This document shows, in pieces, positions 1 to 64,000 of a DNA stretch of 64,000 nt (positions are counted from its first letter, which is position 1; each line of letters starts with the position of its first letter). The position numbers and the translations under genes were made by a program. The DNA is from an uncultured Actinomycetes bacterium (lineage in GTDB: Bacteria; Actinomycetota; Actinomycetes; Mycobacteriales; Nakamurellaceae): assembly GCA_937926105.1 (NCBI GenBank), contig CALANS010000064.1, forward strand, positions 1 through 64,000, in the 5' to 3' direction. The notes under the pieces are model-generated. The model saw only the letters and a program-made list of their open reading frames with translations. It was not told the DNA's origin and made no database searches.

Positions 1-110
1 CGAGCACGTTCCCCACCGGCAGCTTGCTGAGCAGGCCACCACCGAGCACGTTCCCCACCGGCAGCTTGCTGAGCAGGCCACCACCGAGCACGTTCCCGAC
101 CAGGCCACCA
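1..110 (-). repeat. 42-bp tandem repeat inside a surface-protein gene
   Basis: Two identical 42-bp units occupy 1-42 and 43-84, and a third partial unit starts at 85. Each unit encodes 14 residues (GNVLGGGLLSKLPV read on the minus strand). The unit length keeps the frame, so repeat number can change without breaking the protein. The array continues beyond the window start, so the copy number is unknown. Confidence 0.9.
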
Positions 111-1237
111 GTTGGTTCCTGCTGGCCAGTCGATGCCGATGTCGGGGTGGCCCCACCCTTGGTAGCGACTGTCACCTCGGGCGAACCCTCGGTGTCAGTC
201 TTGCCCGTGGTGCCGATGGTCACCTTGGGCGAGCCCTTGGTGTCAATGCGGACCGTGGCGGTCTCCGATGATGCGGCGGTCTTTCCCGACGGCTTGGGAG
301 TGGCCGACTGCGGTTGAACATCAGAAACCAGGATCTCTGTCTTGGTGAGATCGTGAGGCCCCGTGGCCGCCGAATCATTCGACGTGGCGGACTTGAGACT
401 GACCTGGGCACCGTTCTTGTGCCCGGTCACCTGAGCGTTACTCCCTACTTCAGCAGCGGGCATCTGCACCGTGGACTTGAGGTCCTTGGACTGCTGCTTC
501 TGCACCGAGGCAGTCGTCGAGGCTTTCACCTCGTGCGACTGCGCTGGGGCGGATCCACTGGCCTGAGCCTGCACGTCCAGTGTCTTCGTCACCGGCTGAT
601 CGGTCGCGGTGTTGCTCACGCTCGTGTCTGCCTGGGGTGCCGGCACGCTGACCGGCTCCGCGGACGCGGTGTGCTTGCCAGCAGACGATGCCGCCGGGTG
701 GTCGTCACCCGAAGCGGATCGCGCCGGCGTAGCGGAACACGACTGTGCCGAGATGGCGGCGTCAGTGGTGCTGTCACTGCGTTGGCTGTGCGTGTTTGTT
801 GCGACCGACGTTGCTGCCTGTGAAGACACGTCGGGACATGCGGGCTCACCAGCGGCAGAACCGGCAACCTCGGACGCGGCCGCCCCAGCACCGGCGGATG
901 CTGGTTGCATCTCGTCGTTCTGAGGCTGGTCCGAGGGCGACAGGAGCTGCGTCACCGAACCGGTGAGTTGCTCCACTCCGCCGACCACGCCGTTGACCAC
1001 TCCGCCTACCAAACCGGCAGGTTCAGGGTTGGTCTTGACGACGTGCTCGGGCGATGCCGCCCCCGCCTGTCCGGGTACAGCCTGCTGCTGTAACACCTGT
1101 GATTGATCGCTCGTTGTCGAAACCACGGACGAGTCGGATCCGGGAGTTTCGGCCGCTTGCGCGACCCCTACTCCGAGGACTGCCAGACCCGCTGCCATGA
1201 TGCCGACCTGGAGCGATCGCCGAACCCATGAACGCAT
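1..1237 (-). CDS. Secreted repeat-containing surface protein, C-terminus outside the window
   Basis: The minus-strand frame is open for 412 codons from ATG at 1237 to the window edge, so the C-terminus is missing. The start is preceded by a good ribosome site (GGAG, about 8 bases away). The N-terminus MRSWVRRSLQVGIMAAG followed by a hydrophobic stretch ending VAQA-AE looks like a Sec signal peptide of about 30 residues. The rest is rich in Ser, Thr, Ala, Gln and Val with almost no aromatic residues. Near the window edge it enters a 14-residue tandem repeat (GNVLGGGLLSKLPV). A GGVVNGVVGGVEQL stretch near residue 75 is of similar type. It is probably an exported cell-wall or matrix protein. It lies 90 bases downstream of another exported protein on the same strand, with a sortase gene nearby. 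I recognise no catalytic domain. Any sorting signal would lie outside the window. Confidence 0.75.
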   Translation of the reverse strand, partial: MRSWVRRSLQVGIMAAGLAVLGVGVAQAAETPGSDSSVVSTTSDQSQVLQQQAVPGQAGAASPEHVVKTNPEPAGLVGGVVNGVVGGVEQLTGSVTQLLSPSDQPQNDEMQPASAGAGAAASEVAGSAAGEPACPDVSSQAATSVATNTHSQRSDSTTDAAISAQSCSATPARSASGDDHPAASSAGKHTASAEPVSVPAPQADTSVSNTATDQPVTKTLDVQAQASGSAPAQSHEVKASTTASVQKQQSKDLKSTVQMPAAEVGSNAQVTGHKNGAQVSLKSATSNDSAATGPHDLTKTEILVSDVQPQSATPKPSGKTAASSETATVRIDTKGSPKVTIGTTGKTDTEGSPEVTVATKGGATPTSASTGQQEPTGGLVGNVLGGGLLSKLPVGNVLGGGLLSKLPVGNVL

Positions 1238-1327
1238 GGGTTGACTCCTCTCCTGGTAGAACCGAGATTCGAGTGCGCAGCCCGCTGACTGCGAGCGCGC
1301 GGAACTGAATCGAGTCCGCCAGGAGGG

Positions 1328-3475
1328 TTAAGCGGGGGAGGTCGGTGGCTTGGTCGCGTCGCCCTTCGGGACTCGCTTGCCGTCTCGATCCTGCATTCCG
1401 AGGAATGCGACATCGATGTTCCAGCGATCCCCGAAGAATGCAGCGGAGGCGCCTGCCCCCGCATTCGAACCACTCGAGTTTGAGGAGTCACCGGATCCGC
1501 TCGGCGCGCCGGGTACCGCAGGGGACTGTGGCGCGCTCGGGACCGATGGCGTAGCGGGCGCCCACGGCGCCGAGGTGCGAATGGTGGTGGCAGTGCTGGC
1601 GGCGTGCCCACGTGCCTGCGTGGAGGTGCGCACGGTTGCCGTGGCCGGGAGCTCGTCACCGGTGCGCACCGTCGTCACCGCGCTGTCATCGACCTGACCG
1701 AGGTCGGCAGGCGCCGCGAGGCCAATCAGCCTGTCAGTGGGAACCACGGCAGCAAAGTCCGAGCCGATCGTCGGCACCGAACCAGCCGCGACGACCCGGG
1801 CCTGCGGCAGTGCAGGCAGTGCAATGTTGGCAGGAAACGTCCCCTGGAATACCGACGATCCGACGGCGACCGTGCTGGCGGCGATACCGCCGACGGCTGT
1901 CGGGTCGAGGGACCCGAACGACAACGTTGTGGTGACGACTGCGGCATCCGACGAGCCGACCTCGTCGCTCGTCGACGGCCCCGAGGAACCCAGCAGGCCC
2001 GACAGGAACCCGGCCGGCGACGGCGTCGCCTCACCTATCAGCGCGGGCGTTAGGTCCGAAATCGAGCTGTCCAGGTCGGCAATCGAAGCGATCGCAGCGG
2101 TCGTGACGACGACCGGGCCGGCGAGATGGGTAGCGGGCTTCACGGCCACGTCGGTTGCCATCGTGACGGCCGGCGCAGCGGTATCCGCGACGGTCTCGAT
2201 GACCGGTGCTGCGATGCCGGAGACGGGTGCGACGGCCACGCCGGCCACGGTCTCGACGACCGGATCGGCTAGGTGAGTGACGGGCCCAACGGCGACATCG
2301 GCGGTCATCTTGACCACCGGGGCGGCGGTGTCAGCCACGGTTTCGACGACGGGTGTGGCGAGGTTGGTGACGGGCTTCACGGCGGTGTCCGCGACCGTCT
2401 CGACGACCGGCGCCAGGGACGACTCCAGCGCTGTGGTCACCGGTTCGACGGCTTTCGTGATCTCCCCCACCGCGGGCAGCGCCGGCCCGGCCAACGTGTC
2501 GATCGATGCCCGTAGCGGACCCACGGCGGGCTGCAGTGTCTTTCCGAGAGCGTCCGTCACCGGAGTGGCGGCCTGCGCCACGGGGCTGAGGATAGGTCCG
2601 GTGAGCCGACCCAGCGGCTCGGTCCGATCAGTGAGCAGCCCGAGCAGTCCGCCTTCCTCCGCGGAGCCCATCATGGATGATTGCTGTTGCATACCAACGA
2701 AAGTCGAGTGTGCTCTAGTCGAGTGGTGGCCGATCGAAGCGGTGCCCGAACCTTGCGTTGCCGCGACGGTCGCCTTTGTGGAAGTGCTGCCGGTTGAGTG
2801 AGTTTCGGATTTCACTACCGACTTTGGGACGGCCGAATGGTCCTGCTTAGTTTGTGTAGCAACGGCTTTCGTTGATGTGATATCGGATTGATCGGCCTGC
2901 GCAAATGACGAATGATCGCTGGTCGTCGAAGAGTGGCTCGGCGAGACTGGGGCCGTCTTCTGGTGGTGTCCATTGGCGCTCTCGGCCGGCATTGCTGGTG
3001 AGCTCCCCGGTAACGCGGAACTACCGAGAACGGTTTGTGCAGAAGCACTGTCAGCGCTCTTTGGCCCGCCGGTGGTGGTTGTCGACGCGGCGCCCATGGA
3101 TGTCGGCTCCGTGGCGCTGTGCGGGTCGGCGGGTGTGGTCTCGAGCAGTTCCTTGACGGCGTCGACAACCTCGTGGACGCTCCCGTTGGAGGCATTCGAT
3201 TCCGTGCCGTCGTCCAACAGTGAGGTCAGATCCAACAGGCCGCTGCTCGAACCTGGGTGAGCGGTGGAACCAGTGGAGGTGGTCTCGGTATCCGTGGCGG
3301 GGGATCGACTCGGTGCGGCGGATGCCGACGGCGCGCCCACGATGGCCAGGGTGAGCCATCCGGCGACGACCAGTCCACCGAGCATTCCTAGGCGAACCAA
3401 CGGCCGGAAAGACCGACCGCCCGGGTGCTGCGAGCAGGCGGCATCAAGCAGATGCTCGACGCACTTCCCCCGCAT
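1328..3475 (-). CDS. Large secreted repeat-rich surface protein
   Basis: The product is 715 residues from ATG at 3475, chosen because GGAGGG sits about 8 bases upstream; an earlier start at 3547 lacks such a site. Residues 1-50 form a long signal sequence with a hydrophobic core (MLGGLVVAGWLTLAIVG) and a likely cut after ASA. Residues 50-280 are a Ser/Thr/His-rich, low-complexity, probably disordered region. Residues about 290-480 carry an amphipathic repeat of about 20 residues around PVVETVADTA, seen at least four times with variants. The C-terminal third is Ala/Ser/Thr-rich and ends in a polar tail (WNIDVAFLGMQDRDG). No transmembrane anchor or LPXTG-type signal is visible at the C-terminus. 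A secreted structural or adhesive role is an inference. It is probably co-transcribed with the downstream exported protein ending at 1237. Confidence 0.75.
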   Translation of the reverse strand: MRGKCVEHLLDAACSQHPGGRSFRPLVRLGMLGGLVVAGWLTLAIVGAPSASAAPSRSPATDTETTSTGSTAHPGSSSGLLDLTSLLDDGTESNASNGSVHEVVDAVKELLETTPADPHSATEPTSMGAASTTTTGGPKSADSASAQTVLGSSALPGSSPAMPAESANGHHQKTAPVSPSHSSTTSDHSSFAQADQSDITSTKAVATQTKQDHSAVPKSVVKSETHSTGSTSTKATVAATQGSGTASIGHHSTRAHSTFVGMQQQSSMMGSAEEGGLLGLLTDRTEPLGRLTGPILSPVAQAATPVTDALGKTLQPAVGPLRASIDTLAGPALPAVGEITKAVEPVTTALESSLAPVVETVADTAVKPVTNLATPVVETVADTAAPVVKMTADVAVGPVTHLADPVVETVAGVAVAPVSGIAAPVIETVADTAAPAVTMATDVAVKPATHLAGPVVVTTAAIASIADLDSSISDLTPALIGEATPSPAGFLSGLLGSSGPSTSDEVGSSDAAVVTTTLSFGSLDPTAVGGIAASTVAVGSSVFQGTFPANIALPALPQARVVAAGSVPTIGSDFAAVVPTDRLIGLAAPADLGQVDDSAVTTVRTGDELPATATVRTSTQARGHAASTATTIRTSAPWAPATPSVPSAPQSPAVPGAPSGSGDSSNSSGSNAGAGASAAFFGDRWNIDVAFLGMQDRDGKRVPKGDATKPPTSPA

Positions 3476-3589
3476 GGCAACTACCCTCCGTACGCCTGAC
3501 ATCACGCACTGTGTAGATACGGTAAGCCTCTCGGTGACGGAGTGCAAGCGGTTCGTTCGGGCAATTGGTGCCGACGGGTAATAGCACTG

Positions 3590-3862
3590 TCACCCGATCG
3601 GCCTTCCCGGTCGGAGTTCCTTCGAGCGAAGTGGAAATTCATTTCCGTTGTTGAACTGCTTGGACAGCTGGCCGACCTTCTCGGTGATGGCGTCTGCCAC
3701 CAGGCCGGACAGGCTGCGGTACCCGAGGCGATATGAACCCGTTGCTACTACGGCGTTGCGGGCTGACTCGGCAACCTGTTCCGGTACGTATACCGTCAAT
3801 TGCACCTTTTCGGCGCGGCTCTGCCGGTGTCTGCCGACGTGTGCGTTGAACTCACCTGACAT
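3590..3862 (-). CDS. Ribbon-helix-helix ParB-like (centromere-binding type) protein
   Basis: This 90-residue protein starts at ATG 3862, with a GGTGGGG-type ribosome site about 8 bases upstream. After a basic N-terminus (VGRHRQSRAEK) comes VQLTVYVPEQVAESARNAV, a beta-strand followed by a helix typical of RHH DNA-binding proteins. A second helix follows (YRSLSGLVADAITEKV). The tail, with N-N-G-N-E-F-P and RPGRPIG, resembles the small ParB-like partition proteins of actinobacterial plasmids as I remember them. No ParA ATPase gene is visible. It is probably a DNA-binding remnant or a cargo regulator of a mobile element. It could instead regulate the flanking surface-protein genes. It reads the same way as the surface proteins and divergently from the sortase. 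Confidence 0.65.
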   Translation of the reverse strand: MSGEFNAHVGRHRQSRAEKVQLTVYVPEQVAESARNAVVATGSYRLGYRSLSGLVADAITEKVGQLSKQFNNGNEFPLRSKELRPGRPIG

Positions 3863-3967
3863 GTCATCCCCCACCTTCAATTAAAGCATTGCCAGTAATA
3901 ACTGGAAACCTCCGCGACCCCTTCCCTCGGATTACTATCGACCGCAAAGACACCACCACGGCGACAA

Positions 3968-4909
3968 ATGAGAATAACTGTGAGTCACATCAGAGGTGCA
4001 GGTGGGGGGTCCGCGCGGACGCCGTCCGGTGGCAGAGCGGTGCCGCGGCGGGCTCGTGCGTGGTTGCACCTCCACAGGGTGATGCTGCTCGTGGCGCTGG
4101 CCGCCACATTGGCAGTACTCGGCGGTGTTCTGACCGTCCTGTCAAGGCCCGCGGGCGGAGCACCGCAGCCGCCGCTTGCCGACGAGACCTCGGGTGTGCC
4201 GACGGCATCGAGCTCGTGGTCCTCCTCGCCGGTGGCCTCCCCGGAACTCACAGGCCGGCCGACGACAAGCACGGTCATCGATGGCGGACATCCGCAGCCT
4301 TCAGCGGAAGCCTCTAGCGCTCTCGTGGCGTCGGCGCCAACCGATCGCGTGTCGGCTTCGCATTTCGATACCGAGGCGAATCACGGCACGATCGGCGCCA
4401 TCGGCGCCACCGACCTGCGACAGCCGCGCGACCCCGTCATGCCTCGATCGATCCCCGCTTCCATCGAAATCCCGTCCATCGGCGTGCAGTCCCAGCTGCT
4501 GCAGCTCGGCTTGAACGACGACGGAACCGTTGAGGTACCACCCTTGAATGCTCAACCGTCGCAGGCTGGTTGGTACCAATATTCACCGACGCCTGGAGAG
4601 ATCGGTCCGTCGGTGATCTTGGGGCATGTGGACTCCGCGGCCAGCGGCCCGGCGGTCTTCTTCCGGCTCGGCGCGCTGAAGCCGGGCGATCGGATCCTGA
4701 TACACCGCGCGGACGGAACCACCGCGGTTTTCCGAGTCGATCGCGACGTCCGATATCCGAAAGCCCACTTCCCGACCACCAAGGTCTACGGCGACATCGA
4801 TCACGCGGGTCTGCGCCTGATCACCTGCGGCGGCTCGTTCGACTTCTCCACCCGGCATTACCAGGACAACATCGTTGTCTACGCGTCCCTGGTGGCCGCC
4901 AAGCCTTAG
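3968..4909 (+). CDS. Class F-type sortase (cysteine transpeptidase)
   Basis: This 313-residue protein has one N-terminal membrane segment (about residues 38-58, VMLLVALAATLAVLGGVL), a Ser/Thr/Pro-rich linker, and a sortase domain from about residue 155 (PASIEIPSIGVQSQLLQLGL). The catalytic triad is visible: His in LGHVDS, Cys in LITCGGSFD, and Arg in the following STRHYQDN. This is the arrangement of class F enzymes. Such enzymes cut a C-terminal sorting signal and join the protein to the cell wall or to another protein outside the membrane. It is divergent from the RHH gene and close to two exported proteins that are candidate substrates. Neither shows a visible sorting signal in this window, so the pairing is an inference. 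An alternative GTG start lies four codons downstream. Confidence 0.85.
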   Translation: MRITVSHIRGAGGGSARTPSGGRAVPRRARAWLHLHRVMLLVALAATLAVLGGVLTVLSRPAGGAPQPPLADETSGVPTASSSWSSSPVASPELTGRPTTSTVIDGGHPQPSAEASSALVASAPTDRVSASHFDTEANHGTIGAIGATDLRQPRDPVMPRSIPASIEIPSIGVQSQLLQLGLNDDGTVEVPPLNAQPSQAGWYQYSPTPGEIGPSVILGHVDSAASGPAVFFRLGALKPGDRILIHRADGTTAVFRVDRDVRYPKAHFPTTKVYGDIDHAGLRLITCGGSFDFSTRHYQDNIVVYASLVAAKP

Positions 4910-5316
4910 GTTGCCGGTGCAACCGCCCGGTCTCGCGGGCCGAGGCGATCGACGTCGCGCAAAGCAAAATAGCAGCAATGCCAGTAATGGCCCGCAACCG
5001 TCCGGTCAGCGCGTGCGACGCCGCAGCGCCATTCCGGCCGCCACCGCGCCGCCCAAGGCCTCGACGCCCAGCGCCGTCGGACGCCGATCTTGGCAGCCTT
5101 GTGCCCGGTCCGGTAGTCCCGAATCTGCCAGCCGCGCTGGCGGGCCAGGTCTCGCAGCGCCGCGAGCCACGATGCAGACCTAGTACGTGGCTGGCGTCGG
5201 CTGCACACATGAGTTGATATGCGTCACCGTTTGGGCCGTTCGGGTCAAATTCCGGGACCGGGGTGTCATATGAACGCGGCCTTCGCAGCCTGATCACGTC
5301 AACCGAGACGGGTCGC
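4910..5316. other. Gap between sortase and DUF1801 genes holding a decayed gene fragment
   Basis: The only recognisable content is the HAD phosphatase 3' remnant at 5006-5170. Short reading frames cross both strands, but none has a convincing start, ribosome site or family resemblance. I looked for a copy of the tRNA-Arg 3' end, which would mark an element boundary, and saw none. Confidence 0.5.
5006..5170 (-). pseudogene. Remnant of the 3' end of a HAD-IB phosphatase gene
   Basis: Read on the minus strand, this segment encodes ALRDLARQRGWQIRDYRTG followed by HKAAKIGV. That closely matches the C-terminus of the intact HAD gene at 9115-10098 ([19 protein letters not shown]). A one-base frameshift follows, after which the rest of the match resumes (ALGGAVAAGMALRRR against [15 protein letters not shown]) and ends at a TGA at 5008-5006. 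By eye the best 84 bases are about 87 percent identical to 9179-9275. Only about the last 50 codons are present, with no start. It is a duplicated or imported fragment left by recombination, in the same orientation as the intact gene about 4 kb away. Confidence 0.8.
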
Positions 5317-5700
5317 CTAGCGGTCCCCCGTGCTGACCGAGTTTGGCGACTCGGCCGACTCGCGTTGAACGACGATGGCGGCGGCGATACGCGAGATCAG
5401 GTCATAGGGCACCTCGGCGCGGTGCGGGAAGCTGACCGTGTCCTTGCTCGACCGGTGCAGCGCCACCTCTGATTCGAGCGGCTCGGGCAGGACAGGCACC
5501 GGGTACAGGGCGATGTGGTTCTTCCAGCCGGCGTAATGCAGTCCATACCGACCGCCGAGCATGATCGCGGGCATGCCGTAGCGAATCGTCTCGACGGCGC
5601 CGGGCATCTGATCCAGGATCACCGTCCGGACCGTGCGGAGCCGGTCGGCTACGTCATCGGGGAACCCAGCGATGTAAGCCTCGACATCTGCCTCAGTCAT
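5317..5700 (-). CDS. DUF1801 (YdhG-like) family protein
   Basis: This 127-residue cytosolic protein has the DUF1801 pattern: an N-terminal helical segment (VEAYIAGFPDDVADRLRTVR), then PGAVETIRYGMPAIML, then a strand region with HYAGWKNHIALYPVP. ATG 5700 is preferred because AAGGAG lies 9 bases upstream; the ATG at 5709 abuts that site. The family has no firmly established biochemical function, although a Bacillus member has been called an iron chaperone. It stands alone between a pseudogene remnant and a dead integrase, so it is likely passenger DNA in an accessory region. Confidence 0.8.
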   Translation of the reverse strand: MTEADVEAYIAGFPDDVADRLRTVRTVILDQMPGAVETIRYGMPAIMLGGRYGLHYAGWKNHIALYPVPVLPEPLESEVALHRSSKDTVSFPHRAEVPYDLISRIAAAIVVQRESAESPNSVSTGDR

Positions 5701-5877
5701 TGGTGCCATCTCCTTCTCCGGCCTTCATGTACTGACCTGTTCGTCATGAACCATCATGAACATCATGATCCCCGCAAGACGCCGGCCTAGTCCGAAACTG
5801 CCGTCGCGTCGCTCGGCGGTCGTTCGATTCCGCGCATGCACCCCCGCGGGAATGGAGTAGGAGACGGTTGGGTGGGG

Positions 5878-7093
5878 CTACCCGGTCAACTGTCGGCCTG
5901 CCGGCATTGCCAAGTCGAGCGTGGTGGCCATATCGTCGGGAAGATCTTGCACTTTGATCCAGGTAGGTGTTCAGAGTCGCTGGGTCATCCCACCCCATGT
6001 GGCGCATGATCCGGTTGGTGTCCCACCCCGCGCGGTGTATTTGAGTGGTGACGAACTTCCTGGCGCCGTGACTTCGATGCCACGTGGCTCCGTGCTCGTT
6101 GAACAACACCTTGACGATCTTGCCGACGTTGGTGGGGTGGCGCCACGCTTTCGGCTTGGTTGGCGCGCCAAACACCGGCATCGCAGAACGCGCGGTGATC
6201 CACGCCGAGAGCGTGGGCGCGCTCCGTCAGCAGCGCCGCCAGGCTGGGGGACAGAGGCAGCACACGGCATCGGGCCGGAGGACTTGGTGATGCCCCGCGT
6301 CGTGCCCTCGCCAGCGATCCAGCCAAGCGTGCCGTTGATCGACACCCGGCCCGGCGGAACCGTCACCACATCGTCAATTTCGCGACGTGTGCCGCGCCCC
6401 ACGGGCGGACTTTCACCGTGACCGGCGATGTGCCAAGGTTCAGGTCAGACCACCTGATCGCTAGTGCCTCGGAGAGCCGGACACCGAGCGAGAACAACAG
6501 GTGGACAAGGTCATAGATGTCTTGCCCATTGGCCATCGTCGCGCCCCTCGGGGCGCGGGTGCCCTTGCCGATTCTCCTGCCCGCCCTCGGGTGAGCCGCA
6601 AGCGCTGTCAGCAGCCCGCGCACCTCGTCGTCGGTTGGTGCTCGATCGTGGTCTAGCCCATCGGCGCGCTTGTCGAGAGTGCGCGGGTCGAGAGGGTCGG
6701 ACTTCTGGTACTTGATCGCGGACACCTTGTTGACCGCGATGAGGTCCTTGCTGACGGCAAGGCTGAAGACGTTCCGCAGGATGCCCCGGGCTCGCTCGGC
6801 AGAGGCCGGACCGTGCCCCTCGGCCACCGTGAAGATGCACTTCTTGATGTCGTGCTCACTGACCGATCGCGGGATCTTATTCTCGATGGCTGCGAATGCC
6901 CGGCGGGCCGGAACCTTGGTGCGCGACTGCGTCAGTTGTGTGTGCCGCCCACGGCGGTCCTCTCCGAGCAGGGCGGCAATCGCATACCCGTAATTCTGGC
7001 GGGTGCGCGTGTGCACGCCGCGTGCCTTGTCCAGCCCGTCGCGGTACTCGATCAGCAAGTCACGCAGCGTGGTGGTGGTGTCCCTTCCGCCAT
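5878..7093 (-). pseudogene. Tyrosine recombinase (phage-type integrase), frameshifted
   Basis: The product can only be followed by changing frame. The core-binding domain reads from about 7082 (LRDLLIEYRDGLDKARG) to the first catalytic arginine box (LGVRLSEALAIRWSDL, near 6440). The frame then shifts near 6390 (VSINGTLGWIAGEGTTRGI), near 6280 (RVLPLSPSLAALLTERAHAL), near 6180 (WRHPTNVGKIVKVLFNEHGA) and near 5955, ending at a TAG at 5880-5878. A further shift close to the likely ATG at 7093 is possible. The remaining catalytic boxes are recognisable: HRSHGARKF, IMRHMGWDD and the tyrosine in LNTYLDQ. With at least four lesions it cannot make a working enzyme. It is probably the integrase of an old element that used the nearby tRNA-Arg. 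I saw no excisionase gene. Confidence 0.85.
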
Positions 7094-7307
7094 GCGTGAG
7101 GGGGCGGCGGAGTAGAGCGATACGCGGATCGACCGGTCAAGCCGTCGAGGCCTGCTACGCAGCGGGAGGCGAAGGCGCTGTACTGCGGGCTCGACGTACC
7201 GAAGTTGGCGTTCACACTTCGGCAGGCGGAAACTGTTGCGTCAGTGCCCACGTCGATGTTGACTGACGCCATTTACGGGCGGCCTGGGTCTCTGGTGGCT
7301 CTGCAGC

Positions 7308-7589
7308 GTGACGCTGTGCGTGTACTACTACGTCTGGTATCACCGGATCAACCAGGAGTTCGCCGCCGTTCTCGGTGAGCCGGTCCACCCGAACGGGAGC
7401 ACGTTCAGGCGGCGCTGCAGGTACCGCGTGTGCGAGGCGAACCACGGCAAGGCGCACGTCGTCGTCACCTATCCCGACGGTCTGCGAGCGGACATCCCGG
7501 GGCCGCTACACGACTGGGCGGCCGCACAGAAGCCAACCGGCGAGATCATGGCCGCCGGGGCGGCGAACCCAGCCGCAGGCCGCGCCTAG
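7308..7589 (+). CDS. Small protein with a DUF4234-like membrane motif, possibly a 5'-truncated gene
   Basis: The frame starts at GTG 7308 and encodes 93 residues. It begins LCVYYYVWYHRINQEF, which resembles the end of the first membrane segment of DUF4234-type proteins (YxxWYxxINxE). The codons just upstream continue the resemblance (GGLGLWWLCS) but are cut off by a TGA at about 7263, so the original start seems lost. The rest is polar (VVVTYPDGLRADIPGPLHDW) and unfamiliar. I saw no clear ribosome site. It may be a decayed fragment or a small gene that was re-started. It lies between the dead integrase and a membrane-protein gene. Confidence 0.35.
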   Translation: MTLCVYYYVWYHRINQEFAAVLGEPVHPNGSTFRRRCRYRVCEANHGKAHVVVTYPDGLRADIPGPLHDWAAAQKPTGEIMAAGAANPAAGRA

Positions 7590-7667
7590 CGTGGACGTTC
7601 GGTCCGCTGTCGAGCAGGCTTCGATCTGACCGACACGCTCGGACCCGGTGCGTTGCGGTAGATGGGC

Positions 7668-8102
7668 TCAGTCCGGGATCACCCCTTCGGGCGGCTCAGC
7701 TTCATTCATCGGCGGAGCGTGATCGCCTCGCGACTCATTCTTCTGAGCGGCCGTGCCGTCACCGCTTGCCCCGTCGGAATTGCCACCCCGCAGCGCGGAT
7801 GCCGTCTGCGCTGGTCGTGCTGGTTGTGCACGTCCTCTGTTTCGTGGTGAAATCCCGGTGGATAGCTCGCGCACATTGGCTAGGAGGAAGAGCACGCTGG
7901 CCGCAAGCCCACCGATAGCCCAAATCTCTTGCTCCCCGGTCGTGGTGGAGACGGATGTCATGACGTGAATATTCGCTGATGCTGCGACGATTTGATCGGC
8001 GATGTTCTGCCGACCCATATCTTCCTTTTGAATATCTGGCAGCCCGGTCAGCCGATCGATTTTGGTCATATATTCCGATATTGCGGCCCCTGCCTTGTCC
8101 AT
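7668..8102 (-). CDS. Hypothetical membrane protein (C-terminal part of a possible interrupted gene)
   Basis: From ATG 8102 the frame encodes 144 residues: a polar helical N-terminal half (DRLTGLPDIQKEDMGRQNI), one membrane segment (IWAIGGLAASVLFLLANV, about residues 60-77) and a disordered polar tail. There is no good ribosome site. The same frame continues upstream through a TAG at 8129-8127 into a second hydrophobic segment that would start at ATG 8252. The unit may therefore once have been a two-helix membrane protein of about 194 residues, now broken by one nonsense change. I do not recognise the family. Confidence 0.45.
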   Translation of the reverse strand: MDKAGAAISEYMTKIDRLTGLPDIQKEDMGRQNIADQIVAASANIHVMTSVSTTTGEQEIWAIGGLAASVLFLLANVRELSTGISPRNRGRAQPARPAQTASALRGGNSDGASGDGTAAQKNESRGDHAPPMNEAEPPEGVIPD

Positions 8103-8126
8103 ATTGGATTCTATCGAAGATAGTAG

Positions 8127-8252
8127 CTACCCCAATACGACAATCGTGCAGAGCGCCAGGACAATGTAGGTAACGGGCCAACCGGGGCTCTTGAAACGTG
8201 ATGCTTTCGCTGCACGTGCGCGGGAATGTCCTGTCGTCTCCGGTGGCGTCAT
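8127..8252 (-). pseudogene. Possible N-terminal half of the interrupted membrane protein
   Basis: This 41-codon frame (ATG 8252 to TAG 8127) encodes a basic N-terminus and one membrane segment (WPVTYIVLALCTIVVLG). It is in the same frame as the protein at 7668-8102, with only nine codons between the TAG and the downstream ATG. No ribosome site is visible, so it may be an inactive fragment. Confidence 0.35.
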
Positions 8253-8334
8253 TACGGCAGCCCAGGGCGCCGAGCGTTAGTGCCGGCATCACTCGGATGG
8301 CTGAAAGCTCCGCGGCCTGCTCGGATAGCCGAAA

Positions 8335-8366
8335 GCCGCCCCCCAGCCCGGAGGCTGAGGGGCGGC
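8335..8366. repeat. GC-rich inverted repeat (hairpin)
   Basis: GCCGCCCC at 8335-8342 pairs with GGGGCGGC at 8359-8366, and AGCC/GGCT extends the stem inside. There is no T-run on either side. It could be a terminator for either strand or a structural site. Confidence 0.5.
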
Positions 8367-8592
8367 GCTGGGGTTTGTGCCGGCGGCGGGTGAGATGGGG
8401 GTCGGTTCCGCCGCCGGCGACGGCCCAGGGGGGTAGGGCCGTCTGGGTGACCATAACCCGAACAGCCGTAGGCCGCTCTCACCCCCAAGGGTGGATGGCG
8501 GCATAGCGCGCGGCGCATCTGGGTATCCAGGCGGCACGCGCGATCCTGGCAGCCTCGGCGGGGGCCTGGCTGCCGACCCCCTGGAGCGCGCG

Positions 8593-8633
8593 AGCCGTCC
8601 CGCCATCCCAGCCACGGGGATGGCGGGACGGCT
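8593..8633. repeat. 17-bp perfect inverted repeat with 7-base loop
   Basis: AGCCGTCCCGCCATCCC at 8593-8609 pairs perfectly with 8617-8633 around a 7-base loop. It lies about 360 bases downstream of the tRNA-Arg 3' end on the minus strand. It could act as a terminator, although no T-run follows it on either strand. Confidence 0.65.
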
Positions 8634-8995
8634 GACGGTCAGGTAGTGGGTGGGGTCTGCGTCTTCGTTGGCCGGTGCGCGGTGGCTGCGCCGGCGGATG
8701 TCGGCCCGAGCACCGCAGCGGCGAGGTCGAGCCACGTCTCGGCCTGGTTCCCGGTGATGACAGCACATGGCATGCGTGCTCGTGCGCCAGCGTTCCCGGC
8801 ATCACAGCTAGCACTCGTTGCCAACCTGTGCCATAGACAAGCGGTCCACCCCATCTACGCCGACCTGTTGGTCAGGAACGCGGACGGCCCGGGGGGCTCG
8901 TCTCGACGGGGATGAGTAAGTCTGCTGCGGACGGACTGCGGACGGAGGCTCCAACCACCCGGAACCTTGCGAGTGAGAATTCGGCTTGACCAGTG

Positions 8996-9068
8996 TGCCC
9001 CCGGCCAGATTCGAACTGGCGACACCCGCTTTAGGAGAGCGGTGCTCTATCCCCTGAGCTACGAGGGC
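8996..9068 (-). tRNA. tRNA-Arg, anticodon CCU
   Basis: The minus strand folds into a full cloverleaf. The acceptor stem is GCCCTCG/CGGGGGC with one T-G pair. The D-arm is GCTC-AGGGGATA-GAGC. The anticodon arm is CCGCT-CTCCTAA-AGCGG, giving anticodon CCT in DNA. The variable loop is GTGTC and the T-arm is GCCAG-TTCGAAT-CTGGC. The discriminator is A and no CCA is encoded. It reads AGG codons. It lies 46 bases downstream of the HAD gene. The 3' end faces the accessory region with the decayed integrase, as expected for an integration target. Confidence 0.95.
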
Positions 9069-9114
9069 GGCCCGTCAAGGGTAGCGGCATTCTGCCGCCG
9101 ACCCCACGGCCCCG

Positions 9115-10098
9115 TCACCGCCCCCGGCGCCGCATCGCCAACCCGGCCGCCACCGCGCCACCCACCGCCCCGGCACCCAACACGCTCGGCACGCCGATCT
9201 TGGCGGCCTTTCGCCCGGTCCGGTAGTCGCGCACCTGCCAGCCGCGTTTGCGAGCCATGTCGCGCAGCGCCGAATCCGGATTGATCGCCACCGCGGTCCC
9301 CACCACGGACAGCATCGGCACGTCGTTGACCGAGTCGGAGTATGCCGTGCATCGGCGCAGGTTCAGCCCCTCCCGAGCCGCCAGCCCGCGCACCGCCGCC
9401 GCCTTCGCCGGGCCGTGCAGCAGCTCGCCGACGAGCCGACCGGTGTACACGCCGTCGCGCGTCTCGGCGACGGTCCCCAACGCCCCCGTCAGCCCGAGCC
9501 GGCGCGCGATGAGCTGGGCCAGTTCTACCGGCGTCGCCGTCACCAGCCAGACCCGCTGGCCCTCCCGCAGGTGTCGTTTCGCCAGCTCCCGGGTGCCTGG
9601 GTAGATCTTGTCGGCCATCAGGTCGTCGTAGATCTCCTCGCCGAGGGCCACCACCTCGTCGACCCGCCGGCCCGCCACGAACGACAGTGCCGCCGCCTTG
9701 GCGTCCGACGCGTCGTCCAGATCCTCGCTGCCCAGGATCCGGAACTTGACCTGACGCCAGGCGAATCGGGCGATATCGCCCGTGGTGAAGAACTTCCGAG
9801 CCGCCAAGCCGCGGGCGAAGTGGTAGATCGACGCGCCCTGCATCATCGTGTTGTCGACGTCGAAGAATGCCGCCGCCGTCAGGTCGGTGCCAGGGGCCAG
9901 CACGGCGTCATCGGAGTCGTCGGCGTGCACCGCCTGATAGGCAGCCTCCGCGGACGCATCTCCGGCGATCTCGGCGCGCGTCGCCGCGGCGTCCGGCGGC
10001 CGCTCGGCGTCGCGCGACGTGGCCGGTTCGCTCCGCGCGTCGCGGCCTGAGTCTGCCGCGTCGCGGCGACGGCCGTCGCCCGCTTCGGCGTCGCTCAC
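9115..10098 (-). CDS. HAD-IB family phosphatase (SerB1-like)
   Basis: This is a haloacid-dehalogenase phosphatase of subfamily IB. GTG 10098 is chosen because GGGAGGTGCC lies just upstream, giving 327 residues. The first 70 residues are polar and low in complexity. Motif I is [10 protein letters not shown] (nucleophile D and acid/base D), with the [15 protein letters not shown] cap start after it. Motif II lies in VWLVTATP and the metal-binding motif is [10 protein letters not shown]. The C-terminus is Gly/Ala-rich ([13 protein letters not shown]), weakly hydrophobic and basic. Related proteins beside this locus in mycobacteria are annotated as SerB1, but the substrate is not proven and the phosphoserine role is an inference. 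A broken copy of its 3' end lies at 5006-5170. Confidence 0.85.
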
Positions 10099-10262
10099 CA
10101 CGGCACCTCCCAGGATCCGCACTGCACCGAGCCTACGGTGTGCCGCCGACCGCGCCGGGGAACCCGCGTCGGGCCGCCCCCGGCCCGGTCAATCCGCCGG
10201 CGCCGTCACGGTGAGCGCCGCAAGCCGCTGCCGGAATCGCCTCGACAGTCCATGATGAAGGT

Positions 10263-12176
10263 GTGACGACCCAGATCCCGCACCCGGGACCCGCCGCGAA
10301 TCTGGCCGACCTGCTGCGCGCCGCCGCAGCCACCGCCGGCGAACGGCCGGCGCTGATCGGCGCGCACGGTGAGCGGACCTGGGCGCAGCTGGACGCGGCC
10401 GCGGACCGGGGTGCCGCCACCCTCGCCGGCCACCCAGCGGGGGAGCGCGTCGTGTTGGGCCTGCCGACCGGTCCCGACCTCGCCGCGGCACTGTTCGCCG
10501 TGCTCCGAGCCGGCCTGGTCGCGGTGCCGGTCGACCCGCGCCGCACCGACCTGGCCTGGGTGGTCCGTCGGGTGGGGGCGGTCGCCGCGATCACCGACGA
10601 AGCCGTCGCCGGAGCAGCCCCGGTTCTCGGGTCGGCCCAGTTGGCCACCTGGTGGCAGGGTGCGGCTCCGGCCCCGACGCCCGCCCGGGCCGGCGGTGAG
10701 GACCTGGCGATGCTGGCGCGCGCCGCCCGCGCCCATCCGCCGGTGATGCTCTCGCACCGGGCGTTCCTGGCCGCTGCCGCCGCCTTGCGTGCCGCGCCGC
10801 GCCTGGACGTCACGCCCACTGACCGGATCTTGCAGATGCTGCCGCTGTTCCACGTCGTCGGGTTGGTGACGGCATTCCTGCCGGCCGCCTTGGCCGGGGC
10901 GGCGGTGGTGATCCCCGAGAAACCGGACACCTCGGCCGGTACCGTGGCGCAGGCGGCGCTGGCCGCCGTACGTGCCCATCGGGTATCCATCCTGCCCGCC
11001 GAGCCGACCCTGTACCGGCAGCTGGACCGGATTCCCGGTTACGAGCGGGCGCTGGCCACCGTGCGGCTGATGACATCGGGATCGTCACCGCTGGATCCCG
11101 ACGACTTCGTGAAGATCCGGACCTCGACCGGACAAGCCGTCCGGGAGGGTTACGGAATCTCCGAGTCCGCGGCCGCCGTCACCTCGACGCTGATGACCGA
11201 GACCGCACACCCCGGATCGGTCGGGCTGCCCTACCCGGGGGTCGAGGTACGGATCGGCGACGATCACGGCGGTGACGAGAGTCCCAGCGGTGACGAGGTT
11301 CTCGAGCCTACTGTCGAGCCGGGTACGGGCTCGACCGACACGGAACAGGATTCCGGTCTCGACGCCGGTGGCCCGCACGACATCGAACAGGACGGCATCG
11401 AACGGGACGACATCGAACGGGCCGGGGAGCACGCCGTCGCGGGGGAAGTCGCCGAGCGGGAGGTTGCCGCGCCGGACACCTCGGGCCTGGTGCTCTCCGA
11501 TGACGATGACGACCTGCTGGAGTGGGCGGACGTGCCGGAGCAGGGCGAGGTCGGCCCGATCGTCATCCGGGGCGACACACTGTTCTCCGGATACTGGCCG
11601 GACGGCGCGGGCGGGCCGGGCCCCGACGGCTGGTATGCCACTGGCGATATCGGCTACCTGGACGACGCCGGTGAACTGCACCTGGTCGATCGGGCCGCCG
11701 AGACCGTCACCGTCGCCGGGTTCACCGTCTACCCGCGTGAGGTGGAGGACATCCTCGTCACCCACCCGTATGTCGCCGACGCCGCTGTGGTCGGGGTCCC
11801 CGGGCGGGCGGGACCCACGGTGGTGGCCGCGTTGGTGCCGCAGCCCGGAACCCGGCCGACGGTCGAAGATCTGGACGACTTTTTGGCCGACCGGCTGCCC
11901 CCGTTCAAGCGCCCCACCGACTTCCAGCTCGTCGAGGTGCTGCCGCGCACCGAGGTCGGCCGGCTGGATCGGCAGACGGTTCGGCAGAACTTCGCCCGAT
12001 ACCGGGGTATCGCGCTGGATGGCCCCGCGCAGCTCCGCAGCGCCACCGGGCAGCCAGACGATCCAGCCGAATCCGGAGAACCGCCCGCGAGTCTGAATCG
12101 GTTGGGCCGCAAGCTACCTGCCGACGGCAACCGCTCCCGGCGCGGCGCCGAGGACACCGACGACGACCTGTTCTGA
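10263..12176 (+). CDS. AMP-binding (acyl-CoA ligase-like) protein with degenerate active site
   Basis: This 637-residue protein has the fold order of FadD-type acyl-CoA ligases. It has an N-terminal domain (ALIGAHGERTWAQLDAAAD), LPLFHVVGLVTAFLPA, the A5 motif (YGISESAAAVTS), the A7 motif (GWYATGDIGYLDD), VAGFTVYPREVEDIL, and a C-terminal cap. Two catalytic motifs are missing. The glycine-rich phosphate loop normally just before VMLSH is replaced by ARAARAHPP. The C-terminal lysine, usually in a P-R-T-x-x-G-K context, is arginine here (PRTEVGRLDRQ). An acidic insert of about 80 residues rich in E, D and G (residues about 340-425) interrupts the region between A5 and A7. Normal adenylation activity is therefore doubtful. 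It may act on a special substrate, serve as a scaffold, or be under relaxed selection. Confidence 0.8.
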   Translation: MTTQIPHPGPAANLADLLRAAAATAGERPALIGAHGERTWAQLDAAADRGAATLAGHPAGERVVLGLPTGPDLAAALFAVLRAGLVAVPVDPRRTDLAWVVRRVGAVAAITDEAVAGAAPVLGSAQLATWWQGAAPAPTPARAGGEDLAMLARAARAHPPVMLSHRAFLAAAAALRAAPRLDVTPTDRILQMLPLFHVVGLVTAFLPAALAGAAVVIPEKPDTSAGTVAQAALAAVRAHRVSILPAEPTLYRQLDRIPGYERALATVRLMTSGSSPLDPDDFVKIRTSTGQAVREGYGISESAAAVTSTLMTETAHPGSVGLPYPGVEVRIGDDHGGDESPSGDEVLEPTVEPGTGSTDTEQDSGLDAGGPHDIEQDGIERDDIERAGEHAVAGEVAEREVAAPDTSGLVLSDDDDDLLEWADVPEQGEVGPIVIRGDTLFSGYWPDGAGGPGPDGWYATGDIGYLDDAGELHLVDRAAETVTVAGFTVYPREVEDILVTHPYVADAAVVGVPGRAGPTVVAALVPQPGTRPTVEDLDDFLADRLPPFKRPTDFQLVEVLPRTEVGRLDRQTVRQNFARYRGIALDGPAQLRSATGQPDDPAESGEPPASLNRLGRKLPADGNRSRRGAEDTDDDLF

Positions 12177-12199
12177 TCGCCGCCGGTGCCCGCCGGGGA

Positions 12200-15193
12200 T
12201 CAGTCGGCCAGGACGGTCACCATCCGGTGAACCAGCCCGGCCATTGCCTGCCGGGTGGTCTGGTTGAACGGGGCGAACTCGCCGACCTGGCCGGTGCCGT
12301 AGGAGATTCCTTGGTCGCGCATCCAGGTGATGTCTCCGCAGAAGATGTTGTCGACCGACACGTCCGTGAACGGCGCCACGGTGCAACTCGGGTCCGGCGA
12401 GCCGATGTGGTTCATCCGGAAGAAGAACGCGGCTACGCCCTGCCGGGAGATCGTGGCGCCCGGCCGGAACGTGTCGTCGGAATACCCGTCAGTGATGCCG
12501 TTGTCCTTCAACCACGCGATGTCCCCGCAGAATGGGTTGTCGATCGGCACGTCGAGGAACGGCCGCTCGGTGCATTCCGGGTCGTCCTGGCCCGGGTTGA
12601 GCTCCCGGAACACGAACGCCGCCATCTGGCCGCGGGGGACGTCCACCAGCGGCTTGTAGACATCGCCGGGGTAGCCCTTGGTGACGCCGTTGTCCTTCAT
12701 CCAGTTGATGTCCGCGCAGAACGGGTTGCTGGGCAGCACATCCTGGAACGGCGACGGGCAGGCCGTGGCCGACGGCGTCGCCGAGGCCTCGTTCGAGGTG
12801 ACGGACTCGCCCACATCGTTGACGGCCTTGACCACGAAGTAGTAGGTGGTCCCGTTGGTCAGGTCGTGGACCTGGTATCCCAGGCCCGGCACCAGGGTGC
12901 CGCCGTTGACCGGGGTCGTGGTGTCCTCGCCGCCCGATGTGGTGCCCAGGTAGACGTTGTATCCCAGGGTCGGCAGCCCGCCCGGGTTGGTGGGGGCGGT
13001 CCAGCTCAGCGACACGTACCCGTCGCCCGGAACGGCGGACAGGTTGATCGGAGCCGATGGTGCCGAGCCGATGGTGAAGGTCACCGGAGGCGTGGAGGGC
13101 GCCGACGGATTGCCGTTCGAGTCGGTCTGGGTAGCGGTAATGGTGTGCTCGCCGGTTGGCAGCGGGGTGCTCGGGCTGCAGTTCCAGGTGCCGCCCGCGT
13201 TCACCGTGGCGGTGCACAGCGGGGTGCTGTCCTCGGTCACCGTCACCGTGTGATCGGTGACGCCGGTGCCGGCGATCTCCGGTGTGGTGTCGGTGACGAC
13301 GGCGCCGGTGGTCGGCGTGCTGATGGTCGGAGCCGGCACCGGGTCGTAGGTGAAGGCCAGCGGGCCGGCGTCCAGCCCCGTGCCGTTGCTGACGACGACC
13401 TGGACGGCGCCCGGTGCGTGCGGTGGGCTGGACACCGACAGGTGGCCGGCGTCGGTGACGGTGACGTCGGCGGGCGCGATCGCCGTGGTGCCGAAGGTCA
13501 CGCCGGTGACACCCGAGACGAAGCCCGAGCCGGAGATCTGCACGTCAGTGCCGCCGATCGCCGGTCCGTGGTTCGGGGTGATCCCGGTCGCCGTCACGTC
13601 CAGCTCGTTGGCGTTCGGTCCGGCGGATGCCTTGCCGAGATCGACGGTCGTCACGGCCGCTCCGAGCACCGAGGCGCGCAACGCCACCTCGGTGTAGACG
13701 CCGGCGGCGGGCGATTCTTGCACGTTGAGCGTCAACCCGAGCACGTCGCCGATGGTGGTCAGCGCGGGCCCCAGGTCGTCCAGCAAGGGATCGATGAGGT
13801 TGTCGACCGCGGTGGTGATGGTGGTGCCGAGGCCGGTCAGGCCGCTGGACAGCGAGCTCGTCACGCCGGACAGCAGGTTGGACTGCACCGAGCCGAGCAG
13901 GGCGTCCAGGCCCGGGATGGCGAGCAGGCCGGTCCCGCTCACACCGATCTGCGCGGTGCCGTCGAGCAGGTCGCCCAGCGTGCCGTCGTAGGACAGGTCC
14001 AGTCCGGCCGTGCAGACGACCACCTCCAGCAGGCAGACGCCGCCGGAGATGTGCACGGTCGCCGCGTCCAATGCGCCGTTCAGCACGTCGGTCAGCTGCG
14101 TCGACACCTGCCCGATCAGGGTAGTCAGCGAGGTGGTGATGCTGCTCAGTACCGCGGCGCTCAGCAGCGGGGTATTGGGCGGTTGGTTGTTGAGCCCACC
14201 GATAATCTGGCCCAGATCGACGGTGATGGTGCCGGTGCTCAGGTCGAGCGTGACGCCGTTAAGGCTCCTGCTGGTCGTGAGCTTGTCCAGGATCGTTTCG
14301 GCCAGGGTGCTGGTAATGGTGATGTTCAGGTCGTTGCTGACCAGTGACAGACCGGGGACCAGCCCGTTCAGGATGCCCAGCGAGTTCGACACCCCGTCCA
14401 ACAGGCCGGTCAGCAGGCCGCCGGACAGGCCGCTCAGGGCGTCGTCGACGGTGCCTGCTGCGGTGGTCGCGCCGGTGAGGACGTTCCCGATCAGCGGGGA
14501 GTGCACGTTCAGGGTCGCATCTGCGACGGTGTAGTCCCGGCAGGTCGTCGGGCTCGACAGGTTCGCGCAGTCGACGGCCGGAGTGCCGCCGGCGGTCAGG
14601 GCGGCGACACCCGTGACGCCCTGGGTGGAGACGGATGCGGTGTCCAGCACGGTGTTCGGGACGTCGCCGGTGTCCAGCAGGCTGCGGATGTCGATGGTCG
14701 CGCTGGACGGGAACTCGCCGGTTCCGCTGACGTCCACGACGCCGTTGTCGTCGACCGCGCCGGAGGCGGCGCGGGAGACTCCGTTGTCGCTGGCCTGGGC
14801 GAACTGGTTGGCGGCACCGAGCGCAATGAAGTCGCCCAGCGGCAGCTGAACCCCGCTCGGTAGCGACACGTTGATGGCGGACAGCGCGGTGGCATCAAGG
14901 GCATTGCTCTGTGTGTCCGGTGTGGCGTCGCCATTGTTGGTGGCGGACACACCGTTCAGCGCGACGACGCTGTCCAGGGTGCCGGCACTGGTGGCCAGCG
15001 TGCCGGACAGGAACCGGGCCGCCGCGTTCGACGAGTCCGAGGGGCTGGCGTTCGCAATTGGTGTCAGGACCGTGCTGGCTCCGGCGACGAGTACTGCGGT
15101 GCTGGCCATGGCGATCCACCGGCGCGCCCGGGGTGGGCGTCCGGACCGCCTTCGGGACCTGGTGGGTGTGGCGTGCGCTGCGGGCAGGGTCAT
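12200..15193 (-). CDS. Large cell-surface protein: choice-of-anchor G-like region, IPT/TIG, Ig-like, FnIII, three SLH-type repeats
   Basis: This 997-residue exported protein starts at ATG 15193 (GGAG about 9 bases upstream). A basic N-terminus and hydrophobic segment (MASTAVLVAGASTVL) ending around ANA form the signal peptide. Residues about 40-520 are Leu/Thr/Asp-rich, beginning ARFLSGTLATSAGTLDSVV, and resemble the choice-of-anchor G family. An IPT/TIG domain follows (ITPNHGPAIGGTDVQISGSG), then an Ig-like domain (PEIAGTGVTDHTVTVTEDS) and a fibronectin III domain (GDGYVSLSWTAPTNPGG). Three C-terminal repeats (FQDV, FLDV, FTDV) each carry the pattern I-x-W-x-K/R-D-x-G-I/V of S-layer-homology modules, with paired cysteines. 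It is probably displayed on the wall by the SLH-type repeats. It is convergent with the AMP-binding gene, 23 bases apart. Confidence 0.85.
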   Translation of the reverse strand: MTLPAAHATPTRSRRRSGRPPRARRWIAMASTAVLVAGASTVLTPIANASPSDSSNAAARFLSGTLATSAGTLDSVVALNGVSATNNGDATPDTQSNALDATALSAINVSLPSGVQLPLGDFIALGAANQFAQASDNGVSRAASGAVDDNGVVDVSGTGEFPSSATIDIRSLLDTGDVPNTVLDTASVSTQGVTGVAALTAGGTPAVDCANLSSPTTCRDYTVADATLNVHSPLIGNVLTGATTAAGTVDDALSGLSGGLLTGLLDGVSNSLGILNGLVPGLSLVSNDLNITITSTLAETILDKLTTSRSLNGVTLDLSTGTITVDLGQIIGGLNNQPPNTPLLSAAVLSSITTSLTTLIGQVSTQLTDVLNGALDAATVHISGGVCLLEVVVCTAGLDLSYDGTLGDLLDGTAQIGVSGTGLLAIPGLDALLGSVQSNLLSGVTSSLSSGLTGLGTTITTAVDNLIDPLLDDLGPALTTIGDVLGLTLNVQESPAAGVYTEVALRASVLGAAVTTVDLGKASAGPNANELDVTATGITPNHGPAIGGTDVQISGSGFVSGVTGVTFGTTAIAPADVTVTDAGHLSVSSPPHAPGAVQVVVSNGTGLDAGPLAFTYDPVPAPTISTPTTGAVVTDTTPEIAGTGVTDHTVTVTEDSTPLCTATVNAGGTWNCSPSTPLPTGEHTITATQTDSNGNPSAPSTPPVTFTIGSAPSAPINLSAVPGDGYVSLSWTAPTNPGGLPTLGYNVYLGTTSGGEDTTTPVNGGTLVPGLGYQVHDLTNGTTYYFVVKAVNDVGESVTSNEASATPSATACPSPFQDVLPSNPFCADINWMKDNGVTKGYPGDVYKPLVDVPRGQMAAFVFRELNPGQDDPECTERPFLDVPIDNPFCGDIAWLKDNGITDGYSDDTFRPGATISRQGVAAFFFRMNHIGSPDPSCTVAPFTDVSVDNIFCGDITWMRDQGISYGTGQVGEFAPFNQTTRQAMAGLVHRMVTVLAD

Positions 15194-15447
15194 AGGAAAC
15201 GCTCCGGTTCGTGAGGGTCTGACGGGAGTACGTTCATCGTCGCCTCTGGGCGCCGTTATCAAGTAGTCACGAAACGGTGATTTATCACGGTCGAAATGAT
15301 CACGTTGTGTGACGACTCTGTCTCTGATGGTGTTGATGACGGATCCAGTGGCGGCATCGGCATTCGGGTAGGCGGGCACCGGTCGCAGGGCGGGCCGCGC
15401 TGGTCGGGTCGGTGCGCCGGTGGCACGCTGATTCCGGGAGGCTCACG
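15194..15447. promoter_or_regulatory. Divergent promoter region with a 12-bp palindrome
   Basis: This gap separates the surface-protein gene (minus) from DUF488 (plus) and must hold both promoters. It contains the palindrome GTGATTTATCAC at 15277-15288 in a relatively AT-rich patch, plus a nearby ATGATCACGTTGTGTGA stretch. A regulator may bind there. No -10/-35 pair stands out. Confidence 0.35.
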
Positions 15448-15795
15448 ATGGATCTATGCATCAAGCGGGTGTACGACGAACCCGCGAGCGACGACGGGTA
15501 TCGAGTGCTGGTGGACCGGCTGTGGCCCCGAGGCCTGACCAAGCAGAAGGCCGCGCTGGACGAGTGGTGCAAGGAACTGGGCCCCTCGACCGAACTGCGC
15601 CATTGGTTCGGGCACGTCCCGGCCCGCTGGGACGAGTTCCGGCGCCGGTACGACGCCGAACTGGCGGGCGCCGAGCAGCTGTGGCGACCGCTGCTGGACC
15701 GCGCCGCGCAGCAGCGGGTCACCCTGCTGTTCAGTGCGCACGACGCCGAGCACAACCAGGCGGTCGCGCTGCGGGAGTTCCTCCTCGCGGTCTGA
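15448..15795 (+). CDS. DUF488 family protein
   Basis: This 115-residue cytosolic protein starts at ATG 15448, with GGGAGG about 7 bases upstream. It carries the DUF488 signature: an N-terminal IKRVYDEP, the arginine-rich VLVDRLWPRGLTK, then WCKELGPSTELRHWFGH, a helix RWDEFRRRYDAEL and a terminal LLFSAHDAEHNQAVAL. The family is widespread and has no established function; the conserved Arg and Asp suggest a nucleic acid or nucleotide ligand. It is a single gene, and its stop codon lies inside the inverted repeat at 15791-15897. Confidence 0.9.
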   Translation: MDLCIKRVYDEPASDDGYRVLVDRLWPRGLTKQKAALDEWCKELGPSTELRHWFGHVPARWDEFRRRYDAELAGAEQLWRPLLDRAAQQRVTLLFSAHDAEHNQAVALREFLLAV

Positions 15796-15897
15796 AAACC
15801 TGCCTCCAGATTCCGGCCCTACCCGAGCCCAAGGCTCTGACCTGCGGTGATGTCAAGTGTCATCGCGACCGTCGGAATCCAGGGGCAGGTTTTCAGA
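15791..15897. repeat. Imperfect 25-bp inverted repeat, arms 57 bases apart
   Basis: The left arm 15791-15815 (starting TCTGAAAACCTGCC) and the right arm 15873-15897 are reverse complements at 22 of 25 positions. The left arm includes the DUF488 stop codon. The spacer has no gene. It may be a terminator-like structure or a small miniature-transposon remnant. No target duplication is evident. Confidence 0.6.
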
Positions 15898-16011
15898 CTG
15901 GCATCGGTGTGACACTCGACGACGACTTGTCGGTATCCCGATAGTCGGACGACCAACCAATGCGGCACAATGGTTCGCCGACCGACGCCGACACTGTCGA
16001 AGGAGCCTGTC

Positions 16012-17187
16012 GTGCCGCTGGGCGCCATTGACCGCGAACTGCCCACCTCCGAGGCAGCCGACCTGATCGAGCTGACCCGTGACGTCGTGCAGCGTGAGCT
16101 GCTGCCCCGGGCGGATGCCGCCGAGGCCGCCGGCGAATTCCCCCGGGACCTGATGCGCTCACTGGGCGAACTCGGCTTGCTGTCACTGCCCTACCCGGAG
16201 CGGCACGGCGGCGGTGGCCAGCCCGCGGTGGTGTACCTGCAGGTGCTGGAGGAACTGGCCCGAGGCTGGCTGACCGTCGCCATGGGTATCAGCGTGCACG
16301 TGCTGTCCTGCCACGGCATCGCCGAATTCGGCACCGAGCAGCAGCGCGAGCGATACCTGCCCGACATGCTGGGTGGAGCAACCCTCGGTGCCTATTGCCT
16401 GTCGGAGCCCCATGCCGGATCCGACCCCGGTGCGATGCGCACACGCGCGATCCGGGACGGGGATCGGCCGGGCGCCGACTGGATCGTCACCGGCGACAAG
16501 GCCTGGATCACCCACGGCCCCATCGCCGACTTCTACCTGCTGCTGGCCCGCACCGGCGCCGATGGACCGAAGGGCATCAGCGCGTTTTTGGTGCCCGGCG
16601 GGCTGCCGGGGGTCACGGCCGCGCCGCCGGAACGCAAGATGGGGGTGCGGGGCTCGCCCACCTCCGCGGTGCGGTTCGACGGGGCCCACCTCGACGCCGA
16701 TCGGCTGATCGGCGACGAGGGCCAGGGCTTCGCGATCGCCATGTCCGCGTTGGACACCGGCCGGCTGGGCATCGCCGCCTGCGCCGTCGGGCTGGCCCAG
16801 GCCGCGCTGGATGCCGCAGTGTCGTATGCGGGACAGCGCGAGGCGTTCGGGCACAGCATCGATGGGTTCCAGGGGGTGTCGTTCCTGCTGGCCGACGCGG
16901 CGGCCCGGATCGCGTCGGCGCGGCAGCTGTACCTGTATGCCGCGCGACGCAAGGACACCGGGCGGCCGTTCTCCACCGAGGCCGCGATGGCCAAGCTGAC
17001 CGCCACCGACATGGCCATGGCGGTGACGACGGATATGGTCCAGGTGCTGGGCGGTGCCGGGTACGTCCAGGATCATCCGGTGGAGCGCTACATGCGGGAG
17101 GCCAAGGTGCTGCAGATCGTGGAGGGCACCAACCAGATCCAGCGACTGGTGATCTCCCGGTCGCTGACCCGGGGTCGAGAGCGGTGA
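16012..17187 (+). CDS. Acyl-CoA dehydrogenase
   Basis: This 391-residue protein starts at GTG 16012, with AAGGAG about 7 bases upstream. It has the usual three-part fold: a helical N-terminal domain (ELTRDVVQRELLPRADAAE), a middle beta domain with the FAD-binding signature (GAYCLSEPHAGSDPGAM, then VTGDKAWITHG), and a C-terminal helical domain. The catalytic glutamate is present in VLQIVEGTNQIQRLVI, and the FAD-contacting arginine segment is YAGQREAFGHSIDGFQ. It oxidises an acyl-CoA thioester to the enoyl-CoA and passes electrons to ETF. The length is normal, but the chain-length or branched-chain preference cannot be read from the sequence. It overlaps the glutaredoxin-like gene by four bases. 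Confidence 0.92.
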   Translation: MPLGAIDRELPTSEAADLIELTRDVVQRELLPRADAAEAAGEFPRDLMRSLGELGLLSLPYPERHGGGGQPAVVYLQVLEELARGWLTVAMGISVHVLSCHGIAEFGTEQQRERYLPDMLGGATLGAYCLSEPHAGSDPGAMRTRAIRDGDRPGADWIVTGDKAWITHGPIADFYLLLARTGADGPKGISAFLVPGGLPGVTAAPPERKMGVRGSPTSAVRFDGAHLDADRLIGDEGQGFAIAMSALDTGRLGIAACAVGLAQAALDAAVSYAGQREAFGHSIDGFQGVSFLLADAAARIASARQLYLYAARRKDTGRPFSTEAAMAKLTATDMAMAVTTDMVQVLGGAGYVQDHPVERYMREAKVLQIVEGTNQIQRLVISRSLTRGRER

Positions 17188-17444
17188 CGGAGTCCACGCC
17201 GGCCCGCCCGGTCCGAGTGACGCTGCTCACTCGGACGTCCTGCCATCTATGCGGTCTCGCCCGCGAAGCGGTGTCGAAGGCCTGCGCGAGGACCGGCGCC
17301 GGCTGGCGCGAGGTCGACGTGGACGCCGACCCCGAACTGCGCGCCGAATACGGCGACCGGGTACCCGTCGTCCTGCTGGACGGCGCCGAATTCGCCGCGC
17401 TGCAGGTTGATCGCGATCAGCTGGCCCGCGCGCTGAGCGACTGA
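17184..17444 (+). CDS. Glutaredoxin-like (DUF836) thiol protein
   Basis: This 86-residue protein starts at GTG 17184 inside the acyl-CoA dehydrogenase stop (GTGA overlap), so the two are co-translated. It has a thioredoxin fold core: the strand VRVTLLTRTSCHLCGLA carries the redox motif C-H-L-C, followed by WREVDVDADPEL and the cis-proline segment DRVPVVLLDG. A protein of this type usually precedes the rex/hemA genes in actinobacteria, and it does here. It may reduce disulfides or glutathione-like mixed disulfides, but its partner is not known. Confidence 0.88.
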   Translation: MTESTPARPVRVTLLTRTSCHLCGLAREAVSKACARTGAGWREVDVDADPELRAEYGDRVPVVLLDGAEFAALQVDRDQLARALSD

Positions 17445-17697
17445 CGCACCCGGTCACCGCCCGGGACGTCCCGCCCAGCGGGTCCCCCCGGGGGCCAACC
17501 AGCCCCGCCCCGGCGTCCCGACGGGGCCCTTCCGAAGGCCGAGGATCCTCGTGTCGCCGTCCCATGAGGTGGGACCGGCGTCTCACGACGACTTTGTGCC
17601 TGTGTTCACAAGTGGCTAAGGTCGTGCCTATCGGCGGCGCGCACGAGCCGGTCGCCGACACGCTAGCGGGGCGACCCGCCGGACCTTTCGTCAGTAG
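17445..17697. other. Intergenic region before rex
   Basis: No gene is visible in these 253 bases. They hold several GC-rich dyads just after the glutaredoxin-like gene (around 17485-17560) that could terminate its transcript. The probable Rex operator at 17594-17611 follows. Confidence 0.5.
17594..17611. promoter_or_regulatory. Probable Rex operator upstream of rex-hemD
   Basis: TTGTGCC-TGTG-TTCACAA has two inverted 7-base half-sites spaced by four bases, the geometry of the Rex site TTGTGAA-N4-TTCACAA. The right half matches 7 of 7 and the left half 5 of 7. It lies 87 bases before the rex start, so rex probably regulates itself and hemD according to NADH/NAD+. Confidence 0.8.
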
Positions 17698-18426
17698 GTG
17701 AGCGCAACGGTGTCTCCGAACGCCGCCCCGGGCCGCCCCGGTCCCGCGCTGCGCGCCATCCCCGAGGCCACGGTGGCTCGGCTGGCCGGATACCTGCGCG
17801 TGCTGTCCGGCTCCGACGCCGCGTCTGCGAGCCCCGCCGGCGCAACTGGGCCCGAGAGCACCATCTCATCGGAGGAACTCGCCGCGCTGGCCGGGGTCAA
17901 CCCCGCCAAGCTGCGCAAGGACCTGTCCTACCTCGGCTCGCACGGCACTCGCGGCGTCGGCTACGACGTGGCCACCCTGCTGGACGCGCTGGAGCGCACC
18001 CTCGGGGCGCACGAGATCAACCCGGTGGCCCTGGTCGGGGTCGGGCACCTGGGCAGCGCGCTGGCGGGCTACGCCGGATTCCCGTTGCGCGGCTTTCCGA
18101 TCCGGGTGCTGCTGGACGCCGATCCGGCCAAGATCGGCAGCACAGTTGCCGGGGTGTCGGTATCCGACATTGCCGATGCCGGCCCGGTCTGCCGGGCCGC
18201 CGGAGTGACGATCGGAGTGATCGCCACTCCGGAGGCAGCCGCCCAGTTGGTCGCCGACGCCTTGGTTGCGGCCGGGGTGCGCTCCATCCTGAACTTCGCA
18301 CCGGGACGACTGGTGCTTGCCGACGATGTCGAGGTGCGGCGCATGGACCTCGCATTGGAACTGCAGATGCTGGCCTTCCACGAATCCCGTCGTGGCGGGC
18401 CCCCGGCCCATCTGGAGGCGCTGTGA
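17698..18426 (+). CDS. rex: Redox-sensing transcriptional repressor Rex
   Basis: This 242-residue protein has both Rex domains. The winged helix spans about residues 17-90 (IPEATVARLAGYLRVLS, then EELAALAGVNPAKLRKDLSY, then GTRGVGYDV). The Rossmann fold follows with the NAD(H) loop VALVGVGHLGSALAGY, and a C-terminal swapped helix (DLALELQMLAFHE) forms the dimer. Rex releases DNA when NADH is high and represses respiratory genes when NAD+ is high. GTG 17698 is assigned as start, although its ribosome site is weak. Its GTGA overlap with the hemD frame and a matching operator 87 bases upstream support an autoregulated rex-hemD unit. A second operator at 46969 points to the nuo operon. Confidence 0.93.
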   Translation: MSATVSPNAAPGRPGPALRAIPEATVARLAGYLRVLSGSDAASASPAGATGPESTISSEELAALAGVNPAKLRKDLSYLGSHGTRGVGYDVATLLDALERTLGAHEINPVALVGVGHLGSALAGYAGFPLRGFPIRVLLDADPAKIGSTVAGVSVSDIADAGPVCRAAGVTIGVIATPEAAAQLVADALVAAGVRSILNFAPGRLVLADDVEVRRMDLALELQMLAFHESRRGGPPAHLEAL

Positions 18427-18548
18427 CGACAGGAACGATCAACCCGGCCGATCTCGCGAAGGCCGGAGCCGACGGCACGGCCGGCGCCCGGCGGGACAGT
18501 ACCGCCCGCGCCGCACGAGCCGCGTCCATTCAACCGAAGGAGCAGGGC

Positions 18549-20078
18549 ATGAGCAGCGCCGTCCGCATCGGCCGGATCGCCTTCGTCGGTGCCGGGCCAG
18601 GTGACCCGGGGTTGCTGACGGTGCACGCCGCCGACACGTTGCGCCGCGCCGCGCTGCTGGTGACCGACCCCGACGTGCCGTCGGCGATCACCGAACTGGC
18701 CGGCTGCGCCGAGGTGCGGCACGCTGTTGGCGATCCCGGCCAGGTGGCCGAGTCGCTGGTCGCGGCCGCTCAGGACGGCGGGCCGGTGGTGCGACTGGTC
18801 GCCGGGGACGTGCTCACCGCCGACCCGGTCGTCACCGAGATCCAGGCCGTCGCGGCCAGCGAGGTGCCCTTCGACGTGGTTCCGGGTCTGCCGGCCGCCA
18901 CCGCCGCGGCCGCCTACGCCGGAATCCCGGTCGGGTCCGTGCACACGGTGGCCGACGTGCGCGCCGCCGCCGACCAGTCCGCCTGGTCGAGGTTGGCAGG
19001 TGCGCCAGGCACGCTGCTGCTGCAGGCCGCCTCCGGCCACCTGGCCGACACCGCCGCCGCGCTCGCCGAGGCGGGGATCGCCCCCGCCACGCCGGCCTGC
19101 GTCACCGCCGGCGCCACGTTGCCCACCCAGCGCACGGTGGAGGGCACCGTCGCCACCCTGGATGCCATCGGCCGGGAGTTGACCGGCCCGCTGGTGGTGA
19201 CCGTTGGCGCTCGGGTCTCACAGCGAGAGTCGTTGTCCTGGTGGGAGTCTCGTTCGCTATATGGCTGGCGCGTGCTGGTGCCGCAGACCCGTGACCGGGA
19301 TCAGGACATGCTGATCCGGCTGCGCACCCATGGCGCTATCCCGGAGACGGTGCGCACCGTCGCCGTCGAGCCGCCGCGCAGCCCCGCCCAGATGGAGCGT
19401 GCCGTCAAGGGGCTGGTGGACGGCCGCTACCAGTGGCTGGTGTTCACCTCGATGAATGCGGTCCGGGCGATCTGGGAGAAGTTCACCGAGTTTGGCCTGG
19501 ACGCCCGGGCGTTCTCCGGGGTGAAGATCGCCTGCGTGGATCCGGCCACTGGCGCCGCGGTGCGCGGGCTGGGGATCGAGCCGGACCTGGTCTCCGGGCA
19601 CCCGCAGTCGTCGGCCGGGCTGCTGGACGACTTCCCGGAGTTCGACGACGTCTTCGACCCGGTGGACCGGGTGTTGCTACCTCGCGCCGACATCGCCACC
19701 GAGACGCTGGCCGCCGGGTTGTCCGAGCGGGGTTGGGAGGTGGACGACGTGACCGCCTACCGCACCGTGCGTGCCTCGCCGCCCGCGGCGCCGATCCGGG
19801 AGGCCATCAAGACCGGCGGGTTCGACGCGGTTTGCTTCACATCGGCGTCCACGGTGCGCAACCTGGTGGGCATCGCCGGTAAGCCGCATGCGCGGACCAT
19901 CGTGGCCTGCCTGGGGCCGAAGACCGCCGAGACCGCGCGGGAGTTCGGGCTGCGGGTGGACGTGCTGCCCGAGCAGCCCGAGATCGTTCAACTGGTCGAG
20001 GGCCTGGCCCGGCACGCCACCCGGCTGCGCGCGGAGGGCGCGCTGCCGCCACCGCGCAAGTCGCCCCGGCGCAAGTAG
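18549..20078 (+). CDS. hemD: Uroporphyrinogen-III synthase fused to a uroporphyrinogen methyltransferase-like domain
   Basis: The N-terminal half is a SAM-dependent tetrapyrrole methyltransferase domain ([20 protein letters not shown], then [18 protein letters not shown]). The usual GGDP loop is VRLVAGDVL here, a variant I recall from mycobacterial HemD, so methylation activity is uncertain. The C-terminal half, from about residue 240, is uroporphyrinogen-III synthase ([19 protein letters not shown], then [15 protein letters not shown], then [16 protein letters not shown]), which closes hydroxymethylbilane to uroporphyrinogen III. ATG 18549 is preferred (AAGGAG 7 bases upstream, 509 residues). 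An in-frame GTG at 18423 overlaps the rex stop and would add 42 residues. hemA, hemC and hemB, usual neighbours in actinobacteria, are absent here. Confidence 0.9.
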
Positions 20079-20161
20079 TCACGACGCAAGTAGCGCATCC
20101 GGTCGAATCGGTGTGGCCGATGTGCCGCGCCGGCTCGCCCGGAGCGGATACCGTTGCGCGC

Positions 20162-20911
20162 ATGACGACACCCCAGAACCCGGGCGACCCCTGGTCCGGG
20201 CAGCAGCCGGCATCCCCGCAGCAGGGCTATCCGTACCAGGGCCAGCAGGCCGGGTACCCCCAGCAGGCCGGGTACCCCCAGCAGGGCCAGCAGCCCGGCT
20301 ATCCGCAGGCCGGGTACCCGCAGCAGGCCTACCAGCAGCCGGGCTACCCCGGGCAGCCCGCGGGCTATGGCATGCCCGCCTACCCTGGTGGGCCGATGCC
20401 CGGCTACCGGCCCGACCCCGGCCCCGCCCCGGCCCGGCCGACGACCGTGGTCGCCGCGTTCTGGCTGTGGATCGCCGCGGCCGCGGTGGCCCTGGTCAGC
20501 GGCATCCTGGTGTTCACCAGCGACATCTGGGCCGACGCCCTGGCCGCCGCCGGCTCGGCCAGCACCGTGTCCGGCGTGTCGCTGGACACCCTGATCACCA
20601 CCGCCAAGACCATCGCGATCGTCATGATGGTGATCTTCGTGGTGCTCTACGTGTTCTTCGCGCTCAAGATGTATGCCGGCCGGAACTGGGCGCGCGTGGT
20701 GCTGACCGTGCTGGCCGGGCTGAGCATCATCGGGGGGTTCTCGGCGCAGGCGGAGGTCACCTTCGACGGCACGGTGTATGCGGTGGGCTCCAGCGAGGCG
20801 TTGCGCTGGGTGCAGGTCGGGCTGGCGGTCGTCGGGCTCATCCTGGTCTGGCTCACGCCCTCGAATGCCTACTTCACCGCCATGAAGAACCGTCGGATGT
20901 ACGTGCGCTGA
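20162..20911 (+). CDS. Four-helix membrane protein with Gly/Tyr/Pro/Gln-rich N-terminal repeats
   Basis: This 249-residue protein starts at ATG 20162. Residues 1-85 are cytosolic-type low complexity, built from GYPQQ-like units repeated about ten times and followed by Pro/Gly-rich sequence. Residues 90-245 hold four membrane segments ([68 protein letters not shown]). Proteins of this layout are common and uncharacterised in actinobacteria; the Q/Y/P repeats may bind partners or condense. It lies 83 bases after hemD and is followed by two more membrane proteins, so the three may form one unit. Confidence 0.8.
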
Positions 20912-20978
20912 CCATCGCTGCAGTACCCGGCATCGCGCCGAGGCGAGTCGGCGTCCGGTCACCCGGTAGGTTCTAGGG

Positions 20979-21614
20979 GTGACGAGTTCCAACGACCGAC
21001 CCGCCGCCCGTCGGGGGTTCCTCGCCTCGCTGTCCGCCGCGCTCACCCCGCAGCCGCTGCCGGAGGACGACACCGGGCCGCTGACGGCCCCCCGGGGTGT
21101 GCTGGTGGCGGTGGTGCTGTCGATCATCGCGGGCGCCATGTACCTGTTCAGCGGCGGGGTGAGCGTGGTCGGCGTCGACCAGATGATGAAGAACGCACGC
21201 ACCGACTACACCGCCCAGGTGTCGGAGTGCACCAACAACTACGGCGGCATCGGTACCACCGCGATCACGGCCCCGAGCCCGACCGGCGTCGAGGCGACCT
21301 GCCAGCGGCTGACCGTGGTGGGCGACAGCGACTGGGACGCCTACCGCACCGCCAGCATCGTGGTGGCGGTGGCGTTTATGGTGCTGGGTGCGCTGCTGGT
21401 GCTGGGCGGCTGGTTCCTGCGTGCCGGTCGTGCCTGGGCGCGCCGCACCGTGGTGGGGGTGGTCATCATCACCGTGCTGGCAGCGCTCCTGCTGAGCATG
21501 TCCACCCCGTTCATCCTGGCCGCGACGCTGCTCGCGATGGTCGCGGTGGTGCTGTGCTACCTGGCCTCCGGGGCGACGTACTTCCTACGGGTCAAGGCGC
21601 GCAGGCACGCATGA
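20979..21614 (+). CDS. Hypothetical four-helix membrane protein
   Basis: This 211-residue protein starts at GTG 20979. It has a polar basic N-terminus, a first membrane segment (GVLVAVVLSIIAGAMYLF), and an outside loop with two cysteines (SECTNNYG and ATCQRL) that may form a disulfide. Three further segments follow (ASIVVAVAFMVLGALLVLGG, VVGVVIITVLAALLLSM, ILAATLLAMVAVVLCYLA), and the end is a basic tail. I do not recognise a family. It shares its orientation and general shape with the preceding four-helix protein. Confidence 0.75.
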   Translation: MTSSNDRPAARRGFLASLSAALTPQPLPEDDTGPLTAPRGVLVAVVLSIIAGAMYLFSGGVSVVGVDQMMKNARTDYTAQVSECTNNYGGIGTTAITAPSPTGVEATCQRLTVVGDSDWDAYRTASIVVAVAFMVLGALLVLGGWFLRAGRAWARRTVVGVVIITVLAALLLSMSTPFILAATLLAMVAVVLCYLASGATYFLRVKARRHA

Positions 21615-21659
21615 CGCGACGCGGGCACCGGTGAACGAGCCGAAGGGCGGGACGCATCG

Positions 21660-22031
21660 GTGAGCCCGCACCCAACGGCCGGGCAGCCGGTCGAGGCGTC
21701 GTCTGTGCCGTGGCGGGGCGCGCTGCTGGCCCATCGCGGTCTGCGGACCGGGCTCGCGGTGCGGGCCGGTCTCGCATTGGCCGGCGCTGCGGTGCTGCTG
21801 GTCGGCGGGATCTGGATGGCCCGCTCCGCGATCGTGGACCATGTGTTCCCGCCCGTCGTCGCGGCCGACTCCCGCACTGTCATCACCTCCTACTCCGGCC
21901 CCTGGCTGGCCGGTGCGATCGGGGTCGGGGCGGTGGCCGGACTGTTGCTGGTGGTAGCCGTCACAGACCTGTGGCGCCGTCGACTGATCGGCCGCGATCT
22001 GCGCACGTCAACGGCGGTGTCGGCGGGCTGA
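21660..22031 (+). CDS. Small two-helix membrane protein
   Basis: This 123-residue protein starts at GTG 21660. It has two membrane segments (LAVRAGLALAGAAVLLVGGIW and WLAGAIGVGAVAGLLLVVAV) joined by an outside loop of about 30 residues, with short basic tails inside. No family is recognised. The spacing to its neighbours (45 bases before, 75 after) suggests it belongs to the same transcription unit as the genes around it. Confidence 0.65.
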   Translation: MSPHPTAGQPVEASSVPWRGALLAHRGLRTGLAVRAGLALAGAAVLLVGGIWMARSAIVDHVFPPVVAADSRTVITSYSGPWLAGAIGVGAVAGLLLVVAVTDLWRRRLIGRDLRTSTAVSAG

Positions 22032-22106
22032 CCCGGCGGCCGCCAACTGGCCCGGCACCCGGAGCCCGCGCGACCATGCGCGGACCTCACAACCTCACCT
22101 GGGACA

Positions 22107-22844
22107 ATGGTCCACGTGCCCGCCGCTGTGTCTCCCGCCCAGCCCGACGCGGGTGGCCCCGCTGCCGCCCCTGTTCGGGCGGTGGTGCACCTGCTGCGGC
22201 ATGGGCTGGTGGAAAACCCGGACGGGGTGCTGTACGGCCGGTTGCCGGACTTTCACCTGTCCACCGTCGGCAAGGCGATGGCCGAGCGGATCGCCGATCA
22301 CCTGGCGGGCGCCGACATCGGCTACCTGGCGGCGTCCCCGCTGGAACGTGCCGCCGAGACCGCTGCGCCGCTCGCCGCGACGCTCCGGATGGCCGTCGTC
22401 ACCGATATCCGGTTGATCGAACCCACCAATGTCTTCGAGGGCACCCGGTTCTCCGTGGGTGACGGGGTACTGCGCCGGCCCGCGCACTGGCGGCAGGTGC
22501 GCAATCCGTTCACCCCGTCCTGGGGCGAGCCCTACCTGCAGATCGCACACCGGATGCTCGGGGCCGCCTATGCGGCGGTGACGGTGCTCACCGAGCGGGC
22601 GGGCGCCGGAGCGGACGGCCGTGAAGCGGTGCTGGTCAGCCACCAACTGCCGATCTGGACCCTGCGGCGATACCTGGAGGGGAGGCGGCTGTGGCACAAC
22701 CCCTCCCGCCGGCAGTGCGCGCTGGCATCCCTGACATCTCTGACCTTCGTCGACGGGGTGTTCACCGGGTTGCGCTACACCGAGCCGGCCGCCGACCTGG
22801 TGCCGGCCACGGCATCCGCAGCGTCCGGGTCGACCGGCGCATGA
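22107..22844 (+). CDS. Histidine phosphatase superfamily protein (phosphoglycerate mutase-like)
   Basis: This 245-residue protein has the catalytic LLRHGLVENPDG loop (phosphoacceptor histidine) near residue 30, GRLPDFHLSTVGKAMAERIA, an arginine in ASPLERAAETAAPLA, and the second histidine in VLVSHQLPIW. The residues needed for phosphoryl transfer are present; the substrate is unknown. A phosphatase of this type precedes the tlpA/ccdA/resB/ccsA genes in mycobacteria as well (recalled Rv0525). Its stop overlaps the resA start (ATGA), so it is translated with the cytochrome c assembly genes. Confidence 0.88.
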   Translation: MVHVPAAVSPAQPDAGGPAAAPVRAVVHLLRHGLVENPDGVLYGRLPDFHLSTVGKAMAERIADHLAGADIGYLAASPLERAAETAAPLAATLRMAVVTDIRLIEPTNVFEGTRFSVGDGVLRRPAHWRQVRNPFTPSWGEPYLQIAHRMLGAAYAAVTVLTERAGAGADGREAVLVSHQLPIWTLRRYLEGRRLWHNPSRRQCALASLTSLTFVDGVFTGLRYTEPAADLVPATASAASGSTGA

Positions 22845-23479
22845 GGTCCCGCCGGAGGCTCGCCAGCGCGATAGCCGGGATGCTGGCCCCAGTGCTGGCC
22901 GCAGTGCTGGCCCTGGGTGCGCTGGCCGGCTGCTCCACCGGTGACGACGCCGCGGTGTGGGGTGGCTCGTTCACGTTCGTCTCGCCCGGCGGCAAGCAAG
23001 AGATGTCCTACCCGCCGGCCGAGCGCGGCACCGTGGGCTCGCTGTCCGGCCCGAACCTGATGACCGACCAGACGATCGCACTGGACGACTACGCCAACAA
23101 GGTGGTGGTGATCAACTTCTGGGGGTCCTGGTGTGCGCCGTGCCGGGAGGAGCAGCCCGGGCTGAACCTGATCGCCACCCAGCTCGCCGATCAGGGCGTG
23201 CAGTTCCTCGGCGTCGACCTGGAGAAGGGCCAGGGTCAAAGCGCCGGGCAGGACTTTCACCGCAACTTCAAGGTGCCCTACCCGTCGATCTACGACCCGA
23301 TGATGCGCACCATCCTGTCGCTGCGCGGCTATCCCGCCACGGCGATCCCGTCCATGGTGGTGCTGGACCGGCAGCATCGGGTGGCGCAGATCTGGCTGGC
23401 CTCGGCGACCGTGCCGATGGGTGCCATCAAGTCCACCATCGCGGACATCGCAGCCGAACCAGCTGATGGCGGGGCGTAG
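22841..23479 (+). CDS. resA: Thiol-disulfide oxidoreductase lipoprotein of cytochrome c assembly (ResA/TlpA-like)
   Basis: This 212-residue protein starts at ATG 22841, which overlaps the previous stop. It has a lipoprotein signal (hydrophobic stretch ending LAGC, lipidated Cys near residue 28). The extracytoplasmic thioredoxin domain has VVVINFWGSWCAPCREEQPG, with the C-A-P-C active site, and the cis-proline segment YPATAIPSMVVLD. In System II it reduces the heme-binding cysteines of apocytochrome c using electrons from CcdA. It is followed directly by ccdA, resB and ccsB, and all four genes overlap or nearly overlap. Confidence 0.92.
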   Translation: MRSRRRLASAIAGMLAPVLAAVLALGALAGCSTGDDAAVWGGSFTFVSPGGKQEMSYPPAERGTVGSLSGPNLMTDQTIALDDYANKVVVINFWGSWCAPCREEQPGLNLIATQLADQGVQFLGVDLEKGQGQSAGQDFHRNFKVPYPSIYDPMMRTILSLRGYPATAIPSMVVLDRQHRVAQIWLASATVPMGAIKSTIADIAAEPADGGA

Positions 23480-24408
23480 TGAGCGCGATGATGCTCGCAC
23501 CGGCACTGGCCTCCGGTGGGGTGACCGACACGGTGATCTCCGGGCCGTTCCTGCTGGCGGGGCTGCTGGCGATCGCCGCCGGGGTCGTCTCGTTCGCCTC
23601 GCCGTGCGTGGTGCCGCTGGTGCCGGGTTACCTGTCGTATCTGGCGGGGCTGGTCGGCGCCGAGGCCGCCGGTGGGTCCGGTGCCGGCACGCCCGGCGTC
23701 GGGTCCGGCGCTGGTTCCGGGCTGCCCGCCCCGGGCTCGGGGGCCGCCGGTGCGGCCCTCGCGACCCGATCCCGGGTCCGCTGGCGTGCCGTGGGCGCGA
23801 CCGGCCTGTTCGTGGCCGGCTTCTCGCTGGTGTTCCTGGCCGAGAGCGCGCTGGCCCTGGGCGTGTACACGACGCTGATCCGCAACCAGGAGCTGCTGAT
23901 GCGGGTCTCCGGCGTCATCGCCATCGTGATGGGCTTGGTACTGGCCGGGGCCGTGCCACTGCTGCAGCGCGAGTGGCGTTTCCACCTGCGTCCGGGCGGC
24001 GCGGCGGCTCGATCCGGCGGAACCGGTTCGGGCCGGTCCGGGGCCGGCAAACGCAGCCGGATCTGGGGTGCCCCGGTGCTCGGAGCGGCATTTGGCACCG
24101 GCTGGCTGGCCTGCACCAGCCCGACCCTCGCCGGCATCTTGGCGCTGTCCTCGGCGACCGAGTGGAACGGCAACGCGGTGCGTGGCCTGCTGCTGGTGCT
24201 GCTGTACTGCGCGGGCCTGGGAGTGCCGTTCGTGATGCTGGCCATCGGATTCGGCTGGGCCGGTACGGCGCTGGCCTTCCTGCGCCGGCACGCCCGCGGC
24301 ATCCAGCTCGGCGGCGCCGCGGTGCTGATGTTGATCGGCGTGTTGATGGTCACCGGCGCCTGGGGTGCCGTGCTATCCCGGCTGCAGGGTGCGGCGGTGC
24401 TGCTGTGA
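23479..24408 (+). CDS. ccdA: Cytochrome c biogenesis thiol transporter CcdA
   Basis: This 309-residue integral membrane protein of the DsbD/CcdA family starts at GTG 23479, sharing one base with the resA stop. It has six membrane segments. The conserved cysteines lie in SPCVVPLVPGYLSY (segment 1) and GTGWLACTSPTLAGIL (segment 4); they shuttle reducing power from cytosolic thioredoxin to ResA. Two Gly/Ala/Ser-rich loops, at about residues 60-100 and 165-195, lengthen it beyond the usual 240-260 residues. It is followed by a REP-like hairpin and then resB. Confidence 0.93.
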   Translation: MSAMMLAPALASGGVTDTVISGPFLLAGLLAIAAGVVSFASPCVVPLVPGYLSYLAGLVGAEAAGGSGAGTPGVGSGAGSGLPAPGSGAAGAALATRSRVRWRAVGATGLFVAGFSLVFLAESALALGVYTTLIRNQELLMRVSGVIAIVMGLVLAGAVPLLQREWRFHLRPGGAAARSGGTGSGRSGAGKRSRIWGAPVLGAAFGTGWLACTSPTLAGILALSSATEWNGNAVRGLLLVLLYCAGLGVPFVMLAIGFGWAGTALAFLRRHARGIQLGGAAVLMLIGVLMVTGAWGAVLSRLQGAAVLL

Positions 24409-24424
24409 GTGACGCCGGAGCGGG

Positions 24425-24490
24425 CGTGGCCCGTCGCCACGGAGTGGCAGGGCCCGGCTGCGGAGCGTGGAGCGAACGATCGGGCACTGT
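24425..24490. repeat. REP-like short dispersed repeat, copy 1
   Basis: The core CCGTCGCCACG-G-AGTGGCAGG at 24431-24451 can fold with GCCAC/GTGGC pairing. It matches 20 of 21 bases of a second copy at 46822-46842. Similarity continues into flanking sequence ending GCGAACGATCGGGCACTG here and GCGAACAATCCGGCACCG there. It lies in the ccdA-resB gap. Confidence 0.7.
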
Positions 24491-24505
24491 GACGGGAGGT
24501 CGCTG

Positions 24506-26347
24506 ATGCCGCCGCGCGATTCGGTGCGCCGGCGTACCGAGGCCCGGCTAGCGGGCAGCGGTGACGCCGATGACGGGGAGGCCCGCGCGACCGCGCCGCA
24601 GGGGCCGCGCCACCGGCTGATCGGGTTCGGTCGCGGCATCTGGCGGCAGCTGACCAGCATGCGCACCGCGCTGATCCTGCTGTTCCTGCTGGCGCTGGCT
24701 TCGCTGCCGGGCGCGCTGCTGCCGCAATGGCACCTGAATCAGGCCAAGACGGCCCAGTACAAGCTCGATCACCCCACGCTGGGCCCGATCCTGGACAAGC
24801 TCGGCTTCTTCGACGTCTTCGCCTCGCCGTGGTATTCGGCGATCTACCTGCTGCTGGCGATCTCCCTGGTCGGTTGTCTGACGCCGCGCACCGTCGAGTT
24901 CGCCCGGCAGTGGCGGGCCAAGCCCGTGGCGACGCCGCGGAACCTGGCGCGGCTGCCGCACCACGCCACCGTCACCGTCGATGGCGACCCACACCAGGTC
25001 GCCAAGCGCATTCAGGACAGCCTGCGGCACCGGGGGATCGGCGGCTGGCGCAACACCGTCCGGGAGGAGACCGGCCAGGCGGGAACCGGCGGGTCGACAG
25101 CATCCCCAGCGGCCCCGGTCGTGGTCACGGTGTCCGCGGAGCGCGGCTACCTGCGTGAGGTCGGCAACCTGCTGTTCCACTTCTCGGTGCTCGGGCTGCT
25201 TGCCGCCATGGCCGTCGGCTCCCTGTTCGGCTACAGCGGCTCGTTGCTCGTCACCGCCGGAAACGGCTTCTGCTCCTCGGCACCGGTCAACTACGACAAC
25301 TTCCGCCCCGGACGGATGGTCGACGGCACCGACATGGCGCCGTTCTGCGTCGACGTCACCGCCTTTCATGCCGACTACACCGTGGACGGCATGGCCCGCT
25401 CGTTCGACGCCGAGCTGCGGGTGCAGTCCGGGTCCGACGTGGGCTCCTCCCGCTGGATCGACCATGTGCTGCACGTCAACGACCCGTTGCGGATCGCCGG
25501 CCAGCGGCTGTACCTGCTCGGCCACGGCTACGTCCCGGAGTTCAGCGTGCGCTACCCCGACGGGTCGGAACGCCGGTACTCGGCACCGTTCCAACCCACC
25601 GACTCGATGTTCACCTCGCAGGGCGTCGTGAAGATCACCGACCCGCCCGGCTACACCGGCGCGGCCGCCCGCACTCACCAGCTGGCGATCGTCGGGATCT
25701 TCGCCCCCAGCGGCGTGGTGAACGGCGGCGTGCTGAGTTCTGCATACCCCGACCTGCTGGCCCCGGCGGTCGCCGTCGAGGTGTACCAGGGGGACCTGGG
25801 GCTGGACAGCGGCCAGCCGCAGAACGTCTTCACGCTGGACAACGAGCAGGTGGACAAGGGCTTGCTCGTGTCGCAGGGGCGCGCCAACCTGACGGTCGGA
25901 CAGACCTTCAAGCTCGACGACGGCACCGTAATCACCTTCACCGGCGCGAATCAGTACGTGTCGCTGCAGACCTCCTACGATCCCGCTCAGGGGTGGGCGC
26001 TGGTCTTCGCGATCGCGCTGGTCGTCGGGCTGCTCGGCTCGCTGACCATCAAGCGTCGCCGGGTCTGGTACCGGGTCCGGGCCGCCGATCCCGCCGGGCC
26101 TACGCTGGGCGCGAACGGTACCGCCCACCCCCGCAGCGTCGTGCAGGTCGGCGGGCTGGCCCGGACCGATCAGGCCGGCTACGGCGCCGAGTTCGACTCG
26201 CTGGTCGCGTTAGCGGGTGCCGGCGCCGAGCAGCACGACGTCGCTGAGCATGTCGACGGCGCTGGCGGTGCCGGTGTCGGTGTCGGGGACAATGCACGAA
26301 GTGTCGACGCGGCCGGCATCGGGCCGGGGCGGACGAAGGGCGAGTGA
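24506..26347 (+). CDS. resB: Cytochrome c biogenesis protein ResB
   Basis: This 613-residue membrane protein starts at ATG 24506 (GGGAGG six bases upstream). It has two N-terminal membrane helices (TALILLFLLALASLPGALLP and YSAIYLLLAISLVGCL), a third near residue 230 (LLFHFSVLGLLAAMAVGSL), a large outside domain with conserved Arg/Asp segments, and a last helix (ALVFAIALVVGLLGSLTI). It partners CcsB in the System II heme lyase that attaches heme to apocytochrome c outside the membrane. The polar C-terminal tail of about 100 residues is low in complexity. It ends in a GTGA overlap with ccsB, which indicates co-translation. Confidence 0.93.
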   Translation: MPPRDSVRRRTEARLAGSGDADDGEARATAPQGPRHRLIGFGRGIWRQLTSMRTALILLFLLALASLPGALLPQWHLNQAKTAQYKLDHPTLGPILDKLGFFDVFASPWYSAIYLLLAISLVGCLTPRTVEFARQWRAKPVATPRNLARLPHHATVTVDGDPHQVAKRIQDSLRHRGIGGWRNTVREETGQAGTGGSTASPAAPVVVTVSAERGYLREVGNLLFHFSVLGLLAAMAVGSLFGYSGSLLVTAGNGFCSSAPVNYDNFRPGRMVDGTDMAPFCVDVTAFHADYTVDGMARSFDAELRVQSGSDVGSSRWIDHVLHVNDPLRIAGQRLYLLGHGYVPEFSVRYPDGSERRYSAPFQPTDSMFTSQGVVKITDPPGYTGAAARTHQLAIVGIFAPSGVVNGGVLSSAYPDLLAPAVAVEVYQGDLGLDSGQPQNVFTLDNEQVDKGLLVSQGRANLTVGQTFKLDDGTVITFTGANQYVSLQTSYDPAQGWALVFAIALVVGLLGSLTIKRRRVWYRVRAADPAGPTLGANGTAHPRSVVQVGGLARTDQAGYGAEFDSLVALAGAGAEQHDVAEHVDGAGGAGVGVGDNARSVDAAGIGPGRTKGE

Positions 26348-27399
26348 CGGTGATGGACGCGAACCTGTCGGGACTGTCGGATCTGGCGTTCGAGGGCGCC
26401 GCGGCCGGCTATCTGATGGCGCTGGTGTGCCACGCGGTGGAGACCGCCTCCCGCCGGGCGCGCCGGGTGGAGCCTGCCGCGGCGACGGCCGGCGTCCCCA
26501 TCGGGTCCGCGGCCGCGGCCCTAGGAGGGGCCTCGGCGGGTGCGGTCGGAAGCACCGCGGTGCTGGCCCCCCCGCTGAGCGGATCCGGGCAACCGGCCCC
26601 GGTCCGGCCGGCGCGGGTGCCGTTCGGGGAGCGGTTCGGCCGCGCCGCCGTCCTCGTCACCGCCATCGGGTTCGCCTGCCACGTGCTCGCGTTGGTGTTC
26701 CGGGGCCTCGCCGCGCAGCGGCCGCCGTGGGGCAACATGTACGAGTTCACGCTGATGATCACCGGGGCCGCGGTGGCCAGCTGGCTGATCGTGCTGTGGC
26801 GCGCCAAGGCCCGGCTGATGGGCATCTACGTGATGACGCCGATCGTGGTGCTGGTGTTCCTGGCCGGCACCGTGTTGTACACCCGGTCGGCGCCGCTGCT
26901 GCCGGTGCTGAACTCCTACTGGCTGATCATCCACGTGGCCGCGATCTCGCTGTCCTCCGGCGTGCTGATGCTGTCCGGGTTGGCCTCCGCCGCGTATCTG
27001 GTACGGGACCGGCACGATCGCCGGGTCGCCGCCGCCGGCAGTGCCGGAGGTGACGCCCCCGCCGGGGTCGTCACCAGGCTCCCGTCACTGGACAAGCTGG
27101 ACCGGATCGCCTACCGCAGCGCCATCGCGGCGTTTCCGTTCTACACGTTCGCGATCATGGCCGGTGCCATGTGGGCGGAGGTCGCCTGGGGCTCCTACTG
27201 GAGTTGGGACCCGAAGGAGACCGTGGCCCTGGTCAGCTGGGTGGTCTACGCCGGGTACCTGCACGCCCGGGCGACGGCGGGCTGGCGGGGTCGCCCCGCC
27301 GCGTGGATCAGTGTGGTGGGCCTGGCCACGATCATCTTCAACCTGTTCTTCGTGAACATGGTGATCTCCGGCCTGCACTCCTACGCCGGGCTGAACTAG
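26344..27399 (+). CDS. ccsB: Heme transport/lyase protein CcsB (CcsA family)
   Basis: This 351-residue multi-span protein starts at GTG 26344, overlapping the resB stop. The tryptophan-rich heme-handling WWD motif is intact (WGSYWSWDPKETVALVSW), and conserved histidines lie in the flanking helices (LIIHVAAISLS and the terminal GLHSYAGLN). It moves heme across the membrane and, with ResB, joins it to the CxxCH motif of cytochromes c. A Gly/Ala/Pro-rich cytoplasmic loop (residues about 40-95) sits between the first two helices and is specific to this protein. Confidence 0.94.
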   Translation: MTVMDANLSGLSDLAFEGAAAGYLMALVCHAVETASRRARRVEPAAATAGVPIGSAAAALGGASAGAVGSTAVLAPPLSGSGQPAPVRPARVPFGERFGRAAVLVTAIGFACHVLALVFRGLAAQRPPWGNMYEFTLMITGAAVASWLIVLWRAKARLMGIYVMTPIVVLVFLAGTVLYTRSAPLLPVLNSYWLIIHVAAISLSSGVLMLSGLASAAYLVRDRHDRRVAAAGSAGGDAPAGVVTRLPSLDKLDRIAYRSAIAAFPFYTFAIMAGAMWAEVAWGSYWSWDPKETVALVSWVVYAGYLHARATAGWRGRPAAWISVVGLATIIFNLFFVNMVISGLHSYAGLN

Positions 27400-27405
27400 C
27401 CGATC

Positions 27406-27627
27406 TCAGCCGCTCTTGTCCTCGCCGCGCAGCCGCCGGTCGATCTCGGACAGGAACTCCGGATCGTCGTCCGGTGCGATGATGCGGGGTGGTGTGGGGC
27501 GCTGCGGCCGGGTAGGGCGTTGGCGCGGCGGCGGAAGCCCGTCCCCGGGCTCCCGGGTGGCTCCGATGCCCCGCCAGGCGAGCACGATCACCAGGATCGT
27601 CACGGCAAAGGCAACGATGAGGTACAT
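27406..27627 (-). CDS. Small single-helix membrane protein
   Basis: This 73-residue protein starts at ATG 27627 (GGGAGG about 7 bases upstream). One N-terminal membrane helix (YLIVAFAVTILVIVLAW) is followed by a cytosolic Pro/Arg-rich tail ending DDDPEFLSEIDRRLRGED, a conserved-looking acidic-basic helix. The function is unknown. It is convergent with ccsB, six bases apart. Confidence 0.75.
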   Translation of the reverse strand: MYLIVAFAVTILVIVLAWRGIGATREPGDGLPPPRQRPTRPQRPTPPRIIAPDDDPEFLSEIDRRLRGEDKSG

Positions 27628-27767
27628 CGGCCACCTCCCTTGTCGCCTTCAGCCTACGCAAGGCGCGGCACCTCGGTGACCGGGCGCCGGGAGGCCGGGC
27701 ACTGAGACACCGCGCACTGAGGCACCGGGCACTGGACGCTGGAGCGGCAGGGCACGGGGGCGAAATG

Positions 27768-27816
27768 CCACCGGCCCCCGGCCACCGCCCATAGGGCAGC
27801 GACCGGGGGCCGGTGG
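27768..27816 (-). terminator. Probable terminator hairpin of bldC
   Basis: CCACCGGCCCCCGG at 27768-27781 is a perfect 14-base inverted repeat of 27803-27816, with a 21-base loop. It begins ten bases after the bldC stop on the minus strand. It has no T-run, as is common for actinobacterial terminators. Confidence 0.65.
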
Positions 27817-27825
27817 GATCGGTGA

Positions 27826-28050
27826 TCAGGCGCTGACGTGGGTCGCCTCGACCGTGAGGTTCGCCAGCAGGCCACGAACCTCCGACTCGCGGAACCGGCG
27901 GTGCCCGCCCGGCGTGCGGATGGAGCCGATGCGTCCGGCTGACGCCCACCGCGTGACCGTCTTCGGATCCACGCGGAACATCAGCGCGACCTCGCCTGGG
28001 GTCAGCAATCGCTCCGTGGTTCCCGCGATCCCGGCAGTCTCAGTGCTCAC
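27826..28050 (-). CDS. bldC: BldC-family MerR-like DNA-binding regulator
   Basis: This 74-residue protein starts at GTG 28050 with GGAGGT nearby upstream. It is a single winged helix of MerR type: LLTPGEVALMFRVDPKTVTR, then WASAGRIGSIRTPGGHRRF, then RESEVRGLL. It lacks the coiled coil and effector domain of true MerR proteins. The sequence is close to Streptomyces BldC, which binds direct repeats cooperatively and times development. In a non-differentiating actinobacterium its targets are unknown. It has its own upstream promoter region and a downstream hairpin, so it is probably transcribed alone. Confidence 0.92.
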   Translation of the reverse strand: MSTETAGIAGTTERLLTPGEVALMFRVDPKTVTRWASAGRIGSIRTPGGHRRFRESEVRGLLANLTVEATHVSA

Positions 28051-28447
28051 GTGCCACCTCCTGTATAGGGCCCCGACTGGGCTGACCCCCGACCGGTGTC
28101 AGGCGTCCTGACCATTGTGCGCCATTCCTACCCGGTTACTCGAATCCTATCCTGCGAGTAATGAGACGATAAAGAATGATAGGACTGTATTGTCTGTCTT
28201 TACGATACATCCCTCGGAGGTGGGTCGCGTCATCACACCCAAAAGGGAGATGATGGACACGAATGCCCGCTCTATCGACGCATTGCGATGAATATTACCG
28301 GAGTCTCGGCGCATCGTCACCCGTTCGGTCGCATAGTGCACAGTAGTCGTTGACCTGACCCTCACATCCGGCGGTCAGAGGTCGGATCGCACCCTGGTTA
28401 CCATGCCCACGCGGGGCGGCGTTCCCCGCCAGGCGGTGGGAGGTCGC
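28051..28447. promoter_or_regulatory. AT-rich divergent region between bldC and an Lrp-type regulator
   Basis: This 397-base gap is clearly lower in GC (around half between 28130 and 28330) than its surroundings. A 72-codon minus-strand frame (28147-28365) crosses it but has no ribosome site or family resemblance. It must hold the bldC and Lrp promoters. I see no clean operator. Confidence 0.45.
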
Positions 28448-28939
28448 ATGGACGCGGTGGATCGGCAGCTGGTGGATGCGCTGCGCGCCGACGGCCGAGC
28501 GAGCTATGCGGAACTGGCGCGAGCGGTGGGACTGTCCTCCTCGGCGGTTCACGAGCGGGTCACCAAGCTGGAGGCGGGCGGGACCATTCGGGGATACCGG
28601 GCGGTCGTCGACCCCGGGACGCTGGGCCTGGGCGTGACGGCACTGATCGGCATTCAGCCGGGCGAATTCGGCCGGGACGACGTGATCGCCGCGGCGCTGG
28701 AGGGCATGCCCGAAGTCGAGAGCTGCTACAGCGTGGCAGGTGACGAGGCGTTCATCGTGGTCGTGCGGGTGGCCAGTGTCGACGACCTGCACCTGTGCCT
28801 GGGACGGCTGCGCGCCATCGACGGGGTCGCCCGCACCCGGACCACGGTCGTGCTGGCCACCCGCTTCGAGGCACGTCCGGCCGGACGGGGCCCCTCGGGC
28901 GACCCGGCTGACGCTCCGCCGGCATACCCGTCGGCGTGA
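28448..28939 (+). CDS. Lrp/AsnC family transcriptional regulator
   Basis: This 163-residue protein starts at ATG 28448 (GGGAGG upstream). It has the AsnC-type helix-turn-helix (DAVDRQLVDALRADGRASYA, then VGLSSSAVHERVTKLEAGG) and the RAM ligand-binding domain (LGVTALIGIQPGEFG, then EGMPEVESCYSVAGDEAFI, then LHLCLGRLRAIDGVARTRT). Such proteins sense amino acids or related small molecules and form octamers. The target genes are unknown. The last 20 residues are a Pro/Ala tail. A small membrane-protein gene follows 15 bases later. Confidence 0.9.
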   Translation: MDAVDRQLVDALRADGRASYAELARAVGLSSSAVHERVTKLEAGGTIRGYRAVVDPGTLGLGVTALIGIQPGEFGRDDVIAAALEGMPEVESCYSVAGDEAFIVVVRVASVDDLHLCLGRLRAIDGVARTRTTVVLATRFEARPAGRGPSGDPADAPPAYPSA

Positions 28940-28954
28940 CTACGCTGGGATCTC

Positions 28955-29284
28955 GTGGACGAGCAGCACCAGGATGCGGCCGGCGGTGCAGCGGCGGGAC
29001 CGGCACCGACGGTAGACCGGGGCCGGCTGCTGCGGGCCATCGCCATCTACACCGCGATCCGGCTGGGTCTGATGGCGGTGCTGACCGTTGCGCTGATGTG
29101 GGTGATGCCGCTGATCGTGGCGCTTGCGTTCGCCGTGGTGTTGCAACTGCCGCTGTCGCTGCTGCTGTTTCCTCGGCAACGTCACGAATTGACCGGGGCG
29201 CTCGCCCAGGCGAAGGCCCGTCGTTCCGCCGAGCGGGACCGGTTGCGGGCCGCGCTGACCGGCGAAACGTCCGACGAGGCCTGA
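28955..29284 (+). CDS. DUF4229-like two-helix membrane protein
   Basis: This 109-residue protein starts at GTG 28955. It has a polar N-terminus, two closely spaced membrane helices (IAIYTAIRLGLMAVLTVALMW and LIVALAFAVVLQLPLSLLLF) and a basic helical tail (RQRHELTGALAQAKARRSAE). This layout is typical of DUF4229 proteins found beside the menaquinone genes in actinobacteria. No biochemical role is known. Confidence 0.75.
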   Translation: MDEQHQDAAGGAAAGPAPTVDRGRLLRAIAIYTAIRLGLMAVLTVALMWVMPLIVALAFAVVLQLPLSLLLFPRQRHELTGALAQAKARRSAERDRLRAALTGETSDEA

Positions 29285-29312
29285 CCTACGGGCCGCCCTC
29301 GGGTGGCGCTGA

Positions 29313-30716
29313 TCAGCCGCCGGGCCGTACCGCCAGATGCGTCAGGTATGGCACGTTCACGATGCCCACCCCCGTGCCGCGCTTCAGATCCGGCGCGACC
29401 GCCTCGATGTCGGTGCCCCCGGTGGCCACCAGCAGCCAGGAGGAGTCCGGCAGCCAGGCCAGCGACGCCGCCCCGGACCGCGGGTTGGGGGTGATCCAGC
29501 GCACCAGGGTGGACGTGTGACTGACCAGGTTGACCAGCACCAACGCGGAGACCGGCGCATCCCCCGGTGGCGGTGCCCCCGGCGGTGGTGCCGGCTGCAC
29601 CGCGAGCGCCGCATGGCGGCCGTCCGGGGCGAGCGCCCCGCCCAGCACGGTGCCCTGATCGACCGGCAGCGTCACGCTGCCGATCGGCTGCCCGTCTCGC
29701 CCGACATAGCGCAACGGGCAGCGCTGGTCGGCGCCGCAGGTCCGGTAGAGGTAACCCGTGGGGCCGGCGGCGATCAGCTGCCCGGTGCCGATCTCGGTGG
29801 TCGTCGGCGCGGTGCGCGCTGGTCCCGGGCCGGTGGGCGGGTCGTCGGCCAGCGCCACGATCCGACCGTTGGATCGGACCACCACGATCCCCCCGGCACC
29901 GTCGGAGTACGGGAAGCCGGCGTCGGGGCCGAGTGTGATGCTCCTGCCCAGGTCTCGGCCGGACTCGTCCACCAGCGTCATTGTCGTGACGTCCGACCGC
30001 CCGCCGGCCGCCGTCCATACGCTGCCTGGCACGGGGCCCGGCAGCGCCGGGCCACCGTCGGCCAGCCGGCCGGGCAGCGGGCCCGGCGGTTGACCGTCGA
30101 TGACCTGGTAGCCGGGCACCCAGTCCAGCGGCCGGACGATCACCCCGTGTGGCTGGGCGATCACCGACACCGGCCCGGTGCTCTGCAGCGGGGGTAGCGG
30201 CGTGTCCACCTCGATGCCGGTGGCCAGGTCCAACCGCACCACGGTCGGCGGGTGGTGATCGGACCCCGGGCTGAAGCCGTACACCGTTACCTTCTCCTGC
30301 AGCCGGGCGAACGCGCCGGGCAGCGTGCGGGGGGTGTAGCCGGTCAGCGGGCCGGTTGACGCGCCGCCGAGGGCGGTGCGGGTGGCGAGTGCCGACGATG
30401 CCGCCGTATCGGTGACGGAAGAGGTGGCGGTGGCGCCCGATCCGGTGGGGTTCAGCGCGTGATCGGCGTCGGCGTCCCGCCCGGTCCGCCGGAGCACGGC
30501 GGTGACGGCGACCACCAACACCACCACGCCCAGCACGCCGAGCGCCCAGCGGGTCTGCAGCGGGCTACCCGGTGGCCGGCGGGCAGGGCGCGGCCCAGCG
30601 GACGTCCCCGGCCCGTCTGGCCCGCCCGGTCTGCCGGGCCCGCCCAGTCTGCCCGGGCCGCCCGGGCCGATGATTTCCGGCTGCACCCAGTCGGCCTCGT
30701 CACCGTCCTGACTCAC
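29313..30716 (-). CDS. Membrane-anchored protein with a predicted outside beta-propeller-like domain
   Basis: This 467-residue protein starts at GTG 30716, overlapping the stop of the upstream gene (GTGA). Residues 1-60 are a Gly/Pro-rich cytosolic region (GGPGRPGGPDGPGTSAG), and one membrane helix follows (WALGVLGVVVLVVAVTAVL). The outside part has repeated strand patterns (VTVYGFSPGSDHHPPTVVRL, GTGQLIAAGPTGYLYRTC, SLAWLPDSSWLLVATGG) consistent with a WD40-like or LpqB-type propeller. The function is unknown. It is coupled to the 209-residue protein before it and may be its membrane partner. Confidence 0.7.
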   Translation of the reverse strand: MSQDGDEADWVQPEIIGPGGPGRLGGPGRPGGPDGPGTSAGPRPARRPPGSPLQTRWALGVLGVVVLVVAVTAVLRRTGRDADADHALNPTGSGATATSSVTDTAASSALATRTALGGASTGPLTGYTPRTLPGAFARLQEKVTVYGFSPGSDHHPPTVVRLDLATGIEVDTPLPPLQSTGPVSVIAQPHGVIVRPLDWVPGYQVIDGQPPGPLPGRLADGGPALPGPVPGSVWTAAGGRSDVTTMTLVDESGRDLGRSITLGPDAGFPYSDGAGGIVVVRSNGRIVALADDPPTGPGPARTAPTTTEIGTGQLIAAGPTGYLYRTCGADQRCPLRYVGRDGQPIGSVTLPVDQGTVLGGALAPDGRHAALAVQPAPPPGAPPPGDAPVSALVLVNLVSHTSTLVRWITPNPRSGAASLAWLPDSSWLLVATGGTDIEAVAPDLKRGTGVGIVNVPYLTHLAVRPGG

Positions 30717-31342
30717 GCCAGCGCTCCGATCCGGCGGCGCAGCCAGTCGATGACGTTCTCGTCGTCCGCGATCAGGTGGTGGGTCAACAACAGATGCTGC
30801 TCGGAGAGCACCCAGGCATGCTTGGTCCGCACCCCGAGCACCGTCAGGCGCAGCTCGAACGGCCGGACCGGCCGCCGCAGATCCCGCTCCAGCGCCTCTA
30901 CCAGGCCGGTCAGCCGGCCCCCGGCCGCGAGGTGGTCCCGTTTGATGCGGGGGTCGTCGCCCACCCCCTCCGCCCAGGCCAGCGCCGTCTCGTGGTGATG
31001 CCGCAGCACCACCTGCAGGGCCGGCAGCCCGGCCAGCGCGTGGAACGCCGGACCGCGCAGTTCGGCGAGCGCCGCGTCGCCCAGCGGCAGCAGGTGCTGC
31101 CACCACAGCGCCCACTGCTCGGCGGCGGCGTCCCGGTCCAGGGCATCGGCAGCCAGCGGGAGGGCAGGATGCGTCGGGCGGCGGGCCCACACCGGCCAGG
31201 TCCGGGGCCCCGGCTCCAGGGCCGGGATCGGAGGGTCCAGGCGAACCGGCAGCTGCTCGACCTCGCGCAGGTACAACGCCAGGCGCAGCACCGTCGGCTC
31301 GTCGATGGTGATGCGCCAGGTGTCCCGCCCGGCAATGAACAT
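30713..31342 (-). CDS. Conserved hypothetical cytosolic protein
   Basis: This 209-residue protein starts at ATG 31342. It is soluble, with many Leu, Arg and Trp residues (DTWRITIDEPTVLRLALYLR, then WALWWQHLLPLGDAALAEL, then VLSEQHLLLTHHLIADDENV). No signal, membrane segment or known catalytic motif is visible. It overlaps the downstream membrane-anchored protein by four bases, so the two are probably made together. I do not recognise the family. Confidence 0.7.
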   Translation of the reverse strand: MFIAGRDTWRITIDEPTVLRLALYLREVEQLPVRLDPPIPALEPGPRTWPVWARRPTHPALPLAADALDRDAAAEQWALWWQHLLPLGDAALAELRGPAFHALAGLPALQVVLRHHHETALAWAEGVGDDPRIKRDHLAAGGRLTGLVEALERDLRRPVRPFELRLTVLGVRTKHAWVLSEQHLLLTHHLIADDENVIDWLRRRIGALA

Positions 31343-31392
31343 GCTCGTATCGTGCCAGCACTACGCCGGCGTGCCGAGTTTCTGATGGTGGC

Positions 31393-32274
31393 CTAGCGAT
31401 CCAGCAGCAGGCCGATGGCCAGCAGCACCGCGTAACAGAACTCGGTCAGCCCGGTGGCGCCCAGCACCCCGATCAGGTCGCGCCCCTTGGCACCGTGCAG
31501 CACCTGCCTGACCGGTTGCACCGCAAGCAGACCCGCCGCCAGCGCGATCAGGCACCACGGGTGGCGCATGCCGACCACGATCACCGCCAGGAACGCCGCG
31601 GCGACCATCAGCGCATACACCCGGCGGGTCAGCGGCCCGCCCAGCAGCACCGCCAGGGTGCGCTTGCCGGACGCGGCGTCGCTGTCGATGTCGCGCAGGT
31701 TGTTGGCCACCAGCAGCGCGCAGGCCAGCAGCCCGGTGCCGATGGCCAGCGCAATGGAGGTCAGCGAGACCCGGTGCGCCAGCACGAATGTGGTGCCCAG
31801 TACCGCGACCAGCCCGAAGAATACGAACACGAACAGCTCGCCGAAGCCGGCGTAGCCGTAGGGCCGCGGCCCGCCGGTGTAGAACCACGCGGCCAGGATG
31901 CAGGCGGCCCCCACCAGGATCAGCCACCACGCCGTCGCGATCGCCAACACCAGCCCGGCCGCGGCCGCCACCGTGAAGCAGCCGAGCGCCGCCGCGCGGA
32001 CCGTGCCAGCAGACGCCGCCCCGGAGCCCACCAGCCGGAACGGACCGATCCGGGTGTCACCGTCGGTGCCGCGCACACCGTCGGAGTAGTCGTTGGCGTA
32101 GTTGACGCCGACCTGCAGAGCCAGCGCCACGATCAGCGCCAGCACCGCCTTCCATGTCGAGAACGGCGCCAGTGCGGCACCGGCCCCGCATCCCACCACC
32201 ACCGGGGCGATCGCCGCGGGGAGGGTGCGCGGGCGCGCCGCGGACAGCCACTGCGCTGGTTCGGCCACGAGCAC
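31393..32274 (-). CDS. menA: 1,4-dihydroxy-2-naphthoate polyprenyltransferase
   Basis: This 293-residue integral membrane protein of the UbiA family has about eight helices. The first Asp-rich motif is NYANDYSDGVRGTD and the second lies in NNLRDIDSDAASGKRTLAV; both bind the magnesium-diphosphate of the prenyl donor. RPRTLPAAIAPVVVG opens the protein. MenA joins a polyprenyl chain to dihydroxynaphthoate, giving demethylmenaquinone. GTG 32274 is assigned, five bases after the menE stop; GTG 32268 is an alternative. The menE-menA pair reads toward lower coordinates. Confidence 0.93.
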   Translation of the reverse strand: MLVAEPAQWLSAARPRTLPAAIAPVVVGCGAGAALAPFSTWKAVLALIVALALQVGVNYANDYSDGVRGTDGDTRIGPFRLVGSGAASAGTVRAAALGCFTVAAAAGLVLAIATAWWLILVGAACILAAWFYTGGPRPYGYAGFGELFVFVFFGLVAVLGTTFVLAHRVSLTSIALAIGTGLLACALLVANNLRDIDSDAASGKRTLAVLLGGPLTRRVYALMVAAAFLAVIVVGMRHPWCLIALAAGLLAVQPVRQVLHGAKGRDLIGVLGATGLTEFCYAVLLAIGLLLDR

Positions 32275-32279
32275 TGACC

Positions 32280-33518
32280 CTAGCCGCCACCGGCCAGCCG
32301 GCGTGCCGTCACCCGGTCCGGCTTGCCGGAGGGGAGCATCGGGATGGCGTCGACCGGCAGCACCCGCCGGGGCCGATGGCTGGCCGGCAGCTGCGCCAGC
32401 GCGGCCCGCACGGCCGCCACGTCCCAGGGCCGGTCGGCCGCCACCACCGCCGTCACCGCCTGACCCCACTCCGGGTCCGGCGCGCCCACCACTACGGCCG
32501 CGCGCATGCCTGGCAGGTCCAGCAGCGCCGCCTCAACCACTGCCGGGGCGACCTTGACGCCGCCGGTGACGATGATGTCGTCCAGCCGGCCGGTGACGGT
32601 GACGACGGTCGCGGCGCCGGAGCCCCGCACCTGGCCGGAGTCGGCGGTGACGAAGCTACCGGGGATTGCGAAGGCGGGGTGGCGGGGCTGCCCCCGGTAA
32701 CCACGGGCGACCATGGGGCCGCTCAGCACCAGCGCCCCGGCGGGAGCCTCGGCGTCGGACGCCGTGTCGGCAATGCGGGCGGTGACGCCGTCCAGCGGCC
32801 GGCCGTCGTACACGCAGCCGCCGCAGGTCTCGGTCATCCCGTAGGTGGTGACGACGGGGATCCCGGTCTGCCGTGCCTGGGCCAGCAGCGCGGCCGGGGT
32901 GGCCGACCCGCCGACCAGGACCGCGTCGAACAGCTCCGCGGCCGCGGCGCTGGCCTCAGGGTCGGCCAACACCCGGCGCAGCTGGGTCGGCACCAGCGAC
33001 ACGTACCGGCGCGGGCCGGGCACGGCGCTCGCCGCGGCCAGGAAGCGCGCCGCGGTGAACGACTCGGCGGCGTTCAGCACCACCGGTTCGGTGCCGGCCG
33101 CGGCGGCGCGGAGCAGCACCTGCATTCCCGCGATGGACCAGGCCGGCAGCGCCAGCAACCAGCTACCGGGCCCGCCGAGCCTGGTTTCGGTGGCGGTGGC
33201 CGATGCGGCCAGCGCCCCCGCGTTCAGCAGCACTCCCTTGGGGGCGCCGGTGGACCCGGAGGTGGCGATCACCAGCGCGGTCGGATCAGCGTGCCCACCA
33301 TCAGCGGGCCCATCCTCGCCGGGGCCCAGCGGCTCGCCGGCGCCCAGGGTCCGGGCGATCTCCCCGGCCCGCGGGTCCTCTGCCGACAGCGGGAGCAGCA
33401 CCGGGCCGTCGCCGGTCAGCGCCCGAGCCAGGTCGGGCAGCAGCTCCAGGACGGCCGGTCCGGAGGGCACAGGCACCGACTGGACCAGGCGGGCGCTGGA
33501 CCGCGCTCGCAGCGTCAC
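32280..33518 (-). CDS. menE: o-succinylbenzoate-CoA ligase
   Basis: This protein of about 412 residues belongs to the adenylate-forming family. The phosphate loop is intact (VIATSGSTGAPKGVLL), as are the A5 motif (VVTTYGMTETCGG), the hinge DDIIVTGGVKVAP and the catalytic lysine (PMLPSGKPDRVT). MenE activates o-succinylbenzoate as its CoA thioester. It is shorter than typical ligases, as is usual for actinobacterial MenE. The start is uncertain: GTG 33518 or 33527 follows a weak AAGGGA site, while ATG 33572 would place coding sequence inside the inverted repeat at 33537-33590. It is separated from menB by about 85 bases and close-coupled to menA. Confidence 0.9.
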   Translation of the reverse strand: MTLRARSSARLVQSVPVPSGPAVLELLPDLARALTGDGPVLLPLSAEDPRAGEIARTLGAGEPLGPGEDGPADGGHADPTALVIATSGSTGAPKGVLLNAGALAASATATETRLGGPGSWLLALPAWSIAGMQVLLRAAAAGTEPVVLNAAESFTAARFLAAASAVPGPRRYVSLVPTQLRRVLADPEASAAAAELFDAVLVGGSATPAALLAQARQTGIPVVTTYGMTETCGGCVYDGRPLDGVTARIADTASDAEAPAGALVLSGPMVARGYRGQPRHPAFAIPGSFVTADSGQVRGSGAATVVTVTGRLDDIIVTGGVKVAPAVVEAALLDLPGMRAAVVVGAPDPEWGQAVTAVVAADRPWDVAAVRAALAQLPASHRPRRVLPVDAIPMLPSGKPDRVTARRLAGGG

Positions 33519-33536
33519 CGCCGCCACGATCCCTTG

Positions 33537-33590
33537 CGCGCTTGTGAGTCTGAGGTGGCGCCATATCGCCATGTAGGGCTCACAAGCGCG
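33537..33590. repeat. 12-bp inverted repeat in the menB-menE gap
   Basis: CGCGCTTGTGAG at 33537-33548 is a perfect inverted repeat of CTCACAAGCGCG at 33579-33590, with a 30-base loop. The arms contain TTGTGA and TCACAA, like Rex half-sites, but the spacing is not that of a Rex site. It could be an attenuator, terminator or operator for menE-menA. Confidence 0.6.
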
Positions 33591-33603
33591 GGAAACCGGG
33601 GGA

Positions 33604-34533
33604 TCAGAACGCCCACGGGTAGCCGCTGAAGTCGGGGGAGCGCTTTTGCAGGAATGCGTCCCGGCCCTCGGCCGCTTCGTCGGTGCCATACGCCAGCCGT
33701 GTCGCCTCCCCGGCGAACAGCTGCTGGCCGACCAGGCCGTCGTCGACGAGGTTGAACGCGTACTTGAGCATCCGCTGCGCCGTGGGGGACTTCGCGTTGA
33801 TCGCCGCCGCCCAGTCCAGCGCCGTGGATTCCAGCTCGGCGTGCGGCACCACCGCGTTGACCGCCCCCATCTGGTGCATCTGCTCAGCGGTGTACTCCCG
33901 GCCCAGGAAGAAGATCTCCCGGGCGAACTTCTGCCCGACCATGCGGGACAGGTATGCCGACCCGTAGCCCGCGTCGAACGAGCCCACGTCGGCGTCGGTC
34001 TGCTTGAACCGCGCGTGCTCGGCGCTGGCCAGCGTCAAATCGCACACCACGTGCAGCGAGTGCCCGCCGCCGGCCGCCCAACCCGGCACCACCGCGATGA
34101 CGATCTTCGGCATCATCCGGATCAGTCGCTGCACCTCCAGGATGTGCAGCCGCCCGGCCCGCGCGGGGTCGACCGTCTCGGCGGTCTCGCCGTCCGCATA
34201 CCGGTAGCCGTCCCGGCCCCGGATACGCTGGTCGCCTCCCGAGCAGAATGCCCACCCGCCGTCGCGTGGGCTCGGTCCATTGCCCGTCAGCAGCACGCAG
34301 CCGACATCGCTGGTCATCCGGGCGTGATCGAGTGCGGTGTACAGCTCGTCCACGGTGCGCGGCCGGAACGCGTTGCGCACCTCGGGGCGGTTGAAGGCGA
34401 TGCGCACCGTGGGAAGGTCCGTGCCGGCCTCCGGCCGGATCGCCCGGTGGTAGGTGATGTCGGACAGGCGCGCGAACTCGGGCCCTTCGACCGTGCGCCA
34501 CCGGGTCGGGTCGAAGATCGCATCGGTATTCAT
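33604..34533 (-). CDS. menB: 1,4-dihydroxy-2-naphthoyl-CoA synthase
   Basis: This 309-residue crotonase-fold protein starts at ATG 34533 with no strong ribosome site. The oxyanion-hole segments are visible (FCSGGDQRIRGRDGY and VVPGWAAGGGHSLHVVCDLT). The MenB-type tail FLQKRSPDFSGYPWAF contacts the active site of the neighbouring subunit. The active-site aspartate lies in DADVGSFDAGYGSAYL. It closes the second ring by a Dieckmann-type condensation of o-succinylbenzoyl-CoA. It is divergent from the MFS gene and upstream of menE-menA on the minus strand. Confidence 0.95.
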   Translation of the reverse strand: MNTDAIFDPTRWRTVEGPEFARLSDITYHRAIRPEAGTDLPTVRIAFNRPEVRNAFRPRTVDELYTALDHARMTSDVGCVLLTGNGPSPRDGGWAFCSGGDQRIRGRDGYRYADGETAETVDPARAGRLHILEVQRLIRMMPKIVIAVVPGWAAGGGHSLHVVCDLTLASAEHARFKQTDADVGSFDAGYGSAYLSRMVGQKFAREIFFLGREYTAEQMHQMGAVNAVVPHAELESTALDWAAAINAKSPTAQRMLKYAFNLVDDGLVGQQLFAGEATRLAYGTDEAAEGRDAFLQKRSPDFSGYPWAF

Positions 34534-34592
34534 GAGGCCAAGACTAGGAGGCCCCGGGACGGGTGCCGGAGGGCGCCGGGGAGGATGGCTGG

Positions 34593-36059
34593 ATGGACGA
34601 CGCCGCGCCGACGACACCCAGTGCTGCGCCGCACCGCACGATGATCGACCGACGCAGCGTGGGCTTCCGCTCGCAGCGCGGCCCGATCTTGATCGCCCTG
34701 ATGCTGTCCACCGCGCTAGTCGCGATCGACTCGACGGTGGTGGCCACCGCGGTGCACTCCATCGTCGGCGACCTGGGCGGCTTCGCCCAGTTCCCCTGGC
34801 TGTTCTCGGTGTACCTGCTGGCCCAGGCCGTGTTCACCCCGGTGTACGGCAAGCTGGCCGACCTGATCGGCCGCAAGCCGGTCATGCTGCTGGGCATCGG
34901 GCTGTTCCTGGCCGGTTCGATCTGCGGTGGGTTCGCCTGGAACATGCCGGCACTCATCGCCTTTCGTGCCCTGCAGGGTCTGGGCGCCGGCGCGGTGCAG
35001 CCCATGGCGATGACGATCGCCGGCGACATCTACACCGTCGCCGAGCGGGCCGCCGTCACCGGCTACATGTCCAGCGTGTGGGGCATCTCGTCGGTGGTCG
35101 GGCCGACCATCGGCGGCTTCTTCTCCGAGTACGTGTCCTGGCGGTGGATCTTCTTCGTCAATGTCCCGCTGTGCCTGCTGGCCGCCTGGATGCTGATGCG
35201 CTCCTTCCAGGAGAAGGTGGAGCGGCGACGGCACCGGATCGACGTCACCGGCACCACGCTGATCACCGGCGGCAGCACGCTGCTCATCCTGGCCGTGCTG
35301 GAGGGCGGCCAGGCGTGGCCGTGGGCGTCGCCGGCGGGCGTCGGGGTCCCGGCCATCGGCGCGGCCATGCTGGTCGCATTCGTGCTGGTCGAGCTGCGGG
35401 TCGCCGAGCCGGTGCTGCCGCTGTGGGTGTTCTCCCGGCGGGTGCTGCTGGCCTCGTCGATGACGGCGCTGTGCGTGGGCGCGGTGACGCTCGGCCTGAC
35501 CGGCTACATCCCCACCTACGTGCAGGGCTCGCTGGGCACCGGGGCACTGCTGGCGGGCTTCGCGCTGGCCCCCATGACGATCGGCTGGCCGATTGCCTCC
35601 TCACTGTCCGGGCACCTGTACCTGCGATTCGGGTTCCGGGTAACGGCGGTGCTCGGCGGGCTGCTGGTGATCCTGGGCATGCTCGGCGCCGTGCTGCTGC
35701 TGCACGAACACTCGTCGGTGTGGCTGGTTCCGGTGCTGTGCTTTGTGGTGGGCGCCGGGCTCGGATTGTCGTCCAGCCCGACGATGATCGCCGCCCAGGC
35801 GTCGGTGGGCTGGGGCCGGCGAGGGGTGGTGACGGGCAACAACATGTTCGCCCGCTCGATGGGCAGCGCGCTCGGCGTGGCAGCCTTCGGGGCGGTGGCG
35901 AACGCCACCCTGGGCCGGTCGGCCGGCGACCCCAGTCCCGCGCAGCTGGCCTCGGCGACCCATCACGTGCTGCTGGCGGTCGGTGTGGTGGCAATCGGCC
36001 TGCTGGTCGCGGTGATCGCCATGCCGGGTGGCCGGGACACCTCGCAGGCGAAGGACTGA
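34593..36059 (+). CDS. MFS drug exporter, DHA2 (14-helix) family
   Basis: This 488-residue membrane protein starts at ATG 34593 (GGGGAGG eight bases upstream). It has the motifs of proton-driven multidrug exporters: LMLSTALVAIDSTVVATAV in helix 1 (motif D1), GKLADLIGRKPVMLLGIGLF (motif A) between helices 2 and 3, and GLGAGAVQPMAMT plus GPTIGGFFSEYVSWRW (motif C) in helices 4 and 5. Fourteen helices can be counted. The substrate cannot be told from sequence. It sits between menB and menC, where mycobacterial gene orders also carry unrelated inserts. An inverted repeat follows its stop. Confidence 0.9.
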   Translation: MDDAAPTTPSAAPHRTMIDRRSVGFRSQRGPILIALMLSTALVAIDSTVVATAVHSIVGDLGGFAQFPWLFSVYLLAQAVFTPVYGKLADLIGRKPVMLLGIGLFLAGSICGGFAWNMPALIAFRALQGLGAGAVQPMAMTIAGDIYTVAERAAVTGYMSSVWGISSVVGPTIGGFFSEYVSWRWIFFVNVPLCLLAAWMLMRSFQEKVERRRHRIDVTGTTLITGGSTLLILAVLEGGQAWPWASPAGVGVPAIGAAMLVAFVLVELRVAEPVLPLWVFSRRVLLASSMTALCVGAVTLGLTGYIPTYVQGSLGTGALLAGFALAPMTIGWPIASSLSGHLYLRFGFRVTAVLGGLLVILGMLGAVLLLHEHSSVWLVPVLCFVVGAGLGLSSSPTMIAAQASVGWGRRGVVTGNNMFARSMGSALGVAAFGAVANATLGRSAGDPSPAQLASATHHVLLAVGVVAIGLLVAVIAMPGGRDTSQAKD

Positions 36060-36067
36060 GCCGAACT

Positions 36068-36134
36068 TCCTCCCGAGTTGAATGCCTGGTGACGCGCCGG
36101 AGGGCGTTGTGGGGCATTCGACTCGGGGGGGAGG
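36068..36134 (+). promoter_or_regulatory. Hairpin that would bury the menC ribosome-binding site
   Basis: TCCTCCCGAGTTGAATGCC at 36068-36086 pairs with 36113-36134, whose end GGGGGGGAGG is the menC Shine-Dalgarno sequence. The loop is about 26 bases. It could terminate the MFS transcript, or mask the ribosome site on read-through mRNA so that menC is translated only from its own promoter or when the hairpin opens. Confidence 0.5.
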
Positions 36135-36143
36135 ATGGTCGTC

Positions 36144-37130
36144 GTGACAGCCAGCGCCATGATCGACGGCATCCTCGCCGGTGCCCGCCCCTTTGCCATT
36201 CCGATGCGAGACCGGTTCCGCGGCACCGACGTTCGCGAGGGTCTTCTGCTGGACGGGCCGGCCGGCTGGGTCGAGTTCGCCCCGTTTACCGACTACGACG
36301 ACGCCGCCTGCGTGCCGTGGCTGCGTGCCGCCGTCGACTCGGCGCTGCACAACTGGCCCGACGCGGTGCGGTCCATGGTCGAGGTCAACACCACGGTGCC
36401 GGTGGTGGCGCCGGAGCGGGCGGCGGAGCTGGTGGCGGCATCCGGGTGCCGCACGGCGAAGGTCAAGGTCGCCGAGCCCGGAGTGGGCATCGGTGACGAC
36501 ACCGCCCGGGTGGCTGCCGTCCGGGCGGCGCTGGGCGAGAACGGAAAGATCCGGGTAGACGCCAACGGCGGTTGGTCGGTGGACGAGGCGGTGACGGCGA
36601 TCGGGGTGCTGGCCGACGCGGCCGGCGGGCTGGAGTACGTGGAGCAGCCCTGCCGTAGCGTCGACGAGCTGATCGCGGTGCGCGCCCGCGTGGACGTGCC
36701 GATCGCCGCGGACGAATCGATCCGGCTGGCCACCGACCCGCTGGAGGTGGCCCGGCGTGGGGCGGCGGACATCGCGGTGATCAAGGTGGCGCCGCTGGCA
36801 GGGGTGCGCAAGGCGCTGGACATCGCCGCCGAGTGCGGACTGCCGGTGGTCGTGTCTTCCGCGGTGGACACCTCGGTCGGACTGGCCGCGGGGCTGGCGC
36901 TGGCCGGGGCACTGCCATCGTTGCCCTACGCGTGCGGGCTGGGCACGGCGTCGCTGCTGACCGGTGACGTGTGCGCGCACCCGCTGGTCGCCGCGGGCGG
37001 GCGGCTCCCGGTGCTGCCGTACCCGCCGGCGCCCGATCCGGCGCTGCTGGCGCGGTTTTCCATGCCCGCCGAGCGGGAGCGCTGGTGGCGGGAGCGGCTG
37101 GCCCGGGTGGCGGTGCTCGCCTTCGCCTGA
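36144..37130 (+). CDS. menC: o-succinylbenzoate synthase
   Basis: This 328-residue protein of the enolase superfamily has the catalytic K-x-K (AKVKVAEPG), then RVDANGGWSVDEA (metal Asp), VEQPC (metal Glu), IAADES (metal Asp/Glu) and the second catalytic lysine in AVIKVAPLAGV. It dehydrates SHCHC to o-succinylbenzoate. GTG 36144 has the best distance (9 bases) from GGGAGG; ATG 36135 directly abuts that site. The preceding hairpin overlaps the ribosome site. Confidence 0.93.
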   Translation: MTASAMIDGILAGARPFAIPMRDRFRGTDVREGLLLDGPAGWVEFAPFTDYDDAACVPWLRAAVDSALHNWPDAVRSMVEVNTTVPVVAPERAAELVAASGCRTAKVKVAEPGVGIGDDTARVAAVRAALGENGKIRVDANGGWSVDEAVTAIGVLADAAGGLEYVEQPCRSVDELIAVRARVDVPIAADESIRLATDPLEVARRGAADIAVIKVAPLAGVRKALDIAAECGLPVVVSSAVDTSVGLAAGLALAGALPSLPYACGLGTASLLTGDVCAHPLVAAGGRLPVLPYPPAPDPALLARFSMPAERERWWRERLARVAVLAFA

Positions 37131-37200
37131 GCCATCGACGCCGTTCCTCCGTCCGCGAACAACGGGGCCGGGGTGGGCATCGGAGCCCTACTGTTGGCCG

Positions 37201-38031
37201 ATGGCCACTCCCTCTCCCGAACGGGCGGCACCAGCGCTGGTCAGAATTCACCACCACCGCCAGATGGCCGAGTCGTTCGGCACCGATGTCCAGCGCTACG
37301 ACCGGGCCCGACCGCCCTATCCGGACGCACTGGTGGCGCGCGTCATCGCCGGTAGTCCAGGCACCGAGGTGCTCGACATCGGTTGCGGCACTGGTATTGC
37401 CGCGCGTCAGTTCCAGGCCGCCGGGTGCGCCGTGCTGGGCGTGGAACCCGACGAGCGGATGGCCGAGGCCGCTCGCGCCCGGGGTCTGGTTGTGGAGATG
37501 GCGACCTTCGAGGACTGGCAGCCGGCCGGTCGCGCGTTCGACGCCGTGATCGCGGCGCAATCCTGGCACTGGGTGGATCCTGCTGCCGGTGCCGGCAAGG
37601 CGGCGCAGGTGCTGCACCCGCACGGCAGGCTGGCGGTGTTCGGGCACGTCTACGAGCCGCCCGCGGCGATCGCCGAGCCGTTCACCGAGGCGTTCCGTCG
37701 TGCGGTGCCCGACTCGCCGTTCTCCCGGCAGGCGGCCCGGCGGCCGCTTCAGGCGTATCAGCAGGGCTATGCGGCGTTCGCCGACGCCATCCGGGACACC
37801 GGCCTGTTCCACGAGCCCGAGCAGTGGCAGTTCGACTGGGCCCGGCCGTACACCCGGGGGCAGTGGCTGGACTTGTTGCCGACCACCGGCGGCCTCACCC
37901 GGCTGGAGCCCGAGGCGCTGACCTCGATCCTGAACGCGGTCGGGTGCGCCATCGATGAGATGGGCGGCAGCTTCATCATGCAGTACTCCACGCTGGCCAC
38001 CACCGCAGTGCTGGCCGATATTCGGGCCTGA
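37201..38031 (+). CDS. Class I SAM-dependent methyltransferase
   Basis: This 276-residue protein starts at ATG 37201 with a weak ribosome site; ATG 37264 is an alternative. It has the start motif AESFGTDVQRYDRARPPYPD, SAM-binding motif I VLDIGCGTGIAARQF, motif II GVEPDERMAEAARARG, and AAQSWHWVDPA with AAQVLHPHGRLAVFG. This pattern is seen in small-molecule methyltransferases of the type annotated as putative SAM methyltransferases near men genes. The substrate is unknown. It is convergent with a second, unrelated methyltransferase. Confidence 0.85.
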   Translation: MATPSPERAAPALVRIHHHRQMAESFGTDVQRYDRARPPYPDALVARVIAGSPGTEVLDIGCGTGIAARQFQAAGCAVLGVEPDERMAEAARARGLVVEMATFEDWQPAGRAFDAVIAAQSWHWVDPAAGAGKAAQVLHPHGRLAVFGHVYEPPAAIAEPFTEAFRRAVPDSPFSRQAARRPLQAYQQGYAAFADAIRDTGLFHEPEQWQFDWARPYTRGQWLDLLPTTGGLTRLEPEALTSILNAVGCAIDEMGGSFIMQYSTLATTAVLADIRA

Positions 38032-38059
38032 CGGACACAAGAGGCCAGGTCGGCGGGTC

Positions 38060-38713
38060 TCAGGCCCGGATCCCCCAGCGGTACACCGCCGTGAACGACC
38101 ACGCCTTCGCCGACAGCGCCGTGCTGCGGTACTCGGTCCTGATCAGCCCGGCATCGGTGAAGCCGGCGAGCTGGTGGTCGGTGACCGGCCAGGGCGGGCC
38201 GTCGAAGGTGATGTCGTCCGCCGTGTCTGCGGTGCCGAAGCTGTGCACGAACAGGGTTCCGCCGGCAGCGAGGGTGGCGGCGATCGCGGCGACCGCGGCC
38301 GGTCGCCGGTCCGGCGGCATGGACTGCAGCGTGCGGATCTCCACCACCAGGTCGGAGGCCGACTGCCAGGTGGCCGGAAGATCGAACAGGTCGGCCACCC
38401 GATAGTCCACCGGCGAATCGGGGAACCGTGCCTGTGCCTGCCGGATGGCGGTCGCGGAGAAGTCAAAGGCGGTGACGGAAAAGCCGTGTGCTGCCACGTA
38501 CTCCGCGTCGTCCCCCAGGCCGCAGCCCACCACCAGAGCGCGAGCGTTCGGGGTAGCCGGAGCGTGGCTGCCGAGGAAGACGACGAGTTCTGGATGCGGG
38601 CGCAGCGCGGCCCACGGCACTGCCCCGTAATCGGTTCCGGCGCGGGCGTAAAACCCCTCATACATCCCGCGGTACTGCTCGTCTGTCAGCGCCGGCTCCG
38701 GCTCGTTCGTCAC
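38060..38713 (-). CDS. Class I SAM-dependent methyltransferase (TPMT-like)
   Basis: This 217-residue protein has an N-terminal helical lid (YRGMYEGFYARAGTDYGAVP), motif I ALVVGCGLGDDAEYVAAHG, motif II VTAFDFSATAIRQAQARFP, the acidic segment VADLFDLPATW, and LVVEIRTLQSMPPDRR. The arrangement recalls thiopurine or halide methyltransferases, which detoxify small nucleophiles. The exact substrate cannot be assigned. It ends 29 bases from the convergent methyltransferase gene and follows the HAAS-domain genes at a short distance on the same strand. Confidence 0.82.
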   Translation of the reverse strand: MTNEPEPALTDEQYRGMYEGFYARAGTDYGAVPWAALRPHPELVVFLGSHAPATPNARALVVGCGLGDDAEYVAAHGFSVTAFDFSATAIRQAQARFPDSPVDYRVADLFDLPATWQSASDLVVEIRTLQSMPPDRRPAAVAAIAATLAAGGTLFVHSFGTADTADDITFDGPPWPVTDHQLAGFTDAGLIRTEYRSTALSAKAWSFTAVYRWGIRA

Positions 38714-38741
38714 AGCTGCCGAGGGTAGTGGCCCGGAAGCT

Positions 38742-39491
38742 TCAGCGGGCGGGTACCGTCACGGCGATCTTCCGCTGTAGCGGGAGGATCGCGGTGCGGT
38801 CCCGGCCCAGGGCTTGATAGTCGATCTGGATGCTGTCGATGAACTGGATATTCCCCGGGGTGGCGCGTAGCGGCCTCGGCCACAGCATCAGACGGACGTG
38901 CAGTTCGGTCGACTCCGGCCAGGGTCCAGTCACGGCTGGCCACGCCGACGACGTGGCAAATGCGCTGGGGTCCGGGCTCTTCCAAGCCTGCGCGTCCTTC
39001 AGCAGGATCCGCGGGCCGTAGGCCGGATCGTCCAGGCCCGGGTCGCCGGGGGAGTGCACCCCGGGGATGAAGGCGTCGGTGACGGCGACGGTCGAGCCGG
39101 TCGTGATCCCCACCGTCAGCGTCACGGTGCCGGTGCACGGGATCTGCGTCAGCTCGGCGAGATCGTTGTCGACGAAACCGGTCTGGTCGCACTCCGGGCC
39201 GTCCGGGCCGGCGCACAACCGTTGGCCGTCCTGCACGAAGTCGGGGCTCCAGGTCAGCCACCAGCGCAGGCCCAGCGCCCCAGCGGCGATGAGCACGATT
39301 ACGATGGCGGCGGTCGCGAGCTGGGCGCCGCGATGCCGCCGGCGGGCCCGGGCGACGGATCCGGGGTCGGCGCGGTCGGCGTCGGCCAACAGGTCGGCGG
39401 CGTAGTCGGATGCCTCGCCCATCTCAAGTTCCAGGTCGCGCCGGGTGTCGCGCGGCGGACGCTCGGCGAGGTTCTGGTGCAGCGCGCTCAT
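38742..39491 (-). CDS. HAAS-type membrane protein, N-terminally shortened or frameshifted paralogue
   Basis: From ATG 39491 this 249-residue protein has part of a HAAS-like domain (NLAERPPRDTRRDLELEMG, then ASDYAADLLADADRADPG), one membrane helix (LATAAIVIVLIAAGALGL) and an outside domain ending IDYQALGRDRTAILPLQRK. It is a paralogue of the next gene upstream, with the same layout and ending. Compared with that paralogue, about 30 N-terminal residues are missing. The best ribosome site (GGGAGG, 8 bases before a GTG near 39560) serves a different frame that stops after about 45 codons. A single indel near 39500-39550 may have disconnected the true start. Confidence 0.7.
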   Translation of the reverse strand: MSALHQNLAERPPRDTRRDLELEMGEASDYAADLLADADRADPGSVARARRRHRGAQLATAAIVIVLIAAGALGLRWWLTWSPDFVQDGQRLCAGPDGPECDQTGFVDNDLAELTQIPCTGTVTLTVGITTGSTVAVTDAFIPGVHSPGDPGLDDPAYGPRILLKDAQAWKSPDPSAFATSSAWPAVTGPWPESTELHVRLMLWPRPLRATPGNIQFIDSIQIDYQALGRDRTAILPLQRKIAVTVPAR

Positions 39492-39571
39492 CAGCTGGTC
39501 GCGCAGTGTCCGGGCGGGACGGGTGCGCGGTCGTGGCCAGCGGCCGTTCCGGCGGATTGTTCGGCACGGTC

Positions 39572-40408
39572 TCAGCCTCCCGGCATCACGATCTGCAGCG
39601 GTTCCATCAGCGGGATCTCGGCCGTGCGATTCCTGCCGAGCGCTCGGTAGTGCAGGGTGAAATGATCCAGCACCAGGCTGGTCCCGGGGGACCAGAGCTG
39701 TCGAGGGCACCGCAGGGTCAGGTGCATGTGCAGGTGGATCTGGTCGGAATCATCGCCGACGACGACCGGCGACGGTACCGGGCCAGTCGGCCAGGCCTTG
39801 TTCGGGCCGCGCGGCCACGGCTGGATGCCGTCGGCGCGGTACATCTGGCCGATGCCCTCGGTGGGGAGTTCGGCGCCGGTCAGCGTGACCGCCGGTGAGG
39901 CGCCGATGCTGTTCATGATGGTGACCGTGGTGCCGGGCCGGCAGACGATCTGGGCGACGTCGCCGTAGATGTTGCTCTCGGTGGTGAACGCGGCAGTGCG
40001 GTACGGCGGCCGGTCCGGGCCGGTGTACATGCCTGCGGTGGACTGGGTGAATTCCGGCTGCCACTTGACCCACCAACGGTAGCCGAGCACCCCGGCGGTG
40101 ACTACGACCACGGCGAGCAGGGCGATCAGGATCTGTCGGGTGCGGAGCCGTCGCCGCGCGCGGGCGATGCTACCCGGCTCGGCGCGGTCTGCCTCGGCCA
40201 GCAGTTCGGCCGCGTAGCTGGACGCTGGTCCCAGAGCGCCTTCCAGTTCCTGCTGGGAATGGCAGGCGGGCCGTTCGGCGAAGTTCTGCCGCACCGTCTG
40301 CAGCAGTGCGTGGCGTGACCGTCGCGGCAGGCCCCGCAACTCGAAGTACACGGCCGACAGGTACCCGCGCTCGTCGGGCGTCAACTCACGTCCCGAATCG
40401 TGAATCAT
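39572..40408 (-). CDS. HAAS-type membrane protein
   Basis: This 278-residue protein starts at ATG 40408, overlapping the PadR stop (ATGA). The N-terminal about 85 residues resemble the HAAS signalling domain (YLSAVYFELRGLPRRSRHAL, then ALGPASSYAAELLAEADRAE). A membrane helix follows (ILIALLAVVVVTAGVLGY), then an outside domain ending LHYRALGRNRTAEIPLMEP. HAAS domains typically occur in genes paired with PadR regulators, as here. The outside domain is unfamiliar. The product is probably a PadR-controlled membrane sensor or effector; its ligand is unknown. Confidence 0.8.
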   Translation of the reverse strand: MIHDSGRELTPDERGYLSAVYFELRGLPRRSRHALLQTVRQNFAERPACHSQQELEGALGPASSYAAELLAEADRAEPGSIARARRRLRTRQILIALLAVVVVTAGVLGYRWWVKWQPEFTQSTAGMYTGPDRPPYRTAAFTTESNIYGDVAQIVCRPGTTVTIMNSIGASPAVTLTGAELPTEGIGQMYRADGIQPWPRGPNKAWPTGPVPSPVVVGDDSDQIHLHMHLTLRCPRQLWSPGTSLVLDHFTLHYRALGRNRTAEIPLMEPLQIVMPGG

Positions 40409-40776
40409 GGCTCGCCTCCGGCCGTGTCGCCCGACGCGGGGGTGTTCTCGGGCATCGTCACCGCGCTGACGGCGGCGCAGAAGCGTGCCCACTCCGAGCG
40501 AAGGCCGACCAACGCCACCCGCCCCGCCGCAGTCAATTCGTAGTACCGCCGTGCCGGGCCGGACTCGGATGCCACCAGCGAGCTGGCGCACCACCCCGTG
40601 CTCTCCAGCCGGCGCAGTGCCCCGTACACCGTCGCCTCGCTGATCGGCCGCAGGCCGCGCGCGATCAGCCGCTCCAGCAGCGCGTAGCCGTAGTTGGGTT
40701 CCCGCTCCAAACACGCCAGCAGCACCAGATCGGTGACGCCCCGCAGCCACTGCGAGGTCACTCCGTCGGCGGACAT
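40405..40776 (-). CDS. PadR family transcriptional regulator
   Basis: This 123-residue protein starts at ATG 40776. It has the PadR winged helix (TDLVLLACLEREPNYGYALL, then GLRPISEATVYGALRRLEST, then GWCASSLVASESGPARRYYE) and a short C-terminal dimer helix (ALVGLRSEWARFCAAVSAV). Such regulators repress their own operon and release DNA in response to small molecules. It is the first gene of a three-gene unit with two HAAS-type membrane proteins. A dyad TACTATG-N5-TAGAGTA at 40776-40794 overlaps its start and could be its operator. Confidence 0.88.
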   Translation of the reverse strand: MSADGVTSQWLRGVTDLVLLACLEREPNYGYALLERLIARGLRPISEATVYGALRRLESTGWCASSLVASESGPARRYYELTAAGRVALVGLRSEWARFCAAVSAVTMPENTPASGDTAGGEP

Positions 40777-40794
40777 ACTATGCACCGTAGAGTA
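40776..40794 (-). promoter_or_regulatory. Possible PadR operator at its own start
   Basis: TACTATG (40776-40782) and TAGAGTA (40788-40794) form an imperfect dyad (5 of 7 positions) around the start codon and presumed promoter of the PadR gene. This position would suit self-repression. The match to any known PadR site is only general. Confidence 0.3.
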
Positions 40795-40968
40795 CTGCGA
40801 GGTGAAGAGGAAGGCGCGTGTGGTGGCGACGGCACCGAGCCGGAGTGCGACCCACTGCATCCCACTGGGCGGGGCGCATGGGGGCGACGAGCGGCCGGCC
40901 GTGTGGGCCACAATCGTCACCGTGCCTCCATCGCCTCCGCCCGGTCAGCCGCAGCCCGGCCCAGCCCG

Positions 40969-42723
40969 ATGAACCCGTCGACGGCGCAGGCCACCGTGCT
41001 GGTGGACGAGCTGATCGCGTGTGGCGTGACCGACGCCGTGCTATGTCCCGGCTCGCGCAATGCGCCGCTGTCGATGGCGCTGCATGCCGCCGACTCGGCC
41101 GGTCGGCTCCGGCTGCACGTGCGCATCGACGAACGCACTGCCGGGTTCCTGGCGTTGGGCCTGGCACGTGGATCCGGCCGCCCGGTGCCCGTCGCGACCA
41201 CGTCCGGCTCCGCGGTGGCCAACCTGCACCCGGCGGTGCTGGAGGCACACCACGGCCGGGTACCGCTGATCGTGCTGTCCGCTGACCGGCCGCCGCAGCT
41301 GCATGACGTGGGCGCCAACCAGACCGTCGACCAGCGGTCGGTCTTCGGCTCCGGCGTACTGCGACTGTGGCACGAGTTCGCGGTTCCGGCGTTGGCGCCC
41401 GGGCAGAACGCACACTGGAGATCGATGGTCTGCCGGGCGGTTGCCGCGGCCGCCGGAACCCATACCGGACGCGCCGCGCTGCCGGGACCCGCACAGCTGA
41501 ACATCCCACTGGCTGAGCCGCTGCTGCCCGACGCCGGTGGGGACACCGTGATCCTGTCCGGTATCGAATGGCCGGAGCCGCTGACCGGCCGCAATGGTCC
41601 CTGGACCAGGATCGGGGAGAGCGCCGAGCCGGGCGACGAAGGGTGGTCGGGCTCGGTCGTCCAAGGCCCGCAGCGCGCCGAGCGCTGCCTGTTCGTGGCG
41701 GACTTCGGGAGCGGCCTCGCGTCCGGTATCGCCAGCGCTGGGCACCCGGTGATCGCCGAGGCCGGTGGACTGGGCGGTGCCGAGGTGCTGGCTAGCGGCA
41801 TACACCTGTTGGCGGACAAAGACTTTATGTGCGCACACCGGCCCGATCGAGTGATCGCGCTCGGTCGGCCCACGCTGTTTCGAGCGGTGACGGCGCTGCT
41901 GGCCGACCCTTCGATCCCGGTGGATGTGGTGGCGCCGCTGACTGACTATCCGGATCCATCCGGCACCGCTCGGACGGTCGCCGGCTGGCTTGGGCCGATT
42001 TCCGATCCGGCAGACCCGGATTGGCTGAACTCCTGGCGCGCCGCCGACGCCGCGGCCAGAGCCGCAGTCCGGTCGGCGCTGGCAGGCCGGGACATCGACT
42101 CCTCACCGGTACTGGCTCGCACCCTGGCCGCCGCGCTCCCGGACGGCGCCACCCTGGTGGTCGGCTCCTCTCAGCCGCCGCGGGATCTCGGCCGGTTCGC
42201 GGAGCCACGGGACGGCGTGCGGGTCGTCGCCAACCGCGGGGTGGCCGGCATCGACGGCACGATCTCCTCGGCGGTCGGTACCGCACTGGCGGCCCAGAAT
42301 GGTCGGCAGCCCGACGGCACCGGCCGGACCGTCGCGCTGCTCGGCGATCTGACCTTCCTGCACGACCTGACCGGGCTGGCGATCGGCCCGCACGAGCCGC
42401 GACCCGACCTGACCATCGTGGTCGCCAACAACGACGGGGGCGGCATCTTCACCACCCTGGAACCGGGGGACCCTGCGCATTCCCGGGCGTTCGAGCGCGT
42501 CTTCGGGACTCCGGTCGGCGCCGAGCTCGCGCCGATCGCGCGTGGGCTCGGGGTCGACCATGTGCTCGTTCGAACGGCAGACGAACTCGCGGAGGCGGTG
42601 CGACATTCCACGGGTGGGATCCGGGTGGTCGAGGTGCCGGTGATCCGCACCGACCTGCGGGAACTGCTGCAGGCGGTGACGATGGCGGTGAACGCCGCGC
42701 TCGCGGACCTGCGTGGCGACTGA
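40969..42723 (+). CDS. menD: SEPHCHC synthase (2-succinyl-5-enolpyruvyl-6-hydroxy-3-cyclohexene-1-carboxylate synthase)
   Basis: This 584-residue thiamine-diphosphate enzyme starts at ATG 40969. The N-terminal half has the catalytic glutamate segment (RLRLHVRIDERTAGFLALGL) and VLCPGSRNAPLSMALH. The C-terminal half has the ThDP-binding region (ALLGDLTFLHDLTGLAIG, then TIVVANNDGGGIFTTLE) and NRGVAGIDGTISSAVG. It adds succinyl-semialdehyde derived from 2-oxoglutarate to isochorismate, the first committed step of menaquinone synthesis. No strong ribosome site is visible. It is divergent from the PadR unit and convergent with the HNH gene. Confidence 0.94.
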   Translation: MNPSTAQATVLVDELIACGVTDAVLCPGSRNAPLSMALHAADSAGRLRLHVRIDERTAGFLALGLARGSGRPVPVATTSGSAVANLHPAVLEAHHGRVPLIVLSADRPPQLHDVGANQTVDQRSVFGSGVLRLWHEFAVPALAPGQNAHWRSMVCRAVAAAAGTHTGRAALPGPAQLNIPLAEPLLPDAGGDTVILSGIEWPEPLTGRNGPWTRIGESAEPGDEGWSGSVVQGPQRAERCLFVADFGSGLASGIASAGHPVIAEAGGLGGAEVLASGIHLLADKDFMCAHRPDRVIALGRPTLFRAVTALLADPSIPVDVVAPLTDYPDPSGTARTVAGWLGPISDPADPDWLNSWRAADAAARAAVRSALAGRDIDSSPVLARTLAAALPDGATLVVGSSQPPRDLGRFAEPRDGVRVVANRGVAGIDGTISSAVGTALAAQNGRQPDGTGRTVALLGDLTFLHDLTGLAIGPHEPRPDLTIVVANNDGGGIFTTLEPGDPAHSRAFERVFGTPVGAELAPIARGLGVDHVLVRTADELAEAVRHSTGGIRVVEVPVIRTDLRELLQAVTMAVNAALADLRGD

Positions 42724-42736
42724 GCGGTTCCGGGCC

Positions 42737-44512
42737 TCATGCGGCCGCCCGGCCTGTGTCGTGGTCGGCTCCGCCGCCGGGTGAGGGCTGGAACAGTACT
42801 CCGACGGCGTCGGCGAGGCTGAACTTCTCACCCGCCCACAGCGGGCGGATCGCGACCGCTTCCGGATCATGCCAACCCGCGGATCCGTCGAGCCCATGCC
42901 AGAGAATCCATTCGTCATGCTTCCATCCCGGCGCGCCGGAGGGCAGTCGGTCGCCCCGCAGCGGGTCGCCCTCGCGAGTGGTGAAATGCCAATGCGGGGC
43001 TCCGGCTACCGAGTCCGTGGCGTAGCCGATCACGACGCCGCCCTCGTGGCAGGCCATGTGATGAAACCTGCAGAGCAGGATCAGGTTGTCGGGATCGGTG
43101 CGGCCGCCGTGCATCCAATGCCGAACATGGTGTGCCTCAAGGTGTGAGATGCGAGTGCAGGACGGAAACTGGCAGCCGCCGTCCCGGATGGCCAGCAATC
43201 GGCGCTGCGCGGCGGACACCGTTCGTCTGCGGCGGCCGTGAGCGAGCACGACGCCACCCTCACCGCGGATGATGCCGAGAATGCCGGCGTTGCAAGCGAG
43301 TCGAGCGGCCGTCTGCGTCGCGATCCCTGCCACCCCCGCGACCTGGCAGCAGTCGGCCGGAATCGCCGACCGGTCGAGGGTCACCGACGCCGACCGGTGT
43401 GCTGGTGCTGGTGCGTTCCTTGTTGCACCGCTGTCGGCGTTCCCGCGGGAACGCTTGGTGCTGGGGTTGTTGGTGCTGGGCTGTGAGTTGGGCTCGCTCA
43501 ACAGGTGCTCGGCGTTGACATGAATGACCACCGTCGTGCGGTCTTCACCGGATCGATCCTGTGGAGCGGCAGACAAATACCCGCGAGCCCACTGCAGCAA
43601 CATGTCGGCCGGATCGACCGGCGCCGGAGCCGGTTCGGGAGCGGATTCATGGGTCTCAACCACCGTGCCGTTGTGATCGCCGTATCGGGTGGCATGCTCT
43701 GCACCGGGCCGGTTCCCGGTGGGATCGTCACCGCCGTCGTTGCTTTGGTCCCTTGTGTCCTGGTCGCTCGTGCTGCAGTCGCCTGCTCTGCTGCCGGGAT
43801 CCCGCCCGGACAGCCTGATCAGGTCGTCCCTGGCCGCCTCCAACGCGGCGATCACGGCCGCGCCCTCCTCTGCGGGTAACCGTGCCGACAGCACCACACT
43901 GCCGTCGTCGTCGACCCTCCACATGGCACGGCGCCGCTGTTCCTGGCCGGCCCTGGCGCCGTCGGACTGCCGGAACCCGCGCACCGTGCGCGCGAGCTGC
44001 GACGCGGTCGCGGTCCTGGCCAGCTCCACCAAGGTGGCCTCGTCGACCCGGTCCACGACGCGGGTGATCTCGCGGATCTTGGCGTACGACAGCCGCCCGG
44101 CGGCCATCTCGGCAGAGACCAGCGGCAGATCCTGCAAGGCGTGTGCCACCCGCACATGCTCGCGCGCGGTACCTGTTGCCATGGAGCAGGTCCAGGCAAT
44201 CCAGTGGGCACACGACCTGATTCCCACGCCGGCCCAGCCTTCCCGCCGGTCAAATTCGGCGATCAGCTGTAGCCAGTGGAAGGTCGCCTGCGCCATCCGG
44301 GTGGCCAGGGCACAAATCCGCGCCCCCAGCACATCGACCGGCAGATCGTGATCGGCGGCTGCCCAGTCGACACCAGCGGGACCGACTTGTACGGCCCGCA
44401 GCGCGCCCGCCGCTCGTCGACGGGTACGCGCCCGACCGACGGAATCGCTGCCTTCCGGCTCGCTCGGTTCTCGCAGATCGTCTACGGACCTCGCCGTTAC
44501 TCCGTCGCTCAT
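42737..44512 (-). CDS. DUF222 / HNH endonuclease domain protein (REP13E12 type)
   Basis: This 591-residue protein has the DUF222 region (VDVLGARICALATRMAQATF, then GRLSYAKIREITRVVDRVDE, then ATASQLARTVRGFRQSD), a long Ser/Asp/Asn-rich linker, and a C-terminal HNH domain (CQFPSCTRISHLEAHHVRHW, then GGRTDPDNLILLCRFHH). The zinc cysteine and catalytic histidines are present. Such proteins are multi-copy in actinobacteria, where they are linked to REP13E12-like repeats. They probably cut DNA, but their biology is poorly known. It lies between menD and menF in opposite orientation to menD, so it may be an insertion into the men cluster. Confidence 0.88.
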   Translation of the reverse strand: MSDGVTARSVDDLREPSEPEGSDSVGRARTRRRAAGALRAVQVGPAGVDWAAADHDLPVDVLGARICALATRMAQATFHWLQLIAEFDRREGWAGVGIRSCAHWIAWTCSMATGTAREHVRVAHALQDLPLVSAEMAAGRLSYAKIREITRVVDRVDEATLVELARTATASQLARTVRGFRQSDGARAGQEQRRRAMWRVDDDGSVVLSARLPAEEGAAVIAALEAARDDLIRLSGRDPGSRAGDCSTSDQDTRDQSNDGGDDPTGNRPGAEHATRYGDHNGTVVETHESAPEPAPAPVDPADMLLQWARGYLSAAPQDRSGEDRTTVVIHVNAEHLLSEPNSQPSTNNPSTKRSRGNADSGATRNAPAPAHRSASVTLDRSAIPADCCQVAGVAGIATQTAARLACNAGILGIIRGEGGVVLAHGRRRRTVSAAQRRLLAIRDGGCQFPSCTRISHLEAHHVRHWMHGGRTDPDNLILLCRFHHMACHEGGVVIGYATDSVAGAPHWHFTTREGDPLRGDRLPSGAPGWKHDEWILWHGLDGSAGWHDPEAVAIRPLWAGEKFSLADAVGVLFQPSPGGGADHDTGRAAA

Positions 44513-44764
44513 CCGAACCTCCTCGTACGCATGTCTTGATAACTAGCACGGTATCGGGAGGGTCTGACACTGCTGGTCGTCAGCGGAGGCCGCACTCGGG
44601 ATCCGTATACCCCGTTGCTCGAGCCATCCCGGAGGGCCTCGAAGCAACTACCCGCCCGGTATGCCCGAAAGGCCGTTCCCGCGGGAACGTCCCGCGGCGG
44701 CGCTTGGCGTTCGCTGGACCCGAGGCCCGCCCGCCGGTGAGTTGCCGGGCGTGGGCCTATCGGC

Positions 44765-46003
44765 TCAGCCCTCCAGGGCGTCCCGTACCGGCACCATCTT
44801 GATCTGCGCCTCGCGCGCCTCGGTTGCCGGATCGGAGTCGGCGACGATGCCGCAGCCGGCCATCAGGCGTACCGAGGTGCCGGAGACCTCCGCGCAGCGC
44901 AGCGCGATTGCGAATTCCCCGTCACCGCGGGAATCCAGCCAGCCCACCGGCGCCGCGTAGCGCCCGCGGGCGTCCGGCTCCAGTTCCGCGATCATCCGCA
45001 GCGCTACATCGGTGGGTGTGCCGCCCACAGCCGCGGTCGGGTGCAGCAGCGCCGCCAGTTCCAGGACGGAGGGGACATCCCGGTCTGGCGCCAGGGTGCC
45101 GCTGATGTCGGTCGCCAGGTGGGTCAGGTTGGCCAGGCCGAGCGCGCTCGGGCGGGCGGGCACGTCCAGCGCGTCCGTCACCGCCTTCAGCGCGTCGGCC
45201 ACCGACTGCACCGCGAACGCATGCTCGCCGAGGTCCTTGGCGCTGGCCAACAGGTGCGCCGCCACCCGCGGTGGGGTGTCGTCGCCGGTCGCATCCGGCC
45301 AGGCTGTCCCGGCTAGCACCCGGGAGGTCACCGCCAGGCCGCGGCGCCGGATCAGCATCTCCGGGCTGGCACCCACCAGGCCGCCCACCGCGAAGGCCGC
45401 ACAACTGGGGTACCGGCGGGCCAGCCGGGCCAGCAGGTACCGCTCATCCACCGGATGCTGGGTCGTCGCCTGCAGCCCGTGCGCCAGCACCACCTTGGCA
45501 GCCTCGCCGGCCCGGATCCGGTCGATGGCCCGAGCCACGGCCGCGGTGAACCCGGTCGCGGAGAGTGCCGCGTCGCCATAGCGCACCTGACCGGGCGCCG
45601 TCACCGCCGAGGGGTCGCGCAACGCCGGGCGCTCGCCGATGATGGTGACGAACGAGACGCCGTCCACCCGGCCCAGCACCGTCTGGGGTATGACAGCCAC
45701 CGATGGGTCGTCCGGTGAGAATCCGAGTGAGACGAAGCACACCGGCCCACTGCCGGGCGCCTGGATATCGTCGGCCACCACGATCTGCTCCAGCTGCCAG
45801 GCGTACCAGCGGGCGATCTGCTCGGCGGCGTCCGGGGCGGTGACGGTGATCGTCGCGTGCTGCCCCCAGCCGACCAGGCCGGCACCGCCCTGGACGAAGC
45901 ACAGCGCGCCGGTGGCTCTCGGCAGCGCGGCGATCAGGTCGTCGCCCGCCGGCGTGGCACGGGTGGCGCAGCGGGTGATCACCGACGCGGGGGAGGCGGA
46001 CAC
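44765..46003 (-). CDS. menF: Isochorismate synthase
   Basis: This 412-residue protein of the chorismate-utilising family starts at GTG 46003. It has the substrate and magnesium motifs of isochorismate synthases (VGASPEMLIRRRGLAVTSRV, then ASAKDLGEHAFAVQSV, then LHPTAAVGGTPTDVALRMI, then APVGWLDSRGDGEFAIALRC, then AGCGIVADSDPATEAREAQI). It converts chorismate to isochorismate for MenD. It could also serve siderophore synthesis, but its place between menD and menG favours menaquinone. It is divergent from menG with a 112-base gap that must contain both promoters. Confidence 0.9.
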   Translation of the reverse strand: MSASPASVITRCATRATPAGDDLIAALPRATGALCFVQGGAGLVGWGQHATITVTAPDAAEQIARWYAWQLEQIVVADDIQAPGSGPVCFVSLGFSPDDPSVAVIPQTVLGRVDGVSFVTIIGERPALRDPSAVTAPGQVRYGDAALSATGFTAAVARAIDRIRAGEAAKVVLAHGLQATTQHPVDERYLLARLARRYPSCAAFAVGGLVGASPEMLIRRRGLAVTSRVLAGTAWPDATGDDTPPRVAAHLLASAKDLGEHAFAVQSVADALKAVTDALDVPARPSALGLANLTHLATDISGTLAPDRDVPSVLELAALLHPTAAVGGTPTDVALRMIAELEPDARGRYAAPVGWLDSRGDGEFAIALRCAEVSGTSVRLMAGCGIVADSDPATEAREAQIKMVPVRDALEG

Positions 46004-46115
46004 GACGCCCAAGAATAGTCGTGCCGCTCGGGGGCAGCGTCTCGGCCGCCCTCGTGTGCCGGCGATCGGTGCGTAGGGATCCGATGCCGGCGTGCCGGTT
46101 ACTAGGCTGCTGGAC

Positions 46116-46811
46116 ATGGGACGGGCGGACCTGACGAAGAACCCGCGGCAGGTGGCCGCGATGTTCGACGATGTCGCCGGCCGCTACGACCGCACCAATA
46201 CGTTGCTCTCGCTCGGGCAGGATCGCCGCTGGCGCCGCCATGTGGTGCGGGCGCTCCGGCCAGTCCCGGGCGAGCGCATCCTGGACGTCGCCGCCGGCAC
46301 GGCGGTGTCCACCCGGGAACTGGCCAGTACCGGCGCGTGGTGCGTCGCGGCCGACTTCTCGCTGGGCATGCTGGCCGCCGGGGCCGACCGGGGCGTGCCG
46401 CGGGTCGCCGCCGATGCCATGGCGCTGCCGTTCGGGGACGGCAGTTTCGACTCGGTGACGATCGCGTTCGGGCTGCGCAACGTGGTGGATCCGGACGCGG
46501 CGCTGGCCGAGTTCGCCCGCGTCACCAAGCCGGGGGGGCAACTGCTGGTCTGCGAGTTCTCCCGGCCGCAGCTCGCTCCGCTGCGGTGGGGCTACCGCTG
46601 GTACCTGGCGCACGTGCTGCCGCGCATCGCCCGGCGGTTCTCGTCCAGTCCCGATGCCTACACGTATCTCACCGAGTCGATCGCCGCCTGGCCGGACCAG
46701 CGCGCCCTGGCCGCCCGGATCGCGCGGGCTGGGTGGGCCGAGGTGGCCTGGCGCAACATGACCTTCGGGGTGGTGGCCCTGCACCACGCGGTTCGTGAGT
46801 CGACGCCGTAG
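46116..46811 (+). CDS. menG: Demethylmenaquinone methyltransferase
   Basis: This 231-residue SAM-dependent enzyme of the UbiE/MenG family starts at ATG 46116. Family signatures are clear: [32 protein letters not shown], motif [45 protein letters not shown] and [14 protein letters not shown]. It adds the last ring methyl group to give menaquinone. After its stop come a REP-like repeat and a Rex site before the reductase gene, so menG probably ends its own transcript. Confidence 0.93.
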
Positions 46812-46815
46812 CGAG

Positions 46816-46890
46816 GCTGGACCGTCGCCACGAAGTGGCAGGTCCGGTGAGCGGAAGCTGGTAGTCCCAGTGCGAACAATCCGGCACCGT
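46816..46890. repeat. REP-like short dispersed repeat, copy 2
   Basis: CCGTCGCCACG-A-AGTGGCAGG at 46822-46842 matches copy 1 at 24431-24451 in 20 of 21 bases, with GCCAC...GTGGC pairing. The flank extends the match to about 46890. It begins five bases after the menG stop and may help end that transcript. Confidence 0.7.
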
Positions 46891-46968
46891 CTGGCAGCGG
46901 TTCGGAGCCGCACCGCAATGCGGTTAGGAACTCGGCGGCCATCATGCCTAGACTGCCCAGTAAGGACT

Positions 46969-46986
46969 TCGTGAAGAGTTTCACAA
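46969..46986 (+). promoter_or_regulatory. Probable Rex operator upstream of the menJ-nuo unit
   Basis: TCGTGAA-GAGT-TTCACAA matches the Rex consensus TTGTGAA-N4-TTCACAA at 13 of 14 half-site positions. It lies 55 bases before the reductase start. In Streptomyces, Rex controls the nuo operon, which begins here about 1.6 kb downstream. A possible -10 (TAGACT at 46949-46954) lies just upstream, so bound Rex would block transcription. Confidence 0.8.
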
Positions 46987-47040
46987 GCACCCTGCACCGC
47001 GTCCCGACCTGATACTCCGGCAGGAGATGAACGCCTCGCC

Positions 47041-48330
47041 ATGACCGTCATGGACCAGCGCGATGGCACCCGTAGCGCCCAGGTGATCGTGGTGGGTGCC
47101 GGCCCCGCGGGATCCACCGCGGCCACCTACTTGGCCCGGGCCGGGGTGGACGTCCTGCTGCTGGAGAAGACCAGCTTCCCGCGGGACAAGGTGTGCGGTG
47201 ACGGGCTCACCCCGCGGGGCGTCAAACAGGTGCTGGCGCTCGGTGTCGACGTCTCCGGCGACGACTGGGTGCGCAACCGGGGGCTACGCGTCATCGGCGG
47301 CGGCACCACCCTGGAACTGCCCTGGCCCACCCTGGCCGACTTTCCGGACTTTGGGCTGGTGCGCCCCCGCCGCGACTTCGACGACATGCTGGCCACACTG
47401 GCCGTCAAGGCCGGGGCTCGGCTCCAGCAGGGCGTCACCGTCACCGCCCCCCTCGTCGACGATCGCACCGGGCGCGTCACCGGCGTGCGGGCCCGCACCG
47501 CCGACGGCCCCGTCACCTTCCACGCACCGCTGGTGCTCGGCGCCGACGGCGTCTCCGCCCGGATGGCCACCGCCCTGAACATCCGACGCCGTGACGACCG
47601 GCCGTTGGGCGTGGCGGTGCGCCGCTATTACCGCAGCGAGGCGCGCACCCACGACGACCACCTCGAGTCGCACCTGGAGCTATGGGACCGCACCGACCCG
47701 GCCAGCCCGAAGCTGCTGCCTGGTTACGGCTGGATCTTCGGCCTGGGCGACGGCACGGTCAACGTGGGGCTGGGCATGCTGTCCACCTCCAAGGCGTTCC
47801 GCAACACCGACTACCGGGCGCTGCTGCGCACCTGGCTGGACGGCACCCCGGCGGAATGGGGGCTGCGCGAGTGCAACGCCGACGGGCCGGTGGGCGGCGC
47901 CGCGCTGCCGATGGGTTTCAACCGCAGCCCGCACTACCGGGACGGGCTGCTGCTGCTCGGTGACGCGGGCGGCATGGTGAACCCGTTCAACGGCGAGGGC
48001 ATCGCCTACGCCATGGAGTCGGCGGCGATCGCCTCCGAGGTAGTGCTGCAGGCGCTGGGGCGGCCGGATGGCTCCTCCCGCGAGGCCGCACTGGCCGGTT
48101 ACGTCACCGCCATGCAGCAGCACCTGGGCGCCTACTACCGGCTCGGCGGGCTGTTCTCCGTGCTGATCGGCAAGCCCGCCGTGATGAAATACGCGACTCG
48201 GCTCGGCCTGCCCCGCAAGCACCTGATGTACCTGGTGCTCAAGACGCTGGCCGGGCTGTACGACGCCCGCCGCGGCGACTGGGCGGACCACGTGGTGCGG
48301 GTGCTGACCTCGGTGGTGCGCAGTGCCTGA
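47041..48330 (+). CDS. menJ: Geranylgeranyl reductase family flavoprotein, MenJ-like menaquinone reductase
   Basis: This 429-residue flavoprotein starts at ATG 47041. FAD motifs are complete: the N-terminal VIVVGAGPAGSTAATYLA, the family segment FPRDKVCGDGLTPRGVKQVL, and GLLLLGDAGGMVNPFNGEG with IAYAMESAAIASEVVL. In M. tuberculosis the related MenJ saturates one isoprene unit of menaquinone. The same role is likely here, given the men neighbours, but reduction of other polyprenyl lipids cannot be excluded. A Rex operator precedes it and nuoA follows 258 bases later in the same direction. Confidence 0.85.
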   Translation: MTVMDQRDGTRSAQVIVVGAGPAGSTAATYLARAGVDVLLLEKTSFPRDKVCGDGLTPRGVKQVLALGVDVSGDDWVRNRGLRVIGGGTTLELPWPTLADFPDFGLVRPRRDFDDMLATLAVKAGARLQQGVTVTAPLVDDRTGRVTGVRARTADGPVTFHAPLVLGADGVSARMATALNIRRRDDRPLGVAVRRYYRSEARTHDDHLESHLELWDRTDPASPKLLPGYGWIFGLGDGTVNVGLGMLSTSKAFRNTDYRALLRTWLDGTPAEWGLRECNADGPVGGAALPMGFNRSPHYRDGLLLLGDAGGMVNPFNGEGIAYAMESAAIASEVVLQALGRPDGSSREAALAGYVTAMQQHLGAYYRLGGLFSVLIGKPAVMKYATRLGLPRKHLMYLVLKTLAGLYDARRGDWADHVVRVLTSVVRSA

Positions 48331-48588
48331 TCGCGGCGCGGCGCACTACGCCGCCGGGGACACCGTGGCAGCCGCGGGGCTGGCCAGGTTGGGGCAGGCC
48401 AGGTTGGGGAAGGCCAGGTTGGGGCAGGCCAGGTTGGGGCAGGCCAGGTTAGGTAAGCCTCATCCAGCGCGGGTGCGACCCGCCGATATAGGGTGCGGCT
48501 GCTGTTCCGGATCGAGAAAGTTCGGTGTGGTGCGGTGCCGGGCTGCGGCGCGCACGCCCGGTCGGTCGCGGGGAAGGGAGACCTGGCG
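48331..48588. promoter_or_regulatory. Region between menJ and nuoA with 15-bp tandem repeats
   Basis: No gene is supportable here. The region contains five copies of a 15-bp repeat (48382-48456), followed by TTAGGTAAGCCT (48450-48461), which recalls half of an iron box. The nuoA ribosome site AAGGGAG lies at its end. I saw no Rex site here; the nearest is upstream of menJ. Confidence 0.5.
48382..48456 (+). repeat. 15-bp tandem repeat, five copies
   Basis: GGCCAGGTTGGGGCA occurs three times exactly (copies 1, 3 and 4), once with one change (copy 2) and once with more changes (copy 5, GGCCAGGTTAGGTAA). The array starts at 48382 and repeats every 15 bases. It lies in the leader before nuoA. The period is a multiple of three, but no convincing gene uses it. 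Confidence 0.85.
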
Positions 48589-48963
48589 ATGACGATCCTG
48601 ACGGAATATCTGCCGATCCTCATCCTGCTGGTGGTGGCCGGTGGCTTCGTGGTCACCTCGGCCACCGTGGTGACCGATCTGTTCGGGCCGCGCCGGTTCA
48701 ACAGGGCCAAGCTGGACGCCTACGAGTGCGGGATCGAACCCACCCCGCTGCCGGCCGGGACGGCGGGGCGGTTCCCGATCAAGTACTACATCACGGCGAT
48801 GCTGTTCATCGTCTTCGACATCGAGATCATCTTCCTGTACCCGTGGGCGCAGTCCGCCGAGGCGCTGGCGATCTTCGGGCTGGTTGAGATGGCGATCTTC
48901 ATCGTGACGGTGTTCGCCGCCTACGCCTACGTGTGGCGTCGCGGCGGCCTGGACTGGGACTGA
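48589..48963 (+). CDS. nuoA: NADH-quinone oxidoreductase subunit A
   Basis: This 124-residue membrane subunit starts at ATG 48589 with AAGGGAG eight bases upstream. It has three helices (LPILILLVVAGGFVVTSA, YITAMLFIVFDIEIIFLYPW, GLVEMAIFIVTVFAAYAYVW). The loop carrying the conserved AYECGIEPT cysteine and glutamate lies between helices 1 and 2, near the quinone site. It is the first gene of the 14-gene complex I operon and includes the conserved FDIE segment. Confidence 0.95.
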   Translation: MTILTEYLPILILLVVAGGFVVTSATVVTDLFGPRRFNRAKLDAYECGIEPTPLPAGTAGRFPIKYYITAMLFIVFDIEIIFLYPWAQSAEALAIFGLVEMAIFIVTVFAAYAYVWRRGGLDWD

Positions 48964-49035
48964 CAGCACCGGACCGGTGAGTCGGGTGCACGGCGCCCGG
49001 ATCCAGCAGGAGAGCGCAGGAGAAAGGAGAACGAC

Positions 49036-49620
49036 ATGGCGTTGGAAGAGAAGCTGCCCAACGGAATTCTGCTGGCCAGCCTGGAAAAGCTGGTCAACTG
49101 GACCCGCAAGGCCTCGCTGTGGCCCGCCACGTTCGGTCTGGCCTGCTGCGCCATCGAGATGATGACCACCGGGGCTCCCCGGTACGACCTGGGCCGGTTC
49201 GGCATGGAGGTGTTCCGGGCCTCGCCGCGGCAGGCCGACCTGATGATCGTCGCCGGCCGGGTGAGCCAGAAGATGGCCCCGGTGCTGCGGCAGATCTACG
49301 ACCAGATGCCCGAGCCCAAGTGGGTGCTGTCGATGGGGGTGTGTGCCTCCTCCGGCGGCATGTTCAACAACTACGCCATCGTGCAGGGCGTGGACCACGT
49401 GGTGCCGGTCGACATGTACCTGCCGGGCTGCCCGCCGCGCCCGGAGATGCTCATCGACGCGATCCTCAAGCTGCACGCCAAGATCATGGACGAGCCGATG
49501 GGCCCGGCCCGCGCCGCCGAGAAGCTGGGCGAGCGCACGGAACTGGTGGCGTCCTCGGTGAAGTACTCGCGCGGCACGCGTGCGTACCCGGTCGGCACGC
49601 CGGAGGTGAACAAGCTGTGA
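49036..49620 (+). CDS. nuoB: NADH-quinone oxidoreductase subunit B
   Basis: This 194-residue peripheral subunit binds the last iron-sulfur cluster (N2) before quinone. The cysteines are in [24 protein letters not shown] and [12 protein letters not shown], giving the tandem-cysteine N2 site. It starts at ATG 49036 with an AGGAG-type site (AAAGGAGA) upstream. A C-terminal tail of about 35 residues is Lys/Glu/Arg-rich. Its stop overlaps the nuoC start (GTGA). Confidence 0.96.
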
Positions 49621-50423
49621 GCGACGCCGACAAGGACCTTCCGGCCACCGCGCCCGGCAAGCCCGCCGCCCAGCCGTCGACCGGGCAGACCGAGCAGGCG
49701 GCCCCGGCCGCTCCGACCCCGGCAGTGCGTGAGACGGCGGCCGTCCCCGCCGAGCGCGAGGCGGCGCCGCCGACCGGCACCGAGCGGCACGGCATGTTCA
49801 TGACGCACGGCACCGGCGACACGTCCGGCTACGGCGGGCTGATCCGTGAACCCGCCGTGCCGCCGCGCGCCGAGCGGCCCTACGGGGGCTACTTCGACGA
49901 GGTCGCCGACGCGCTGGCTGCGGCGATGGCCGAGCGGCAGATCCCGGAGTCGGCGATCGAGCAGATCACCGTGGCGCACGGCGAGATGACCGTCTACGTG
50001 GCCCGCGAGCACCTGGTGTCGCTGCTGCAGACCTGCCGTGACGACGCGTCGCTGCGCTTCGAGCTGGCCAGCTCCGTCTCCGGGGTGGACTACGGCGAGG
50101 GCGTGTCCCGCCGGCTGCACGTGGTCTACGACCTGTTGTCGATGACCTACCGCCGCCGGATCCGGCTGGAGGTGTGCGTCGACGTCACCGACGCCACGGT
50201 GCCGTCTGCGGTGGCCGTCTACCCGACGGCGGACTGGCATGAGCGGGAGGTGTGGGACATGTTCGGCGTGGTCTTCGCCGGCCATCCCGGCCTCACCCGG
50301 ATCCTGATGCCGGACGACTGGATCGGCCACCCGCAGCGCAAGGACTATCCGCTCGGCGGGATCCCGGTCGAATACAAGGATGCCGAGGTCGCCAGCCCCG
50401 ATCAGCGGAGGGCGTACACATGA
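49617..50423 (+). CDS. nuoC: NADH-quinone oxidoreductase subunit C
   Basis: This 268-residue subunit starts at GTG 49617, inside the nuoB stop. Residues 1-90 are a Pro/Ala/Glu-rich low-complexity extension. The conserved 30-kDa-subunit domain follows ([20 protein letters not shown], then [18 protein letters not shown], then [19 protein letters not shown], then [14 protein letters not shown]). It bridges NuoB and NuoD in the quinone-facing arm. Its stop overlaps the nuoD start (ATGA). Confidence 0.95.
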
Positions 50424-51811
50424 GCCAGACCCACGACGAGGACATCGTCTTCGCGGAGGACCTGCTGCCGGACTATCTGCGCGGTGACGGGGCGGCGCCC
50501 GCCGCGGCGGATCCATCCGGCGGGGCGCCCGAGCGGATGTTCACGGTGAACGGCGGTGACTGGGACTCGGTGTTCGCCGACACCGAGTTCGCCGACACCG
50601 AGCGGATTATCGTCAACATGGGGCCGCAGCACCCCTCCACGCACGGCGTGCTGCGGTTGATCCTGGAGCTCGAGGGCGAGAGTGTGGTGCAGGCCCGGGC
50701 CGTCATCGGCTACCTGCACACCGGTATCGAGAAGTCCTGCGAGTTCCGCACCTTCACCCAAGCGGTGACGTTCCTGACCCGGGCGGACTATCTCTCGCCG
50801 GCCTTCAACGAGGCTGCCTACTGCATGGCGGTGGAGAAGCTGCTGGACGCCGAGGTGCCGCAGCGGGCGCAGGTCATCCGGGTGCTGCTGATGGAACTGA
50901 CCCGCATCTCCTCGCACCTGGTGGCGATCGCCACCGGCGGCATGGAGCTCGGCGCGCTGACCGGCATGACGATGGGCTTCCGCGAGCGCGAGGAGGCCCT
51001 GCACCTGATGGAATTTCTGACCGGGCTGCGGATGAACATGGCGTTCATCCGCCCGGGCGGGGTGGCGCAGGATCTGCCGGACGGCTCGATCGAGCGGATC
51101 GGCTCGTTCATCGAGGTGATGGACAAGCGGCTACCGGAATACGACAAGCTGCTGACCGGTCAGCCGATCTGGAAGGGCCGGCTGCGCGGCATCGGCGTGC
51201 TACCGCTGCAGGGCTGCCTGCAGCTGGGCATCACCGGGCCGGTGTTGCGCTCGGCCGGGCTGGCCTGGGACCTGCGCAAGACGATGCCCTACTGCGGTTA
51301 CGAGACCTACGACTTCGAGGTGCCCACCACCACGAACGCCGACTGCTACGACCGGTATCTGCTGCGCGTGGCGGAGATGCACGAGTCGCTGAAGATCATG
51401 CGGCAGTGTGTGCAGCGGCTGCGTGAGCCCGGCCCGATCATGGTGGCGGACAAGAAGATCGGCTGGCCCGCGCAGTTGTCGATCGGCTCCGACGGGATGG
51501 GCAACTCGCTCGATCACATCCGGCACATCATGGGCGAGTCCATGGAGGCGTTGATCCATCACTTCAAGCTGGTGACGGAGGGCTTCAAGGTGCCCGCCGG
51601 CCAGGCGTACGTGGGGATCGAGGCGCCGCGCGGCGAACTCGGCGCCCACGTGGTGTCCGCCGGCGGCACCCGGCCGTGGCGGGTGCACCTGCGGGATCCC
51701 GGATTCGTGAATCTGCAGGCAATGCCGGCGATGGCCGAGGGCGGCATGGTTGCCGACGTCGTGGCCTCGGTGGCCTCCATTGACCCCGTGATGGGCGGTG
51801 TGGACCGGTGA
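50420..51811 (+). CDS. nuoD: NADH-quinone oxidoreductase subunit D
   Basis: This 463-residue 49-kDa-type subunit starts at ATG 50420. After a 60-residue extension it has [18 protein letters not shown], the loop that lines the quinone cavity, then [35 protein letters not shown] and the terminal [11 protein letters not shown]. It makes the quinone site with NuoB and NuoH; no metal is bound in this family. Its stop overlaps the nuoE start (GTGA). Confidence 0.96.
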
Positions 51812-52653
51812 GCGTGAGCGAGCGACCCGGCACGGTGAGTGCTGCGGGCGGTGCGACCAGGCCGCCGAGCGAGCCGGCCAGCGACTTCTATCACGGCAAC
51901 CCGCCACAGCCCAATGCGCGGATGACGGCGCCGGTGTATCTGTCCACCGGCATCGAGTTCGACGCCGAGACGGCGGCCCGGGCGGATGCCATCATCGCGC
52001 GCTACCCGCAGCCCCGCAGCGCGCTGCTGCCGATGCTGCACCTGGTGCAGTCGGTGGAGGGTTTCGTCTCCCGGGACGGGATCCTGTTCTGCGCCGAGCG
52101 GCTCGGCCTGTCGGAGGCCGAGACCTCCGGCGTGGCCACCTTCTACACCATGTACAAGCGCCGCCCGTGCGGAGCGCACCTGGTCAGCGTGTGCACCAAC
52201 ACGTTGTGCGCCGCGCTCGGTGGTGACGACATCTACGCCGCGTTGCGCGACCGGCTCGGCGTCGGGCACGAGGAGACTTCCGGCGAGCCGGGCGCCGCCG
52301 GGTCGGTCACTCTGGAGCACGCCGAATGCCTGGCGGCCTGTGATCTGGGCCCGGTGCTGCAGGTGGACTACGAGTACTTCGACAACCAGACGGTGGACAG
52401 CGCCCTGGAGGTGGTGGACACGCTGCAGCGCGGCGATGTTCCCACTCCGACCCGGGGTGCGCCGCCGGCCGGGTTCAAGGCGGCTGAGCTGCAGCTGGCC
52501 GGGTTCTTCGAGGGACGCGAGGCGGATGTGGATGCCCCGTCCGCCTCGGACGCGACCCTGCGCGGAGTGCAGCTGGCCGCGGACCGCGGCTGGAGCGCGC
52601 CGGCGATGCCGGCCGAGCCGCCGGCGTTCCCGGCCCTGCCGGAGAAGAAGTGA
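51808..52653 (+). CDS. nuoE: NADH-quinone oxidoreductase subunit E
   Basis: This 281-residue subunit of the NADH-dehydrogenase module starts at GTG 51808. The [2Fe-2S] cysteines are in [14 protein letters not shown] and [15 protein letters not shown], with the usual helical N-terminus ([20 protein letters not shown]). About 90 C-terminal residues past the conserved domain are Ala/Pro-rich and also typical of actinobacterial NuoE. It precedes nuoF by ten bases. Confidence 0.95.
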
Positions 52654-52663
52654 GGTTGAGCCA

Positions 52664-53992
52664 GTGACATCCCCCTCGACGCCCCACCCAGGCTCCACGC
52701 TCGATCCGCTCACCCCGGTGCTGACCCGCGGCTGGCTGTCGCCGAAGTCCTGGACCCTGAAGACCTACGAGGAATTGGGCGGGTACTCCGCGCTGCGCAC
52801 CGCATTGACCGCGCAACCCGAGCAGATCACAGAACTGGTCAAGACCGCCGGACTGCGCGGCCGCGGTGGCGCCGGCTTCCCCACCGGGCTGAAGTGGTCG
52901 TTCCTGCCGCCGCTGGCCGACAAGCCGCGATACCTGGTGATCAACGGTGACGAGGGAGAACCCGGCACCTGCAAGGACATCCCGCTGATGATGGCGGACC
53001 CGCACCTGCTGGTGGAGGGCTGCATCATCACCAGCTACGCGATCCGCTCGCACTTTTGCGCGATCTACATCCGTGGCGAGGTGCTGCACGTGATCCGGCG
53101 GGTACAGGCCGCGGTGCGCGAGGCCTACGCCAAGGGGTATCTCGGCAAGAACATCCTGGGCAGCGGCTACGACCTGGACATCGTGGTGCACGCCGGCGCC
53201 GGCGCCTACATCTGCGGCGAGGAGACCGCACTGCTGGACTCGCTGGAAGGCCGCCGTGGCCAGCCCCGGCTCAAGCCGCCGTTCCCCGCCGTGGCCGGGC
53301 TGTACGCCAGCCCCACGGTGGTCAACAACATCGAGACCATCTCCTCGGTGCCGGCGATCGTGTCCGGTGGATCCGACTGGTATCGGTCGATCGGCACCGA
53401 CAAGTCGCCGGGCACCAAGATCTACTCGCTGTCCGGTCACGTCACCCGGCCGGGCCAGTACGAGGCGCCGATGGGCACCACCCTGCGTGAGCTGCTTGAG
53501 CTGGCCGGTGGCATGAAAGACGGTGTCCCGCTCAAGTTCTGGACGCCCGGTGGCTCCTCCACACCGCTGTTCGGCGCGGACTCCATCGACGTGCCGCTGT
53601 CCTTCGACGACGTGGCCGCCGCCGGTTCCATGTTGGGCACCACTGCGCTGATGCTGTTCAACGAGACTGTGTCGGTGCCGTGGGCGGTCATGAAGTGGGC
53701 GGAGTTCTACAAGCATGAGTCGTGCGGCAAGTGCACGCCCTGCCGGGAGGGCACCTTCTGGATGACGGCGGTGCTGCGGCGCATCGTCTCCGGGCAGGGG
53801 ACCATGGAGGACATCCAAACCCTGGACGATGCCGCGTTCAACATCTTCGGCCGGGCGTTCTGCGCGCTCGGCGACGGCGCGGCGACCAGCGTGTCCAGCG
53901 CGCTCAAGCTGTTCCGGCAGGAGTTTGTCGACCTGGTCACCGGCGTCACCCCGCCGGTGATCGGCGCGCGGGAGATGGCGGGGGCACACTGA
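52664..53992 (+). CDS. nuoF: NADH-quinone oxidoreductase subunit F (NADH- and FMN-binding)
   Basis: This 442-residue subunit starts at GTG 52664 (GAGG upstream). It has the NADH site [17 protein letters not shown], the FMN region [18 protein letters not shown], and the [18 protein letters not shown] loop. The [4Fe-4S] (N3) cysteines lie in [16 protein letters not shown] and a later [17 protein letters not shown]. It is the electron-entry subunit and carries out hydride transfer from NADH to FMN. Confidence 0.97.
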
Positions 53993-53993
53993 C

Positions 53994-56501
53994 ATGACCA
54001 CGAGCACCACCGCGGCCCAGAACACCGTCACCGAGCGGCCACCGGCCCCCGAGGGCTACGTGCGGCTGACCATCGACGGCATTGAGGTGCTGGCGCCCAA
54101 GGGCGAGCTGGTGATCCGCACCTGCGAGCGGATCGGCATCGAGATCCCACGGTTCTGCGACCACCCGCTGCTCGACCCGGTCGGCGCCTGTCGGCAGTGC
54201 CTGGTCGAGGTCGAGATGGGTGGCCGGCCGATGCCCAAGCCGCAGGCGTCTTGCACGCTGGCGGTCGGCGAGGGCATGGTGGTACGCACTCAGCTGACCA
54301 GCGCGGTGTCGAAGCGGGCGCAGGAGGGCAACCTCGAGTTCCTGCTGATCAACCACCCGCTCGACTGCCCCATGTGCGACAAGGGCGGCGAGTGCCCGCT
54401 GCAGAACCAGACCCTCAAGAACGGGCCGGGCGAGTCCCGGTTCCGTGACGCCAAGCGGGTTTTCGTCAAGCCCATCCCGATCTCCACCGAGATCCTGCTG
54501 GACCGCGATCGGTGCGTGCTGTGCCAGCGCTGCACCCGATTCTCCGAGCAGATCGCCGGCGACCCGTTCATCGACATGCTGGAGCGTGGCATCGCCCAGC
54601 AGGTCGGCATCGGCCCGGAGATCCCGTTCCAGTCGTATTTTTCCGGCAACACCATCCAGATCTGCCCGGTCGGCGCGCTGACCTCCACCGCCTACCGGTT
54701 CCGCTCCCGGCCGTTTGACCTGGTCTCCGAACCCACCATCTGCGAGCACTGCTCGGCGGGTTGCGTGCTGCGCACGGATCACCGGCGCAATCAGGTGCTG
54801 CGCCGGCTGGCCGGTGACGATCCCGCCGTGAACGAGGAGTGGAACTGCGATAAGGGCCGGTTCGCGTTCACCTACTACAGCCAGGACGACCGGATCCGCA
54901 CGCCGCTGCTGCGCGGGGCGGACGGAGAGCTTGCCCCGGCCTCCTGGACCGACGCGATGACCGCGGCCGCGCAGGGCCTGGCGGGGGCCAGGCAGACCGG
55001 CGGTGTCGGCGTGCTGGCCGGCGGCCGGCTCACCGTCACCGACGCCTACGCCTACGCCAAGTTCGCCCGGCTTGCGTTGGGCACCAACGACATCGACTTT
55101 CGGGCCCGGGACCACTCGGCCGAGGAGATGGACTTCCTGGCCAGCCGGGTGGTCGGCACGGCGCCGGAGTCCGGTGGGGTCAGCTATGCCGCGGTGCAGC
55201 GTGCCCCCGCGGTGCTGCTGGTGGCGCTGGAGCCGGAGGACGAGTGCCCGATCCTGTTTCTGCGGTTGCGCAAGGCCAACCGTGCCGGCACCCAGGTCTT
55301 CTCGGTGGCGCCGCTGGCCACTCGCGGTCTGGAGAAGCTGGGCGGGACTCTGCTGTCCACCGAGCCGGGCGCCGAGGTCGCCGTGCTGGGCCGCATCGCG
55401 GCCGCCGCGACCGACGATCCGGTGGGCCCGACCGGCACGGCGCTGCGCCAGGCTGGTGCGGTGATCCTGGTCGGTGAGCGCGCCGCGCAGGTGCCGGGGC
55501 TGCTGACCGCCGTCGCTGAGCTGGCCGACGCCACCGGCGCCGGGTTGGCCTGGGTGCCGCGACGGGCCGGCGAACGGGGCGCACTGCTGGCCGGTGCCAC
55601 TCCGACGCTGCTGCCCGGCGGCCGCCCCGTCGCCGACGACACCGCCCGCGCCCAGGTGGAAAGCGCTTGGGGGGCGGGCATTCCCGCCCAGCCCGGCCGG
55701 GACACCGCCGGCATCCTGGCCGCCGCGGCGGCCGGTGAGCTCGGCGGATTGCTGGTCGGCGGCGTTGAGCTGGCCGACCTGCCGGACCCGGCCGCCGCCC
55801 GCGCCGCGATCGGGAACGCCGGGTTCGTGGTGAGCCTGGAGCTGCGCCGCAGCGAGGTCACCGATCTGGCCGACGTGGTGTTCCCGGTGGCTGCCGCCGC
55901 CGAGAAGTCCGGCGCCTACCTGGACTGGGAGGGCCGGCTGCGCCCGTTCGGGACGGCGCTCAAGCTGGTCGGCGGGCTGGACGACGCCCGGGTGCTGGAC
56001 ACCCTGGGCGTGGAGATGGATGTCGACCTGTACACCCAGACCCCGAAGGCGGCGTCCGCCGACCTGGCCCGGTTGGGCGGGTGGACCGGCCCGGTACCGG
56101 CCAGCACGACTCCGGCGAGCGCGGCAGCGGTGGGGTCGCCCGCCGAACCCGCAGAACCCGCAGCGGCCGCAGCGATCATCGGCGGTGTCGAGTTCGTGCT
56201 GGCCGCGCACCGGTCGCTGCTGGACGGCAGCCGGTCCGAGGACGGCGAGCCACACTTGGCCGGCACCCGCCGACCGGAGGCCGTCCGGCTCTCCGCCGCC
56301 GCAGCCGACCGGCTCGGGATCGCGGAGGGCGCCACCGTCACCGTCACCGGCCCGGCCGGCTCGTTGACGCTGCCGCTGGCCGTCTCGGACATGCCCGACA
56401 CCGTGGTCCACCTGCCGGCCCGAGTCGCCGGCACCCGGGTGACCGTCGCGCTCGGTGCGCCGGTCGCCGGCCGGGTCACCGTCACAGGGGGAGGGAACTA
56501 G
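53994..56501 (+). CDS. nuoG: NADH-quinone oxidoreductase subunit G
   Basis: This 835-residue subunit holds most iron-sulfur clusters. The N-terminal ferredoxin domain has the [2Fe-2S] ligands ([20 protein letters not shown] and SCTLAVG), then a [4Fe-4S] set ([17 protein letters not shown]), a second set ([18 protein letters not shown] with [11 protein letters not shown]), and [14 protein letters not shown], the extra cluster site of the molybdopterin-like domain. That large domain (residues about 240-660) is degenerate and does not bind molybdenum in complex I. The Ala/Pro-rich region (about 700-745) precedes a formate-dehydrogenase-like beta-barrel tail ([20 protein letters not shown]). One base separates it from nuoF. 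Confidence 0.96.
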
Positions 56502-58016
56502 ATGCCGCCCATGCTGCTGGCCGCTGCGACGTCCGCGGCGCCGCCTCCGGCACAGCCCGAGCCGGACGGCTCGCTGGCGCCGCTGTTGGCCGCCGACCCG
56601 GTCTGGCTGATGCTGATCAAGGCTGTGGTGATCTTCGCGCTGCTGCTGCTGCTCACGCTGTTCGCAATCTGGTTCGAGCGCCGCGTGGTGGGGCGCATGC
56701 AGCACCGGCCCGGCCCGAACTGGAACGGCCCGTTCGGGCTGCTGCAGTCGCTGGCCGACGCGCTGAAGTTGATCTTCAAAGAGGGGCTGATGCCCCGCAT
56801 GGTGGACAAGGTCGTCTACATCGCCGCGCCGATCCTGTGCGCCACCCCGGCCTTCTTGATCTTCTCCATCATCCCGCTGGGCGGGCAGGTGTCCATGTTC
56901 GGGCACCAGACCGCGCTGCAACTCACCGACCTGCCGGTCGGCGTGTTGGCCGCGCTGGCGTTTTCCTCGATCGGCATCTACGGCATCGTGCTGGGCGGCT
57001 GGGCCTCCGGATCCACCTACCCGCTGCTGGGCGGGCTGCGCTCGGCGGCGCAGATGATCTCCTACGAGATCGCCATGGGGCTGTCCTTCGTGGCGGTGTT
57101 CCTGTACGCCGGCACCCTGTCCACCTCGGCCATCGTCGCCCAGCAGGAGGGCGGCTGGTACATCTGGCTGCTGCCGGTGTCGTTCATCGTGTACTGCATC
57201 TCGATGGTCGGCGAGACCAACCGGGCCCCCTTCGACCTGCCGGAGGCCGAGGGCGAGCTGGTCGGCGGCTACAACACCGAGTACTCCTCGATGCGCTTCG
57301 GCCTGTTCTACCTGGCCGAGTACATCAACCTGATCAACGTCTCCGCGCTGGCCACCACACTATTCTTGGGCGGCTGGCGGGCGCCGTGGCCGATCTCGCT
57401 GTGGGAGGGCGCCAATACCGGCTGGTGGACCCTGCTGTGGTTTGCCATCAAGGTGTTGATCTTCATGTTCGTGTTCGTGTGGCTGCGCGGGACCCTGCCC
57501 CGGCTGCGGTACGACCAGTTCATGCACCTGGGGTGGAAGGTGCTGGTGCCGGTGTCGCTGGCCTGGATCGTGCTGGTCGGCGTCGCCCGGGTGCTGAACA
57601 CCGCCACCGACCTGACCACCCGCGACGTGCTGTTGTGGATGGGCATCCCGCTGGTGCTGATCTTGCTGATCGTGGCGTTCTGGCCGAGCAGGACTCCGCC
57701 CGACGAGGACGCTGAGGACGCAGAGGACGCCGAACTCGCTGAGTTCACTGCGCTGCCCGGCGAGCCGGCGGTTCGGGCCGGTGTGGTCGGGCCGTCGCTG
57801 GCCGACTTCCCGGTGCCGCCGCTCGACCTGGTGGTGCCGGTGCCGCCGATCCGCACCGCCGCGCTGGCGGGCGCCGGGGTCGGTGCGGGCGGCCCGGCAG
57901 GCAAACGCGGCCGGTCCGCCGGCCAGTTGACCGGCGGGGCCGGTCAACTCGGTGCGGGCGCCGCCGACGACGAGGATCCCGCGAAGGGCCCGGGAGGTAG
58001 CGATGTCGATCTTTGA
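56502..58016 (+). CDS. nuoH: NADH-quinone oxidoreductase subunit H
   Basis: This 504-residue membrane subunit starts at ATG 56502, directly after nuoG. It has eight helices and the conserved quinone-channel loops ([19 protein letters not shown], then [20 protein letters not shown], then [20 protein letters not shown]). The last about 105 residues (from about 400) are an acidic-to-Gly/Ala-rich tail, [15 protein letters not shown] onwards, longer than in most bacteria. The tail overlaps the nuoI start by 14 bases. It connects the soluble and membrane arms and forms the quinone entry tunnel. Confidence 0.95.
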
Positions 58017-58605
58017 TCCGCTGAAGGGCTTCGGCGTCACCTTCGGCACTATGTTCCGGCCGGTGGTCACCGAGGACTATCCGCGCAACCCGGTGCAGCC
58101 TGCGTCCCGCTATCACGGGCGCCACCAGCTCAACCGGCACCCGGACGGGCTGGAGAAGTGCATCGGCTGCGAGCTGTGCGCCTGGGCCTGCCCGGCCGAC
58201 GCGATCTACGTCGAGGGCGGCGACAACACCGAGGACGAGCGCTACTCGCCCGGGGAACGGTACGGCAAGGACTATCAGATCAACTACCTGCGGTGTATCG
58301 GCTGCGGGTTGTGCATCGAGGCGTGCCCGACCCGCTCCCTGACCATGACCAACGTTTACGAGATGGCCGACGACGACCGGCAGCGGCTGATCTACACCAA
58401 GGACATGCTGATGGCGCCGCTGCTGCCGGGCATGGAGGCACCTCCGCACCCGATGCGGCTGGGCGATAGCGAGCGAGACTACTACGTCAACGGTCCGGAG
58501 TTGGTGCGGCAGGCCGGTGCCGGCGCACGGGCCAGCGAGGCGCAGCAGACCGGCGACCTGCCCGGCCAGCAGCCGATCGGCGACGCCGCGGGGAGCACTC
58601 GGTGA
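58003..58605 (+). CDS. nuoI: NADH-quinone oxidoreductase subunit I
   Basis: This 200-residue ferredoxin-type subunit starts at ATG 58003 (GGGAGG upstream). Two [4Fe-4S] clusters (N6a and N6b) are bound by [17 protein letters not shown] and [18 protein letters not shown]. These carry electrons from NuoG to NuoB. The last 40 residues are a polar tail. It overlaps the nuoH end by 14 bases and its stop overlaps the nuoJ start. Confidence 0.96.
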
Positions 58606-59498
58606 GCGGCGGCCTGTACCTGCTCGCGGCGGCCGCCGCGGACGGTACCGCTACCGGCGGGGCCGGCGGCGCCGAGGAGATCGTGTTCTGGATCGTCGGG
58701 CCGCTGGCGCTGCTCGGCGCCCTGGGCATGGTGTTCGCCCGGGTCGCCGTGCACTCGGCGCTGTGGCTGGTGCTGACCATGCTCTGCCTGGGCTGCCTGT
58801 ACATCACCCAACAGGCCGAGTTCCTGGGCTTCGCGCAGATCATCGTCTACACCGGCGCGATCATGATGCTGTTCCTGTTCGTGCTGATGCTGACCGGCCG
58901 GGATGCCGGCGACTCGGTGATCGAGGTGCTGCGCGGGCACCGCGCCATCGCTGGGCTGGTCGGCCTCGGCGTGGTCGGGCTGCTGGTGGCGGTGTTGCTG
59001 CGCGCGCTGGGCACCTTCCCGGATGTGGGGCTGTCCGGCGCGTTGGCCGACCGGGGGGCCATCGGCTCGCTGGCCCAGGTGATCTTCACCGACTACCTGT
59101 TCCCGTTCGAGCTGACCAGCGCGCTGCTGATCACTGCGGCGGTCGGGGCCATGGTGCTGGCACACGTGGAGAAGGCGCCCGGCGAGCGGCGCACTCAGCG
59201 CCAGCGGGTGCTGGCCCGGATGCGCTCGGACCGGATGTCCCCGCTGCCCGGCCCGGGGGTGTTCGCCACCTCCAGTTCCAACGCCACCCCGGCGCTGCTG
59301 CCGGACGGGTCCATCGCGCCCGGCTCGGTGTCCCACCTGGTGGAGATCGCCGAGAGCGAGCGGGTGGCCCGGCAGTATCGGTCCGGCCGGGTGCTCACCG
59401 AGATCGAACCCGCCGAGCATCCACGGCCGGCCGGCGATCCCGTCGGTGACGACGGATCCGGCGACGGCCCCGTCACCGACGGAGGGCAGCAGCGATGA
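58602..59498 (+). CDS. nuoJ: NADH-quinone oxidoreductase subunit J
   Basis: This 298-residue membrane subunit starts at GTG 58602. Five helices cover residues 25-185 ([75 protein letters not shown], and the last, [16 protein letters not shown]). A cytosolic C-terminal tail of about 110 residues, Ser/Gly/Pro-rich, follows and appears only in actinobacterial homologues. Its stop overlaps the nuoK start (ATGA). Confidence 0.94.
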
Positions 59499-59794
59499 AC
59501 CCGACCCACTACCTGATGCTGTCAGCGCTGCTGTTCGGCATCGGCGCCGTCGGGGTGCTGATCCGGCGCAACGCGATCGTGGTGTTCATGTGCATCGAGC
59601 TGATGCTCAACGCGGTCAACCTGTCCCTGGTCACCTTCGCCCGCATGCACGGCAACCTCGACGGCGTCGTCATCGCCCTGTTCGTCATGGTGGTGGCCGC
59701 GGCCGAGGTCGTGGTCGGCCTGGCGATCATCATGTCCATCTTCCGAAGCCGGCGGAGCGCGTCCGTCGACGACGCGAACCTGCTGAAGTACTGA
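59495..59794 (+). CDS. nuoK: NADH-quinone oxidoreductase subunit K
   Basis: This 99-residue three-helix subunit starts at ATG 59495, overlapping the nuoJ stop. It has the conserved proton-channel glutamates in [20 protein letters not shown] and [18 protein letters not shown]. The length is standard. It is part of the proton-pumping membrane arm. Confidence 0.96.
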
Positions 59795-59810
59795 AACGGG
59801 GGATCGGACC

Positions 59811-61802
59811 GTGAATCTGGCCCTGACCGCTGCCGGGCATCTCGCCGCGGCCGCGCCCTCGGCGCCACCGGCGGCGACCGGTGTGACGTCGCTGGCCTGG
59901 CTGGTGCTGCTGCTGCCCGCGGCCGGCGCCGTGACGCTGATGGTCGGCGGGCGCCGGTTGAACCGGGTGGCCCCGCTGATCGGCTGTCTGAGCGTGATCG
60001 CCGCGTTCGTCGTCGGCCTGTCGATCTTCTTCGCCACCGTCGGCGCCGGTGCCACCGACCGAGTGCACGACGTGGCCATCTGGTCGTGGATGCCGGTGTC
60101 GTCGCTGCAGGTCGACTTCGGCCTGCACATCGACCCGCTGGCGCTGACGTTCGTGCTGCTGATCACCGGGGTCGGCTCGCTGATCCACATCTACTCCATC
60201 GGCTACATGCGCGAGGATCCCGAGCGGCAACGCTTTTTCGCGTTCATGAACCTGTTCGTCACCGCCATGTTGCTGCTGGTGCTGGGCAACTCGTTCGTGA
60301 CGCTGTACGCCGGCTGGGAGGGCGTGGGCCTGGCCTCCTACCTGCTGATCGGGTTCTGGTCGCACAAGCCGGTGGCGGCCACCGCCGCCAAGAAGGCGTT
60401 CGTGATGAACCGGGTCGGCGACGTCGGATTCGCGCTGGCCATCTTCATCATGTTCAAGGAGCTGGGCACCACCTCGTTCTCCGGCGTGTTCGCAGGGATT
60501 GGCGAGCTGGCGCAGACCTCCCCAGGCTGGGTGACGGCCATGGCGCTGCTGCTGCTGCTGGGCGCCTGCGGCAAGTCCGGTCAGGTGCCACTGCAGGCCT
60601 GGTTGCCGGACGCCATGGAGGGCCCCACCCCGGTGTCCGCGCTGATCCACGCAGCGACCATGGTCACCGCCGGGGTCTACCTGATCGCCCGCAGTTTCGC
60701 GATCTTCGACCTGAGCGGCACCGGGCAGCTGGTGGTGGCCATCGTCGGTGCCGTCACCCTGCTGGTGGGCTGCATCGCCGGCTGCGCCAAGGACGACATC
60801 AAGCGGGTGCTGGCCTATTCAACGGTCTCCCAGATCGGCTACATGTTCCTGGCCGTCGGGCTCGGCGCCGGGGTGTATGGGCTGGCCATCCTGCACCTTC
60901 TGACCCACGGCTTCTTCAAGGCGGCGCTGTTCCTGGGATCCGGCTCGATCATGCATGCCATGAACGATGACGTGGACATGCGCCGCTTCGGCGGGCTGGC
61001 CCGGCGGATGCCGCTGACCTTCGTCACCATGGCCTGCGGGTACCTGGCCATCATCGGGTTCCCGTTCCTGTCCGGCTTCTACTCCAAGGACCCGATCATC
61101 GAGGCGGCCTTCGCGGCGGGCGGCGCCAAGGGAGCCCTGCTCGGCGGGGCGGCGGCGCTCGGCGCCGGCATCACCGCCTTCTACATGACCCGGCTGATGA
61201 TCATGACGTTCTTCGGGGAAGCCCGGTGGAAGAACCTGACCTCCACCGACGGGCGGGACTACCACCCGCACGAGTCGCCCTCGGTGATGACCGTGCCGAT
61301 GCTGCTGCTGTCGGTCGGGTCGCTGGGCGCCGGCGCATTTCTGGCGCTGGGTGACCGGCTGGTCGGCTGGTTGGAGCCGTCGGTCGGGGCCTTCCACGAG
61401 CCGCATCCGACGATCGTCTCGGCGAGCATGATCACCTGGGGCACCGTGGTGCTGATGCTCATCGGGGTGGCCATCGCCTACCTGATGTACGGCACCCGGC
61501 CGGTGCCCGTCGCGGCTCCCGCGACCCGCAACCCGGCGGTACTGCTGGCCCGCGCCGACGTCGGTGGCAACGCCATCAACGAGACACTGGTGGCCCGGCC
61601 CGGCACCTGGCTGGCTCGCACCTTCGCCTACACCGACGCCCGCGGGGTGGACGGCCTGGTCGACGGGGTGGGCACGGCGATCGTCGGCATCTCCGGCTGG
61701 TGGCGGCGCTGGCAGAACGGCTACGTCCGCTCCTACGCCCTGTCCATGCTCTCCGGCACCCTGCTGGTGGCCGTCGCCCTGATGGTGGTGAGGTTCTCGT
61801 GA
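59811..61802 (+). CDS. nuoL: NADH-quinone oxidoreductase subunit L
   Basis: This 663-residue antiporter-like subunit starts at GTG 59811. It has 16 or so helices and the proton-path residues: the glutamate in YAGWEGVGLASYLLIGFW, the lysine of GACGKSGQVPLQAWLPDAME with GPTPVSALIHAATMVTAG, and the second lysine segment LTHGFFKAALFLGSGSIMHA. The C-terminal long amphipathic helix region is present. It is the distal proton pump of complex I. It ends in a GTGA overlap with nuoM. Confidence 0.96.
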   Translation: MNLALTAAGHLAAAAPSAPPAATGVTSLAWLVLLLPAAGAVTLMVGGRRLNRVAPLIGCLSVIAAFVVGLSIFFATVGAGATDRVHDVAIWSWMPVSSLQVDFGLHIDPLALTFVLLITGVGSLIHIYSIGYMREDPERQRFFAFMNLFVTAMLLLVLGNSFVTLYAGWEGVGLASYLLIGFWSHKPVAATAAKKAFVMNRVGDVGFALAIFIMFKELGTTSFSGVFAGIGELAQTSPGWVTAMALLLLLGACGKSGQVPLQAWLPDAMEGPTPVSALIHAATMVTAGVYLIARSFAIFDLSGTGQLVVAIVGAVTLLVGCIAGCAKDDIKRVLAYSTVSQIGYMFLAVGLGAGVYGLAILHLLTHGFFKAALFLGSGSIMHAMNDDVDMRRFGGLARRMPLTFVTMACGYLAIIGFPFLSGFYSKDPIIEAAFAAGGAKGALLGGAAALGAGITAFYMTRLMIMTFFGEARWKNLTSTDGRDYHPHESPSVMTVPMLLLSVGSLGAGAFLALGDRLVGWLEPSVGAFHEPHPTIVSASMITWGTVVLMLIGVAIAYLMYGTRPVPVAAPATRNPAVLLARADVGGNAINETLVARPGTWLARTFAYTDARGVDGLVDGVGTAIVGISGWWRRWQNGYVRSYALSMLSGTLLVAVALMVVRFS

Positions 61803-63529
61803 ACGGCTCCGGGGTGTACCTGCTGATCCTGCTGCTCTTGCCGCTGGTCGGGGCGCTGGTGGTGGCCGGCATGGCCGGCGCGCCGGTGCGCACCGTGAAG
61901 CTCACTGCCATGGGCTTCGCGCTGGTCGAGCTGGTGGTCGCGATCCTGCTGTGGCTGGACTACCGCAGCTTCCTCACCGAGGGTGGCGGCAATTCGCCGT
62001 TCGACGCCACGGTGCACGTGGACTGGATTTCCAGTTTCGGCATCTCGTTCTCGCTGGGCATCGACGGCATTTCGTTGGTGATGATCGCGCTGATCGCGTT
62101 CCTGGTGCCGATCGTGCTGGGTGCGTCGTGGGAGGAGAAGCTGCCGGCCGGCCGCACCATCGGCGGCTACTTCGCGCTGCTGCTCACCCTGCAGTGCGCC
62201 ATGGTCGGGGTGTTCGCCGCCACCGACGTGTTCCTGTTCTACTGCTTCTTCGAGCTGATGCTGGTGCCGATGTACTTCCTGGTGGGGTACTTCGGCGGCC
62301 CGCGGCGCGCCTATGCGGCGACCAAGTTCTTCCTGTACTCGCTGCTGGGCGGCCTGCTGATGCTGGCCAGCGTGATCGGGCTGTACGTGGCCTCCGGCCA
62401 GGTGCTGCCGTCGGGCACCCTGGACTGGGCCGCACTGCGCCAGATCGCCTCGCAGATTCCGGAGTCCACCCAGATGTGGATCTTCGCCGGGTTCGCCGTC
62501 GCGTTCGCCATCAAGGCTCCGCTGGTGCCGCTGCACACCTGGCTGCCGGAGGCCGGCTCGGAGGCTCCGGTGGGGGCGTCCACGCTGCTGGTGACGGTGC
62601 TGGACAAGGTGGGCACCTTCGGGTTCCTGCGGATCTGCCTGCCGCTGCTGCCGGCCGCCTCGTCCAGGCTGGCCTGGCTGTTCTTGCTGCTGGCGCTGCT
62701 GGGCATCCTGTACGGCGCGATCGTGGCGGCCATGCAGACCGACCTGAAGCGCTTCGTGACGTTCACCTCGATCGCCCACTTCGGGTTTATCGCGATGGGT
62801 GTGTTCGCCTTCACCACCCAGGCCATGACCGGTGCCGTGCTGTACATGCTCAACCACGGCATCACCACCGGGCTGCTGTTCCTGGTGATCGGCATGCTGA
62901 TCACCCGCGGCGGTTCCCGGCACATCGCCGACTACGGCGGGGTGTGGAAGGTGGCGCCGCTGCTGGGTGGCGTGTTCATGGTGGCCACCATGGCCACGGT
63001 GGCGCTGCCCGGCACCAACGCCTTCGTCTCCGAATTCCTGGTGCTGATCGGCACCTTCGACCGGTCGGTGGCCTGGGGCGTGCTGGCCACCGTCGGCATC
63101 ATCCTGGCTGCGGTGTACATGCTGTGGGTGTTCCAGCGCACCATGACGGGACCGGTGCGGGGCGTCGCGGTGTTGGGTGCCCGGTCGACGGAGCCCGGCG
63201 GTGACGGTGCCAGCGGTGACGATGCGGTCGGGGCCGCGGCCGCTTCATCCGGTGCTGTGGCTTCATCGGCGGCTTCATCGGGGGCTTCATCGGGTGCCGC
63301 AGCCCAGGCTTCGTCCCCGATCGCCACCGCCGAGCGGCCGGCCGGCGTCCGGGCCCGGTTCGCCGACCTGAACCGGCGGGAGATCGCCGTGGTCACCCCG
63401 CTGATCGTGGCGATCATCTTCCTGGGCATCTACCCGAAGCCGGTGCTAGACGTGATCCAGCCGACCGTCGCGGCCACCATGTCGGCGGCCGGAGCGATCG
63501 ATCCGGGCGTGAACGGAGGGGGACAGTGA
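61799..63529 (+). CDS. nuoM: NADH-quinone oxidoreductase subunit M
   Basis: This 576-residue antiporter-like subunit starts at GTG 61799, overlapping the nuoL stop. The conserved glutamate lies in FYCFFELMLVPMYFLVGYFG, and the lysine region is IKAPLVPLHTWLPEAGSEAP with VGASTLLVTVLDKVG. About residues 460-520 hold an Ala/Ser/Gly-rich insert (GAAAASSGAVASSAASSGAS) between the last helices, which is unusual. It pumps protons in the membrane arm. Its stop overlaps the nuoN start by one base (TGATG). Confidence 0.95.
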   Translation: MNGSGVYLLILLLLPLVGALVVAGMAGAPVRTVKLTAMGFALVELVVAILLWLDYRSFLTEGGGNSPFDATVHVDWISSFGISFSLGIDGISLVMIALIAFLVPIVLGASWEEKLPAGRTIGGYFALLLTLQCAMVGVFAATDVFLFYCFFELMLVPMYFLVGYFGGPRRAYAATKFFLYSLLGGLLMLASVIGLYVASGQVLPSGTLDWAALRQIASQIPESTQMWIFAGFAVAFAIKAPLVPLHTWLPEAGSEAPVGASTLLVTVLDKVGTFGFLRICLPLLPAASSRLAWLFLLLALLGILYGAIVAAMQTDLKRFVTFTSIAHFGFIAMGVFAFTTQAMTGAVLYMLNHGITTGLLFLVIGMLITRGGSRHIADYGGVWKVAPLLGGVFMVATMATVALPGTNAFVSEFLVLIGTFDRSVAWGVLATVGIILAAVYMLWVFQRTMTGPVRGVAVLGARSTEPGGDGASGDDAVGAAAASSGAVASSAASSGASSGAAAQASSPIATAERPAGVRARFADLNRREIAVVTPLIVAIIFLGIYPKPVLDVIQPTVAATMSAAGAIDPGVNGGGQ

Positions 63530-64000
63530 TGGCCACGGTCCTTGCTGCAGTCGCCGGCCCCGTGCTGGGTGCGGTGACTGGCCCGGCCGCCGCGCCGCCG
63601 GTGACGCCAATCCCGGCGCCGGTGGTCGACCTGGTCGCCGTGCTGCCGGTGCTGATCGTGCTCGGCGCGGCCTGTCTGGCGGTGGTGTTCGAGGCGGCGC
63701 TGCCCCGCGGGCAGCGGTTCGGTGCCCAGGTGGTGCTGGCCATCGGCGCGATCCTGGCAGCCGGCATCACCACTGTCGTGCTCGGGGTGAACGGCCACGA
63801 CGTCGTCACCTTCGCCGGCGCGATCTCGGTAGACAGCGCCACCTACGTGATGTGGGGCTCGCTGCTGGCGCTGTCCCTGGTGGCAGTGCCGCTGATGGCC
63901 GATCGGGTCGCGGAACCGGGCGGCGCGTTCGTCGCCCAGGCGGCGGCCATCATCGGCTCCGGCCGGGACCGGCGAGCCGCCGCGGTGGCCACCCCGATGC
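63529..64000 (+). CDS. nuoN: NADH-quinone oxidoreductase subunit N, C-terminus outside the window
   Basis: The first 157 codons of nuoN start at ATG 63529, one base into the nuoM stop. The visible part has an Ala/Pro-rich N-terminus (residues 1-30) and the first helices (VDLVAVLPVLIVLGAACLAV, FGAQVVLAIGAILAAGITTV, YVMWGSLLALSLVAVPLMA). These match the start of the third antiporter-like subunit, which completes the nuoA-N order. The polar loop ending GSGRDRRAAAVAT is low in complexity. The frame runs off the window end. Confidence 0.92.
   Translation, partial: MATVLAAVAGPVLGAVTGPAAAPPVTPIPAPVVDLVAVLPVLIVLGAACLAVVFEAALPRGQRFGAQVVLAIGAILAAGITTVVLGVNGHDVVTFAGAISVDSATYVMWGSLLALSLVAVPLMADRVAEPGGAFVAQAAAIIGSGRDRRAAAVATPM

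Follow-up and report, generated by a model that had tools for sequence, protein, structure and literature searches.

The nuo locus of an uncultured bacterium of the Nakamurellaceae raises the question of whether complex I is supplied here from one Rex-controlled promoter or from more than one. The window, i.e. the whole stretch of DNA that was analysed, is 64,000 nt long, and all the features described below lie on its forward strand. The sequence-only reading had proposed two Rex operators (ROPs), one before rex-hemD and the other before menJ, with menJ and nuoA-N forming one transcription unit under Rex. In this region menG (46092-46811), coding for a demethylmenaquinone methyltransferase (NCBIfam NF001241, 356 bits with a cut-off of 327), is followed by the gene called menJ (47041-48330) and, 258 nt after the latter, by nuoA (48589-48963; NCBIfam NF005922, 188 bits, cut-off 155); in the nuo stretch that follows (49036-61802), the identities of nuoB, C, D, F, G, H, J and L were confirmed gene by gene, a set that does not include E, I, K, M and N. 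The name menJ holds only in part: the product, a flavoenzyme of the geranylgeranyl-reductase family, passes the superfamily model TIGR02032 (242 bits, cut-off 158.8) and misses the cut-off of the MenJ equivalog NF045655 (232 against 700 bits). The assignment, which draws on this superfamily match and on the adjacent menG, is better read as menJ-like, and menJ is used below in that sense.

Both operators are indeed present with the 7-4-7 geometry, and their letters were rechecked: ROP1 at 17594-17611 (TTGTGCCTGTGTTCACAA, 12 of 14 half-site bases) and ROP2 at 46969-46986 (TCGTGAAGAGTTTCACAA, 13 of 14). They are the only matches to TTGTGAAN4TTCACAA with up to three mismatches in the 64 kb, where 0.24 would be expected by chance, and two such matches arose in one of 100 shuffles of the window. 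Taken by itself, the window gives modest odds for the pair; it is their conservation that makes the case convincing at the level of sequence.

ROP1 lies upstream of rex (17698-18426; NCBIfam NF003992, 296 bits, cut-off 226), whose product resembles solved Rex structures, e.g. 2dt5 and 3ikt; the end of rex is overlapped by a gene (18423-20078; Pfam TP_methylase and HEM4) for a fusion of tetrapyrrole methyltransferase and uroporphyrinogen-III synthase (HemD). The first hexamer of ROP1, TTGTGC (17594-17599), would also serve as the -35 of the rex promoter and is followed after 17 nt by the predicted -10, TAAGGT (17617-17622), so that the operator overlaps the predicted rex promoter, the arrangement of an autoregulated Rex operon. 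In all 28 rex promoters compared, that of the window included, a TAnnnT stands 16-18 nt past the first hexamer of the ROP, and a ROP with no more than three mismatches is found upstream of rex in all 27 rex loci examined. Through ROP1, which covers the -35 and the spacer, Rex would repress its own rex-hemD operon. The operator before rex-hemD is thus borne out; the claim of a link from Rex to heme synthesis reaches too far for this lineage, in which the sole heme gene adjoining rex is the uroporphyrinogen-III methyltransferase/synthase fusion, hemA and hemC being on a different contig from rex in the closest relative found.

ROP2, with one mismatch (up to two being allowed for a Rex target), lies in a promoter region, 15 nt after TAGACT (46949-46954), the predicted -10 of a promoter here named P1, and 72 nt upstream of menJ; its predicted place is shortly past the start site of P1. 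A TAnnnT precedes the operator by 6-17 nt in 64 of the 66 loci with a ROP before menJ, and by 3 nt in the other two, against 114 of 1320 in the shuffled control. Of 80 homologous loci, 65 carry a ROP with up to two mismatches before menJ, and the number rises to 75 when the menJ-nuoA gap is counted as well; a chance match is ruled out as the origin of ROP2 (0 of 1620 dinucleotide shuffles).

The presence of Rex was then compared with that of the operator in two samples. The class sample (60 genomes, 58 with NuoA; G005 left out, G039 contributing two loci) gave 58 loci, and the order sample (61 genomes minus G005 (locus L046) and G039, G066 and G083, all already counted, and minus G104, whose NuoA is fragmentary) gave 56. 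Among the 104 loci of Rex-bearing genomes, 94 have a ROP in the 2.5 kb upstream of nuoA and ten lack it, and among the 10 of Rex-less genomes none has one, where G078 (Rex match far under the cut-off) is scored as Rex-less and G102 (split match under the cut-off) as Rex-bearing, and where two stretches are short, L200 (Rex-less) having 500 nt upstream and L201 ending within menJ. The mirror pattern occurs in 0 of these 114 loci. Where menJ adjoins nuoA (n = 90), the ROP precedes menJ in 77 loci, is confined to the gap in 6 and is missing in 7; of the 15 Rex-bearing loci that have no adjacent menJ, 11 carry it within 200 nt of nuoA, so that nuo itself appears as a conserved Rex target. Thus, ROP presence tracks Rex across genomes, rex itself lying in the window, and the ROP is placed according to which gene comes first in the menJ-nuo unit, which supports the view that both sites behave as Rex operators.

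A second promoter, P2, overlooked in the earlier reading, is predicted in the menJ-nuoA gap. It comprises an IdeR/DtxR-type half-site at 48449-48462 (TTAGGTAAGCCTCA), carrying 9 of the 10 fixed bases of TTAGGN4CCTAA (one mismatch being allowed), and, 26 nt after it, the predicted -10 TAGGGT (48489-48494); a 15-bp repeat, GGGGCAGGCCAGGTT, present five times (48376-48450), runs into the half-site and is not seen in the menJ-nuoA gap of the related locus L001. A classical two-dimer IdeR box is not found, the best agreement with TTAGGTTAGSCTAACCTAA being 14 of 19, or 13 of 19 in the other register. A half-site of at least 7/10, a spacing of 25 or 26 nt and a TAnnnT occur together in 51 of 52 Pseudonocardiales-type loci, in 1 of 24 others and in 11 of 1520 single-base shuffles, and with a half-site of at least 9/10 in 42 of 52, 0 of 24 and 0 of 1520, respectively, the two groups having been assigned by us from record titles and L007, L028, L031, L036 and L050 omitted, their nuoA being out of reach. 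Matches to the half-site pattern elsewhere adjoin genes for ferritin, a siderophore-interacting protein and a DUF2470 protein, and the closest relative encodes a DtxR-family protein with both iron-dependent-repressor domains.

On these grounds we consider it fairly probable that nuo is served by a Rex-repressed P1 before menJ and by an IdeR-controlled, perhaps activated, P2 before nuoA. While NAD+ dominates, Rex on ROP2, just past the start site, would block P1; rising NADH would release it and allow a message reading through from menJ to nuoA-N. From P2, nuoA-N without menJ would be controlled by one dimer of iron-loaded IdeR on the half-site at about -45, and the sign we prefer is activation when iron suffices. 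Complex I, which is rich in Fe-S clusters, would then be produced either on accumulation of NADH or when enough iron is at hand. The extension of this reading to Pseudonocardiales-type complex I in general, where two stacked promoters may add the NADH signal (Rex, P1) to an iron signal, and where a single dimer of IdeR at about -45 would activate P2 in a position-dependent manner, is a more tentative proposal. A weak -35 had also been considered as a sign of activation at P2, and this argument was dropped since P1 likewise has no TTGACA-like -35; scores for such an element do not stand out from those of shuffles at either promoter (2.50 vs 2.39 at P1; 2.17 vs 2.53 at P2).

The half-site in the gap might instead be a functionless relic in this lineage, with the single Rex-controlled P1 making menJ-nuoA-N. 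Six close relatives (L278-L283, with NuoA 77-88% identical to that of the window) keep the ROP without P2, their best half-site score being at most 7/10 with no spaced -10; the strict pattern TTAGGN4CCTMA has zero matches in the whole genome of the closest relative, whose nuoA box ends in CCTTA rather than CCTAA, and shows no excess over the control in G002. However, the window and L001 both retain a 9/10 half-site, the 26-nt spacing and the TAnnnT in gaps whose surrounding sequence has diverged, a combination that none of the 1520 shuffles reached. We consider a relic unlikely.

IdeR/DtxR proteins mostly repress. In line with this, another reading has iron-loaded IdeR shutting P2, or acting as a road-block that halts P1 transcripts before nuoA; as the half-site separates menJ from nuoA, read-through would run into a dimer bound there. 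A road-block would not, however, need a strict spacing of 25 or 26 nt upstream of the predicted -35 region, and nuo is iron-induced in Mycobacterium tuberculosis and Geobacter, according to PMC8464063, which argues against repression. We give this reading a low probability, and keep activation by IdeR as the preferred sign.

As regards read-through, no terminator-like structure is found in the menJ-nuoA gap of the window, nor in the gaps of any of the 76 sampled loci whose only ROP precedes menJ. Of the 73 loci of the menJ-based set (gaps below 1000 nt, window included), 22 have gap ROPs, and 16 of these have a terminator-like hairpin after menJ, compared with 2 of the 51 others; one of those two hairpins is the half-site palindrome itself and the other a weak 6-bp stem. 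Fisher values worked out along with this comparison take no account of common ancestry. This association was set aside: it did not reappear in an independent sample, where none of 7 loci with gap ROPs had such a hairpin, and hence we regard it as led by Saccharothrix and Lentzea. A division in which Rex acts on menJ only, with nuoA left to P2, as the conserved promoter-like module upstream of nuoA and the 16 hairpins could suggest, is quite improbable, given the ROP placed right before nuoA where menJ is absent, the window's gap without such a structure and the failure of the hairpin association to recur. The proposal that menJ-nuoA-N is one unit under Rex is therefore supported as to Rex control, for which operator conservation, operator position and the lack of a terminator-like structure in the gap all speak; it is probably not a single-promoter unit, because the gap holds a separate promoter-like module of recurring spacing.

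The regulation closest to that proposed here is known from Streptomyces avermitilis, in which, according to the available part of the report (PMC5355995), Rex binds and represses rex-hemAC1DB and nuoA1-N1. The operator consensus is the same, and the S. avermitilis rex operator, TTGTGCACGCGTTCACAA, covers the -35, as is predicted for ROP1. The nuo operator is placed differently, right at nuoA1 in S. avermitilis and before menJ in the window, where, moreover, nuoA is preceded by an additional predicted promoter with an IdeR-type half-site and neither hemA nor hemC is seen beside rex. Actinomyces oris shares quinone genes, including one for a geranylgeranyl reductase, beside nuo (ubiE-ggr-nuo); the part of that account available (PMC5478893) does not treat Rex or iron control. 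In the literature searched, neither a Rex operator before menJ nor joint control of nuo by Rex and IdeR was recognised; Brekasis and Paget 2003 and the RegPrecise Rex study may cover part of this. Rex control of nuo and single-dimer IdeR binding at nuo are already published, and their combination is a variant of known regulation. Our survey suggests that in this class the operator stands more often before a quinone-reductase gene than against nuoA, as it does in Streptomyces; such an arrangement would tie quinone tailoring to complex I supply.

For the iron signal, the reference is Saccharopolyspora erythraea, whose IdeR binds the nuo promoter as one dimer with a KD of about 102 nM, a binding whose function is stated as open in the available part of the report (PMC8464063). 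The same 14-bp half-site, TTAGGN4CCTAA, precedes nuo there and here, and the Saccharopolyspora loci in our survey match the full site at 13 of 19 positions, in agreement with the six mismatches given in that report. Whereas binding was described there in one species, the site recurs here in 51 of 52 related loci, at a fixed spacing from the -10 and beside a Rex-controlled promoter; this answers one question of the IdeR authors, namely whether half-sites occur in other species and, if IdeR activates P2, it would provide a function for the half-site that they left open.

Both Rex operators that the sequence-only reading had recognised were found in the window, one at 17594-17611 before rex and the other at 46969-46986 before a menJ-like gene of the geranylgeranyl-reductase family (47041-48330), which is followed by nuoA (48589-48963); they are the sole matches with up to three mismatches to TTGTGAAN4TTCACAA. 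The nuoB, C, D, F, G, H, J and L genes were confirmed 3' of nuoA, with no match there for the other subunits among those scanned. A 668-aa ORF (51986-53992) matches NuoF from residue 247 to 649 only; residues 1-246 may represent a NuoE fusion or an over-extended start. The stretch that runs from the rex operon to the men genes includes cytochrome c biogenesis genes (thioredoxin-like, ResB and cytochrome c assembly protein; 22691-27399).

Scanning with the menJ-like protein gave 582 confirmed relatives, and among the best 80 loci 65 have an operator with up to two mismatches before menJ; of the 75 where nuoA is within reach, 25 have one in the menJ-nuoA gap, and 75 of the 80 have one in at least one of these places; L050, L071, L075, L076 and L077 carry none in these two places at this threshold, and shuffled upstream regions gave 0/1620. 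A -10-like TAnnnT lies 6-17 nt 5' of the operator in 64 of 66 loci, window included, and 3 nt in the other two; since this element stands shortly before the operator, Rex is predicted to bind over the start site or just past it. In Saccharothrix and Lentzea (L027, L032, L034, L037, L039, L041, L044, L046, L047, L051, L056, L057, L059) the gap contains two perfect operators 32 bp apart, 3' of a strong hairpin behind menJ.

To avoid selection by menJ similarity, nuoA loci were also sampled across the class (58) and the order (56), and operators were sought in the 2.5 kb 5' of nuoA. They were found in 46/51 class and 48/53 order loci from Rex-bearing genomes, versus 0/7 and 0/3 from Rex-less ones; the mirrored control pattern was absent from all 58 and 56 loci. 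Where menJ adjoins nuoA (90 loci), the operator precedes menJ in 77, is confined to the gap in 6 and is missing in 7; where it does not, an operator is found 26-198 nt before nuoA in 11/15 Rex-bearing loci, and none at all in the nine Rex-less ones. Thus, the operator tracks the first gene of the menJ-nuo unit, and this position is the best evidence in our analysis that nuo is the likely Rex target, with menJ carried along.

At the rex promoter, rex scored above the cut-off in 27 of 30 genomes, all with an operator of up to three mismatches 5' of the gene (one mismatch in 12, two in 12, three in 3), and TAnnnT follows the first operator hexamer by 16-18 nt in 28/28 rex promoters, window included. 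In G005 and G023, the two genomes in which both genes were observed with rex, hemA and hemC come after it. In the window they are absent between rex and hemD (17698-20078); in G001, which is the closest relative found, one contig carries both rex and menJ, and a different one, C6, carries hemA and hemC; C6 has no operator with up to two mismatches. Because hemA and hemC are separate from rex in this relative, and the window is collinear with it across rex and hemD, the rex operon of the window's lineage seems to have lost the committed step of tetrapyrrole synthesis.

Two other operators were observed in G001. A perfect one (L081:1501-1518; G001:C33:193358-193375) separates a divergent ORF resembling, by eye, a ClC-type channel from a gene of the resuscitation-promoting-factor type with transglycosylase-like and LysM domains. 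The second, with two mismatches (L083:1501-1518; G001:C11:131943-131960), overlaps the start of the coding sequence, over its first codons, of a pyridine-nucleotide-disulphide oxidoreductase that has a near-threshold NDH2 C-terminal match and is probably a type II NADH dehydrogenase.

The proposal that Rex controls menJ and nuo as one unit is partly supported, and has to be extended, since the 258-nt gap carries a second promoter-like module that the first reading missed: TTAGGTAAGCCTCA, an IdeR-type half-site at 48449-48462, then 26 nt and TAGGGT. A best half-site matching at least 7 of the 10 fixed bases of TTAGGN4CCTAA, with TAnnnT at 25 or 26 nt, occurs in 51/52 Pseudonocardiales-type loci, window included, versus 1/24 others and 11/1520 shuffles; with at least 9/10 the counts are 42/52, 0/24 and 0/1520. 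Under the looser rule it appears in 9/56 order-sample and 1/58 class-sample loci. Counting against the module, the half-site is missing in six loci whose NuoA is 77-88% identical to the window's. Three module-bearing loci (L286, L290, L296) lack any Rex operator, so the two modules are independent. Five 15-bp repeats (48376-48450) run straight into the IdeR-type site, whose left half their units resemble; they could be slippage copies.

In S. erythraea, TTAGGN4CCTAA was defined as the site of a single IdeR dimer: on nuo promoter DNA, IdeR bound as one dimer per DNA, the KD being about 102 nM (PMC8464063). The authors leave its function there open, and a review concurs (PMC10317159). In a scan of six genomes against a backward control, TTAGGN4CCTMA was in excess in G004 (10 vs 3, forward) and G005 (10 vs 2), weakly so in G003 and G006, and not in G002 (5 and 5 vs 3 and 6) or G001 (0 vs 1 and 2). 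Of 17 half-site places, the neighbours of some of which were scanned with Pfam, five lie beside genes whose families are known or suspected to be linked to iron (ferritin, siderophore-interacting protein, two cases of DUF2470, a thioesterase of the siderophore-synthesis kind), and two further ones are nuoA itself.

In the mechanism that we propose, Rex would repress the promoter before menJ and NADH would relieve it, the transcript covering menJ and continuing into nuo. A search of the window's gap showed no terminator-like structure. At the second promoter IdeR would bind a predicted site centred at about -45, if TAGGGT is the -10 element. Weak -35 elements do not settle the sign of its action. 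Activation has somewhat better odds than repression or a road-block, given the rigid spacing, which hints that IdeR touches RNA polymerase, and the iron induction of nuo that PMC8464063 notes for other organisms.

As for known systems, the S. avermitilis study (PMC5355995) already reports Rex control of nuo in that relative; its cydA1 operator has a position relative to the start site comparable to that of the operator before menJ, and its footprinted nuoA1 operator is identical to TTGTGACCTGCTTCACAT, found at -113 and -115 in two class-sample loci, both without adjacent menJ. IdeR binding at nuo is likewise published for one relative, S. erythraea (PMC8464063). What is new here, as far as the accessible literature shows, is the class-wide arrangement of a Rex operator before menJ, together with an adjacent IdeR-type promoter of fixed spacing.
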